DNA of 64,000 nucleotides from Nautilus pompilius (lineage: Eukaryota; Mollusca; Cephalopoda; Nautilida; Nautilidae): the NCBI GenBank assembly GCA_018389105.1, contig JACATO010001140.1, positions 124,001 to 188,000 of the forward strand, given 5' to 3'. The translations under genes and the position numbers were made by a program. The notes under the pieces were generated by a model. The model was not told the DNA's origin and searched no databases. It saw nothing but the letters and a program-made list of their open reading frames with translations. Below, in pieces: positions 1 through 64,000 of this stretch (position 1 is the stretch's first letter; each line of letters begins with the position of its first letter).

Positions 1-1564
1 ATGCGATTTAATAAGAGGATCAGTTTCGCTTTATTTATTATTGTTATCTTAATTATAGTTTTAGAATTGTTGAAATCGTGTCTGTCAACCTATATACCTG
101 GTGGTGCGTCTGGGAGCAGGTGTGCTTCACCTGTCCTTTCCCTTTTCTATCCTCTGTAACAATATCCGCAGAAGATGGTCTCTAGTGCGGCGCCAGGAAT
201 TGCCTGACTTAGGCGGCTGGGGTAGTAAAAAAAAAGGTGAGAGAGATAGAACTGGTGCCGATGTTGGCCGGTAAGTAAGTAATCGGCGGCCGAGAAGGCG
301 TCACGTGGAGTACTCATGGCCGACAGCGCGCGCCCTGCGTTCAGCCGTGGGTCTGTTTACAGGGGCCCTTGTCTGTGGCTGGCCTGACCTTTCAGCGATG
401 GCGTGGGGTCAGATCCTGGCGTTCAGCTCGTCGCGTAGGTCGAAGGCCTGTTACCAGCGGCCTATCCGAGACAGTTCCTCCTCTCCCGGCTCACTATCGG
501 ACCGCCGGAGGCTGATCAAGGCAATCAGACGCGTTACCCACTTCCACAAACATTCGAAATTAATTTACTGTCAATCAGGTTTCTTGTGGCCGACATTTTT
601 TTTTTGTTTCAGATCAAATATCATCCACTATTAGATAAATCACGGCACCCACCACTCCCCCAGTTCACTTAGTATTCCCGATAGAAGACAAACAACGGTT
701 TTCTAATTATACCAAGTGACAAGAAACAATCGGACAGATTCTTAAATGATTATCCAACTATATTATCGATTAGCCGAGCGCTGATCTCTCAATCGTCATA
801 GGTTACGTTCTGATCGCTCGCTAGACCTCTTTTTCATCAATGCCATCATCATCACTGCTTTCATAACCCGACTCAGTAAGTCGATATACGTCGCAAAACC
901 CGTACAGGAAATCATAAAATATCCGTACCCGTAAAACGTGCTCCTTCCTCTACAGTCACATCTACAGCACTATATATGAACATTTCGCAATGTTGGACGC
1001 ATTAAATATCGCAAGAATTGAAAGACGTTAACCATTTTCCTACTTCTTGACTTACCAAAGAAATCCAAGAGTCTCTGACCAACGACGGCCCAGCCACAGC
1101 CAGTAAGATACCGTCCAACGTATGCCATTAAATTATCTCTCTCATAGCGAAGTTGTTCTTGTTTTTACTTTAACAATAAACATAAAATCCAATTTTGTTT
1201 TCGTTTTACCGAACCCAAGATCCAGCGTAAAAAAAAACAACAACACAAAACCAAAAGAGCTCTGGTAACATCTGCAACTTTGAGAAAGAATGGGGTGGGG
1301 GTGGCTGGCTGACATTGGTACACACCACGAGCGCGCTGGCGCCGCCTTGCTGCAGGTTCCTGTTTCACTATCAGATGCGGAGGAGAAGAAACTATGCTCA
1401 TTATTACAGATTAGAATAGAACGTCAACAAGAAATGCGCTGTAGCGAAAAATCGAAGGAAATAAGTTGCTACACGCGGTTGACTAAATCGTTAATATCGA
1501 AATTAAACAACACGTTGTGCATGTTCTCTGAGACTGCATAGAACCACCATCACTGTTTTAATCG
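1..1564. other. Intergenic, no gene recognised
   Basis: I see no convincing gene. The first 600 bases are moderately GC-rich with several CpGs, including an ATG in GC-rich context near 316 that runs into a stop after about 20 codons. The open frames here and on the reverse strand are short and resemble no family I know. The rest is mixed, AT-leaning sequence. Confidence 0.5.
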
Positions 1565-1582
1565 GTGTGTGTGTGTGTGTGT
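1565..1582. repeat. (GT)n microsatellite
   Basis: A short uninterrupted GT run. A 150-codon open frame begins in it but shows no family resemblance and is probably chance. Confidence 0.9.
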
Positions 1583-4466
1583 ACGGTCATCGATTTTCTT
1601 TCAGCCCTGTACAAACCTCGCGCCCATTTTTCTTTAGTTGACAATACCCCGAGTTTTCAAGTCCACCGACACAACCAACCGTTAAAAAACATTCATGCAT
1701 ACCGACTGACGTCTTCCAGAAAGAGTAAGTTAAAACCTCCAAGAAGAGGCAGTCTTACGGGGGAAAAGACGGCCAACTCTCGTCCGTCACGGCAGGACGC
1801 TTTCAACAACACGCCAGGTGGCGCGCCGTTGAAAACGCCCGTCTTCGCCAATCGTCGCCTTGCGAATTTATTTCTCCACGCGTCCGAAGACCGCGAAGAA
1901 AATATTTCATCACTACAATGGTGGATCTCGACGAGACGCTGTACGAATGCAAATATCTCCGGGTCTATTTGCCCTGTTCCACTGATTCATCAACCTGTCG
2001 CTGAACAAACTCACTAAACTCTGAATCAAACACGTAGACCTTGATTCGTCTGACCACAGCACCTTTCTCTATTCATCAGTTGTCTAGTTTACATTAAAAT
2101 TTTCCGCGCTGGAGCCCTCTTTTATTTATATACAGAACCTAATAATAGGTTGCTTCTTTCTTTCTTTCTTTTCTTAAAGCGACCTAGTCATTTAGTCTAG
2201 TAGTTACAAGAAGCCCCTTTATTATAGAAGCAGACAATTAGATTTTTCTTTTTACTGTTGCCATTCAGCTGGGCTGTAAGTCACCTATTCAGCTGCTTCT
2301 TGCCTCCCATCCGTTTTCACTATTTTATTCCGTTCGCTTCTTGTGGCAATTTGTTCCATCCTTCTTCGAAATACATAAAGGGGCACCTTTCTTAAATATG
2401 CCCCCACTCAGGAGTTTCTTCACGTTATTTCACTATACCTATATACTGGTTTCTGTTCTTAGTCTAACCTCTTCTGTCCAAGCCGTATACGATACCACGT
2501 CCTGTAGCCAAGCCAATCCACTGTCTTGAGTAATGAAAGTTATAGAGAGTCATCTTCCCAGTTAACATTGCCATCAACTGCTTATGGTTGCGTAACTGTT
2601 CTGTCCAGGTACATAATTTGGTTGTTTCTCAGGTATTTCATTCGTGACTATCAGCTGTTATAAAAAATAAAAAAAAAAAGCCAAGGGAAAATTATTCTTG
2701 ATGGATTCAAGATTTAAGCTGGTGTCTCTGTCCGTTCATCACATTTCTTCTGGCTCGTATTATAGTACGATACTGTTACGAATCTCTACAATGGCCATAG
2801 CCTCTCTAAATTGTACGCCATTCCGCCGAGAGAGCATAGTGCCGCTGTTAGCCGTTAGAGAGCGCTGTTTATCTTGCGCCGCAAGGACCCTAACCCTACC
2901 GACGTCAGCAGTAGAATCCCCCTCCATCTCGAGATGAAACCAAAGTAACCAAGAGCAAGAAGGAATTATGCTACATTGGTACGCCGAACGGTCAACCTCA
3001 GTAGTCTAACCAGTGGGCCACCGGCCGCCCGTAAAAAAATGGATAAATTTTGTAATCTTTTGGTTTATATTTTGAATAATTACTAAGCCAGAATGGAATT
3101 TTTCGTAATTTTGAAACCTGGGTTTGGCAAAAGTTGCTTCGCAAATTCATTTATCGAAAAGATGGTAAAATTAGTGTACAAGAGTTATCTCCCTTTTCAC
3201 TTTTTGTTTTTAGTTTCTTAGAATGCTGTGAACTGGATGGCATTATCGTTGATGAAATCACGACAGAAGACGCTTGGAGTTTCGCTGAGCATAGCGCGGA
3301 ACCAATGAAAAACGTTGTTGCTTTTGGGACTAGTCTTCGTGTCTCACCGCTCGGATCTCCCGACACTTCTAAAAACCGGAGAGTTCTGGAAATTACCTCG
3401 CCGAAGCCCGAAGTACAGGGCCCCCCTCCTCTGGTGGCGCAAGACTGGCAGCGCCTCCTAGCGGATAACCTCGGCTACGCTCTCTCGCCGCTGTGAACGT
3501 CGGTGGACCACGCAACAGCGACAGATTACGAATGTAATTTCCAGAGGATCTTCTCGCCAAGATGTTGCGCACAAACCGGACCCAGATGACGTAGAGGAGG
3601 TCCGGCGTTTTGATTTGTTTATTTAATGGCGTCGGCGCCAAACCGGCAGCCGGCGGGCTAGAGATGTTTCTCCAGGGTGCGCGATGATCCAGTTCTCCCT
3701 CCACCAACCACTAACAGAAACAAGCAGCATTGAAACAGAAGTTGAGATTCATGGGAGCGAAAGTGGCGTCGGGCTGTTCGAGCTTAAAGCCAAAGTTTGG
3801 TGCAGTTAAGGAAATCTTCTATTCGTGCAATATGGGTGGTAAGCATTCGAGATGGCGGGGACAGGTGAGAGATTTTACAGTGCCAACCCCAACACGGCAT
3901 TGTCGGTGGCAGGGATCTAATGAGACCGGCCAGGAGGAAAGGGGCAGAGGGAGAAGTGGCGGAAAGGGTCGGGTCCGCAGACTACACGCCAGGACGATGA
4001 CAGATAAAACAGCGGAGACAGCGATATCTGGCGGCTCGTTAACGCGGTGAAATATCGCCGAAAGTCTCGCCCCGTGCTAATGGCTTAAGGCTCGGTCTCG
4101 CCAGGCTGTTATTAACCACGTGATTGAGTGCTGGGGCAATGTCTCGCGCGCGCCCACCTCGGTGATTGTTGAGGACACAGCGCGCGCGGTCCTCGCTCCC
4201 CATCCCTCAAAAATACATACCACTTTTCCATGCAGTCGCGCCCCCTGCCGGGACACGCGTCCCTCCCGGAAACTCTTTTATTCTAGTTAAACAACTAAAG
4301 TATCTGCTTGGAGGGGAACTTTCGGTTCAGCATTAAAGTTGATTTATTTAATGAAGCGCAATCTTTTATCTCGGGTAATTGAACAGCTTTAAAGAAAAAC
4401 AAAAACAAGACAATCGGAGAGAGGGTAAATCACGGGGTCATCGCTCTACCGGCTGTCTGACGAAAT
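1583..4466. other. Intergenic, CpG-rich patches
   Basis: No gene is supported. The part from about 3590 to 4260 is GC- and CpG-rich with runs of alternating CG, as in an unmethylated promoter-type region, but no exon with convincing splice sites was found. A 120-codon frame at 3134-3496 (+) has ordinary composition but matches nothing I recognise and overlaps antisense frames. Around 2990-3035 the reverse strand resembles a tRNA D-arm (GGTTAGACT), too weak to call. Confidence 0.4.
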
Positions 4467-4489
4467 AACGTCACGTGTTCTGTGACGTA
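4467..4489. promoter_or_regulatory. Inverted CRE half-sites around an E-box
   Basis: The sequence reads ACGTCAC (4468-4474), a short spacer, then GTGACGT (4482-4488), a perfect 7-bp inverted repeat. Its left arm overlaps an E-box, CACGTG (4472-4477). CRE half-sites and E-boxes bind bZIP and bHLH factors in animals. Nothing here shows that it is used. It is one of several scattered CRE-like sites outside the tandem arrays. Confidence 0.25.
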
Positions 4490-5488
4490 GTGGAAGCCGT
4501 CTGTCTACGATTTCCCTAAGAACCTGGTTAAATACATAAGAAATCGAGTTTTAGAAGAACTCCCCCCCACCCATTTGCGATAGACTTCAACATCACAGGT
4601 GTATTTAAGGTGAGAGACATAATTGGTAGAACTTTTCTTGCTTTTTTTTGACGCCATTAAGTTGTTTTATCGTACAACGTATCACCGTAATGGCGTACAG
4701 AAACTCCATTATTTCATCGAAAATTCTGCCAAGTCCGTCTCCTCCCCCATTATCATGATGTTATATAGAATACGCTTTATTATTCGCTATTTTTTCATGA
4801 TGCTGACAAGAAGATTCCATATCCTTTTTTTTAAATGTCCGCTTGTTTTAAATTAAAGCTGATGTTTCGTTTTATATATTTTATTTGATTATGCTCTTGC
4901 AGTATTCAAAACTTACGTTCAATACATGGATCTTAGTTCTGCTTTAATTAAAATGGAAGCACAACTCCTCTTTTTTTAAGGTTAAAAAATTGGATAAATT
5001 TAAGGAATTTAACAAACTCAACTTTTTATTTTGATTTCATGGAAGACTTATTTTTTTCTAAATAATCCCACCCTTTGTATAAACGTGCAACGGAGCGTGC
5101 GGGCAGGGATGGAGTGTATGGGGTAATTAGGGATAATCCGAACCGACTAACCCAGTGGCCTTTCTCGTTGTCATAACAGCGGAGGACGATTCTGAACGGA
5201 ATCTCTTCGCTGTTGTTCGTTTGTCCCCCTCCCATCATCACTCAGCCATGTTAATCTCGGCACCGGAGAGTGAAGGGATTTCTCATCATTAGAGGCCTAT
5301 GTTCCTTCTCTGTTGTTTAGGTGCGCACTAAAAAAACAAAAAATGTGTGAGGGGGGGCAATATTTCCCAGAATTCAACAGAAGAGCCGTAAGAAAGCAAA
5401 GGATTGTGGGTATAATTCGCTGTTGGATGCCGAACGAAGGTGACAGCTGGAAAGAAAACATGAAAGTGAGGCGGGGGTACGGTCGCGT

Positions 5489-5545
5489 TCGGGTAAATTG
5501 GGAAGTCGCTGGACCGTGAGACACAAGTTCGAATTTGGCTGGCTG
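5489..5545 (+). other. Possible tRNA-derived SINE head
   Basis: The stretch resembles the 3' half of a tRNA. A GCTGGACCGTGAG segment is followed about ten bases later by AAGTTCGAATTT, a close match to the pol III B box (GGTTCGAATCC). No complete cloverleaf can be drawn, so it is at best a degraded tRNA-derived SINE. Chance is a real alternative. Confidence 0.25.
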
Positions 5546-6860
5546 AGAAAGGTTGGAGGGAGTTCGTTCAAACCCAGCACCTTCCCGGATCCGACATTGC
5601 CCAAGCCAAATGCAGATATTATTTGAGGTTATCCGGACAAAACAGTCGAGGATTTAAGACGGTTCTTTCTTAGTCTCAGCCGACGGCGAGCCACGAGTGT
5701 CTTAACACGACGTGAAGTCGCTACTGACGTGTCCCCCGCAGCAGCGACGATCTGAGCGGATCAAAAGACATCGTGGCAAACTTCCAGCATCCGCTTAGTA
5801 TACACGTACTTCTGTGGTATAATACGGTTATTACCACAACCATTTTATCTTTTGCTGAATGGTATAGAAAGTAATAAGATCTTTAAATATCAAGAATTTT
5901 GTAATTGTTTCTTATTAAACAAAATCTGTAGTAACCAAGAGAGACATCGTTCTTAGAGGCTAAAGCAACCCCCGAAAACCATCGTAAAAGAATGGCATTC
6001 TGGCATTTTGAAACACTTTCCATTTCACATATTTTAACAGCAAATAATTTTTAACATTACGAATTACAGGTTTATTAATAGCATACAGTCATTTCTATAC
6101 ACACGACAAAATACACCGAGTTATCGTTTCTCTTTTTTCTTACCACTGGTGGTAGTCAAAATAACTGCATTCATATCGGCCTTTTAAACAAGATATTGAC
6201 TGTTCAACACTATAAAAAGGCATCCTTCACATAATAAAGCCAATTAAGCCATACTTTAATATAAACACATTAGGGTTTCTGTACTAAACATCGCGAATAC
6301 AGTAAAAAAAAAACACATTACTATAAATGAAGAGTGATAAAGCAGAAGACCTTTAAGGGTTGCGCACTTTCCCATACCATTTAGAGTAGAAATACGTAAA
6401 TATTGTCCGAAACATCACAAAAGCGTAAATATCGCATGTCCACAGTATGATGAGTAAACATTTAAAAATCATAAATTAGTTTAGGTGATCCAATCGTTTT
6501 AGCCACCACTGTGCATATTAATGTAGAAATATTATCTTAGATGCGTTTTATGAATTAAAAAGGAAAAATTCCACGTTAAAAAATCTAATTGTGTGCGTGC
6601 GTGCGGGAGGGCCGTCCTTAGAATATATTAGTGATGGGATTAGACTGATAAGTAGTTTACTGTTGAAACATCAGCGAAGAAATAATTGGCTAGCAGACAT
6701 TTTTTTGCATTCCCGGTAAAGTGCATCACAGTGGGAGGTGACATCACTATCATTGGTCACTGTTTCTTTCTGGTGACGTCACAGACAGATTTCTTCTAGT
6801 GGGGTGACCTCGGTCATTCTGTAAATACCAAAATTAAAGAAATTTATCTAAAACACTTAG
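5546..6860. other. Intergenic, AT-rich
   Basis: AT-rich sequence without a long open frame or recognisable element. A single perfect CRE lies near 6775. Confidence 0.5.
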
Positions 6861-6941
6861 ATTATTATTATTATATTAATAATAATAATTATTATTATTA
6901 TTGATAAAACAAACAAACACACACACACACACTCTCTCTCT
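6861..6941. repeat. (ATT)n/(AAT)n, (CA)n and (CT)n compound microsatellite
   Basis: ATT repeats switch to AAT and back to ATT, giving a self-complementary block of about 40 bp. A CAAA/CA run and a short CT run follow at once. Confidence 0.85.
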
Positions 6942-7720
6942 TCGGAAAAATCTACTGCATGCAGTCCCAGGGCTGCTTTCGAACTTTGTTAGCTGGATCC
7001 CACTAAGTTTTAGGGTCTTTAGTGGTGCTTATCGGCGAGAAGGTTTGTTTTGTTTTTTTCCCTTTTGATAAAAATTCCGAACTTTTTGGGGGGGTTCGGG
7101 GAGGGGAGGGGATACCGTCTAGACAAAATGGCGGTCTCGTGGAACTCTCACACGCCGGGTGACCACCGCGGCGTCGGGTTCTTCGCGACGATTCCTCTCA
7201 AGGTTGCGTTTTCGGCGCGCGCGCGCACAAAAGGGAGAGGCGGGTGACGGGGGGGGGGTGAGGAGAAGAAAAAAAGAGAGACGTCCATTAGATGCCAATT
7301 ACATTAACATGCCACCTAAAATATTTGTTACATTCAAAGAAATGTCGCCAGCTTCTAATACGGGCGCCATAATTCCTCAGGTATTCTCGACATCTACACA
7401 AATGTCCGTCAGCGGTGTAGCGAAGCGCGCGGATGGCAGAAAATATGCAGGATAATTATACTTAATCCGCACCGGCTAACCCCGTCATTTTCCCTTATCG
7501 CCATATTGGAAACCGAGCCCCCTCCTCCAGCGTGGCAAGTTCACACTGGCTCGCCAAAACCAGACTACACCTGGCCAATAGTTTCCGGAAGCGGTTTACC
7601 TAGCTAAGTTGACCGCGACTTCACTTCCGCCCATATCGCTTTAACTGCCCGGCGTCGCTTATGTCATTGCAAACTATTTTTTTGAAAATAATCACCACCT
7701 CGGAATCGGAGGCCCCCATC

Positions 7721-7722
<2 letters not shown>
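6942..7722. other. Intergenic, GC-rich patch
   Basis: No gene is supported. The stretch 7070-7260 is G-rich with CpGs and an AAAATGGCGG motif near 7126, similar to the YY1-type motif common at animal promoters, so it could be promoter-like. The open frames covering it are short and overlap in several frames. Confidence 0.35.
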
Positions 7723-7751
<29 letters not shown>

Positions 7752-8136
7752 GTACTGGCGTCATATCTCCCTCTGTCTGTAATGACGTAATTTCTCTCTC
7801 TGTACTGGCGTCATATCTCCCTCTTTCTGTAATGACGTAATTTATCTCTCTGTACTGGCGTCATATCTCCCTCTGTCTGTAATGACGTAATTTCTCTGTA
7901 ATGACGTCATTTCTCTCTGTACTGACGTCATATCTCCCTCTCTGTAATGACATAATTTCTCTGTAATGACGTCATTTCTCTCTCTGTACTGACGTCATAT
8001 CTCCCTCTCTGTAATGACGTCATTTCTCTCTCTGTACTGACGTCATATCTACCTCTCTGTAATGACGCCATTTCCCTCTGTATTGACGTCATATCTCACT
8101 CTCTCTGTAATGACGTCATCTCTCTCTCTCTCTTCC
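7723..8136. repeat. CRE satellite array A (50-bp dimer)
   Basis: CT runs are interrupted by two alternating cores, TGTACTG(G/A)CGTCAT and TGTAATGACGTAAT. The first part repeats every 50 bp: TGTACTGGCG begins at 7751, 7801 and 7851. The second part is more irregular and carries about eight exact TGACGTCA sites. The CT-rich strand is the plus strand. See the family note under findings. Confidence 0.9.
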
Positions 8137-10259
8137 TCCCCTCCATCCCGGCCTCACTCGTGAAAGCTAAAGATGGGATAGCTGATCTCGACCTCATCCG
8201 AGAAACTTCAGCCAGGTGAGGGCGGGAGTGGGGGGGGGTGGTGGCAGCAACCTTGTTGGCTCTTCTCCAGGTGGAAACAAAAATCCAATATCATTCTGCG
8301 AAACTTCTCGGCCTGAAATTCGACCAAAGCGTTCTGTACCCGGACACAACAGCGCTAATCTGAGATTGACTGGCTCCCTGAGAAGACACGAAGGCCTTAT
8401 TAACCAGAACTCCGGATTGTCAATACAGCTCTGCAATAAGCTATCCTTTAATAATGTATAGCACAGTATATATAATCACCTTTTCCCGCACAATATTGAT
8501 ATTCCTACAGCTCCATTCTAAATAATTCAGTTTGTTTTCTTTATAAATCTAACTGTCTATATAATAAATAGCGCAATGTTTAGAAAAATGTCCTGCTCCT
8601 GATTTATCCTTTATTATTACTCTGTCGCCGCATCTTCACGAGAAACTACTACATCGATGACTGCTTACTACAGAGACTCAGCGAGCATCAAAACAGAACC
8701 TTACTGGCCCTATTAGGCTAACGGCCAGCGGTCTACCGCTTCACCGCATAAAATCTCAAGGTCCATTGTTCTACTACTCCAAAGAGTCAGGAGGGAGATG
8801 TGTAGTACGTCCGTGTATATTCAGTCAACTAGTTGACTGCGGTTAGCATTTCGTGGTCATGTTCTTACTGGTGGTTCGCCGGAAGTGTCGATGCGGTCCT
8901 TCTGACATAGTCCTGCTACTCCCTCGCCACTGCATAGATACAAGCACAAGTTCGCATAAGCGGATATTCTTTAAACTAAATAATGGTGGGGGCGAGGAAA
9001 GATTTCTAAATTCACGAATGACATTTTAAAAAAAAAACACAATGTCTTAGTGAAAGAGCGACTTTATGATTATACGTGGGGGGGGGAGAGAAACCGTGGG
9101 ACAAGTTCGGCTGAGGCAGCGATGGGATGTAGAGTTTCTCGCCTTCCCTAACGGTAACGAAGAGCATACATCGTCGGAACTCGAGACCCGTACGGTCTTC
9201 ATTCGCAAACGAAGCCTTCGCCTCTCGCGAAATTCTAAACAACAACAACAACAAAAAACGTCTGTAAAAATCCGTTCTTTTATTGTTTTTTTTTTGGTGA
9301 AAATCATGGAGGCTAATGAGCCGGATCCGCTCAGTAATTCATCTCACAGCCCTTCCAGGTTAATGGTTTTATGATTACAGCGCCGAGTCCTGTTGGATAT
9401 TCTCATCAGCAACGGCTAGGCCTGGAAACAAATTTGTCATCCGTTTTCCAAGCGAAGCCCCGCTAATCCGATGCAACAGAAATCATGTTTATCCAAATTA
9501 TTTGCCCCGTTCGGATGCATCTCCGAGTATTAGTTTATCTCTTTCCTCTCAAGAACTCGACACAGCACCGTCTGATCTCTTTATCCCCTACAAGTGCCGC
9601 CACGCGGACTTCGTTTCTGACTTAATCTTCTAATCCCTCGCTGAGCGCCGCGTTTCTACTTATTTGGCGATAATATAGAAAAATGTCCGTCGTGTCCACT
9701 GTGCTAACGGCGCCAAACACTCGGGTTATAGAAATCACCTCGCAGACAAAAGGGCCAGATCGCGCTATTAATTCTAACGGCGATAAACGAAACAGGGGAA
9801 AGCAGTTAGAAGGATTTGCAATATTTGGGGTAGATTCCCACCATGTTATCAGAATTCTGGCCCGGGTAATGAACCGAGACTTTTAAAATTAGCTGCGAAC
9901 AGAGAAAATTGTGATTGATGCTGCTAATAGTGTGGAGAAGAAGGAAAAAAAACGTAGCGGCGAAAATCGACCAGAAAAAAACGAGGGGACGCTTTAGGGG
10001 GAAGGGGAGTTGGTTGGTCTCTCTGAGACGATGGTTAGCCCTGGGAAGGATGCCTGGAAGACGACGGCTTTCTGCGCTGCGGAAGTGCCCTTGCATTGAT
10101 GCGCCGTATGGCCGGCGCGTCTGAAAAATCATGGCTGATCCATTTTTTAATGGCCGAGAGCAAAATGCCATCGTTACATTACCATTAATGGCTGACATAA
10201 ATAAGAACCCCCCCAATTCCATATGACGGTTACTGCTCCATATCTGATATCACGAAAAG
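8137..10259. other. Intergenic, no gene recognised
   Basis: Several overlapping short frames on both strands, none with a recognisable domain. A donor-like CAG/GTGAGG lies at about 8215, just downstream of array A, but no matching acceptor and frame were convincing. From 9066 to 9374 a frame of about 100 codons crosses a poly-G and a CAA run and is probably chance. Confidence 0.4.
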
Positions 10260-10301
10260 ATGGCGGCAGTACTTACCCTGTTGTTTTTATCACTGTTAAA
10301 G
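10260..10301 (+). CDS. Possible first coding exon with signal peptide
   Basis: An ATG in good context (AAAAG before it, G after it) opens 14 codons that read MAAVLTLLFLSLLK. They are followed directly by a donor-like AAAG/GTAAAC. Hydrophobic, leucine-rich starts of this kind are typical of secretory signal peptides, and ending one in an exon junction is common in animal genes. If unspliced, the frame stops seven codons later. There is no visible second exon, because the 10.5-13 kb region downstream is repeats and a transposon fossil. This is a candidate only. Confidence 0.2.
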
Positions 10302-10546
10302 GTAAACTGTTGGATAGCGTGATATGGCCATAAACAGAAAAAAACTACCGAATCTAGCACCGCGGGTCGTCATTGAGAGAAAGGGTGAGAAATGTCTTCA
10401 CCGAGACAAACTTTGAGCGCATCTTTTTTCTTTTTTCCCCATCGGTCGTGTTCACCAAGCAGAAAGGGAAGACGAGAAACGTGACACGTTTTTACTTTAA
10501 AACGCAAATGTCGATCGTTCGAAACATTAGCGTTTTCCAACTAATC

Positions 10547-10596
<50 letters not shown>

Positions 10597-10862
10597 AGAG
10601 AGAGAGATGGCGGGAGAGAGAGAGATGGAGGAGAGAGAGAGAGAGGAGAGAGAGAGAGAGGGGGGGAGAGAGAGATGGCGGAGAGAGAGAGATGGAGAGA
10701 GAGAGAGAGAGAGAACGAGAGAGAGGGGGGGAGGAGAGAGAGGGGGATGAGAGAGAGAGATGGAGATCCGGAGAGAGAGAGAGAGGAAAGAGGAGGAGAG
10801 AGAGAGAGAGGGAGAGATCTCGAATGACGTCAGTACAGTGAGAGAGAGAGAGAGAGAGAGAG
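10547..10862. repeat. (GA)n tract with one CRE (array H)
   Basis: About 300 bp of GA repeats with G-runs and scattered GATGG interruptions. Near the end (about 10825) comes a single AATGACGTCAGTACAG, the same core as in the CRE arrays but on the opposite strand. Open frames across it on both strands consist of Arg/Glu or Ser/Leu repeats and are artefacts. Confidence 0.85.
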
Positions 10863-11299
10863 TGTGTGTGGGGGGATAATAAAGGAAACATTCGATCGAA
10901 CTTTGAATTGTTGGGGAAATTAGTTATGTTGTCTTTAAGACCAAATTCCGAGTACCGTCCGAGGTGTTTCGGTCTACGATGTAGTCCACGAAAAGATAAA
11001 GCTTCAGATCAAAGGAAGTTTGAAGGCCGGGCCAAGAATACCGTAGGCAACGATCACCGGTAAGGACAGCGGTCGATCTGAATAAAAGGGAACCAACTGT
11101 CTGGGGACGGATAAGCTCCCGGACAACGGGACATTATCGCAAAAAAAAAAAGAAAAAGAGAGGCTACCACAAAATTATCCAGAGAGAAAGGGGAAAACTC
11201 TTATGTAAAGAGAGACAAAGCTCCAAAATCCAATATCGCCAAGCAGAAAGATGCTGTTATAGGAAAATCTCGGAAGTGGTAAGAGCATCATCATCGTTG

Positions 11300-12650
11300 T
11301 CATCATCATCATCACGCCAGCTGACATAGGGAAAAGCTATTGTGGTCAGGGATAAACGAGACCAGGACAAGAAGCTCCAGCAACTTCTCAAGGAAGGCGG
11401 ATACTAGATTCTTAGCAAGGATCCAATCCAAAATGTGGAGAAGTCTGACAAGAACACTTGTCTAACAAGGAATATCGTCTCGTGGTTAATAATGACAGGA
11501 AGCCAGCTAGCACGTGCGGCCTATTTGAGTTGTGGGCGTGCCAACCTCTGAGTAGGTCCCTATTAAAATCCATGTGGTAGGTCAAGGACGCGTGAAGAAC
11601 TCGACAGTCATCAAAGATGTGCTTCTAGCGAAACACGCGAGAATACTTAGCTTCGCTGCGGTCAGCCTCTTCAACAGCGCTCCCCTGCAAAAGACACTTC
11701 AAGCAGCAAAAGAGTCTGGAAGAAGATCAGACCCCGAAGGATGGATCCCCTTTAACTCCAGGTGCCATATAAGTGCCACCCTCCCCCGCTTCCAAGTGGA
11801 AGGGATCTTCCACCGCCAAAAAGATGGCTTGCCACTGTCCCCAGTGAGGGGCCAACCTCTACATGAAACTGCTCGAAGAGATGACTTTTAAATTCGCCCG
11901 GGAACATCAAAAGAACACGAGCACTCAAGCACCTGAACAGACTAAAGAACTCTATGCCTTATCATGAGCTGAAAAAGAGAGAGAGGGATCTTGGATCGAC
12001 TAGCGGAAAAGAAAACGTGAATCTTCCACACAAATGTGTACAGAAAAAACAGTGGTCGGGGAGGGATATGTAAATTACGAATCACGCTATCCAGCATCAG
12101 TAAAAAAAAAAGAGCTGACAACTTCTGCACAGACAAGGCAGCAGTGGAGACATTTGAACGAAACGGATTCCCGACGGACCTCATCAACACTGAGATCACC
12201 TAGAAGAGATGCCCACGGCCATAATCATCTTATCTTAAGTACGAGGCACCTCAAAAATAACTTAAAAGACTGTACAGCAATACAACATCCGAACACTGTC
12301 CACAACTAAGCCACCCCGCGAGGCAAACAGAACAAAGGACTACATGTGTAACATTCCACACAGTTGTGGCCGGGCGTATAAAGGTGAGACGAGCGAATCG
12401 ATGTCGGTGAGAGCGAAGGAAAACAAAGGAAGCGCAACAGAAAGAAGAGGGTGGGCGAAAAGCCCAGGGGTTGCAGAATACGTCTGGTCAGAAAAGCACC
12501 TCCAATGAAACAACAATCCCGGTCACCTAAATCCACTAGAGGGCTCGACAGATCAAAGAAACACCATGCATGCCTCTGGTCGACCACTTCTGTAAGATTA
12601 CCCTAACTACACGCTTAGAAGCCGAGATCCCAGAAGAAATCAGTCGGTGA
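11300..12650 (+). mobile_element. Decayed Penelope-like element (RT plus GIY-YIG endonuclease)
   Basis: The plus strand carries scattered frames of a Penelope-like retroelement. Near 11322 is PADIGKAIVV, like the PADKGKAIV segment upstream of the RT core. At 11649-11672 is SFAAVSLF, matching RT motif A (SFDVVSLF) with the catalytic Asp changed to Ala. It is followed by APLQKTLQAAKES. Near 11845-11875 a shifted frame gives NLYMKLLEE, the segment after the conserved SP motif. Later come YVNYESRYPASVKK and ADNFCTDKAAVE. At 12341-12391 is YMCNIPHSCGRAYKGET, the GIY-YIG nuclease start (YKGET for YIGET), followed by SVRAKENK and AEYVWSEKH. Many frameshifts and stops make it non-functional. Element ends are not resolved. 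Confidence 0.75.
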
Positions 12651-12819
12651 GTTTAAATATGTTAGCCGTTAAAATGGCTCAGACAGTCGCGCAATGATTA
12701 CCCAACTCGTAGGTTTCTCATCAGAGCTCTGTCAGAGACATGTGCGATTAGCGTCATCAGACACTATTAAAGTCATCCCTGAAGACGATTGAAGTTGCAT
12801 TATTGACTATCCCTTTTGG

Positions 12820-12880
12820 GTGTGTGGTGTGTGTGTGTGTGGTGTGTGTGGTGTGTGTGGTGTGTGTGTGTGTTGTGTGG
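12820..12880. repeat. (GT)n microsatellite
   Basis: An interrupted GT tract built of GTGTGTGTG blocks separated by extra G or T. Confidence 0.9.
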
Positions 12881-15377
12881 GTTTGATTTTAGAATTTAAA
12901 TTATTAATAGCGGAAACTGAATGAGTATAAAATATTCCGGTTTGTTACATTTAAGTGCCAACACAGCGCAAAATCCAACGTATAACGAACAACCCGACGA
13001 AATGAACGATATGCACAAGTATGACGTAAAACCTGACGTCACGCAGTACTGATCAACTATGACGCTCAGACGCCATACGTCGGTATGTATACGAATAATG
13101 CAACAAGGACTTTTCTGTCTCTCCGACAAGAGAGCTGGTTTGCGTCACCCATGTTGTATTCCAGATTGAGACCGTTTATTGAAGATCTCGCCTAAAAAGC
13201 TGAACAATCTGATCTTATTACTCGTATGCTGAGAATTCCAAAAATGAACACATTGGCCAAACAGAGGGTCGGTCTCTTATTACGTTCGGTTTTAATTAGA
13301 ATAGCAGCACCAAGGTAGAGTAAAAGTCGCCTCATTACGTACACTGTTCTACGATCGGACGGCTTTCACGTGCCCGCCGTATAATAAAGAAAACAAACAG
13401 ACAGGCAGACAAACAAAGAAATAATGGAAAAAATGGAGAAATGCCAGTCAGATGAGGCGCTCTACACATCCCGCTTGTCAAAACAATGGCCCTGTATACC
13501 AGGATGATTTATCTGACGAAAACCACCCCAGTAATCTGCGATCAATTCTCCCTCGGGATCCATCTGTAAACACGAGAATCTGCTTCCTCCAGCTCGCGCC
13601 GCTCACTGTCCAATTAGCCGAACAAAAAGACACGATTATTTAGCCGTGATTTGGCCGCTAGGTGTCCCACTGGTCTGATTTCACAAACAATCCTTGTGTA
13701 TAATTGTGTAAACACTCCGTCTTCCAGTTTGATGCAGTTGATGGCCGACTTTTGCAGTGCTATTTCTTGGTCCGATTGAAAACAGGCGGACGGACCAGTC
13801 TCCCCCCCCCCCCCCTGGAGAGAAGTGAGTCATGTGGCTTATTAAGATGGAACTGGGGACGGTAGGATAGGTTTGTGAGAACCGGGGGAGTCTATCCTGC
13901 GAAGTAAGTGACCGCCAATCGATTCCGTCCAAACAAATCACCGTTTCCGTGCCATTTTCAAACAGAACAACTCCACTCCGCAGAGAGACGATTGCTCGGG
14001 AGCGCGGGGCCAAGCGCGCGCTGACTTACTCGTTCTGAAGACTAAGGGTCTTTTGAAGAAAGAGAAAAAACGCTAAAAAGTAAAGATGACTGGGTGAGAA
14101 AAACGGGGCGAGAACTGGCGATGACCTTCAAAGGAATTTCTTTTAACAATCTGCTGTACTCAACAAGCTATCCTCCACGCGCGTCGGTGTTCTTCACGAC
14201 AGACGGCGCTGCCGACGCAGCTCCTTCGATGACAGAACTCTCGCTCGAGCTGTTTACATGGCGACGGCTCTACTACGTCAAACCGCCCACGCTCCCATAA
14301 TAGTTTGATATCCGGTTTATCTCGAAAGTTTTGTGGTACACAGAACCCCCATGAATTTCTGTTTAACAGATATTTTATTATTAATATCCGTTTCATAATG
14401 TTTAGTTGTCTTCGTACTCCACCGGGTCCGTCCCGTGGTCCTAAGGTGGATTACTTACCGGAGTCTAAATGGCGGAAGTGTTTTCCGTCCAGGACATTTT
14501 CCTGGAGCTCCGCATCCCCGATTCCGCTGATGTTCGTTCGTTCTGTCACCCGCTCATTGATTGGTCCTAGCGATGCTCCCGCCACACAGTTGGCCCTGCC
14601 GACGTTTACATCTCCCCTTATTTTGGTAACTAGATCCTTATATTCTGACAGCTTTTCTCTATTCTTGGTGGACACATTTCTTTATGCTGGTATTGCTGCA
14701 TCGATTAGCAGGCGTGTCTTCTGTGTCCCGTCCTCGACGACGATGTCTGTGTGTGCTTACTATCGTTGTTGTGGCCGTTAAGCAAAATCACCGCCTAACA
14801 TTTGCCCGCATAATTAATATATCACGAGGACCCAGCGAAGTTATCGTATTTAAAATGCAACGAAAAATTAGCAAGGCAGCAGCACCATGCTTAAGTGGAT
14901 AGCACGAAGGGTATTTACAAGGATATTGCAAATTACCTTATTCCTTTCACCTCTTCATTTAATTTTGTAGCTGTGTAATAGTAAAGTTCGTGGAATAAAA
15001 TTTAGATTCTAACAAAGAAAAAGACAAAAGAGGTGGAAAAAAACAAACATTAGAAAGTAAAAATAAGACTACAGGTTACCATTTAGAGCATCTTCGGCGA
15101 GACGATCGGTCAGAGTGCTGTAAAAAAGGGATAAAATATCGCATCTCCATCAGTATTGGAGATTTAAGGAGAATGGCGAAAGAGTGAGAAATTTCTGTGT
15201 CTGTTTAGATGAGTTTTAGATATCTGATAAAAATGATTCTGTAATTCAGAATTTTCAGTCCTAAAAAGATGTGGAGGATATTAACGCCGTCCAAAACAAC
15301 AAATCTGTGATTCAAATTTAAAGGGACACGATTAAAAATGAATGAATTCTTCTCTTCTAGACAGATGCGACGATAAT

Positions 15378-15385
<8 letters not shown>
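12881..15385. other. Intergenic, no gene recognised
   Basis: Contains a perfect CRE near 13036, a 14-base poly-C at about 13802-13815, and overlapping short frames between 13.4 and 14.8 kb on both strands. None shows a known domain. The 158-codon plus-strand frame at 14305-14781 has an antisense partner and no recognisable motif, so I do not call it. Confidence 0.4.
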
Positions 15386-15417
<32 letters not shown>

Positions 15418-15801
15418 CTGACGTAATATCTCTCTCTTTACTGACGTCATATTTCTCTCTGTACTTCCGCAATCTCTCTCTGTACTGACACCACCTCTCC
15501 CTCTTCCTCTCTGTACTGACGTCATATCTCTCTCTTTACTGACGTCATATTTCTCTCTGTACTTCCGCAATCTCTCTCTGTACTGACACCACCTCTCCCT
15601 CTTCCTCTCTGTACTGACGTCATATCTCTCTCTTTACTAACGTCATATCTCTCTCTTTACTGACGTCATATTTCTCTCTTTACTGACGTCATATTTCTCT
15701 CTGAACTGACGTAATATCTCTCTCTGTACTGACGTCATATTTCTCTCTGTACTGACGTAATATCTCTCTCTTTACTGACGTCATTTCTCTCTCTCTCTCT
15801 C
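15386..15801. repeat. CRE satellite array B (98-bp higher-order unit)
   Basis: CT tract with cores of the type TGTACTGACGTCATAT and TTTACTGACGTCATAT. A longer unit that includes ACTTCCGCAATC and ACTGACACCACC is present twice, 98 bp apart (ACTTCCGC begins at 15463 and 15561). The 3' half contains near-identical short units. The CT-rich strand is the plus strand. Confidence 0.9.
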
Positions 15802-16329
15802 GTGGACCTCCTTACAAGACCGATATTGTGTAAAGTAGATAATAACTAGGGATAATAGCCTTTAAAGTTCAAACGATCCCGGTTATCTTCGGTGGACAGT
15901 CATGATAGATTTCTTGATGGAGAGCCAATTTTAAAAAAAACCCCAACAAATTCACAATTAAAAACAAACCGTTTTGTGTTTATGCTATGGACTTAAACTG
16001 AATACAACGCCCACAGTCTGGCAGCAGTGCCTTGTTGCTGTACCAAACCGTCTACCAAGATCCGAAAATTTACGATAGAAAATTGAAAAGAGACGTAGAA
16101 TTAGGTTTGTATTGCTTATGCGTTTTGTTTCAAAATCCGCTCTTCTTTTGTCGCTTAGACAGGTGTGGCTAACTTTTAGCCATCTGTTAGGCTTGCAAAA
16201 TACTCATCTACCGGGTACAGCCGTGTGCTTGGCTTCTTTTAGTTTGTAATGTTGGTGTAAATACTTGTAGTGGAGTTTGAACATTATCAAGTTGTTTTAA
16301 AATAGGCCATTGATAACCTCAGTGCTGTC
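15802..16329. other. Intergenic
   Basis: Mixed AT-leaning sequence with no frame or repeat that I recognise. Confidence 0.5.
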
Positions 16330-16830
16330 AATGGTAATATAATGGTTTGACTGTCCCTACTGTATAGGCGTTGTTGCTATCAGTTCTGATGTTGGCGCTA
16401 TTCGCCTAATTAGAAGTGTTAGGGTTACTAAAGATGCCAGTGTTTTTGATGTCACTCATGGTATATATTAGTGTTGTTGTCTAAGCCCAGATGTTAGTAT
16501 CGTTGTTTACAGCACTGCTTGAATTAGTGGCATTGATGTGACTCTTTCTGTAGTTGATGGTAACGCTTTGATAGATGATGACGCCAATGTTGATTTGATG
16601 ATTTTATAATTACTGAAATTCTTTTCTGATGGCAGAGCAATGAAAACATTTATGATGTTCATTCACAGCAGTGTTAATGCTATTTGTATTAGTATTAACA
16701 AAATTGATAATACCATTGATAGACGTCGCGATGCTCTTGACATCGTTATTGAATTCAGTGATAATATCTGTTCTCTTTGTATTATTAATGACGGTGATTA
16801 CGCTGAAGCTGCTTCGTCAAGAAACTGTTT
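16330..16830. repeat. Cryptically simple GTT/GAT-rich stretch
   Basis: The plus strand is strongly enriched in GTT, GAT, GTG and ATT triplets (for example GTTGATG, GTTGTTG, GATGATG) without a clean tandem unit. It looks like an old trinucleotide repeat broken up by substitutions. A 64-codon frame at its end (16640-16834) is a likely by-product. Confidence 0.45.
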
Positions 16831-18396
16831 TTGATGTTGCAACTTAACTATAAGATCGCAGACTCGTGAAATATCTGAGAAAAGTGAGTAGTAGAAGAGC
16901 GTTAAGCTTTCTTCTTAATTCCGATTGTGTTATACGCTTACTAAGACCTTAATTATTATCGAAAATATATATATATATACAACAGCTTCGTTCCAAAATG
17001 GTCCCCCACTTTGCGGTGTCTGACGGCGTGTAAAGAATCACGTGGCTGCCGGTGGATCCAGGGTTCGAATCGAAGTCGTTTGACCTACCTTTCCACCATT
17101 GACTCTTCTCGATTCTATTCGCCAAGCTTTCATGTCAGGCAATAGAGAGTTCTAATGAAGGGATTTTTTTTTTAAGGGTATATGTGATGAAGGTTTCGCG
17201 GATAAGTCCCTAATTATTTTGCGGCAGCCCCATAAAACCCACCTAGGCAACTTGCTCGGTCACCGGGGCTAACCGTTGTGAGATTTTTCATAGAAACTAA
17301 AAGCCAGGACGAGGGCTGGATAAGAGAAAATACATTCGTTTGTGTTCGCAAAGCAAATATTGGAGGGAGCCGGACTTCTAATGCTTATATTTAAAGTAGT
17401 TATTTGCTACCGAAGATCACGGAGTGGATATCACAGTTGAAGCATTTTGAGATAGCACGAGGCACGTGCAGTTTCTGTATAATTCAGGGTTAGGCAGGAA
17501 CTTGACCTCGCCGATTTACAGGCTTCAAATGGCCGGCTGATCCTCTGTGAGGGCGCTGCCTGTTGGAACATTTAAGATTGGCGGAGGGACATGTTCTGCT
17601 GACTTCAACCATCGCGCCGACGTCGTTGGCCACGGTTATGGTTTTACGGATATCTTCAACCGTACTGAAGTTGGATCACATTTACATCATTGTGCTGGTC
17701 GTCCGCCCTTTAAACCAGAAACAGCGAATGGCGGAGGAATCTGGAGAGAAGAGACGTTTTACGTTTTCGTTGCGGTGGAACTGGCGAGAGACGTCAGCCT
17801 TCGTTAATAATCGGCGAGTCGAAACAGCCAGTTTATTTTAAACTATAAAGATGTCAGATCTGCCCGGATAAAAGACTCAAGATAATCCCTCTCCACGAAT
17901 AACGCATTCCTCCCAGCAAGCAGCTGATGCGCGGCTAATTAATTCAGTCCCGAAATCCATCCTGGCGAATATCTTTTCCGTGCTGTAGTCATCAGACCAG
18001 GGCGTTATCACCAGCTTTAAAACTGACTGCAGAAACCTACTACTGCGGTGTTTGTTATCGCAGAGCGACACCTGTAATTCAGCGCAAGACCTTTAAGAAA
18101 ATTACAGTTCTTGATTAAATTCATTGCATATGTGCGGCGCGTAAATTACTCTTGATATCGACGTGGATGACACTAGACCAAAAACACAATCTTCACGGTT
18201 GACACCGAGACTAATACTCTGGCGAGCATACAGATGGCGCTGCTTCCGTGGTAGTCGTCACTCGGAGACGACATATTGCTTCTGAAAATGGAACTCCACG
18301 AACAGAAAAATGCTGACGATGAATCTGAAGGAAACAATTAACTAACGCAGTTAAGAGGGAACTGAAGAAGAAACAGATTCGGACGTCTCGTATAGA
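16831..18396. other. Intergenic; weak tRNA-like site near 17060
   Basis: A B-box-like GGGTTCGAATC lies at about 17062 after GTGGATCCA and may mark a degraded tRNA-derived SINE, but no A box is convincing. The frames at 17547-17841 overlap each other in two registers and match nothing known. Confidence 0.35.
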
Positions 18397-18462
18397 TAAA
18401 GCAGAGTTTTATTATATCTGTCTTCTAAGCATATACGCTACAGAAGATAAAACTCTGCTTTA
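18397..18462. repeat. Perfect 16-bp inverted repeat (hairpin)
   Basis: TAAAGCAGAGTTTTAT at 18397-18412 is matched exactly by its reverse complement at 18447-18462, with a 34-base loop. The TCTGT/ACAGA pairs just inside could extend the stem after a small bulge. It could be the core of a MITE, a folded RNA element or a terminator-like hairpin. No flanking target duplication was identified. Confidence 0.6.
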
Positions 18463-20058
18463 GAGAATCGTTTGCCGCAACCAGGTATCGAGCACGAAGC
18501 CAGAAGTCAAGAGTTACAAGAAACAGGCTTTTATTACCTGATTCTAAGGTATTTCGATGCAAACTTCCTGGTTAATTATGGAGTAATTCGCCTAATGAGT
18601 GATTGGATTTGATAATTTCAATTTAAAATTAAATTAACCAGTTCTAATGAAAATGTACGTTATTGCATCTAAGTTTATAATGAGCACAAATATATTCACA
18701 AAATTGAGAACTAGGGAATTAAACCTTTTATGTGTGATTTAAGTATAAATATGAAGGTAGAGAGTTGATTCGGGTGTTTTCCTTTACCTCTACCAATGAC
18801 CCCCTTCTCAGGGTTTCACCCCCTCAACGACTGTTTGGTGTGTGATGATGCTAATTTGCAAACGATGGAGAATTTTCTGTTTTTTGGGATCGTGAAAAGG
18901 GCTTCAGTTTGTCTCGAGCCTGCGGAACTGTTAGCTTTTTATACGCGTTTTTCCGATCGTGGTTCATCTACACCCCCCCCACCCCTTACCCCCGGGACTC
19001 CACCGCGTTGTTTTCGCTAATGCGATTTATTAATACCTCCAGCATTGGCACAGCGCGCGCCTCCACTGGGCACTTCGTTCAGAGCCTCACGACGTTTTAC
19101 TGCACGAGCCAGTCCATCCTTCCTAGCTGTCGTTACTATTGTTCACTCGAATGTCCCGGAAGCCGAAGGCCCGCGAGCAGGAGGGGAGCCGGTTCGAGAA
19201 TATCGGAAAACCATCAGGCTGCGACCCGAGCGCCATCGAGTCGGCCACTCATCGAGCCCTCTGTCGGCCGGCCGCCATGACACTCGGGGAAAGAGGTTTG
19301 GGCAAATGTCGGAATGCCGAAAGGAAAACCCCGGATTTTGTTAGCCATTAAGTCCACTGGGAACGAATGGATTGTGGTGAGGAGGAGGAAACAATAGCAA
19401 ACGTAAAGGCGTTCGCTTAAGATGCAACCTTCCGCTGTACATGACTCGGGAACCATTCATATAGCGGGTTGGTCTGCGAGAAAGAGGGGACACTAAGTGG
19501 TCCCGCCGAAAAACATCTAATAAGTAGACTGACCGCCGGATATCTATCGACCGGTGGCTGTGAGCAACTCGACGAGTCCGCTCGGAGGCGTGTTGCTATG
19601 ACGACGACGTCATCCGGACTGACTCACTCGCAGCGGCGATTTTTTCACTTTTCAAGCCAAGAAATCAGGGTATAATATAAAATAAACACTAACTCCCCTT
19701 ATTTTCAGAGACCGCAACATATAAAATATATTAGTGCATAACACCCCGGTCAAGCTGTTCTTTAAAACGAACACCCAGTCCAGCTTAAAATGTCCCAGCC
19801 GATCCATTTAAAGTATCCGCTCGATTCTTGTTTCTCCCAACCATCGTTCTCACGTTGCGTCTTCAGCGGCTGGAATTTGGCTTTAAGCTCGTGTGCACAG
19901 TGGCTGCAAGGGTTATTTGTACAGCTGACAGTACAGGGTAGGTGTCTCATTAAAATGTTTAATATTTGGGCCGCTCAGAGCTGTGTGATGTTTTCTTTCT
20001 TACAACGTTAAAATTGGTTTGACAGGCAATAATTAGACGTATACAAATAAGCATCACG
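18463..20058. other. Intergenic, no gene recognised
   Basis: The 18.8-19.7 kb part is GC-richer, with several overlapping frames in different registers and on both strands. None carries a recognisable domain. A CRE lies near 19606. Confidence 0.4.
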
Positions 20059-20468
20059 TACACACACACACACACAGAGACACACACACACATACACACA
20101 GAGACACACATACACCGACACACACACACACACCACACAGAGACACACACACACCACACACACACACACAGAGACACACATACACCGACACACAACACAC
20201 ACACACATACACGGACACACACACACACGTACACACATACACACACACGGACACACACACGTACACAGACACACAAACACACGGACACACACAGACACAC
20301 ACACAGACACACACCGACACACACACACGTACACAGACACACAAACACACGGACTCATACACGGACACACACACACGTACACAGACACACAAACACACGG
20401 ACACACCGACACACACACATACACGGACACACACACCGACACACACACATACACGGACACACACACAT
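20059..20468. repeat. (CA)n tract with GACA, CGGA and TACA interruptions
   Basis: About 410 bp of CA repeats with regular GAGACAC, CGGACAC, CGTACAC and CATACAC interruptions. The long Cys/Val-rich frames on the minus strand are translations of this repeat and not genes. Confidence 0.95.
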
Positions 20469-22296
20469 AATGTACGCACATAAACCATCAGTACCCTTAT
20501 TTATGCTGCATATATTAGAGCTTCTGAAATTTTCGATGATGTTTGTATTAAGAACGGCTGCTCGAGGGAAGGAATGTACGTACTTTGCTTTTATTGATTG
20601 TAGTCAGCGAGCGTCCTCACTGCATCCACAGAATCAGCAGCATCCTGTCTATTTTCATACAGGCGCAAACACTACGCCGTCTAGCGGCGCGACGATCGAT
20701 ATCAGTTAACCACAAATAACTGAGCTTACGCCGAACACAATAATTCATAATTATTCAGAATTTTGGTATGGAATCCAATCTGAGCTCGGTACGTGGCGCA
20801 TTACCTACCTACCGATGACCTGTACACTCAAGATTTGCTATTCATGAATATTCAACTATGCTATTAACTGGAAGAAGACACAAACACACAAACACCAGCG
20901 GTTCACTTATCATATTTAAAGAGGAACTAAAGTCCAGATTAATTTTTTGCAATTCCACCCCATACACATACACCTATCTTTACAGTAATATGCACATTTG
21001 GAATTATTTTTCCCTAGAATATACAGCATAGGAAGCAGCTGTCTGCCTGTCTCTATTTCCTGTGGATGCCAGTTGTTACGTCATCTCTGGCCACCGACAT
21101 CATCCACGTGGCTATGATATATCATCGTCAAGTACCGCATGATAGATACCGCCACCAAATGATATCGCCATAACGTACGCCTAATGTTGAACGTTGACGA
21201 CAGACCGAGTTCTGTTCGCTTGTGCAGAAACTGAAATAGACGTCAGCCTCGTTTATGGACGGACATATTCAGTCTGCGAGTTTGCTTTGTTCGCTGTTCG
21301 CCTTTACGCTGCTATTGTTGTCTGTGGCCGGGTTAGATTTTCCAGAGCCTAAATGAAGCGTACCGACCGACTCCCCCCTTGTCACCCCTCATTAAGAGGG
21401 CAAACAGAGACGGACCCCGGTCCTGTTTTTGTTGAATCTCTCAACCGGAGATCGCCCAGTTTTGTTCCTTATTTCTTTTGAGAGGCGAAGGTTAGGGGGG
21501 GGGTCTTTGTATCATATCTAAACATCCTCCCGTCCGCTCCCCGGACCGTCCGTCCACGCTCCGCTGGCGGCAGCCCCCGCGGTGTAGAGATGCAGAATCC
21601 TGACAACAAACGCAACCAGGGGATTTGCTTCCCACCCTCGGGGAACATCTGATCTCGCCCGTCCGCGGCCGCCGCGGTTCAAACAACAACACCGCTTAAC
21701 GAAAATGGCCTTCCAAGAAACACAGACCTAGGGGGAAGGGATCGGATTCCAGCCGCGCAACCGCGAGACAGCTCTGATGACCGGTAAGAGGAGAAAGCGG
21801 ATAGGGGTCCATTTCGTTGAGAGTTGGCGCCTCCGCCTCCCTGCCCTCGTTTTTTTTTTGTTTTTTTTTAATTGTTGATTTCTAATCTTGATTATGTCCG
21901 CGTGAAGCTTCCAGTCCAGGAGTAATTGAACGGTATCGAGTTACCGCCCCTGTCTCGAATATTCCGGGCCGCAAAGATTGTGGCAGCGTCACCTGCTTCC
22001 ATCCCGGCGGCGTCTGCGAGAACAGCGGACGATTTGGCCGGTTATGTTCAGGGTCCGAATTTTACCATCAGAAGAATTCGGCCAGAACAGAAGTGCCAAC
22101 ACTCTTTCTGTTTCCTAAACACCCCAGAATACATATCGGCCAGTTGCTGCGCCTCATTATCTCCCTCAGGGCGTACAGCCAATCAGGGACCTCGTAATGC
22201 TTGGTTCTGCATTTGCTCTATTTACGTCTATCTATATAATTAAGACAATGAAAAGTTATTACAATAATAAAGTGCAGCTGTTTTACATCACAGTAC
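20469..22296. other. Intergenic, no gene recognised
   Basis: No supported gene. The segment 21.3-22.1 kb is CpG-rich and could be promoter-like. The open frames at 21492-21692 (-) and 21926-22243 (+) match no family I know. Confidence 0.4.
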
Positions 22297-24655
22297 CTCT
22301 CTCTCTCTCTCTCCTGTAATGACCTCATCTCTCTCCTGTAATGACGTCACCTATCTCTCCTGTAATGACATCATCTCTCTCTCCTGTAATGACCTCATCT
22401 CTCTCCTGTAATGACGTCACCTCTCTCTCCTGTAATGACATCATCTCTCTCTCCTGTAATGACCTCATCTCTCTCTTGTAATGACATCATATCTCCCTCC
22501 TGTAATGACGCCATCTCTCTCTCCTGTAATGACATCATCTCTCTCTCCTGTAATGACCTCATCTCTCTCCTGTAATGACGTCACCTCTCTCTCCTGTAAT
22601 GACATCATCTCTCTCTCCTGTAATGACGTCACCTCTCTCTCCTGTAATGACATCATCTCTCTCTTGTAATGACCTCATCTCTCTCTTGTCATGACATCAT
22701 CTCTCTCCTGTAATGACGTCACCTCTCTCTCCTGTAATGACCTCATCTCTCTCTTGTAATGACATCATCTCTCTCTCCTGTAATGACGCCATCTCTCTCC
22801 TGTAATGACGTCACCTATCTCTCCTGTAATGACATCATCTCTCCTGTAATGACCTCATCTCTCTCCTGTAATGACGTCACCTCTCTCTCCTGTAATGACA
22901 TCATCTCTCTCTCCTGTAATGACGTCACCTCTATCTCCTGTAATGACGTCATATCTCTCCTGTAATGACCTCATCTCTCTCCTGTAATGACATCATCTCT
23001 CTCTTGTAATGACATCATCTCTCTCTCCTGTAATGACCTCATCTCTCTCCTGTAATGACATCATCTCTCTCTTGTAATGACCTCATCTCTCTCTTGTAAT
23101 GACATCATCTCTCTCCTGTAATGACGTCACCTCTCTCTCCTGTAATGACGTCACCTCTCTCTCCTGTAATGACCTCATCTCTCTCTTGTAATGACATCAT
23201 CTCTCTCCTGTAATGACGTCACCTCTCTCTCCTGTAATGACATCATCTCTCTCTCCTGTAATGACGTCACCTCTATCTCCTGTAATGACGTCATATCTCT
23301 CCTGTAATGACCTCATCTCTCTCCTGTAATGACGTCACCTCTCTCTCCTGTAATGACGTCACCTCTCTCTCCTGTAATGACCTCATCTCTCTCTTGTAAT
23401 GACATCATCTCTCTCCTGTAATGACGTCACCTCTCTCTCCTGTAATGACATCATCTCTCTCCTGTAATGACGTCACCTCTATCTCCTGTAATGACGTCAT
23501 ATCTCTCCTGTAATGACCTCATCTCTCTCCTGTAATGACATCATCTCTCTCTGTAATGACATCCTCTCTCTCCTGTAATGACCTCATCTCTCTCTCTGTA
23601 ATGACATCATCTCTCTCCTGTAATGACGTCACCTCTCTCTCCTGTAATGACGTCACCTCTCTCTCCTGTAATGACGTCACCTCTCTCTCCTGTAATGACC
23701 TCATCTCTCTCTTGTAATGACATCATCTCTCTCCTGTAATGACGTCACCTCTCTCTCCTGTAATGACGTCACCTCTCTCTCCTGTAATGACGTCACCTCT
23801 CTCTCCTGTAATGACCTCATCTCTCTCTTGTAATGACATCATCTCTCTCCTGTAATGACGTCACCTCTCTCTCCTGTAATGACCTCATCTCTCTCTTGTA
23901 ATGACATCATCTCTCTCTTGTAATGACCTCATCTCTCTCTTGTAATGACATCATCTCTCTCCTGTAATGACGTCACCTCTCTCTCCTGTAATGACGTCAC
24001 CTCTCTCTCCTGTAATGACGTCACCTCTCTCTCCTGTAATGACCTCATCTCTCTCTTGTAATGACATCATCTCTCTCTGTAATGACGTCACCTCTCTCTC
24101 CTGTAATGACCTCATCTCTCTCTTGTAATGACATCATCTCTCTCTTGTAATGACCTCATCTCTCTCCTGTAATGACGTCACCTCTCTCTCCTGTAATGAC
24201 GTCACCTCTCTCTCCTGTAATGACGTCACCTCTCTCTCCTGTAATGACGTCACCTCTCTCTCCTGTAATGACGTCACCTCTCTCTCCTGTAATGACGTCA
24301 CCTCTCTCCTGTAATGACGTCACCTCTCTCTCCTGTAATGACGTCACCTCTCTCTCCTGTAATGACCTCATCTCTCTCTTGTAATGACATCATCTCTCTC
24401 CTGTAATGACGTCACCTCTCTCTCCTGTAATGACGTCACCTCTCTCTCCTGTAATGACGTCACCTCTCTCTCCTGTAATGACGTCACCTCTCTCTCCTGT
24501 AATGACGTCACCTCTCTCTCCTGTAATGACGTCACCTCTCTTCCTGTAATGACGTCACCTCTCTCTCCTGTAATGACCTCATCTCTCTTGTAATGACATC
24601 ATCTCTCTCTTGTAATGACCTCATCTCTCTCCTGTAATGACGTCATCTCTCTCTC
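22297..24655. repeat. CRE satellite array C (24-bp unit)
   Basis: A 2.36-kb array whose basic unit is 24 bp: a CTGTAATGACGTCAC core plus a CT spacer. Three variants intermix: TGACGTCAC, TGACATCAT and TGACCTCAT. By eye about 46 cores keep the exact TGACGTCA palindrome. The first half is a mosaic of variants. The last 500 bp is almost pure TGACGTCACC units. Because 24 is divisible by 3, frames stay open on both strands, but these are not genes. Confidence 0.97.
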
Positions 24656-24991
24656 AGCGTTTCCACCACAGAAGATAAATATAGCAGCTGTTCACTTGAA
24701 GCTCAAGGAGGAATAAAATAGATATCAATTTTATTGCAGAAAATATATAGGTTTTTTTTGTTTTTGTTTTTTTGTTTGCTGTTGTCAAACCCTTCTTGGC
24801 CGGCTTTCGCAGGAGATTTCCCAGCAGGAAGCTGTAAATGGGAAAGTGTTGGTGCGTGCATCGGTTTTGGAGACCAAACAAAAGTTTCCTGGTTACTGTA
24901 GTCAAGGTACATATAGCAGAATCTCTGCTGAAAGATACAGTAATTTGGAACTTAAACAAGATGTAGTTGTGCAAATTTAGCGAAAGTTGCT
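24656..24991. other. Intergenic
   Basis: No convincing gene. Two overlapping minus-strand frames are unrecognised. Confidence 0.45.
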
Positions 24992-25025
24992 GATAATAAT
25001 AAAATAATAATAATAATAATAATAA

Positions 25026-25066
<41 letters not shown>
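24992..25066. repeat. (AAT)n microsatellite
   Basis: About 75 bp of AAT repeats with two AAAAT interruptions. Confidence 0.95.
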
Positions 25067-25068
<2 letters not shown>

Positions 25069-25959
25069 GCTTAAGGGCAATTACTTAACGTCTCAAGAAC
25101 CATGTGTCTTGGCTGCCAGTCAATGAACGGTAGACATATTCTGATGGATCGCGAAATTCAGATATTTTTATGCCAGAGATCCGCGTTCTTCACTAAACTC
25201 AGATGCCTCGAACGAATTTCGACCCCCTCCTTTTATTGGAGAGATTTATTCGGGGTAAGAAGTCATTTGAGGAGAGGGGTTGACAAGGATAAAAGCGCCC
25301 ATTCTAAGCATGTCGGATTATTGTGACTGGGAGGGATGAAGTGAGAGAGGACGGACACCGCAGCACCGAACTTCCGTTTCCGCACGTGCTCTGGTACAGA
25401 CGCCGAGCCAAGCCGTTGGTTGTCGGCTCGTAGATTTTGCACTGAACTCTATAAAAGATATATTGCTGTTGTGGAATTTATGTTCTGTAAATCGCGGCAA
25501 TTAGGCGTCCTTCATCACAGAAATTGCCAGACAAGCAGGCAAACCAAACAAGTCGACTGTACGTGGACTTACCAACACTTGCAAGCAGATCGCGGCCGCC
25601 AGGGGCGCGCACGTCAAATTCTATTGGTGTCGCTAAGATTAATGAAGAAAACCCTTCATAAGCCGAACCGCCAGAGTTTCTTTTATCGGGTGGCCTACCC
25701 TACTTGTCCTATCTTCAATTCGATCTGTCAACACCGGTCCAATTTTACAGTTGTTGGGGTTGCGGACTTTCTTTAATTTGGGTTGTAATGCAATTCCGGT
25801 AACTTATATTTCTTTTCAGGTTCGGGATACCTTTGATAACGTATTTTGCGTGACACCGTCTCGCTGACCGACCTTGAGAGATTAGTGCGCCCTCTTTCCC
25901 ATTTCATCTCCTCTCCTTACCCATCCCGCCTCTTTTTTTTCTTTTCTTTCAGCTAATGG
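25067..25959. other. Intergenic
   Basis: Short overlapping frames only. The plus-strand frame at 25420-25776 (118 codons) shows no domain I recognise. Confidence 0.4.
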
Positions 25960-26330
25960 AAATAATCCATCAGAAAGTGATGCAATAGCCTTGGAGTTTT
26001 TTCTAAGTAAGATACCGGCATCGCAGGGCTTTCTTCTGAGTTAAGGACTCCGGCGACCTTGTCCGACCTCCTCCAAGAACGATAGCTGACGAAAGACCAT
26101 CTTAACTCGTGATTTATTTCCCGCGACAGTTTTCCTTCTTGTCATCTTAGCGTTTCCATTCGGTGCGAATAATTCACCAGAAAGCGATACAATAGTCAGG
26201 GGATTTCCGGAGTAAAATATCATCTCCATATTTCCTCTGAGAAGTCTCAAGAACGCTGGCGACCTCATCTGATCTCCATCAAGAACGATCACCGACAAAA
26301 AGGCCGCGTGAGTTATGGTTTATTTCGCCA
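25960..26330. repeat. Old direct duplication of about 170 bp
   Basis: Two diverged copies lie head to tail, roughly 25960-26130 and 26160-26330. Shared blocks in order are AATAAT(C)CA(T/C)CAGAAAG, GACCT followed by CTCC(A)TCAAGAACGAT, GACAAAA-like sequence, and TTATTTC-CGC. The copies are clearly related but have many substitutions and small indels. Function unknown. Confidence 0.6.
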
Positions 26331-26757
26331 AGAACTTGGTAACCGCGCTCGACAGAAGCACCAGATATTTCTCTAAAGGGTTCAGAAGATAAGCAGAGAC
26401 CTTTGTGCAGTTTTCCTACCGACGACGGGAACAATAAAACCACCCGACACTGTCGTCGTGTCTCCTCTTTTCCAGAAGAGTTCCATAACCGTGGATATTT
26501 TGAATACTTTAGAACTCATTCCCGGTCAATCAATTCAAATATAGATGTGTTTAGGTGGGAGAATGCAGACCGAATCGGAAATGGTGGCGTCGTCTTAGAA
26601 GTCTAAGGTTGTCGTCAGTGGTATCACCACGATTGTTCTCGGGGGTCCAGGAGAAACAGGAGGCCCCGAGAATTCCCCTAAACCCTTTATTTCTAGACGT
26701 GGTGGACAGCACGACTTGGGAAGAGGAACCAAAAGAAAGTGCGTCAGGATGGTTTGC
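26331..26757. other. Intergenic
   Basis: Overlapping frames on both strands at 26551-26811, with no recognised domain. Confidence 0.4.
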
Positions 26758-26852
26758 CAAACCTAACGCTGCTCCAACCGCGATCTGAAATCGGGTCCTT
26801 AAGCACAGCACACAGTCAGAGGAGGCTAACCACCAAACTACCGAGCCGCCTG
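26758..26852 (-). other. tRNA-like sequence, possible SINE head
   Basis: The reverse strand starts GGCGGCTCGGTAGTTTGG and continues TGGTTAGCCTC, like a tRNA acceptor and D arm with the pol III A box. Then comes a B-box-like GATTTCAGATC about 50 bases further on. Its first 18 bases resemble the tRNA-like head at 46261-46316, so both may belong to one SINE family. Boundaries and tail are not visible. Confidence 0.35.
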
Positions 26853-27479
26853 TTAATAAATCACTTAGGGCATTTTATTTTTGAATTTTATAAAGTCTAC
26901 TAAAGTAACTTAGAAAAGTCCCTGGTTGTCAGTGGCAGGTGAACAAGGTACGCAGGTGGTTTGTGACTGTAGCGCTGTATTTCCTCTCTCTCTCTTTCTT
27001 GTTCACAGAACTTGTACCAAATTTCTCACCTGCATAACGTTTTCTTGACAAATGTTGTTGTTTTTTAAAAAAGAATTATTTATTTATTTTAACCTAGGTT
27101 AGTATTTATTTCATCCTTCCAACTCCCAGTTTGTGACCAGATGGCACCATGCACGCGGTACCCGTTAATCTAACTTCCACCGATCATTTAAAGCTGAAGT
27201 ATTTTATTTCTTTTTGTTGTTTTCCTCTTACAGACGAGTAACACAACTCTAATTACGCTATCTGCGGCTTCCTGCTGAAGTCTCGGCCGTTTGTCTTGTC
27301 TTCCCCAATTACACGTGTACCAGTGAATTGATGGCGTCTTATTTATTATTTGTCAGCTCTATGAAAATACTCGAGCAAAGCAACCAGGTGCAGGCCAGAA
27401 GAAGGGTTTGGCGAGTGACTAGTACAGGGTAAAGATCAGTTTATGCCGGAAATTTAAAAGGAGATAGAATTTCTCTTTT
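26853..27479. other. Intergenic, AT-rich
   Basis: No gene or clear repeat recognised. Confidence 0.5.
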
Positions 27480-28193
27480 TTTGACAAAAGGAGAGAGAGA
27501 GAAAGAGAGACGAAGAGGCTAAATTCTCAAGAGAGAGTCGAGCGCTGAGGAGAGCGAGGAGAGAGGAGAGCTATGAGAGAGAGAGCTCTCGCTCTCTCGC
27601 TCTCTCTCTCTCTATCTCTCTTTCTCTCGCTCGAGAGCGAGCTACCCCTCGCTCTCTCTTCTATCTCTCTCTAGATCTTTCCTCTCTAGAGCTTCTCGGT
27701 CTCTTCATCTCTCTCTCCTCTCTCTCGTCTTCATCTCTCTCTCCTCGGCTCCCCTAGCGCCTCTCTGGAAGCCGATCTCTCTCTCGCTTCAGGCTCGCTC
27801 GCGAGAATGAGAGCTCTCTCTGGTCCATAGATCTCCAGATCTGCGCTCGAGATAGAGAGAGCTCTCTCTCAGAAGCAACCCCGTCAGAGCTCTCGAGAAG
27901 ATCTCTCTCTCTCTCTCTCTCTCTAGAGCTCGAGAGGCAGCGAGCTCTCGCTCAGACCCCCGAGATGAGAGAGGTCAGCTCTCTCTCTCGCTCTCATCTC
28001 TCTCTCTCTCATCTCGAGAGCTGCCATGCTCTCAATCTCCGTCTCTCTACATATCTCTCTTCTCTCTCCTCTCTCTCTCTCTCTCTCTTCTCTCTCATTC
28101 TCTCTTCATCTCTCTTCTCCCTCCCCTCTCCCTCCCCCTCTCTCTCTCTTCATCTCTCTCTCTCCCCCCCCTCTCTCTCTCTCTCTCTCTCTA
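27480..28193. repeat. GA-to-CT strand-switch domain
   Basis: Starts as GA-rich sequence (27480-27590) and switches to CT-rich sequence with many GAGCTCTC-type inverted joints (GAGAGCTCTC, AGAGCTCT, CTCGAGAG). It ends as almost pure CT (28040-28193). There are no CRE cores. Frames such as 27965-28219 are Ser/Leu repeats and not genes. Confidence 0.85.
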
Positions 28194-28823
28194 CATTTGT
28201 ATTTTTTATCCAGTTATAATGCTAAATAAAACTGGATTTGAAAGAAAAAGTAGGAGAAAGATTAATTAATTGTAAGAAAATATTATATATATATATAATA
28301 TATATATATATCCAAAGATGCTATCTAAAATTACCACTTGAGACTGTTGAAAGAGTAAGCGGGAAGGAAAGGTGAGAGGACGACGGTATGATGATGTTTC
28401 ATTACGTCTGAATCCGTCCCATTCGCTGGTAACGGCTCGGTGTCGACCTGGCGTGAGTCAGTTTAATCCCCTAGGGGTGTCATTACTCGGCCTCCTCTAT
28501 CATCCGTGAGCAGTGATGAATATCCAAATCCCTCTTATGAATATCATTTGACTATTTAAATTCCTAAAACAACGATCCGCACCAAGACAGATTTGGAAAG
28601 CGATTTATTTGCACCGGGTGATAACTCACAGCTGGACCGCATGCGATTTACCATTGTCCGCCCTGATGGTGGTTGCGTGCGCGCGCATGTTTATTGGGGG
28701 GGGGGGTCCTGGTCGTTGATCTCCCGGCCCTTGTTGTTTCGAAGATTTCCGGTTGTCAGAGGTGCATAAGCAACGTTACTTGGAATAAAGATTTCGATAC
28801 AGCAGAAAGACATCTCTGGTTTA
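28194..28823. other. Intergenic with (TA)n
   Basis: Contains a TA microsatellite at 28281-28311 and a 10-base poly-G near 28697. No gene recognised. Confidence 0.5.
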
Positions 28824-28914
28824 CAGAGAGAGAGAGAGAGAGAGAAGCGAGAGAGAGAGAGAGAGCGATGACGTCATTACAGAGAGAGATGACGTCATTA
28901 CAGAGAGAGAGAGG
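28824..28914. repeat. Short CRE array G (inverted orientation)
   Basis: A GA tract with two consecutive GATGACGTCATTACAGAGAGA units, the reverse complement of the core seen in arrays A and D. Confidence 0.9.
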
Positions 28915-29655
28915 GTTAAAAAGTTAATATTATCTATTTTATTCATTTCGATGATGAGACAATAACCGAATAAAGGAATACAATAGAAATAAAATTTGCT
29001 GTCGCCAACCGTATCTTCATTATTGTCCAGCAGGGATCCGTTAACCCTGTTAAAGCGGCTCTGTACCAAATCCGAATCTGTGTTTCTTTGTTTGTTTGTT
29101 TTTTTATCTGTCAGTAATTTCGAAAACTTCACATTAAAACGCCATATGAACGGTCGAAGTAAAGAGAATACAAATCTTAGCCCCATCCTTCCCTTAAAAA
29201 GGGGGCAGGAGTGTGTGTGTGTGTGTGGAAACAACAGGGGATAGTTGTCACCGAGGTAAGATGTTAGGTACCACTGATAGATAAACCAAGCGATGCCATA
29301 TGCTCCGATCTTCGTGCCGTCGGTTATAGCCTCATCTAGCAAGTTGGACTCGGTGGTCTCCCCCTTCGACAGCAAGGGAATTGGTCTTGGATTGGCTTTT
29401 GAGAGACTGTCGGGAATTCTGCCGATTTTTACTCTTTGACAGTCGCGAATTCTTTTTATAGCAATGCCGTGCTGGGAAGGTCCTATAGATTATCGGCAGA
29501 CGTGTAATGGACTCAAGATTCCGTACACGGCCGCTGTAAGCGAGCTGATACATTCATAGATGCAATCGCTTAATCGTTCTAACCGATCCAAATGCTTCGA
29601 TTTAACAAATAAATAAATAATTATTAAATACTTTACAAAATATAACTACCTAAAA
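28915..29655. other. Intergenic
   Basis: Contains a short GT run (29211-29227). A 184-codon minus-strand frame (28821-29375) ends inside the GA/CRE tract and shows no domain, so I do not call it. Confidence 0.4.
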
Positions 29656-30384
29656 ATGTTTGATACTTTCGGAGATCTTCTTCTCGTGCTGCAGAGCTCA
29701 TGCAAAAGACGCAGAGCTACACCGGTCGCTGATCAGGCTGGAGGTCAGCAAAACGCTACTCGAAGCCGACACCGACAGCTGATCATACCGAGTAATGACA
29801 AACACTCACTTGAAGCTACACCGGTCGCTGATCAGGCTGGAGGTCAGCAAAACGCTACTCGAAGCCGACACCGACAGCTGATCATACCGAGTAATGACAA
29901 ACACTCACTTGAAGCTGCACCGGTCGCTGATCAGGCTGGAGGTCAGCAAAACGCTACTCGAAGCCGACACCGACAGCTGATCATACCGAGTAATGACAAA
30001 CACTCACTTGAAGCTACACCGGTAGCTGATCAGGCTGGAGGTCAACAAAACGCTACTCGAAGCCGACACCGACAGCTGATCATACCGAGTAATGACAAAC
30101 ACTCACTTGAAGCTACACCGGTCGCTGATCAGGCTGGAGGTCAGCAAAACGCTACTCGAAGCCGACACCGACAGCTGATCATACCGAGTAATGACAAACA
30201 CTCACTTGAAGCTACACCGGTAGCTGATCAGGCTGGAGGTCGAGAAAAGTCTGCTCAAAGCTACGGTGATGGCTGCGACTCCGCAAGGAGGGTTTTGTTT
30301 TGCTTTTGGAAATGCAACGAAAAGCCAGACCATCGCGGTAGACTGAAATGTAACGGAAGTATCTTGTCCGCTAAAGAAAAATAA
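29656..30384 (+). CDS. Unidentified open frame built on a 99-bp tandem repeat
   Basis: This is the longest open frame in the window outside simple-sequence DNA: 242 codons. A unique start of about 20 residues (MFDTFGDLLLVLQSSC) is followed by five copies of a 33-residue unit that runs from ATPVADQAGGQQNATRSRH to IIPSNDKHSLE. A sixth partial unit and a Cys/Lys-containing tail of about 45 residues ending SILSAKEK complete it. There is no signal peptide, transmembrane segment or known domain. The three differences I noticed among repeats are two synonymous changes and one Thr-to-Ala. The frame may be open only because 99 is divisible by three. I do not recognise the protein and cannot show that it is expressed. 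Confidence 0.25.
   Translation: MFDTFGDLLLVLQSSCKRRRATPVADQAGGQQNATRSRHRQLIIPSNDKHSLEATPVADQAGGQQNATRSRHRQLIIPSNDKHSLEAAPVADQAGGQQNATRSRHRQLIIPSNDKHSLEATPVADQAGGQQNATRSRHRQLIIPSNDKHSLEATPVADQAGGQQNATRSRHRQLIIPSNDKHSLEATPVADQAGGREKSAQSYGDGCDSARRVLFCFWKCNEKPDHRGRLKCNGSILSAKEK
29716..30242 (+). repeat. 99-bp minisatellite, five units plus a partial
   Basis: Units start at 29716, 29815, 29914, 30013 and 30112, with a partial at 30211. Each begins GCTACACCGGT (GCTGCACCGGT in the third). They are nearly identical, so the expansion is recent. Each unit holds two TGATCA palindromes. Confidence 0.97.
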
Positions 30385-30812
30385 TCTTATCTTTATATAT
30401 ATATAGGCCTTGTACAGCTGGGGATAGATAGATAGATAGATAGATAAGAGCAGCCCCAACTATCTGAGATAGAGAGCAATCTACGGCTAGAGCCAGATCG
30501 AAACTCCGTGCGGATCAACTGGAACCCGATGCTGTAGACAGATAGTATCGATTTCCCTTCGAATTGGGCCGTTAACTCTACCAAACCACCGATCTGCCAG
30601 TGCCCGGACCGGTTTAAAATAAGTATAAAAAAAACAAAAACCAACCTCCTCGGTCGCCGAAGTTGGATTCACTTTCCAGAGTTTGAACTATACGCCAGCC
30701 CCACCCACCCCAGATGTAATCTGCGAAAGTATCGCCTTACAGGTGCGTGAGGGGAAATCCCACCGCGGCGAGACTGTTTATCGGTCGTGACTAAATGCTC
30801 TACTAATCACAG
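30385..30812. other. Intergenic with (GATA)n
   Basis: A GATA microsatellite lies at 30424-30447. No gene recognised. Confidence 0.5.
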
Positions 30813-30972
30813 GACTTTCTGCCGGACTCCTTTGTTCACGACATTCCAAGGATCGCTTCAGGACAACTGCTTCAAACCCAAAGGAAACGTGTTGTCTTTT
30901 CTTGGCGTGACCGTTACCATCAACGGCGACGGAAAAGAAGAGAGCGTATTATTACCCCGTATCCCGGCAAAG
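30813..30972 (+). CDS. Possible internal coding exon
   Basis: An acceptor-like ACTAATCACAG precedes 160 bp of open frame, which ends at a good donor, AAAG/GTGAGTG. The frame reads through FLGVTVTINGDGKEESVLLP and ends at a codon boundary before the donor. Codon use looks ordinary and the composition is richer in GC than the AT-rich DNA that follows. I do not recognise the protein, and no partner exon was found. The acceptor lacks a strong pyrimidine tract. Confidence 0.25.
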
Positions 30973-32239
30973 GTGAGTGTCTATTAAATCACCCAAAATT
31001 TATCTGATTTGGTTTTTGAATTTTAATATAATACAAATAATGAAATGTTCAAGCATCGCTAATGTATTTCTTTTGAGAAAATAATATGTTTGAATCGAAA
31101 CAGAATTGTCAGGTGCGCATTTATTGAAAATCACTTCTTTAGTCAAAACTCCACAAAGAAAAATTACTACATTAATGATGTCTGATGCAGAAGCCGTATA
31201 TATTAAAAGCAACGTAATGTTACAAGCTTAGTTATATACTGTAGCACACAAGTAGTAAGTGACTGACCTTTCAAGTCCCTTTTTCGGGACATGACCTTTT
31301 CAGACAATCAGTAGTCATTTTATTCACAAACATAAAATGCCAATAATTGAAAGTGTTTAGCGCGGAGGCCACATGAATATCAAAACGAAATTCAATTGCT
31401 TTATTGTGTTATAATGCATTTTCAACACAACGAAAATCAATATTTCGCTTAAAAACAAAGGGTTAGAAAAAAACTACCGGACCTAAAGTTCTTCGCTTCA
31501 TCTTTAATGACTAGCATAGACTCAAAGACCATTTTTACTTAAGTCTGCAGCGTACTGCGGTTATACATAAGTAATGTTTATGACGTCATCGACTACCTAC
31601 ACGCAAGATCTAAATCTTTAAAACCAAAATTCTATGCCGTACTAAAAAGTTCTAGATTTTGGTGACTCGTGAAGCAGCCCATCGCCTCTGAGCATCTCCA
31701 GCCAAGATGAACTTTATATAACGTGTTATCTTGAAAATGGCCGTTGCCCGTCTTTACTCGATACTGTTCTGGAAGGTTCGCTGATGTTACACTTTCACCA
31801 GAATTGCGAGAAAACGGTTACAGTTAGTAACACTTCCATTAAATGTCTTGTTAAGCAATCATTAGCATTAGTTAGTTACTCTTTCTGCAGAAAGTTCCTT
31901 AAGATGTCATAGTTGCGCTGCCTCAGCCATCTGTATACCACCTGGAGCACATAAGCAACTTTCACATCTGTATTAGTCAGCGCAGGCTGAGCCACAGAGG
32001 CTGTGAAACACAGTGCTAACGTCAACATCGTCCCAGCTGACTACTTCTGGTACACCGTACAATTTACACAAAACTCTTCTGCATCCACTGTTTTGTGTGT
32101 CAGTTCTCCGTTCTCACAAAGTCTTTGAGAAAGCGACTGTCCGTACTGAACACTTTTCATGCAGTCTTCTTATTCCGCCCAGAGACCTAAAAAGAAAAGA
32201 TCTATCACCGGGAAATCAAGATGTTGTATCGAGAGTAAC
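30973..32239. other. Intergenic, AT-rich
   Basis: No gene recognised. A perfect CRE lies near 31580. Confidence 0.45.
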
Positions 32240-33460
32240 GTATGGAGGAAAGGTCACCCCTTGATCATCACATCGACTAATTGGCTTTGCTGCCAGTTTT
32301 GTGTATAAAAGGCAACTGGCACAGCTATCAGCTTATGTTGCAGTATCTTGTGTAGATCCATCTTCTTACTAGCCTGGTAGGCATTGCCAAAGCGACGAAG
32401 TATATTCCTGCCTGTTTTAATAGTGGATTATGTTTCCTTGACTATTTCTACTTCATAGTCAGACCTGTGTAGGGAATCTGTGAATATGACTCGTATATGG
32501 TCATCATGGAAGGCGATGAGTTGTACTTGACTCTCAGTGTTCAGATTTCATGCGCAGAGACGTAAATAATCGGCATGTATCCAACTGTTATTTCTCTAAC
32601 TTATAAGCAAGAATGCCATGTCTGAGCCGTAACCTCTAATACAGACATAGGGTAATCCACGGGTATATCCAACCATTCTGCCTTCACTTCTCCGACCTTA
32701 GGTTCGATGGTGCCTTCTCTGCCAGGCTGCGATGTCTTTGAGATAGAAAGTGTTTTATCCTTGTAGTGTCGGATCATCGAGATCTGTGTTTTTTTATGCT
32801 GAAAAACGAACAAATCGTCACTGCACCGAGTTAGATGAGCTTACAGATCCATTTCCCAGGCCTCCCATATGGTCTAGGCCACTGCTGTGTAAATTCGGAG
32901 AATATTTCTGTATCTAACAGTATGGCCAGTAGCGTGAAATAGCTTCACAAGATGTTTGTATCTAGTAGTCTGGTGCCGAGTCCATCCGAGACCAACATGT
33001 ATTGATATCATTTTTCCGTTTTTCTACTCGCGCTATAAACGAGATCCTGTGCAATAATAGACACCCTGGATCTATGACTGGCCACCTAGCGATAGACAGA
33101 GGAACGCATAAAAACTCGACAGGAACACAACCTATTTCGCTAACATCCATTCCGCCGAGACAGTATATCTAACCAAAGTTTCAGTGCAACACGGATGACA
33201 AAGAGAAACTCATCTTTTTCTTGTGTCTTAAAGACAGGAATATTAGTGAATCCTTCATCCATCTCCTGATCATACTTTCCTCTGAGACAAAGAAATATGG
33301 CTGAATTCGATAGGTACGAGCATCGTTTGTCCACCAGGCTCAGTTTGATCACGCAGCGCATTAAATTCATAGACATCCTTGAGAAAAGATCTCGGAATTC
33401 CAGTGCTTACTTCATCGGCAAGTTCTTTGTAGCGTATCCAAACATGCAGCAACATGATCG
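32240..33460 (-). pseudogene. Possible decayed coding region, unidentified
   Basis: The reverse strand gives long stretches with few stops in shifting frames. Examples are IAFHDDHIRVIFTDSLHRSD and HKLIAVPVAFY (about 32520-32280), a 70-codon frame at 32601-32813, and adjoining frames at 32962-33150, 33140-33376 and 33270-33455. Such frame-hopping density is unusual here and suggests a dead coding element, but I cannot assign a family. Plus-strand frames overlap the upper part, so even the strand is uncertain. Confidence 0.25.
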
Positions 33461-34170
33461 TTATCAGCTGAATGCCTCGAACTGCTCCCTGGCCAAATCA
33501 TGGCTTTCCCGTTTTCGACTTTGGCTTTGCCTGTCATTTTTGGGTGGTGGCACCCGTTTGTTCCCATACGATCTTTAACACCCGCTCATCGAACACTGAC
33601 CCCCCCTCGCACTCAGCTGCTGGGAGACTTTGATTTCGTTCTTGATGCCGACAACAAACGTTTTTTTTCCCTCTTTTTTCTTCTTGGTGCCTTGACAGAA
33701 CACGCGAAGTTTTCAATCCATCGGCTCAGAACGGCTGTGTGACCTCGAATATCCAGACGTCGGGACATGAGGTGTTTGAACAGAGGAAGTTGTAGATCGA
33801 CGCTCATCGCCTTTCCCTGACCGCTCGTGTGAGATCGGTATAGCGATTTTCTCGGAGTAATTGCCTAAGAAAACAAACAAGCAAACAAACAAGGCTTCGT
33901 GGTGTTCTGTCAGGGAGTAGATCATCTTTAGATTCTTGGCAGATGATGCGCACGCACATCAAAGGATACCGCGACTGACCACCTCAGACTTATGACTGGA
34001 CCTGCGCTTGCGTTAATCTAGAAATCAGACGAGGACGCCATCATATGTTAGAATTGGTTGTTCTCTTACACGCCTAGAAGTTTGAAAGAAATCTGCGTGC
34101 TGAAACCGAATATTTTGTTGCCGTGACAGTTTCAACCAGGAATTATTGACCATAGGTCTGTTCTGATGTG
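33461..34170. other. Intergenic
   Basis: Overlapping short frames on both strands, none recognised. Confidence 0.4.
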
Positions 34171-34483
34171 TTTGGAGTGTTAATAGGCATCGAAAACAGT
34201 ATCAGGCGCGAAGGTCGTGGCCTTGGTTATCCCCCCCTGTTCAGTTTGGAGTGTTAATAGGCATCGAAAACAGTATCAGGCGCGAAGGTCGTGGTCTTGG
34301 TTATCCCCCTCGTGTTCAGTTTGGAGTGTTAATAGGCATCGAAAACAGTATCAGGCGCGAAGGTCGTGGCCTTGGTTATCCCCCCCTGTTCAGTTTGGAG
34401 TGTTAATAGGCATCGAAATCAGTATCAGGCGCGAAGGTCGTGGCTTTGGTTATCCCCCCCTGTTCAGTTTTGAGCGTTTAAAA
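34171..34483. repeat. 74-bp minisatellite, four units plus a partial
   Basis: Units begin TTTGGAGTGTTAATAGGCAT at 34171, 34245, 34320 and 34394, with a truncated fifth at 34468. Spacing is 74, 75, 74 and 74 bp. Each contains GCGCGAAGGTCGTGG and ends in a poly-C run. The units are almost identical. A 92-codon frame crossing it is a by-product. Confidence 0.97.
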
Positions 34484-36458
34484 AAATTAGCATAGCGGGA
34501 CCCCCTTTTTTCTTCAAATTTCAGATAAAGGGAAATCGAACTGACCTATAGCAGTTTTACATAAATCAGCGAATAATCAAAAATGTTTACAGCAGAAAGA
34601 ACTTCGCCTCTAATGGCTGCTTGGAGAGCTATGTTTACACGGCCATTCCCATGATTGTTTTTCGTATTTAATGGATGACGGATGGAACGTCCAAGTGCCT
34701 TTTGGTTCTTTATGTCGGTTATTAAAAACGAAGTACAGTTGTTTTCTTTTTTAAAGTTCTTTACGAGAGTTAATTAAAATCGGGGCGAAGACGATATTTC
34801 GTCACCTTTTCTGGTTTTATCTGAGAAGTAAACTGGGATGAATTCAGAAAGAGACCGGAAACCGCATCATTTCAGCCTGACCTTTTATAGTCTCGTCCTG
34901 AGGTTTAGTTTCGTGATCCAGTATCCGCTTTAACACCCAGCCAGAGTTCTAGACTTTTACGAAGGCCCAGAAGCTAGCAAAGCAATAAATCTGCCTGCAT
35001 GCGGCCATTTCAATTTTGATTAAAATTTCAGACGCGACCCCTTGGTTGTCGCGTGATCCCCTAACCCCGTCATCTGTTATTTTCTTCTACAAAAAGCGGG
35101 GTTCTTACCGCCGTTTGTCGCAAGCAACAACAACAAAATCAGTAATAACGCAAGTGATTATAATATTCTTTTGGTACTCTCTAACAAACAGAACCCCGAC
35201 GGACGATATTTCTGGTTGTGGTTAGGGGCCCATCAGCAGCCAACGCGGGTCTGGTGGAGGGGAGCTAGCAGGAGGAGGAGTCTGGGTAGGACATCAGCGG
35301 CAAGTCGTTAAGTAGAAGCGACCCCAACCACCAACCACTAAACTAAAGAAAACAGTCCCACCAATTGCATACCGTGAAGTATGCCTTACAAGTTTATTTA
35401 TCCGAAAGGGGGCGCTGGCATCAAATAAATCATAGAGTTTTTGTCACACATAGACGTGCATGAATGGCCTTTTGGGCTTAGCCGAAATATATTAACAAAA
35501 CAACAAAAAACTCGACAAAAATAGCGGATAACCGAACGTGTTGATGAGTTCATCTCTTCGTATTTTTGTGGCCTGGCGGTGGTTTATAAAGAGACACAAA
35601 CCGTATGCCAAGATACCATCAGTTATCTGTCAGTGGCCCCGGAATCACGCCAGGAAAATACACGTGCAGATGCCGTCGGGGGCCTTGGTGGAACTCTTCA
35701 GCCTTCAGGCGCGGAAGTAAATGGGAGCCGGGGCAAAGCGGAGCCTTGCCGCAGGGTTAGGCCGTGCCCTAACCGGGATCCCCCATACCAGATTACCACA
35801 GACCGCCACCGGCCTCGCGCCTTTCCTCTTCGTTTTCCTTTTTGAAACCCCATTTTTTCCCGAAATTCATTAAAACCGTTTTAACGCGGATACGACTTAA
35901 GGAGGTTAAAATAGTCAGGTCTGTGACGCAATATTAAGTATAAGGACGCTAGATAAAACCTTAACGCTATAAGACGGTTTACGGTTCAGAGATTTTCGTG
36001 AAAGGAAACACGGAGTAAATTATGGGTGATATCATAATCTACATAGTAACCGATGCAAGTATCTTATGGATGAGACCCCTATCACAGAACATGACAGCGA
36101 TCGAGAGCGGCCAGCGGCTGACTTGTAGGAACAGCGATCGCTCTGAATGTGATAGACTGGCCAGGAAAAAGAGGTTTTTACTTAGGAATTATTGAAGAAA
36201 TCCGCCGGCAAATAAATGTAAATAAAATAGGAAAAATCAGAAAGTGTCACATCTGCAGAAGGACTGTAGAGGCATAGGCAGTGATGTTATGGTAGTGCTA
36301 ACGTTCCTTCAAGAACGGTAAGATAGATATTAGCACCGAGTGGTCTCGGTGAATGAGTAGCTGTCGGAGGACCTTCACTGAGAGGAGGAAACCAGGCGGC
36401 GAGGTTTAAATGAGCAGCAGAAATGAAGCAGTGGGATGACCAAGTCTCTGGAAGAGGT
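34484..36458. other. Intergenic, no gene recognised
   Basis: AT-rich and mixed sequence. The 35.5-35.9 kb part is GC-richer with two overlapping frames (35538-35845) that match nothing known. Confidence 0.45.
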
Positions 36459-36599
36459 CTCTCTCTCTCTCTCTGTAATGACATCATATCTCTCTCTGTA
36501 ATGACGTCATATCTCTCTGTACTAACGTCATATCTCTCTCTGTAATGACATCATATCTCTCTCTGTAATGACGTCATATCTCTCTCTGTACTGACGTCA

Positions 36600-36645
<46 letters not shown>
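36459..36645. repeat. CRE satellite array D
   Basis: A CT tract with six cores alternating TGTAATGACATCATAT, TGTAATGACGTCATAT and TGTACTGACGTCATCT. It ends in about 45 bp of CT that runs straight into a Tc1 transposase remnant. Confidence 0.92.
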
Positions 36646-36651
<6 letters not shown>

Positions 36652-36661
36652 ACAGGTGAGT
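36644..36661 (+). promoter_or_regulatory. Ratchet-point-like splice motif (acceptor joined to donor)
   Basis: CT repeats lead into TTTCTTTACAG (36645-36655), followed at once by GTGAGT (36656-36661). A polypyrimidine tract plus CAG joined to GTGAGT is the consensus described for recursive-splicing ratchet points in long introns. The motif is a mutated Tc1 codon run (TTT ACA GGT GAG TCC for FTDES) with the array supplying the pyrimidines. Use in vivo is unknown. Confidence 0.3.
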
Positions 36662-37080
36662 CCAGGGCTGAACTGTTTGGCGACAATCAACGGATGCTTG
36701 TTCGAAGGTTGATAGGGGAGTGGTCGAAGGTCGATCAGTACAAGTGAGTGGCTGCATATCAACCGAGAACGTAGGAGTTTTGCACAAAATCGTAGGTGTA
36801 CTCATTTATGACAGGTGCAGGCAGATTCGCACCCATCATGCAATTCTTTCAGCAAGGCATCTCATTGAGCAGAGATTCATCTTCAAACTCGACAACAACC
36901 TCAAGAATGCAGTTAATGTACCGAAAAACTATCTGGAAGGTAAAGAGGCTGATGGATCACTCACAAAGATGCCTTGGCCTGCATAAAAATCCTGCTGGGA
37001 CTATGTTGGGTGATACATCAACTGTGACAATCAAACGACAACCAAACACTTTGGATGAATTGTCCAAAGTGCTATAAGAT
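36646..37080 (+). mobile_element. Tc1/mariner transposase fragment, 5'-truncated at array D
   Basis: The plus strand begins, directly after the CT array, with SFFTGESRAELFGDNQRMLV. This is the FTDES motif of Tc1 transposases with the first catalytic Asp changed to Gly. After frameshifts it continues with VSGCISTENVGVLHKI, then THHAILSARHLIEQRFIF, then KLDNNLKNAVNVPKNYLEGK (the second catalytic Asp, QDNDPKH in the family, is kept) and EADGSLTKMPWPA. The SPDLNP segment is destroyed by a stop and an indel. A looser match continues to about 37080. The N-terminal DNA-binding half is missing. Confidence 0.75.
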
Positions 37081-38777
37081 TATTTAGAACATTCCATAGT
37101 CAGGCATTCATAACCCATGAAAACAAAGTGTGTTGCTCTGTATAAAGCATAGAGCTTACATACCAAGAACTAAGCAGCTGTACAACATATTCATTTGGGG
37201 TTTTTTTTATCTAATTTCTGTCATACTGAATTGTGTGTGTATTATAACGTAGTTACTTACTCGTCATCTAAAAGCATCCTGTGCGTGATTCCATTTTTTG
37301 GTGAGTTTTTTTTCTGTTGATAATGAATGAATGCACATTCAAAAGTTCCTGCTGCCTCCAAGAGTGCTCCCCTGCCACAGCTCTCATCTTAAATGTAACC
37401 CTGTTGCGTCCTAACACCGATGCGAATTATTTAACTTAAGACACAAAAAAAGGAATTTTAAGAAATACAGATCTAAAATAATGTTAAAACACAATTTTCT
37501 ATGTTGATGCACAACAACCAAAGACTTCTTTAATTTGAGCTCTTCTCTATGCGCAGAACTATATTTCTGACAAGTTTTGGGTTTTGGGTGGGGGAACCAA
37601 AATTTAAAAAAAAATAAAACAACAAACTTTTATATTTTAAAATCTAAAACACTAAAAGTTTAATAATAATTTTTAAAAATTGAAGTCGCAACGCGACAAC
37701 GTTCCATAACTACATCGTCGTTGATGCGGTGACAGAGGAATTAAGGAAAGACAACCAGCGAAAGAACTTCTCCCTCAAGATCCTGGCGGACGAACTCGAT
37801 GTGTTTGCGGCTTCTCTGCGCTTCCATTAAGGGATTTTTACCGACACGAGCGTTGATGCGGCAACAAGCCCTTCTCGGCTTCTTATCTGCGCTTCGTCAT
37901 TTCGCCGCTGCCGCCTTGCCGCCCACCGCTCCGTGGCAGGCACCAGCTGACACTGTACAGCTTTCACTGTGGCCCGCCATTAATTTGCCCGACAGGAAGT
38001 CAACGACTAGTCTCGTTACCCAGATCTTCCTGATAACGACGGGTTTTCATTCTGGTGGGATTTTTTTCTCCCTCTCCCTCTCCCCCCCCCCCAGGCTGTT
38101 TGCCACCTGAGGTACTTTTATGCAACCGTTCGTGCAAATGAAAAACGTTATTGCCATGACTACCATCTATTATCTCTCCTTTTCTTTTTTTCTCCCGCTT
38201 TGAGAGTAAATGTAAAAAAAAAAAATCACTTTGTACGTTAAGAGGGGGAAGCGCGAGAGATTAGACAGAATACATAAAAGATATTGGAGAGCGAAGTGGG
38301 AAATGCTGAAGCCACTCCATCCATCGCTAGAGTAGCCAGTTCCCCCCTCCTTTTTAACCTTTGACTCCACAGGCCTCACAGCGGAAGTGTTGGAGACAAC
38401 ACCGGTCTGTTCAGATGCTGAATCGTTGCGGCTTTATTTTTGTCATTAAGAAAGAAAATTAATGCTATTTAATTTGCAAAAACAGTTACCCCGCCGGCAT
38501 GGGAAACGTCACTGGGGCCAGAGCACGAGTGAAGGGGGTGAAGAAGAGGGAGAGTTAGGATTTCCGCAGCGGAAGTTAAGAAAAACTTGACCGGAAATCA
38601 TTTCTTTCTCTTTCTCTCTCTCTTTGTTTTGGGTCCTGATTCCTCTAACGGAAACCAGATGTCATCGTATTGATGTACCTCCCTTTTTCAATTGTTCAAA
38701 GTATTAAAAATAACGACCTGCGACAGATATCCTTCGTTCATGGAAGACAAAGCAGAGAAGGCAACAACTGTATGGGA
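37081..38777. other. Intergenic
   Basis: AT-rich up to 37.7 kb, then GC-richer from 37.7 to 38.1 kb with a 103-codon frame (37799-38110) of no recognised family. No gene supported. Confidence 0.4.
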
Positions 38778-41700
38778 AGAGAGAGAGAGAGGGAGAGATT
38801 ACGCCATTACAGAGAGAGATGACGTCAGTACAGCGAGAGATAGAGAGGGAGAGAGGTTACCCATTACAGAGAGCACAGAGAGAGAGATTACGCCATTACT
38901 GAGAGAGATGACGTCAGCACAGAGAGAGATAGAGAGGGAGAGAGATTACGCCATTATAGAGAGAGATGACGTCATCACAGAGAGAGATATATTACCCCAT
39001 TACTGAGAGAGATGACGTCAGCACACACAAAGAGAGGAAGAGATTACGCCATTACAGAGAGAGAGAGATATATTACTCCATTACAGAGAGAGATGGCGTC
39101 AGCACACACAAAGAGAGGAAGAGATTACGCCATTACAGAGAGAGATATATTACCCCATTACAGAGAGAGATGGCGTCAGCACAGAGAGAGATATATTACC
39201 CCATTACTGAGAGAGATGACGTCAGCACACACAAAGAGAGGAAGAGATTACGCCATTACAGAGAGAGATTACCCCATTACTGAGAGAGATGACGTCAGCA
39301 CACACAAAGAGAGGAAGAGATTACCCCATTACAGAGAGAGAGATTACGCCATTACTGAGAGAGATGACGTCAGCACAGAGAGAGATATATTACCCCATTA
39401 CTGAGAGAGATGACGTCAGCACACACAAAGAGAGGAAGAGATTACGCCATTACTGAGAGAGATGACGTCAGCACAGAGAGAGATAGAGAGGGAGAGAGAG
39501 ATTACGCCATTACAGAGAGAGATGACGTCAGCACAGAGAGAGATCGAGAGGGAGAGAGATATTACGCCATTACAGAGAGAGATGACGTCAGCACAGAGAG
39601 AGATCGAGAGGGAGAGAGACGATTACGCCATTACTGAGAGAGATGACGTCAGCACAGAGAGAGATATAGAGGGAGAGAGAGATTACGCCATTACTGAGAG
39701 AGATGACGTCATCACAGAGAGAGATAGAGAGGGAGAGAGAGATTAAGCCATTACTGAGAGAGATGACGTCATCACAGAGAGAGATAGAGAGGGAGAGAGA
39801 GATTAAGCCATTACTGAGAGAGATGACGTCATCACAGAGAGAGATAGAGAGGGAGAGAGAGATTACGCCATTAGTGAGAGAGATGACGTCATCACAGAGA
39901 GAGATAGAGAGAGATAGAGAGATTACGCCATTACTGAGAGAGATGACGTCATCACAGAGAGAGATAAAGAGAGATAGAGAGATTACGCCATTACTGAGAG
40001 AGATGACGTCAGCACAGAGAGAGATAGAGAGGGAGAGAGATAGAGATTACGCCATTACAGAGAGAGATGACGTCATCACAGAGAGAGATAGAGGAGAGAT
40101 AGAGAGATTACGCCATTACTGAGAGAGATGACGTCAGCACAGAGAGAGATATATTACCCCATTACTGAGAGAGATGACGTCAGCACACACCAAAGAGAGG
40201 AAGAGATTACGCCCTTACAGAGAGAGATTACCCCATTACTGAGAGAGAGATGACGTCAGCACACACAAAGAGAGGAAGCCCAAAGAGATTGAGATTACCC
40301 CATACAGAGAGAGGAGATTACGCCATTACTGAGAGAGATGACGTCGCACAGAGAGAGATAGAGAGGGAGAGAGAGATTACGCCATTACAGAGAGAGATGG
40401 CGTCAGCACAGAGAAAGATAGAGAGGGAGAGAGAGATTACGCCATTACAGAGAGAGATGACGTCAGCACAGAGAGAGATAGAGAGGGAGAGAGAGATTAC
40501 GCCATTACAGAGAGAGATGGCGTCAGCACAGAGAAAGATAGAGAGGGAGAGAGAGATTACGCCATTACAGAGAGAGATGACGTCAGCACAGAGAGAGATC
40601 GAGAGGGAGAGAGATATTACGCCATTACAGAGAGAGATGACGTCAGCACAGAGAGAGATCGAGAGGGAGAGAGAGATTACGCCATTACTGAGAGAGATGA
40701 CGTCAGCACAGAGAGAGATAGAGAGGGAGAGAGAGATTACGCCATTACTGAGAGAGATGACGTCATCACAGAGAGAGATAGAGAGGGAGAGAGAGATTAC
40801 GCCATTAGTGAGAGAGATGACGTCAGTACAGCGAGAGATAGAGAGGGAGAGAGAGATTACGCCATTACTGAGAGAGATGACGTCAGCACACGCCAAGAGA
40901 GAGAGATTACGCCATTACTGAGAGAGATGACGTCAGCACAGAGAGAGATAGAGAGGGAGAGAGAGATTACGCCATTACAGAGAGAGATGACGTCAGCACA
41001 GAGAGAGATCGAGAGGGAGAGAGATATTACGCCATTACAGAGAGAGATGACGTCAGCACAGAGAGAGATCGAGAGGGAGAGAGATTACGCCATTACTGAG
41101 AGAGATGACGTCAGCACAGAGAGAGATAGAGAGGGAGAGAGAGATTACGCCATTACTGAGAGAGATGACGTCATCACAGAGAGAGATAGAGAGGGAGAGA
41201 GAGATTAAGCCATTACTGAGAGAGATGACGTCATCACAGAGAGAGATAGAGAGGGAGAGAGAGATTACGCCATTAGTGAGAGAGATGACGTCATCACAGA
41301 GAGAGATAGAGAGAGATAGAGAGATTACGCCAATACTGAGAGAGATGACGTCATCACAGAGAGAGATAGAGAGAGATAGAGAGATTACGCCATTACTGAG
41401 AGAGATGACGTCAGCACAGAGAGAGATAGAGAGGGAGAGAGATTACGCCATTACAGAGAGAGATGACGTCATCACAGAGAGAGATATATTACCCCATTAC
41501 TGAGAGAGATGACGTCAGCACACACAAAGAGAGGAAGAGATTACGCCATTACACAGAGAGAGAGATATATTACCCCATTACTGAGAGAGATGACGTCATC
41601 ACAGAGAGAGATAGAGAGGGAGAGAGAGATTACGCCATTAGTGAGAGAGAGAGGGGGACTCAGTACAGCGAGAGATAGAGAGGAGAGAGAGATTACGCCA

Positions 41701-41980
41701 TTACAGAGAGAGAGATTACGCCATTACAGAGAGAGATGACGTCAGCACAGAGAGAGATAGAGAGGGAGAGAGAGATTACGCCATTACAGAGAGAGATGGC
41801 GTCAGCACAGAGAGAGATAGAGAGGGAGAGAGAGATTACGCCATTACAGAGAGAGATGACGTCAGCACAGAGAGAGATAGAGAGGGAGAGAGAGATTACG
41901 CCATTACTGAGAGAGATGACGTCATCACAGAGAGAGAGAGAGAGAGAGGAGAGCGGAGAGAGAAGAGAGAGAGAGAGAGA
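38778..41980. repeat. CRE satellite array E (60-bp unit, 3.2 kb)
   Basis: The largest repeat in the window. The GA-rich strand is plus. The standard unit is exactly 60 bp: GCCATTAC(A/T)GAGAGAGATG, then ACGTC(A/T)(G/T)CACAGAGAGAG, then a GATAGAGAGGGAGAGAGAGAT-like filler. It runs in register from 40381 to 40920. Shorter units containing ATATATTACCCC or CACACACAAAGAGAGG intersperse the first 700 bp. About 44 exact TGACGTCA sites are seen. Sixty is divisible by three, so frames of up to 223 codons stay open on both strands. These are repeat translations, not genes. Confidence 0.97.
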
Positions 41981-42426
41981 CTTACTTTTAATTCAGCCAA
42001 GTGGTTGCGATTGTCTCCTGGTTAGCACACAGGATAGTTCGTTGTAGCGGACAACGTGGCTGTTCCAAGCTTTCCGAAGATGTACCCAGATGTTCTCGTC
42101 CATCTTCTCCATGCAATCGTCATGTTTCTTTGTAAAAACATCTAGTTATACCAAATTCTAAAGTTTCATCAAAGGCAACAAAATAACCTGTAGTTAAACA
42201 AAGACTTTCCCTAATTTTGAGAAATTAAGAACTTTTAAACAATAACGAAATAACATTTGCTTTTAGTTTTTTTAAGAAAAAAAACAACAACAAACAAACA
42301 AGAATTTAGAAAAAAGAAGTAAAACAAAAACATGTTTCAACAACACACGGAAAAACTGCATGTTTTCTGTATACTCAAGTAGATTATGGATATTTATTAA
42401 TAATAAGAGCTAGAGAAACCGAAAGA
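41981..42426. other. Intergenic
   Basis: AT-rich, nothing recognised. Confidence 0.5.
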
Positions 42427-42445
42427 ATTATTATTATTATTATTA

Positions 42446-42494
<49 letters not shown>

Positions 42495-42505
42495 GTTGTT
42501 GTTGT
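42427..42505. repeat. (ATT)n then (GTT)n microsatellite
   Basis: About 80 bp of ATT repeats ending in four GTT. It is followed by TGTAATTACAG, which resembles a splice acceptor before an 80-codon frame. I could not support that frame as an exon. Confidence 0.95.
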
Positions 42506-44289
42506 AATTACAGATGACAGGGTCACTTTGTTATGCAATAAAATTCGAAGAACTACAGATTGGTCTTCTATTTTTGGAATTACTGGGGGAGGCTCTAGAA
42601 TTCTCTACGAGTAACTCAGTATCTCGGAGTAAACATGAAGAATATAAACCATTCCACCCATGTCCAGAAGTAGTCTGCCGAGGAATTAACGTGTTGTCTG
42701 CTGCATACTATCTAATGGCCACTCGTTTTAAGACTGTCCCTAATAAAAACTGAGGGGTTAATCTAATGACGAGTAGCGATATATTGGCTTCTAAAACTTT
42801 AGGGTTTTAAAAATTGGTTTAACCTTCAGTAATTTCGGCAGTGAAACGTATTTAAATTACGGTTCCGTTGCCAGGAATTATATATATATGGTAAACTGTC
42901 TTCCGGGAACCGACGAGGGCGCGTAACCGAAAGATCTCGAGCAGAATCGAAGAAATTCGCCGGCCGGGGCCAAAATCTGTTTCTTATTTACTGTACAATT
43001 AGCTCGCCCGAAACTGCCAGGGGCCCGAGTCTCGTCTTTGACAGGCGGCGCATAAAACGGGGCTAGTTACCGTGGGGCTTTGATCTCCGGTGAGCCGTGG
43101 AGACGGCGTCGGACGGACAAATGGCGCACGAGTGGAGGTTGAGTAATTACCTGCAAACATCAAGGCAACTCGAGCGAGCGGAGAGAAACCACGCGGGTGC
43201 GATGTCTCTGGAAGCGCTAGGGGGAAAAAAATAATTAAAATTCTAGATAGATGTCGAAAACTATATATATGCGTGTGTGCGCTTTACTTAGCCGCCGGGG
43301 CAACGAGAGGCGACCCAAGTTATCATATTTCTAATTATATACATAAATAAAATACATTTTGCTATTTTTTCGCTTTTAACTTTTTGAGATAACCCCCCAA
43401 AATTAACTTTGGTTAACTTCGTAGATACCCGGCTCCATTCAGTTGTCTGTCCTGAAGTTTGGTTATTGAATTGATATGCGTGAATAAGCCGAGCGAATAC
43501 TGAGAATTGACCTTAATTTAAATAGAATTTAAAAAATCAGAAATTGAATAAAAGAGTACAAGAATTTTGGTTGTATACGTTTAAAATTTTACTTTATAGT
43601 AATTGAGCAGAGCTTTTGCCATTATCGTGAACCGAGAGAACCTTCGAGAATCGGCCACCATCTTGACGACGTCATCAATGGGGAACTTACCGTCCTGTCG
43701 TGCGAGGCCCGTACTGATGAGAGGGAAATTGTCCGTAGATATATACTGCACTGTTCTTCCAGCATCCGCATCTGGGAGACCAAACTACGCCCGATTTCTC
43801 AGAACTCTTGAAATGAAGACAGATGTCTCAATCTGGCTCCTGATGCTGAGGCACCCTTAATCTTAATGTAATATGCAGAAATAATTTAAAGGTGAGTGAC
43901 TTAAACTAACTACATCTTTAAAGTAAGGACTTGAGGATCTAACAGGATTCTGTAAACGATAACGCGTCTGGGCTAGAATAATCTATGTACTTTTACTTTT
44001 CGGAAAGCACAGGGAAAATAACGATATCATCGTCGTCAGCATCAACAACGAAAAACAATAATAAACAAGCAGCAGCAAAAATCAATGACATCAGCTTAGC
44101 AATAGCAATAAGAGCGGATTAGCAGCCGTAATAAAAACAAGAGGAAGTTAACCAAACATTGACGGAGGAAATCGAAGCGCAAGAACAACGGGTTCCAAGA
44201 CAATAGCCCAGCACCCACGTCAATATAATGGGAAACGTTAGAAATATCGTTAAGGTGAAAGAGTAGAATGAAAATATGACTCTAATTAT
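42506..44289. other. Intergenic, GC-rich patch at 42.9-43.2 kb
   Basis: A CpG-rich stretch lies at 42900-43220. The 85-codon frame at 43603-43860 (+) is unrecognised. A CRE lies near 43668. Confidence 0.4.
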
Positions 44290-44335
44290 ATGTGTGTGTG
44301 TGTGTTGTGTGTGTGTGTGTGTGTGTGTGTGTGTC
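44290..44335. repeat. (GT)n microsatellite
   Basis: A GT run with one TT interruption. Confidence 0.95.
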
Positions 44336-44470
44336 ATCTCTAGAAACCCTTATGCTGCATTTATCTGGTTTCAGCTTTAAACACCATTATAATCATGATG
44401 TTCCTTAAAGGGTAGCGTCTGCTAATGGTTTGGTAGATGAGCGGTATCTACCCGGCCTGATTACCGTCAC

Positions 44471-44510
44471 GTCATAGTAACCCTATCGGTCATAGTAACC
44501 CTATCGGTCA
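44471..44510. repeat. 18-bp tandem duplication
   Basis: GTCATAGTAACCCTATCG is present twice in a row, followed by a further GTCA. A very small, probably recent duplication. Confidence 0.9.
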
Positions 44511-45905
44511 CCACGCACTAGGCCCCTGATTTACCGCTTCTCCGAGAGTATGGTAGGTAAATCAGAAGAAATCAGAGTCTTTAATTCGACTACTTTTCTC
44601 TGAACTTCAATATAAAACTTGCAATTGATATTGTAAATGTTTACCCTTTAAAGCATTTTCTCCCTCTTTTGCCAAAGAAAGGTGTATATATATGTGTGTG
44701 TGGATGTTAAACTATCGTGACGGGTAAGCACACCGGTTGCAATTTGTATCTCACGTGATCAACGAAGCATAGAAGAGCGGTCTAAAATCAAAGCTATCGA
44801 GTTCGCTCCCCTGTCCTCTTTCTCCGAGCCGCAGAAATGGCACTTAACGGTTATCAAATGAAACGGCCTGGTGGGGGCCCTGCTAAAATGCGAATTCACT
44901 AAAACGGAACGAAATAACGGACGGTTGTATCTTACATACTTCAAAGAAAATGTAATACCAATGACGTTCCGTTAATATTTCTTATATATATATATATAAA
45001 GAGACACGCACACACAATTTAATTAATGTTTCTACATGATAATAATGACAAGAATTATTCTTGCTCGATTTAAAGAACCGGCTGAGACAAGATTCGACCA
45101 GATTAGTTTCTTCCAAAAAAAATATATGTATTTTCCCGATTTGTTAGCATTTTTTCCTTAATCAGTGTACTATAGTCTAAACTGCAATAATAATGGTAAC
45201 CCTTTTTTTTTTAAAAAATTCACTGAACACAAGGCATAGTTGTAAACCAAAGGTTTGAAAGAAAAGCAAACAGGAATAGAATTCAGAATTCTTAGCAACA
45301 CCAAAGCTACGCACCCAACCGGGCGGCGAACCTGCACCGAAGAGGCTGACCGAGAAGTGCTTGATATGAGAGACCAACACTGCACGTATCTCCTAGAACC
45401 CGCTGCCGGTGGAGTGAGTGAGAGCCAAAGGGGCCAGTCTCCTTTAGTTTCTTTAGACCACTAGAAAACACTAAGAATGGCTTGGTGCAGATCATTCCAC
45501 ATTTACGGGCGAGACAGACGCCCGCCCCGCCCCCACCACTCACGTGACAGGTCTCGAAATTAGATGCGTGACGCGGCCATGCTTCTCCGGATTCTCCTGT
45601 GAAACACCGAACGAAGGTTTGTCTTTATCTTTAATGACTGGGAACCAAAGACCGACTACCTCTACGTAATTTGCACGTGACGTTGAACATAACCGACGTT
45701 AGATGCCATGCAAACACGAATTACTGGTTACATCAGTTCTCAACGATGGGGTCTCTCATGCAGAACTGGGAGGGGGGGGTACGAAATCCGGTAATTAGCA
45801 TCTTATAAGCGAAACTTTTAATCTCGTAACACGGCAACGACGTTTGCAAAGTAGGCGAGCTGCTGGTGATTATTTAACGAGCGCAGAGTCTTCACCTGAA
45901 CAAAT
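44511..45905. other. Intergenic
   Basis: Short overlapping frames at 45170-45543 on both strands, none recognised. A TA run lies at about 44984-44998. Confidence 0.45.
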
Positions 45906-45979
45906 ATGGCGGCGGCGCATAGACCGACAGAAGATGTCGAGAGGGCTCCAACAAATATTGAAAACCCATGGAACGTTGT
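45906..45979 (+). CDS. Weak candidate first exon
   Basis: ATGGCGGCGGCG opens a frame reading MAAAHRPTEDVERAPTNIEN and reaches a donor-like TTGT/GTAAGA after 74 bases. If not spliced, it stops after 25 codons. The ATATGGCGGCGG context resembles YY1-type promoter motifs. No second exon or promoter was identified, so chance is likely. Confidence 0.12.
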
Positions 45980-46260
45980 GTAAGACAGGAACCAGTAACA
46001 TTTAGGGTTCTATCGGAGGGAAAAGAAAAAAAAAAGTTGGAAATCTGTAAGTCACATGGCGTAGGTGGGGCTGTTCGGGCACCGCAGAACTCCGGCTAGC
46101 ATGAGAGACCCACCTAACCAACAAACGGTAGATCCCTACCAAAAGCCTTCAATTTTAGATGTGGGAGAAAATCAGAGAACCCGAAACCCGAAAAAAAAAA
46201 AATGCTACACAGCCAGCTGGTGAAAAAACAAGCTAAGGCGGTACGCAAAAACAAGTTATT

Positions 46261-46316
46261 CCGACCGGGATTCGAACCCTGGCCCTCGTCTAACCACTCT
46301 ACTACCGCGCTGCCTA
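46261..46316 (-). other. tRNA-derived SINE head or tRNA pseudogene
   Basis: The reverse strand reads GGCAGCGCGGTAGTAGAGTG, then GTTAGACGAGGGCC, then AGGGTTCGAATCCCGG. This is a D-arm with A-box features and a perfect B box (GGTTCGAATCC) with a base-paired T stem. The anticodon arm is largely missing, so it is not a working tRNA. It is followed on the minus strand by a T-rich run, as expected for a tRNA-derived SINE or a truncated tRNA copy. Confidence 0.55.
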
Positions 46317-47422
46317 AGCGAATTGTTTAACACCCTGATTTATTGTTATCCATTAAATATGCTGCATCGTCATCTCGTTTCTCTCAGTATGCGTGTTAGA
46401 CACGACGACGGTACTCCTCTTAATTTGTAGTATATTTTAAACAAGTCTTTCTGGCTTGTTTCTATGTTTTGAAGGTCAACAGGATCACGACACCCCCACG
46501 TGAACATACAGCTTATTCACTGAATCGGTTCTCTAATCTTGAGGTCGGTCGGCTTAGTATTTGTGTAGGCGATCTAAATCTGGAGACATAAGGAAATACA
46601 ATGGTTGTGATGTACTATTACTTAAAGACTTAAAGCGCCACAATTTTAATACATTTACACGCTAATGTCCTAGTCGCACGTTGCTATAAGCTAGAAGAAT
46701 GACTCGCGCAGACCAAACCGGGCTCGGTACAAACCCCCCACATTTTCATAAAAAGCCCTTAATGTAGGACCGATTCAAGTGTAAAAATCAGCTTTTGTAC
46801 TCTAGATATCTGTACACGTCTATAAAGCGGCGATAGCCGAACACGCTTCCTGTATTGGCATTATTTCACTCTAAAACCATGGGCAGTACATCTTTAAGGC
46901 AAATACTTCGTAATGCAGAGAGCTCTTTATCTGTCCTATCAGAATGATGTCTCAGCACTGGCGAGCGCCCTTAAATTAAACAAGAAACAAAAGTTCTTTC
47001 TTGCTAATGCCAACTCTCCCTCCCTGATCGAAGCTGCTGGCAAACCGGTCTCGACGTCTTCTGTAGGCCTCCGTCCGCTGGTGAAGCAGAAACCCGGGCT
47101 TATGTCGAACCGAAGTCCGACGTTGATTGGCCTTGGCTTGGCGACACCTTTATTCCTGGTCATCGCGAACCTTTTGTGCAGTATGGATACTGCAGCGACC
47201 AGGTAGCAATGCCACGGGAACTGCTGCCGGCAGACGGTCATCTCGCAGATGTTGAATAGCGCACCTATGTAAGGCTTGTATCCTCGGGATGACCTATCCC
47301 TGGATCGATGCTGAAGCCGATTCACCCGCAGAGCAGTATCCTATTCCCAGTTCGATTGGCCATCACATATTCAATTGAGAATTGCGCATAATCGGCTAAG
47401 CAAAGACATTCACGGTTTTCGA
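46317..47422. other. Intergenic
   Basis: Two overlapping frames of about 100-128 codons on opposite strands at 46913-47325, neither with a recognised domain. No gene supported. Confidence 0.4.
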
Positions 47423-48201
47423 TCTCTCACTCTCTCTCTCTCTCTAATGATGTCATGTCTCTCCCTGTAATGACATCATCTCTCTTAATCACGTCATCTC
47501 TCTCTCTAATGATGTCATCTCTCTCCCTGTAATGACATCATCTCTCTTAATGACGTCATCTCTCTCTAATGATGTAATCTCTCTCCCTGTAATGACATCA
47601 TCTCTCTTAATGACGTCATCTCTCTCTAATGATGTAATCTCTCTCCCTGTAATGACATAATCTCTCTTAATGGCGTCATCTCTCTGTCTCTCTAATGATG
47701 TCATCTCTCTCCCTGTAATGACATCATCTCTCTCTAATGATGTCATCTCTCTCCCTGTAATGACATCATCTCTCTTAATGACGTCATCTCTCTCTAATGA
47801 TGCCATCTCTCTCCCTGTAATGACATCATCTCTCTTAATGACGTCATCTCTCTCCCTGTAATGACATCATCTCTCTTAATGACGTCATCTCTCTCTAATG
47901 ATGCCATCTCTCTCCCTGTAATGACATCATCTCTCTCTAATGATGTCATCTCTCTCCCTGTAATGACATCATCTCTCTTAATGACGTCATCTCTCTCTAA
48001 TGATGCCATCTCTCTCCCTGTAATGACATCATCTCTCTTAATGACGTCATCTCTCTCTAATGATGCCATCTCTCTCCCTGTAATGACATCATCTCTCTCC
48101 CTGTAATGACATCATCTCTCTTAATGATGTCATCTCTCTCTAATGATGTCATCTCTCTCCCTGTAATGACATCATCTCTCTTAATGACGTCATCTCTCTC
48201 T
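47423..48201. repeat. CRE satellite array F (60-bp three-core unit)
   Basis: CT-rich plus strand with a 60-bp higher-order unit containing three cores in fixed order: TAATGATGTCAT, TGTAATGACATCAT and TTAATGACGTCAT. Successive units are in exact register, for example from 47521 to 47640. Some units have lost or swapped one core, and the third core is TGCCATC-type in several units (TGATGCCA). Confidence 0.95.
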
Positions 48202-49333
48202 CCTTTTGCGACCTTGACCACGGTGCCACAATTTGTTCACGTGATTGGCCAATTATCTACCCGCAGATATGCCAATCACACTAATTGACTTCGCACCATT
48301 TATATTGTTTTAGAATATCAAAATGTAGCTGCAAGGCGTTTTTTTTAAAAATCGTCAAAGTACTTTACATTTACTTTAGAGACTTTCAATACTTAAAGGG
48401 TCCAAATATATCCCTAAAATCGCAACACATAGTCCAAATGGCTGCGTCTTTCTTCGCTCGGGATATTTACAAAAGGCGGTCGATCGACAGAGACCGTGGG
48501 TGGGAGGGAATGGGGGTGGGGAGAAAAAGGGGGGAGAAAAAAAGAAGAGTCAGTGAATTTCTAAATGACTCAAAGCTGTGGTTAGGCGTCCATTTATCTC
48601 TGGCCCATTCATCTCGTCTCAGGCGGGACTTTTACGAGATTTCCCGTTTGGTCGAGGTAAATGGAGAACCATCGATTATGAACGAAAGATAACTCAGAGT
48701 CAGGAAATTGACTATTTCATGCGTGACCTAAAAATGTCCGTATTTTACACGCTGCCTTCTTCAAGGTAAAAAAATATATATACGGGCGAAACGTTTTCAC
48801 TAAAACAACGAACAACAACAGGAAACATTCCCAGGAAACAAGAATGGGAATTTTAAAAGGAAGTTTTCCCCATCGCCTCTAGGCCATCAAGATCAACGTC
48901 CGGGAGAGCATCCATTACAAAAAGCTTAAAATGACCTTCTCACTTTACTGTTTCATTTATTTAAAAAAATTGGAATATGTAGAGCAGTTATAAACGGACT
49001 AAATCGTCTGATGTTATGCACTGTTCTTGGAAACGGAGTCATAACGCAGAGCATCTGTCCTGCTCGCAATAAATGTGTTAAATTTGTCTCTAGGTCCCGT
49101 GTCACGTGGTCTTTTGTACCTACACAGAATGCGTGACGGATGAGTGCAGCTATTCAGCAGCAACCAGTCTGTCGTTAAAGCCGTCATGCTTTAAAAGCAA
49201 GCAGAATTTATGAATTCTTGTAAAAAAACAAAACAAAAGCGAAACAACATTAAAGGTGCTGCTGTCGTTGTTCGCAGCAGCGTTAAAGGGTACAACTATA
49301 GTGAAGTATCCTCGAACCAGAGCTCTCTATCGT
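48202..49333. other. Intergenic
   Basis: A 135-codon frame (48285-48692) is Arg/Lys-rich over a purine run and resembles nothing known. No gene supported. Confidence 0.4.
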
Positions 49334-49334
49334 T

Positions 49335-49365
<31 letters not shown>

Positions 49366-49392
49366 TGTGTGTGTGTGTGGTGTGTGTGTGTG
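49334..49392. repeat. (GT)n microsatellite
   Basis: GT run with GGT interruptions. Confidence 0.95.
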
Positions 49393-50588
49393 ATGTCTCC
49401 GCACATGCTGAACCGACCAAAATTAAAAAATATATACTTTGCAAATACCTAGTTGGATGTCCTCACCCCATTCGCGCACGCGCACGAGCAGGCCGACTTC
49501 ATCGTGGAACGAACTTATTAAAAACTCTTCTGATTGGTTAGTGGGAGGAAACCGGAATACCCAGAAAGAAAAAAAAAAACCGGCATAGAAGAACAAAAGA
49601 GCGCCATTGGATAGATACCAAACACGTTCCCACCCATTATCGGGAGTTTCGTTCTGGTTGGAAGGGACAATCATGGAAAAAAAGATGGAAACATCTGGCG
49701 CTACTAAAGACGAACGAAGGATGCTGGGTTTGGCTTAGTTTATACGAAGAGGCAGGAAGTCCTCTGGCAGTTTATACAAGGGTCAAAAGAGTGAGAAAGA
49801 GACGCATTGATTAGCGGCTTTTAAACTCATCTTACGCTGTAATCGCTTCAACCCCCCCCCGCGAGTGGTGTATTCCACTCATCGACATTGTTCTTCCTGC
49901 AGACATATTTCCCAGCCCCCGATTCCCGCCGACAGGGTTTAAGAGTTATGTCGACACTCGGAAAATGTTGGAGCAGACAAATTGGAAACTGTTAGAAATT
50001 GCACATCCTCCCAATCTCGTAAACGTCTCACGTCTTACCGTGACTTCGCCTCACCTGGCGGCATGCGCCGAGTAGTGCATATTCGAAGGGCATAAGGTGA
50101 AAACGGGGTCCCCCAACTAGATGGCATATAGAGGGTTGTCTTACTGTGGCGAAGTATCAGTAAGATTGTTCACGACCGACCCCTCCACCCACAACCAAAC
50201 TACGAGAAGAATTCAATAGCAGCTCTCATTACAATGAAGGAAACCCATCCGGAAAAACACGACGTTAACCCTTTAACTCCTTGTTGTAGGATTGTACGAA
50301 CCGAAAACCGAGTGAATCTCCCGGACGGTGGTTGGGGGGGGGGATCAGAGATTTCGCTGAAGAAATTCTCGGCGTCTCGGCAGCAACCGCCTTTTAATCA
50401 GATCTGGATGCAGATATTTAAAAAGATAACGGACGTCGATCCCCCCCCCAAAACTCATGAGTTCCGGGATCTCACGGAGGTAGACATAACACGGATAGTT
50501 ATTCCTCCATTCCGCTTATTGCAATAACCAGAGTCTGGCTATAATTTTGGAAACCGGAGATCGGCCTAACGACGGATAATAGCTCCAA
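49393..50588. other. Intergenic
   Basis: A 97-codon frame at 50234-50527 crosses a poly-G and a poly-C run and is unrecognised. Confidence 0.4.
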
Positions 50589-50615
50589 AAAAAAAAAACA
50601 ACAACAACAACAACA
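50589..50615. repeat. Poly-A followed by (CAA)n
   Basis: Twelve A then about five CAA repeats, as often found at the tail of a retroposed element. No SINE body was recognised next to it. Confidence 0.7.
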
Positions 50616-52639
50616 CCGCGGCCTTAACAATCTGAGTTAATAAAACTTCCAAAATGAGTGACGGAAGCCTATTTGGATGTTTGGAATGGAGGAGTCTTTA
50701 TAATGTTGGCGAATATAAGTTACCTTTTCCTGGCCATCTCTCCGACCACCTAAGCGCGACTGTGCAGGGCGATACAAATTTAGGACCGGCATCGAAAGAC
50801 GGAAAACGGGGCACTTTTCCACCACAATCCACCGCGATAAACACAGCTCTCGTGCCACCCATTCCATTCGATAAATCCAGGGATGTCATTTCTGTCTTCG
50901 GCTTCATCTGCTGCAGTCCACATAAAAAGACGTGAAGTGGGTATTTATTTTCGTCCAAACCGCAGACTCCGGACACCGTCGGTTCCCGAAATAAGCCGAC
51001 GGGAAAGCCGCCACGAAATATGGCTCTCCGCCAGTTACTCCTACCTCTCTCGCAAACCGGGTTAATTAAAAGCAGCTTCCGCTCGCCGGCCGAGAGACTC
51101 CCCCGTTAAAAAAAAGAAAAAGGACAATAATTTCTATAGATTTGTTATCCCTCCCCTAACATGCCCCGCTGACTTGGCAACCCGGGCCGTGAGTAAAGTC
51201 CGGGTTTGCATGGCATTTACTGACACGTTAACACCGTGTTCGATGTAGTATGGCTGTCGTGGCTGACGTCACCCTGGCGCTCTCACGTGTCTTGCTGATT
51301 GCTAACTGCTGGCACCGTCAACAAACAACCGCAGTCGAGATCCTGCCACTACTCGTCGGCCATTTAACTATCTGTTGTCGTTAGGGTTATGACACCGGCC
51401 GATAGTTCAATCTTGTAACCAGCAGATAACTATCATGGACAATTAAAAAAAAAATATATATATATATAAGATTCTGAAAACTGCCTTCAGCATCACTCAG
51501 CAGGTAGCATCCCCTTTTTTAAAAAAAAAAAACAACCTATTATCACCCTTACCTATTCTGATCTCTCACCTAACAGATAATCGTTGTCTTTGTTATGTCA
51601 CAGCATCATCTTGGCTGATCACCTAGCAAATAATTATCGTCAGTATTCACAAAAATTTACAGGACTGAGCGCAACTTTTATTGCTATCCTTTGCAAGCAG
51701 ACTTTTCCACATGACAGACGACAGAGTAAATTAAAGTGCTTGAAGAAATTACTCTTGAAACATATGGGTTAGAAGTTTGACAAAAAAAAGTCTAATTAGT
51801 TGTATCTTTGTCCTGGCCAAATCGATCTTAGTTGGATTCAAACACAAAAATCTAAAAACTGAGTTAGTTATTCAGCTTTTATTGGGAGAAAATGGTTCAT
51901 TAATGTTAAAATTTGTACTTGTTAAATGAATTAGTTTGTGCATAAAAGAGATACTGCATATCTAAAAAAAACCAAAAAACATAAACAAATAAAAGCTGGT
52001 GATATTACATCTTGTGTGATTTTGACCATTTATTACTTGATTGGTTGGTGGTTATGTTTGCTTATCTGGCCGAGTGGGAATTCAGAGTGCTTAGGGAAAA
52101 TCTACATACCACCTAACTTTTCTCTTTCCTTATGTTCCATATATATAAATACACTGGAGCTCAGTAGCACTTATGCGCTATTACAACACTTTATTATTAA
52201 TGAATATTCATTGTTGTAGCAACATCAACAATAAAACAAACTGTCTATCATTATAAAGCATTAATTGTGACGTTATCAGCTTGAAATTTGGCCTCGTTAT
52301 TTCTATGCATATGAAAAACTTGATGTTATGGTGTTCTGACATTGTTTCTTACTACTAATTTGAATAGTTGTTAGCTCATGCTATACATTTTCATAAATGT
52401 TAATGGCCCTCTATTGCTTTGTTTTTAAGAATGAAACGGCAAGTAGGAAGGAAATTCCATATGAAGCGAGCCTGCACACTCATCCCCATCATTAAGCCGG
52501 TTACTGCCAAAAAAGAAAATTGTTGAGGATGCTGCAGTTACACAGAGTTTGTGTTCAAACAGCCATTGATAAATATTTAGCTCAGCTATGGATTTGAAAA
52601 ATGAGAAACGGAAAGAAAAGAAACAGATAGATTGGCTGC
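50616..52639. other. Intergenic
   Basis: Overlapping frames on both strands at 50637-50976 match nothing I know. From about 51.4 kb the sequence becomes markedly AT-rich. Confidence 0.4.
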
Positions 52640-53110
52640 TGGAGTTTGAAAATCAAAAGCAAACCCATCATTGGTAGTAAGACAATAAACTTCTGACCAC
52701 AAATCTTTGTGCTGCAGTCATCATTTCAGTCTTGACAAACAGAAAACAGCTAAGAGAGACTGAAACGATTGGTCGAGTAAAGAAAGTTTTGGTTTATACC
52801 AGTAGCAGGAAAAGTGACTTCACTGGGCAGAGCCATGGAGAACAGGCTTGAGATATTTGGTTTTAAGCAATAACAGAAGAAAGGTTGCAAAGTCTAACAG
52901 GAGAGCAATGTTTCCCCTAAAATTAAGCATGGTGGTGTAATGTGAAAGTAAGTGATTGCTTTGCTGGTTATTCAGCTAAAGACTTCATACAAATTGATGG
53001 GGGTTTTTCACAAGAGACGGTTACCACAATATTCTGAAATACCATCTTATTCCATCAGAGCATTAGTTGATATGTGATGGGTTTATCACATTGCAAAGCT
53101 CAATATACGG
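52640..53110 (+). mobile_element. Highly decayed Tc1-like transposase remnant
   Basis: Frame-hopping fragments on the plus strand line up in order with a Tc1 transposase. ENRLEIFGFK corresponds to the segment after the SDES motif. PKIKHGGV corresponds to PTVKHGGGSV. CFAGYSAKDFIQIDG corresponds to CF-G-G--D-V-IDGI. A rough match to the following ILI-HAIPSG stretch completes it. Every second codon or so is damaged, so it is much older than the fragment at 36.6 kb. Ends unknown. Confidence 0.45.
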
Positions 53111-54240
53111 TATCTGCTGAGTAAAAAATCTGAAAGACAATGCTATCATTGGGTTCCCTTAGTCCCAAAAACTGAACATATAGGAATTGTACTAGATTGG
53201 AGGGATAATTTACTGCTTTTCACTTGAAAAGATGAAAGAGCCAAGGATGCAGCATCACAATTAACATTTTGTATATGTTCTAGTACATGATTCATCTGAT
53301 GCTATCTTTTCCTTTTTCTGGAATGAAGCAATTTTAATGACAGACAATGAAGTGTTGAAAATGCAAATACTTTTGAACACTAGTGTATATATTTTAGTTG
53401 TCGTTAATGACGAACTTTGCTTGACTGCACGAAATCTTGTCATTTTATGGATGGCAATTTTATTTTATTTCTTTAAAATTATGCAAGGTAAATATTGCCA
53501 TTATGTTAATGAAGATTGTTATTAGTGGTACTGTCCATTACTGTCGTAATTTTACAGTTCAAGGGAAATAACCCAAATCTTTTTACCATGAATACCAGGT
53601 TATTTGAACTACAAAATAACTTCTTATAGTATCCATATTAAACAGAATAGAACAATCAAATAACAATTGCTTTAATCCTATCGGTTCTAATGATTAGTAA
53701 GAGGCACGTCTAAGTTTTGTCTCAATATATATATTTCTTAAATTGTAAAAAAAATTTTATTTTTTGGTTTGGTTTTGTTTTCAATTTACAATATAAATTG
53801 AAATATTTAAAAAATTCTTTTAGTATTAAAACGGTTCAAATTTGTAAAAAAAAAAAATATTTTTAAGAATTTACATAATTTATACTCTTCGTTTTGTTCA
53901 TTTAAATATTTTGTAATTTAATTGCCTTTTAGACATTAAAAAAATAATCCAAGGGAAAGAATTTATATGATAACAATTAAAAAAATTATTTAATTATTAA
54001 GAGTTACCTCCCATCCAGATTTAATAGTAAAACGAACTAACGAAAAATTGTACAGTAATGCATCTCTATAATTAATTATTCATTAACTATTAACTTTTTC
54101 GTGATTGATTAAAACAGCTAATTTAGCAAACACAACGCGAAAAAATATGAAGAACCTTAATTTAATCTTAAAATGTAAAATTTATTAATTTTTAAAAACT
54201 ATTCTCTCAAACCTGGGAGCTCCAGAGACTTCCCTCTGGG
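53111..54240. other. AT-rich intergenic
   Basis: Strongly AT-rich, particularly 53620-54200, with long A and T runs. No gene recognised. Confidence 0.5.
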
Positions 54241-55539
54241 AAACTCTCAAACAGAACAGGACGAAGAGATGAGATGATGCGGGAGGAGGAACAGATGATC
54301 CCGTGTACGGGGCGTTTTGCCTCTGCTCCATTGTGCCTGCAGAAAACAGTGGCCTTCGTAATACTGACTCTCTTGACCCTTTTTTTTCGAGGTCGTGGGG
54401 TGTGGCGCGGTGGAAAGTTCGGGTGGGTGTGAGTGCGTAGTATCTCCGAAGAGAAAGGGGGAGTGGGTGGCGAAGCCTCGTTTGGAGCGAGCTCCCGGCC
54501 TCATACAGAACCGCGATGTCCTGACATCAGGGCGAGACAGCGTCTCAGGTGAGCACTTCCCAAGCCGAAACCTTCAGGGCAAAAAGGATCCCTGCTCCCC
54601 CGCCCGACCAGACCCGGCCTAAACCCGATGAGCCTTACATTCTCGACTGAGGGTTACACACCGTCACACACACATATATGTATGTGTCTCTGTGTATTCA
54701 TAATTTCAAAAAAAAGATGGGCTATTTAATTTTATTTACAGAAAAACAAGGGAAACAATGGACTTGTGGAACACAGTACACCATAACACGTTGTACAGTA
54801 TTAATTGGAAATGATTTTTCAAGCTGAGGAATCCTACATTTCTAAACAAAAATACCAAATATTTATATTTGCTTTGTTTTAGTTTCTGCGTGCGATACTT
54901 TCTTTAACCCCTTCACGTTTGTTTCTAACGTTTCATTCATTTTGATTGTATCGTTTTTGTTGTTCTTAAACATGAAAGGCTTAATTTCTAAAATAAAAGT
55001 ATAGTTAAAACGGTTAAGGGTTAACGTAAACAGAACACACTGTCATGCGTAGAAGTTCATGTTTGTTTGTTGTTTTTTTTAAAATTTATTTACTTTAAAA
55101 ATAACTAACCCGTTAACATTACCAATATCCGAACCCCTGGAACACATGCTTGTCTAACACAGTAATTATTTCCCCTGACACAAAGAGCAAAGCATGTACA
55201 GCCGAGCACATGTATGCAGAATATCTTGCTGCAATAGTTATTAAAAAAAACAATAAGTTTAATGATATTCTAAACGAAATATACTCGCCATTAAGTAAAG
55301 GAAATTTATTTTACGTCGTGCTAAGGTTTCTTCTTCTTCTTTTTGAAAAAATTTACAATAGTACAAAAACAGAGTTGCTTCCCTTAGAATATTAAACTGA
55401 ACTTCGCGCAAAATCTTTAGGCTTTTAATGGTAAAAGTTATAATCAAATAAATAAATAATATTTATCTGTTTGTTTGTTGTTGTTTTTTTAAATATATTA
55501 ATGATTTAGAAACAAAAGTTTTCCCACTGTAAAATCTAC
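54241..55539. other. Intergenic; GC-rich island at 54.25-54.62 kb
   Basis: A short GC-rich island sits between AT-rich flanks. It contains a frame (54395-54622) with an internal donor-like CTCAG/GTGAGC near 54546. No family is recognised and an antisense frame overlaps it. Confidence 0.35.
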
Positions 55540-55934
55540 GGGAGCTGAAGAAAACAGAAGCAAAAGGAAGAGATTTCGCTTGTAGCGCCGGTCCGACTTT
55601 TACCGTCACGTAGTTTGCCGGAGATTCCCGGAATGAGCCGAAGGGGACATCGTTAACAAAGAGCGCATCTCTCACGTTTTCCGCGCAGGAGCCCTTTGGC
55701 TGGGGCCGCTAATGAGTTTCCTCCTCCCCCGCTCGACAGGTGACGATGATAGGTGCGGCGGTGCTGCGGGAAGAAGGCTAAGGTTAAGCGTTTGGGCGAG
55801 TCCGTGCATGGAGGCGCAGGTGACGACGACGACGCCTAGTTACCGAGGTGTGTCCGCTGGCTGCTAGGGAGGGAGTCCGGTGACTAGGCTCCCCGAGGCA
55901 TCTCCGAGACACCAGCCAGCCAGCGCAGCAGACC
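55540..55934 (+). promoter_or_regulatory. CpG-rich putative promoter and 5' UTR
   Basis: CpG-dense sequence in an otherwise AT-rich region, including a GTGACGACGACGACGCC block (about 55820), leading up to an ATG in strong context at 55935. The density and position suggest a CpG-island-type promoter. No TATA box or initiator is clear. Confidence 0.35.
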
Positions 55935-55965
55935 ATGGACGATCCAGACGTACATTCCACCCCAC
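55935..55965 (+). CDS. Candidate first coding exon (short)
   Basis: GACCATGG is a near-ideal vertebrate-style start context. The frame reads MDDPDVHSTP plus one base and stops at a consensus splice donor, CCAC/GTAAGTACC. The exon lies in a CpG-rich stretch, as expected for a first exon. If real, the protein begins with an acidic 10-residue peptide and continues in an exon beyond the LINE/hAT-filled region, so the first intron would exceed 8 kb. I do not recognise the gene. Confidence 0.35.
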
Positions 55966-56689
55966 GTAAGTACCGGGGGGTCAACAGGGCGACCGACTGG
56001 CGTCGTCCTGTTTAAAGGGAACCCACCCACCACCTGTGCCCCCACCTGAGGAGGGAGGGGGGGGTCCGTCCGCGCCGACGAACCTGCTCTCACTCTCAGG
56101 TTCGGCCTTGTTGTAGGAGTTAGGGGTTTCCGACAGCACTTCTGGATGATGGTATTTCGGGGACGGATGATTTTAGAACCTTACTCACGCCGACATGACG
56201 CTCTCTAACGTGGGAGAACAGGTCTGGTGCCCGCATTTACATCACCACCTCCTCCCTCCCCAACCGTGGCCATGTTTTCGCCTTGTTCATATTTATTGCC
56301 CCCTAAAACAATAGATCTGTTACGAAAGGTCTTATGCCGAAGAGACCCATCACTGCTGCTGAAGATGTGGCCGTGGTTATTGGGTGGCTAGATGTTTTAA
56401 CAGAATTCTGGTGTGTGTGTTGGGGGGGGGGGTCAGGGTCACTCCTAGTCGGGGCCCCGGTTGTGGAGGGGTTCTAGACCCTGTCGCAGGGAGAGGCGCA
56501 GCTGTAATGCTCCATCTCTTTTCCTGGCCTGCGGCTCGTGCACTAACCCTATACCTCTCGGGGAGGTCGCCTTTGTCTTGTGTTGAAAAGAAAACAAAAA
56601 AACAACAAACAAAAACTCTTGATAAAAAGGTTCCCCTTTTTTTGGAACGTTGGTTTGTTGGTTTCTAGAGGCTGGGTGTCCCCTTGTCG
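55966..56689. other. GC-rich flank, no gene recognised
   Basis: The CpG-rich stretch continues to about 56110. Then comes mixed sequence with poly-G runs near 56054 and 56421. No exon supported. Confidence 0.4.
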
Positions 56690-58340
56690 ATGTCCCGAGT
56701 CGTCTTTCCTCTATACTGTACAGATCTAATGTATCCAGTCAGTCACTTGTCAAGAGGTCGCTTTCACTGGATGACTTTCCACTTGTTCAAAACACAAGTA
56801 ATTGTCACATTAAACTTCAGTTTGACCATTGTTCATTTCATCCAGATCCTCCTGGATTTCTTTGGAATGGCTGCTTTTATTCATTAGCTTCGCCATCTGC
56901 ATACACACACATCTGTGATAAAACTGTATCGGGGAGTTTATCTGTGTATATGATAAAAAGCGGTGGTCCTAGGACAAAAGCCCTAGGGATCTCTACCAGC
57001 TCTGAAACTGTTTTCTGTCTATGCAAAGCATTTTATCCAAGTAGGTATTTTACTGACTAGCATATTTTTTGAGCTTTGAAACTAATCTACCATGGGGGAC
57101 ACTATCAAACCATCTTTCCGTCAACACTCACCACTATCAGAATTTTCCATAATGTATTCAGATGACTCTAACAAATTTGTTCCTCAGGACTTCCCTTTTG
57201 CATTGAATAAATGTCTTAGCATTTGTGTGAGCAACTAATCAGTTTTTGAGCAGAGACTCTAATATTTTGCATTGGACAGTTGTCAAGTTTATTGGTCTGA
57301 AGTTTTCTACATTATTTCTTGATCTGCTTTCAAAGGTGGGTGTTACTTACAATAGTGACAAATCTTGTCTTGGGTAAAATCCCAGCTTCTAAGGACAGTC
57401 TAAACTTTTTTTTCAAGAGGTGGTGTTCTTTCAAAACGTTTGGCTGAACTTTATCTTTACCAGAAGATCTGACTGCTTTCAAGTTTGACAGTTTATTTAC
57501 AACAGTATTGTAATCTTTATTAAGACCGTATATTCTATAATCTGTCCTTTAACAGGTGACATTTTCATTACTTTCTTGTATAAAACTGAGTGGAAAAAAT
57601 TTTTGAGAAGTATTATGCAGTTTGTCATTTTTCAGTAAAAGTTCCACTTTTTCATTCTTCACTTCTCTTCGATCTTTTGTTTTATTTTAAACTCAAAGCC
57701 TTTTTACAGTTATAACTTAAAACATCACACGAGATGCTTTTCTGAATTTACCTAAGCTTGTTTTACTTCTTTGGTTGTGGTTTTTCTAGCTTAGTATAGG
57801 CAACATAATCACCGTTAAGTCCACTCTGCCATTACTTCTTGAAAAGAACTTTTTTGTGGATAGCTTTCCTTCCACTGGATTTTATCCATGGATTTTGTCT
57901 ATCACTTGCACGTCTAGGAGTAAACAGCTCTACCTACGCTTATGTTATAAACCGACGAGAACTGTTTCCATTGTCTCTCTACTTTGCTATTCAACTTTTC
58001 TCCCATTCATTATTTCTGAAGAATGTTTTCATCTCCAAATTTACTTCTAAAGTAGTTTAAACATTCTTTTTCAACCTCCAGCTCTTGCTCATCATAGCAG
58101 TGCTATTCAAAATGCAATCTCATGTGATCACTTTGACCTAAGAGTTCTAGAGTTATTACTCCACTGATGGTGCTAACATCTTCCGTAAACACTAACAATG
58201 ATGATTGGTTTGGTTTTTGAGATCTAGTGGGATTTACACTGTGTTGAGACATGTACTTTTATACATTTCATCCCCACAAGAAGTTTGCCAGAATTAGTTA
58301 AGATGTACTACTCTCCACCCAATCTTCAAATGGAATATCA
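56690..58340 (-). mobile_element. LINE (CR1/Jockey type), 3' part: endonuclease end and reverse transcriptase
   Basis: Read on the minus strand, it begins with the C-terminal part of an APE-type endonuclease: DIPFEDWVES near 58330, then ELLGQSDHMRLHFE near 58120, matching the LG-SDH motif. A linker follows. The RT starts with LKAVRSSGKDKVQPNVLKE near 57490 (like LK--KSPGPDGI-P-VLKE). Then come LEAGILPK, NLLESSEYIMENSDSGE and, after a frameshift, a VPQGS-like GPPLFIIYT segment. The catalytic YADD box at 56892-56903 reads YADG, so the second Asp is lost. The thumb is shortened to about MKFNV and SIEERRL. Stops and shifts throughout make it a dead copy. Confidence 0.75.
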
Positions 58341-58348
58341 AGTTCTAT

Positions 58349-60793
58349 ACATTAAAAACCCTGTAGGGCGGTGGTTTCCAACTTTACATAATGGCAACCC
58401 CCCCCCCCAGTTGTGCAAAGTATTTGTTGGACTTACTTTTTGCAAGTGATAACAAATACATGTATATAATTTTTTTTGCTTGTCTTTAATCAGCCTCAAA
58501 GTTATAACAAAAAACTTTAAATTGTAAAAATTTATAATTAAATGAAAAAAAAACTGCTAAAAATACTGAAACTAATAACTTCCTTTCATTAGTGTGATGT
58601 GGGTTGGCTTTTCAACACAAAGCTCTTCAAATCGTGGAGTCGTTGATGAAATAGCAACTCTCAGTTCCTTTTCTGTAATTATTCAAGAGCAGTGCTTTGT
58701 TTTCATGGAAACTACAGCAGAAAATCCCATTTCACACAAATGCAATGCCACAAAAGGTAGAAGAATTTCCATGGCTTTGTCTGACAAGATGGGATGCTTC
58801 TTTTTTGACATGCAGCCAAAACTTAGAGAGATTTTCTGGATCGAACGACTCTAGTAACAAACTGTCCTTATGAGTCTCTGAGTTGTTCTTGTTCAGGAGT
58901 TGGCAATCCAAAGCCAGCACCAGCAGCAAATGGATTTTTTTATCCATTCAAGTTTTGAGACATCTGTGCCTTTCCATAAACTATTCAATTGTTCAATAAA
59001 TAGTTCAGTGCTGGCTTCCATTTCACTGCTGTGATGAAATTTATCCAATGCAGGGAAGGTGTCAAAAACTTTATTTTCCATAATTGTATTTTTCTCTTGA
59101 ATGCATTCGCTTGGTCACTGTGGGTCATAATATTTATCTGAGGACCTTGCACTGACCTATTCAAATGGTTCAGTTTTTCAAAAATATCTACAAAATATGC
59201 AAACTTTTGATTACAATGTCACAAAAACAAATTAACATCACTGTTATTATTGTCATTAAGGAAGATGCCTATTCCATTTCTTAGTTCCCTCAGAAGTACT
59301 TTTGCACAGGAGAGCCGGTGTGATTCATGATGATACAGCAGAGCAGTGTGTTCTGCCCCCATATCTTCATACAACTTTGCAAAGAGCCTTCCTTTCAATG
59401 GACTATTTTCTATGTAGTTGACAATTCTGACAACATCCTGAAGAACAGACTTCAGCTCCTCGCAGATATTACTAGGTGCAAGTACCTGCCTGTGAAGGAT
59501 GCAGTGCGTCCAGACAGCAGGTGAGACCTTTCTCACCAGTGCCTGAAGTCCTGCACGTTATTCCATCCCTGACCGAGCTCTGTCAGTGCATAGCCCAATG
59601 CATTTCTCCCTTTTTATACCATTTTCATATAGAAATGTGTCAATAATATTGAACACTTCCATTGATGGTTTCATAAAACAAACCCTCTTTAATTTCATTT
59701 TTTGCAGCAAGTTGTATATAAGTAATCAAATGACCTACATCAGTTGCCTTATCTACTTGTAACCCAAAATGTGAGGTTTTAAGTTTCTTCAACCAACTGA
59801 TCACACAGGTGTTCACTTATGTCTGAAATTCTTCTTCCAATTATGTTACCTGCAAGTGGAATACTGCACAACAGTTTGGCACTTGATTCCCCAAGCATTA
59901 CTTCAGCCATATCAATAGCAGCAGGTAACACCAAACTTTCTCCTGTCGAAGGAGGCTTCTTACATCTTGAAATTCTAAATGCAAATTTGTATGATGCAAG
60001 CAATGCTTTTGATGCAACAGTTGGTCTTCACAAAGGTCTGCCTTTGCACATTAAATCCTAGTTTTCTCTAGAAGAAGTATACTGATTTACCAACATATTA
60101 AGGATGCAGTGTTTCAATATGCCCCTTTAATTTATTAGGCTTAATGCATAATAAACGCTCTCCCCTTAACATTAGTGCTTGTGAATCCAAGTGACAGGTG
60201 TTTTTTTTATTGTATTTTCTGAATTTTGTTTTTTTCATTCTCTTAAACCAGCCCCACCATCTTTACTTGAACCTGCTTCAGTCTCTCTCTCTCTATCTCT
60301 CGTAACCTGTTAATAATTTCTCCGTCTTTTCAGGAGTATTCGGTAATAACAATAACTGGAAAACCTTTCAAATAAGCAAGTGAACAGAAGGACTATAGGA
60401 GCAACAAATGATTAGCGACGACACAGTATCTCACGAGGTGGCCTTGACACAGCTGACAAAATACCACAGTAACAAGGCACTGCCTAGCAACGCCATTGGC
60501 CGTGTTCCAGTATCGTTCCTCAGTATTGACACTTAGGCTTCTGTATTCAGCACCCACCTCATAAGGCGACAGAAAAAAACAATTTTTATTTCCGTAAGAT
60601 ATCACGAAAAATATGCTTGTTAGTAGAGAGAAAGTTATAGGCTTGTTAGGGCGGTTAGGCTATCATCGCTCCAACTCTGCGGCTTTCGTTGTTATTTTGA
60701 AACACACTCATCAAGGACTCTCTCCTCCCCCCGAGTGCGAAGAGTCCCTCCACCCCAGGGGTGGGCATCCCACAGTTTGGAAAACACCGATGT
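58349..60793 (-). mobile_element. hAT element (ZBED5/SCAND3-like), inserted in the LINE
   Basis: The flanking 8-mers AGTTCTAT (58341-58348) and AGTTCTAC (60794-60801) match at 7 of 8 positions, as expected for an old hAT target-site duplication. Terminal sequences are related. The right end read inward is ACATCGGTGTTTTCCAAACT. The left end starts ACAT and, after about 15 extra bases, has CGGTGGTTTCCAACT. Both continue into short G/C runs. Inside is a minus-strand transposase pseudogene. Confidence 0.75.
58590..60235 (-). pseudogene. hAT transposase pseudogene (BED finger plus RNase H-like core)
   Basis: Minus strand. LRGERLLCIKPNKLKGHIET (about 60160-60100) is the second half of a BED zinc finger with its final His residues. 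LLASYKFAFRISRCKKPPST (about 60000) and GESLVLPAAIDMAEVMLGES follow, then IIGRRISDISEHLCDQL. After broken frames come VWTHCILHRQVLAPSN (59530) and VVRIVNYIENSPLKGRLFAK. KFWLHVKKEASHLV (58790) is the hAT dimerisation region, with VKWDFLL for CE-GFS and SQPTSH for KQ-HPSH at the end. Many stops. The family is known from domesticated vertebrate ZBED5 and SCAND3. This copy is dead. Confidence 0.8.
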
Positions 60794-60801
60794 AGTTCTA
60801 C

Positions 60802-61650
60802 ACCACCACCAGTCCCAAATTTTCCCATCACTTCAAGAACATTTGTAATGTTCCACTGAAATATCACTATCTGGAAATTCTGGTTTACGCCAAGTCAGAG
60901 CAGTGCCAAATAGACTTTTGGCGTCTGTAAAAAGAAAAGCACTCAAAGGAGTTAAAATGCAATACATTTTTTTTTTTTTTTTGCTGAAACAATCCAAGCT
61001 GGATCAGCTTGGAGTTGCCAGTTGTCCTTTCGAGTGTTTGGAGAAAGTTCTCTCCGACATTTCTTTTTCAAAAATGTCTTTAGAGCTGTTTCACCACAGT
61101 GCTTTCCTCGCTTCTCTTAGTTTAACAGTTGATCCAGGTGCGTTCGTTATGTTCTTAACAGATTTCATCTCTTTATGTATGTAGTCCTGTAATACTTGTC
61201 ATTTCTGTAGCTTTTTAGAGAAATCTTGAACATGTCCATTGCGATTCAAGAGTGATCTTTAGAGGATGGACCCCCTCTTTCATATCACTCACTTTCCATT
61301 CTTCTTGGATTTTTATTCACCAGGACAGTCTCATTGTGATCATCTATAGACCATAAGACTGTTTTGGTCTGGTCTGCATTATACCGAATACCTGTAGCTG
61401 ACTCAGGCAGATTAAATAACTTGAGGTTGCACTTCCTTTTTTTCCATATCTTCCTTCTCTTTGAAATAGTCCTCAACTTTCTGCTCAACTATTTGCTTAA
61501 CTCCTCCTTCGTTGACACCTCTGTCTGTTTTCTGGAGAATCAGATCAGTCTTTTTCTCCAATCTTCTCATAGACTCGTCAGCTTGTTTTTCTCATCATTT
61601 TTCTTTTTGGTTATTTGGCTCAACCAGATGATTTATTTTGGAATTGGCTA
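60802..61650 (-). mobile_element. LINE (CR1/Jockey type), 5' part: ORF1 end and endonuclease start
   Basis: Minus strand, continuing the element below the hAT. A Lys/Glu-rich coiled coil (RRLEKKTDLILQKTDRG, about 61570) leads to KCNLKLFNLPES (about 61430), the RRM start typical of LINE ORF1 proteins (NLVIFNLPES). The next stretch is damaged. Near 60950-60860, TDAKSL (for TNA-SL, the endonuclease start) is followed after an apparent deletion by TWRKPEFPDSDISVEHYK, matching ETWL-P--PDSEI-I-GY. Then comes KFGTGGGVEL, where the hAT interrupts the LINE. Confidence 0.65.
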
Positions 61651-64000
61651 ATCTAAGGAAAACTGGACGATTGACTGGTAAATGGATAGCACATAAATGA
61701 AGATAGTGCATGGCAGAGCCAGAGCCATACCTTTACTGGGTAAAGAATGCATAGCATTCCTTTATCATGCCGTGATTGAGGAAAAGTTTCAAGAAGATGG
61801 GCATATTCAAAGCTCTAGACACGACATATTATGGGACTTGGGTTTCGATTTACGCAACGATGAGTTTGACTTGCATCACAAGATTGCAGGGTGTCAGATG
61901 CAGTGCAAGTAGCGGCTGGATGCAACATAAAAGGTGAACAGCTAGACACCAAAAAAGTGACCCTGTGAAGTTATATCCAGTGACAAAACTAAAACCACAC
62001 ATACACACACACACTATTTGTCTCCATCTATAATTTCTTTATTTTTCCTTCTCTTCCTGGAGAGACACAGAGAGAGAGAGATAGATTTTCTTGGGCAGTT
62101 TACTTTTCAGATAACATCTATTTGCTTGTAGTTCCCTGTGTCACTGACAAAGCAACTTAAATTGTTTTGATGATGATCTTTTTTCCTTTCTTTTATTACA
62201 TGCAAATCTATGCCATCTGTCAGTGCTATTTGGCTTATTCGCTATTCTCTTGATTTACAAGTTCTTAATATACACAAATTTGAAGTTGCGCCATTAACTC
62301 TCCTTTTTGTATACCAAAGATTTCTTATGCGTGGTAGAGTTTGAAGATGCACGACTTCATTCTCCTAGCAGCCAAGATCAACGGCGGCTGAGATGATGGA
62401 CCTGCTTATTTATCTCTGCAAATTTTCATACAGCTTAATAAAATAAACTCTGTACTGCATGATGGATGTCTTTAACCTTTCAGCATAATTAATATTTATT
62501 AACAATATTTAAGAGACAAAGATACAATGAAAATTATTTGTAATTTTATATTGCGTCTGTAAACTACATGAATGTTGATAGACGAGAGTGAGTTTGTCAC
62601 CGATATGTATGAATACCTGTAATTTATACTGAACGAGTCAGAGGTGAATGAATAGTTATGAGAGTATGAATAAGTGTACATAAGCATGTGTTTCAGACAG
62701 CTGAACATATTTAGTGTTGAAATGAGAAACACGAGAACAGGTAGTTGGAGGTGGGAAACCATTGGTCATCATGACATCTGACCCCACTGGGGGCTGTCGG
62801 TCATCTCTAGGTGACAAGAAGCTTATCATTACGATGACGCTACCTTGTGTATACATTTCTTTTGAACTTTTCTTAATAAACAAAGGATAAAACAATTACA
62901 TGTTTAGCTGTCAGCTTTTATTGTTTTTGTATTTTTAAGGTGCCTAGTTATTGTGCAGGATTAAAATGAGGAAAAAACCCCAAATTTTTTACTGTATGGT
63001 GTTGTAATTTTGGTAGCAGCACACGAGCAGCCAGGCTGCGATGATGTGTCTTGAGTCTGCTTAACCACCACAGCCGCAGGTTAGCAGGATCGTGGTTTTC
63101 TTCCCTCAAATTATTTAGCAGTATGGAACATAAACCCCCTATTTACTGCATTCTAATAGGTTTGAAATGCACAAATTTGATTTGCATGTTTGTATAGGAA
63201 TGCATCCCTCATGTAAATCAAGGGAATACTGTATTCTCACCTGGAGATGTTCTTGTATAGTTCAGTTCCTACATCATGATGCAGTTGATCGGATATAGGT
63301 GTTGTGTTTTGTTACCATCCACCTTAGTACTACTTAAGAATAGTAGTTATGATAGCTGCAACTAGGCACTTGTAATTACTTTTGGACTTCTGAGTTGTTT
63401 AAACAGTCTGAGGAAGAACCCTAAAATTAACAGCTAAGTAGCTAGTAAAAGACAGCTAATTTATAATTGCTACATGTTAAATCCTGGCACTTGGGGTGAT
63501 GTTACAGGTTAGTACTACTACGGTATGTAGTTACTGAAGGCCAAAGCCACAGTCAGAATTGAATCAGGTTGAATGATTTCAGAGGCAAGATTGTGTTTGT
63601 TAACTCCTTATTGGTACAACTCAATTTTTTTTACGTAAGACTGTGTGGTCGGTGTCTGCATTTACATATTTGAAAATTCTATCATTTGTAAATTATTTTT
63701 AAAACATTTATACTGTGTTTGTCTGTTTTTATTTGTATGTAGCATAGAATTTCCAAATGAATTTTTAATGTAACTTTAGCTTCAAAATTGAAATTCCGAA
63801 ACTTTTCTTGTAAACAATCAGTTCAGCTTTGATAAAGGTTTGGTCTGGTTAATTCATCTAATAAGTTGTTTACTATTGAGAAACTTATAATAAAATTGTG
63901 AAGGAGGAGAATAAATCACCAGCAGCTATGGTTAATAGTGATAATTAATCAATTTGAAAACTCTGTTGATGGCCATCTCTCTTCCCTTGGAGCCTTTGCA
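61651..64000. other. AT-rich intergenic or intronic DNA
   Basis: No gene recognised. A 71-codon plus-strand frame (61697-61912, starting MKIVHGRARAIPLLGKE) is intact but matches nothing I know. If the candidate first exon at 55935 is real, this would be intron. Short CA and GA runs lie near 61995 and 62065. Confidence 0.4.

What the first reader, a model, noticed from the sequence alone, without database searches (positions are those of the whole stretch)
7723..48201. Dispersed family of CT/GA arrays with regularly spaced CREB/ATF sites
Eight separate tracts in 64 kb share one design: a CT (or GA) spacer punctuated by the 10-bp palindrome ATGACGTCAT or near variants, in both orientations. The two largest hold about 46 and 44 exact TGACGTCA sites by eye. 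TGACGTCA is the full CRE bound by bZIP dimers in animals. Random microsatellite slippage does not explain conservation of an 8-bp palindrome across arrays with different periods and spacers. Possible roles, all inferred: a bZIP-binding sink, an array of enhancers, a chromatin-organising satellite, or simply a transposon-borne tandem repeat.
Basis: partly seen in the sequence, partly recalled or inferred. Interest (0 to 1): 0.7.

Follow-up and report, generated by a model that had tools for sequence, protein, structure and literature searches.

The report
CRE-bearing cassette dispersed within CT microsatellites
A short DNA cassette containing the full CREB/ATF site (TGACGTCA) sits in one fixed direction inside CT repeats at many unrelated places of a roughly 728-million-base, probably animal, genome, and it looks like a self-amplifying repeat that may land on short CT stretches rather than a conserved control switch.

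Summary
Eight CT/GA tracts in the window (7.8 kb, 12%) hold 120 of its 124 TGACGTCA sites, 46 and 44 of them in the two largest. The design is genome-wide: a 24-base pattern (20 fixed bases) occurs 2,822 times in 727.6 Mb, reversed control 0. Four of 40 fixed 3-kb stretches hold such arrays, which extrapolates to 6,600-62,000 arrays. The cassette (C/T)n-GTA[A/C]TGACGTCAT-(C/T)n keeps one polarity relative to the CT strand. The flanks compared share almost nothing between arrays. The array at 36,458-36,651 interrupts a decayed Tc1-like transposase gene; a related copy runs through that site with only CTCTTC there, so this array was probably gained at a six-base pyrimidine stretch and was not carried by that transposon.

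A conserved CRE is not supported. Genome-wide non-consensus rates are 29% at the core CpG, 15% at one arm pair and 10% at one spacer pair. Intact cores show no clear extra amplification. Best reading: a composite minisatellite family that enters CT tracts by homology and expands there, a new variant of a known kind. Protein binding could not be tested.

The parts
7725..8144 (+). Array A1: CT array, about 16 units, 8 exact TGACGTCA, basic period 23
10548..10862 (-). GA microsatellite tract holding a single cassette (TGACGTCA at 10825): a one-unit 'array'
15377..15801 (+). Array A2: about 16 units, 8 exact TGACGTCA, starting in a pure pyrimidine run of 38
22296..24655 (+). Array A3: about 102 units of period 24, 46 exact TGACGTCA; other units mostly TGACATCA and TGACCTCA
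28825..28915 (-). Array A4: two units in a GA tract
36458..36651 (+). Array A5: six units, 3 exact TGACGTCA; lies inside a decayed Tc1-like element whose copy in L012 has no array at this site
36295..37166 (+). Decayed Tc1-like transposon copy interrupted by A5 (homologous to L012:1300-2022, 65-72% identity in the aligned pieces)
38775..41980 (-). Array A6: about 108 units in 60-bp and longer higher-order repeats, with TGTGCTGACGTCAT-like and TGTAATGGCGTAAT-like units, 44 exact TGACGTCA
47423..48207 (+). Array A7: about 37 units, 8 exact TGACGTCA; many cores are the CpG-decay forms TGACATCA and TGATGTCA

Best explanation
This is a genome-wide family of composite minisatellites. Its unit is a cassette of about 14 bases, TGTA[A/C]TGACGTCAT, flanked by CT repeat. 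Proposed working: (1) a short pyrimidine stretch, or a CT microsatellite grown from one, exists at an ordinary site; (2) a cassette is copied in from an array elsewhere by template switching or ectopic gene conversion, guided on both sides by CT homology, which fixes its polarity; (3) slippage and unequal exchange multiply the cassette into an array with its own period and variants; (4) cores decay, fastest at the CpG, and arrays drift apart. Shown: dispersal, single polarity in everything examined, mostly unrelated flanks, CT brackets, array-specific variants, and one array absent from a related transposon copy that has a CTCTTC stretch at the site. Inferred: that A5 was gained rather than lost elsewhere, the copying step itself, its enzymes, and the order of steps 1 and 2.
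For: Genome-wide pattern 2,822 vs 0 reversed control. Polarity: 33 of 100 CT-rich regions hold GTANTGA (392, my tally), flipped marker 0 in all 100; the flipped-form pattern gave 111 hits genome-wide, and 0 of the 100 listed has the AC that a real flip would carry. 3 of 74 array flanks match another fetched sequence (about 7 of the 74 were empty or nearly so because the array reaches the end of its locus), and the window's arrays share no flanks. In 31 of 32 multi-copy arrays a terminal perfect CT run exceeds the mean inner one, and in 28 of 32 both do; in 28 of 33 both terminal runs are 10 or more. Empty site for A5: L012 is continuous, with a few bases including CTCTTC where the window has about 190 bp; the piece there aligns with a Tc1-like transposase in L017 (score 70, best of 200 shuffles 42), and that more distant relative and its copy in L021 are also unbroken at the matching codons. 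Unit numbers run from 1 to 108 within one window. Mean within-array distance 3.96, between arrays 5.45, of 22.
Against: One empty site only, against a 65-72% identical copy, so the junction cannot be reconstructed in detail. Terminal CT runs could also come from slippage at array edges, and comparing a 60-bp flank with short inner spacers favours the flank. No donor array was matched to a recipient. CT arrays without the cassette exist (11 of 61 by my reading), so CT alone is not enough. One of 20 fetched places, L010, holds a TGACGTCA pair outside any CT tract, and one isolated site is in L058. Whether whole cassettes occur outside CT was asked but did not complete. The search tool warns that counts of repeats can be lower bounds.
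Confidence: 0.6

Rival explanations
1. The arrays are kept by selection as CREB/ATF (bZIP) binding platforms: enhancer arrays or a titrating sink.
For: TGACGTCA is the full CRE (recalled; the ATF/CREB link of ATGACGTCAT is also stated in PMC3534124, passages seen). It is the second commonest of 256 8-bp palindromes in the systematic sample (52; median 1). At each core position the array consensus departs from TGACGTCA in 0 to 2 of 37 arrays. Over all 37 arrays the core deviates less (0.078) than its neighbours (0.126-0.138).
Against: That advantage is absent in the 10 arrays not found through a CRE pattern search (core 0.097; neighbours 0.056-0.135). Genome-wide the core is less well kept than the spacer pair tested (29.1% CpG, 15.2% arm, 10.3% spacer). 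Intact cores make up half or fewer of the units in 7 of these 10 arrays, 0.55-0.78 in the other 3.
Confidence: 0.08
2. A transposon or SINE carries the tandem repeat and dispersed it.
For: Dispersed over many contigs. Transposons with internal tandem repeats are known (recalled). 3 of 10 ORFs scanned in the fetched loci carry transposon domains.
Against: No shared flanks in self-comparison and 3 of 74 flanks match elsewhere. A5 interrupts a Tc1-like element and is missing from its L012 copy. Arrays usually end in CT runs.
Confidence: 0.1
3. CRE as a meiotic recombination hotspot drives the spread: bZIP-bound ATGACGTCAT provokes breaks, and CT homology directs repair, so the cassette promotes its own copying.
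For: ATGACGTCAT is the M26/CRE motif that creates hotspots in fission and budding yeast, dependent on ATF/CREB-type factors (PMC3534124, passages). Units with an intact core are somewhat more often identical to a near neighbour (crude odds ratio 1.56, stratified by array 1.71).
Against: The same measure gives 0.94 crude and 1.51 stratified for an intact left flank, and 2.92 and 2.50 for an intact right flank, so the core lies between the flanks. Copy number does not rise with the fraction of intact cores (Spearman -0.24, p 0.15, 37 arrays). Hotspot activity of the CRE in animals was not looked up.
Confidence: 0.1
4. Local expansion from a few ancestral arrays, spread by segmental duplication.
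For: Some contigs hold many hits: C39 gives 30 of the 100 listed places.
Against: Mostly unrelated flanks among the fetched arrays; one array absent from a related transposon copy.
Confidence: 0.06

Closest known systems
Compound or interrupted microsatellites and minisatellites
   Same: CT repeat with interruptions and higher-order periods
   Different: One specific 14-base cassette in one polarity is shared by loci with unrelated flanks, which independent interruption cannot give
mini-me elements of Diptera (Wilder and Hollocher 2001; seen only as cited in PMC1634856, passages)
   Same: A dispersed family linking a short element with simple repeat (details recalled)
   Different: mini-me are described as mobile elements from which tandem repeats grow; here no element border or shared flank was found, and the order may be reversed: the CT tract receives the cassette
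Short dispersed satellite arrays seeded by homology or extrachromosomal circles (recalled; no paper read)
   Same: Arrays of one unit at many unrelated sites
   Different: The landing homology would be CT repeat and the unit is tiny; no circle or donor was shown
M26/CRE meiotic hotspot of yeasts (PMC3534124, passages)
   Same: Same 10-bp palindrome
   Different: Studied there as sites placed in single yeast genes; here tandem arrays in another genome, with no clear sign that intact cores are preferentially amplified

Membership tests
Functional CREB/ATF site arrays | Core more constrained than neighbouring sequence | tested here: not met
   (unascertained arrays); one spacer pair and one arm pair tested genome-wide
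Functional CREB/ATF site arrays | Protein binding or regulatory effect in cells | not testable with these tools
   needs ChIP, CUT&RUN or ATAC data
Transposon-borne tandem repeat | Shared element sequence at array edges | tested here: not met
   (the 40 bp next to each array were left out)
Transposon-borne tandem repeat | Target-site duplication | tested here: inconclusive
   A5 junction too diverged; pyrimidine edges would hide it
Minisatellite / short satellite family | Head-to-tail copies with array-specific variants | tested here: met
Minisatellite / short satellite family | Same unit at many loci | tested here: met
Simple microsatellite | Fully explained by slippage of a 1-6 bp unit | tested here: not met
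   shared 14-base cassette in one polarity
M26/CRE recombination hotspot | Motif present | tested here: met
   ATGACGTCAT 36 times in the window
M26/CRE recombination hotspot | Raised meiotic recombination dependent on the motif | not testable with these tools
   an indirect sequence test showed no clear preference for intact cores

The most novel reading that the evidence does not exclude
An enzyme-free, sequence-guided genomic parasite: a 14-base cassette that copies itself between pyrimidine tracts across a genome by CT homology alone, has filled a percent or more of it, and owes its success to a bZIP-bound palindrome that provokes the breaks it is copied through.
Probability: 0.1. Interest if true: 0.85.

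Novelty: new variant of a known kind. Interest (0 to 1): 0.55.

Why it matters
It is a natural case in which a specific longer motif, not just a simple repeat, occupies microsatellites at unrelated sites, with a before-and-after comparison at one site. That makes the question of how short tandem repeats move between loci directly testable. The systematic sample extrapolates to about 315,000 TGACGTCA sites (bootstrap 36,000-728,000), nearly all in arrays in that sample (51 of 52), so any CREB/ATF mapping in this species must deal with them, and motif enrichment alone would be no proof of regulation.

Tried and rejected
Special conservation of the CRE: rejected after unascertained and genome-wide counts; the 37-array table made the core look better kept (0.078 against 0.126-0.138), but 27 of those 37 arrays come from loci fetched through the exact double-CRE pattern. 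A first position table also counted palindromic matches on the wrong strand and was dropped; another was anchored on GTA, on a right-hand CT run or on the exact core and is not relied on. Preferential amplification of intact cores: no clear signal. Transposon carriage: no shared flanks. Viral collection, one 17-base pattern: 0 matches. Rfam at gathering scores: 0 matches; tRNA: 0. Pfam on 10 window ORFs: nothing above a curated cut-off. Pfam on the 45-residue piece at the empty site: 0 families, so its Tc1 assignment rests on the alignment to L017 and on Pfam for L017. Rows dropped: L002-L004 and L006-L008, which overlap L001 and L005; arrays with fewer than four units or with 60% pyrimidine or less.

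Literature, open-access library only: 0 papers hold TGACGTCA with satellite DNA and tandem repeat; 0 hold TAATGACGTCAT; 35 hold ATGACGTCAT with repeat, 20 listed, none by title about such arrays. Searches (8 of 8 listed; 10 of 66; 1 of 1; 8 of 109; 6 of 54) showed no such family by title or abstract start. Passages only were seen of PMC3534124, PMC8257504 and PMC1634856.

Species: not identified. Genome size (727.6 Mb, 2,558 contigs) is close to the 730.58 Mb of Nautilus pompilius (PMC8257504, passages), and a chitin-synthase N-terminal match in L020 below Pfam's cut-off (21.5 of 23.5 bits) would suit a mollusc (recalled), but no marker gene was compared.

Unfinished: genome-wide TGACGTCA with its control, cassettes outside CT context, and a search for more copies of the A5 element; the genome server did not answer these.
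Full report
What is there. The window (64,000 bp, 42.9% GC, CpG observed/expected 0.88) contains eight CT/GA tracts with units built around TGACGTCA: seven arrays and one GA tract with a single unit. Together they cover 7,796 bp (12.2%) and hold 120 of the 124 TGACGTCA in the window. The counts of 46 and 44 for the two largest are exact. Periods differ (23, 24, 60 and higher-order), and arrays have their own variants: A3 mixes TGACGTCA with TGACATCA and TGACCTCA, A7 has many CpG-decay forms, A6 holds TGTGCTGACGTCAT-like and TGTAATGGCGTAAT-like units (A6 read on the pyrimidine strand).

One polarity. Read on the pyrimidine strand the consensus unit is (C/T)n-GTA[A/C]TGACGTCAT-(C/T)n. One search tabled 100 CT-rich regions of the window, L001, L005 and L009-L048; 33 of them hold the marker GTANTGA (392 copies by my tally) and none holds the flipped TCANTAC. 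Genome-wide, a flipped form of the pattern gave 111 hits, but none of the 100 listed has AC at the two free positions after the core, as a real flip would.

How common. The window lies in a 727,640,739-bp assembly of 2,558 contigs. Two cores at one fixed spacing gave 78 hits, some being one place read on both strands, control 0. Of 20 such places fetched, one, L010, is a TGACGTCA pair outside any CT tract. The 24-base pattern with 20 fixed bases occurs 2,822 times (1,560 + 1,262), control 0. For a fairer density I read 40 stretches of 3 kb at set positions on 12 large contigs; these contigs were known to hold at least one hit, so there is a mild bias, and the window itself is denser. Four of 40 stretches hold arrays; 51 of the 52 TGACGTCA are in them and one stands alone. 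This extrapolates to about 24,000 arrays (Poisson 95% 6,600-62,000) and 2.4% of the genome (bootstrap 0.4-5.3%). TGACGTCA is the second commonest of 256 8-bp palindromes in this sample.

Is the core specially kept? In 10 arrays not found through a CRE pattern search (six in the window, four in the systematic sample; 374 units; arrays with fewer than four units dropped) the mean within-array deviation is 0.097 for the core, 0.135 for GTA, 0.085 for the 5' CT and 0.056 for the 3' CT. Over all 37 arrays the core looks better (0.078 against 0.126-0.138), but 27 of these came from loci fetched through the exact double-CRE pattern. Genome-wide I loosened two bases at a time from the pattern (2,822): core CpG 3,982 (reversed control 32), so 29.1% non-CG; core arm CA 3,328 (control 0), so 15.2%; spacer CT 3,147 (control 0), so 10.3%. 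The core is thus not better kept than the spacer. Only one spacer and one arm pair were tested, only the A variant was counted, and slippage may refresh the spacer, so this speaks against strong constraint rather than excluding weak constraint.

Where arrays come from. No two arrays in the window share flanks, and 3 of 74 flanks of up to 520 bp match another fetched sequence; about 7 of the 74 were empty or nearly so because the array reaches the end of its locus. Two of the three are the flanks of A5. There the window carries a decayed Tc1-like element (36,295-37,166) with A5 in the middle; the copy in L012 (1,300-2,022; 65-72% identity in pieces) runs straight through, with a few bases including CTCTTC where the window has about 190 bp. 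The 45-residue piece there aligns with the Tc1-like transposase of L017 (score 70; best of 200 shuffles 42), and that more distant relative and its copy in L021 are unbroken at the same codons. The simplest reading is that A5 was gained inside a transposase gene at a native pyrimidine stretch; loss from L012 and both relatives is less likely. The third matching flank, left of the L017 array, stops about 335 bp short of it.

Brackets. In 31 of 32 arrays with two or more units a terminal perfect CT run is longer than the mean inner one, in 28 of 32 both are, and in 28 of 33 both are at least 10 long. Unit numbers from 1 (10,825) and 2 (A4) to about 100 occur in the same window. Of 61 CT arrays in the fetched DNA, 44 hold the CRE or a CpG-decay form. 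Of the other 17 (first 110 bases printed), 6 show diverged units by my reading and 11 have only short or miscellaneous interruptions. The 40 most widely shared purine-bearing 8-mers all belong to the cassette or its variants; simpler CATCTC and CCATCTC interruptions also recur (CATCTCTC in 13 of the 17).

Mechanism. I favour CT-homology-guided copying of the cassette into pyrimidine tracts, followed by local expansion. One polarity follows from such guidance. The alternative, that the CRE is kept for bZIP binding, is not needed by any result here. The M26/CRE hotspot idea (ATGACGTCAT creates meiotic hotspots in two yeasts; PMC3534124, passages) is attractive because it would give the cassette a drive. 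The test here is mixed: units with an intact core are more often identical to a near neighbour (stratified odds ratio 1.71), but this lies between the two flanks (1.51 and 2.50), and copy number does not rise with intact cores.

What is new. I found no description of such a family in the open-access library (titles and abstract starts of the papers listed, which were a part of the hits). As a kind it is a composite minisatellite; the cassette, the polarity, the scale and the empty site make it an unusual one.

Noticed in passing
window 29715-30241: Five near-identical (98%) 99-bp tandem repeats that stay open in one frame, within a 255-aa stop-to-stop ORF with a 33-aa repeat.
   Followed up: no
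window 34170-34478: Four 74-bp tandem repeats, 95% alike, outside any CT tract.
   Followed up: no
window 20060-20467: A 400-bp AC/TG tract without any TGACGTCA, so the cassette is not found in this other dinucleotide repeat.
   Followed up: partly
window 59219-59557 (-): 112-aa ORF that reads like a ZBED5-type hAT-derived protein (recalled resemblance; Pfam gave no significant match).
   Followed up: no
window 27456-28192: CT-rich region with CTCGAGAG-type interruptions but no cassette.
   Followed up: no
L010 3469-3493 (G000:C108): A pair of TGACGTCA sites in ordinary sequence, outside any CT tract.
   Followed up: no
L039 1-3000: A 3-kb stretch with only 7.9% G+C.
   Followed up: no
L027 1-2726: A long 66-bp tandem repeat, about 95% alike, next to a CRE array.
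   Followed up: no
G000 contig C39, about 0.46-1.13 Mb: C39 gives 30 of the first 100 listed pattern hits, mostly in several separate clusters.
   Followed up: no
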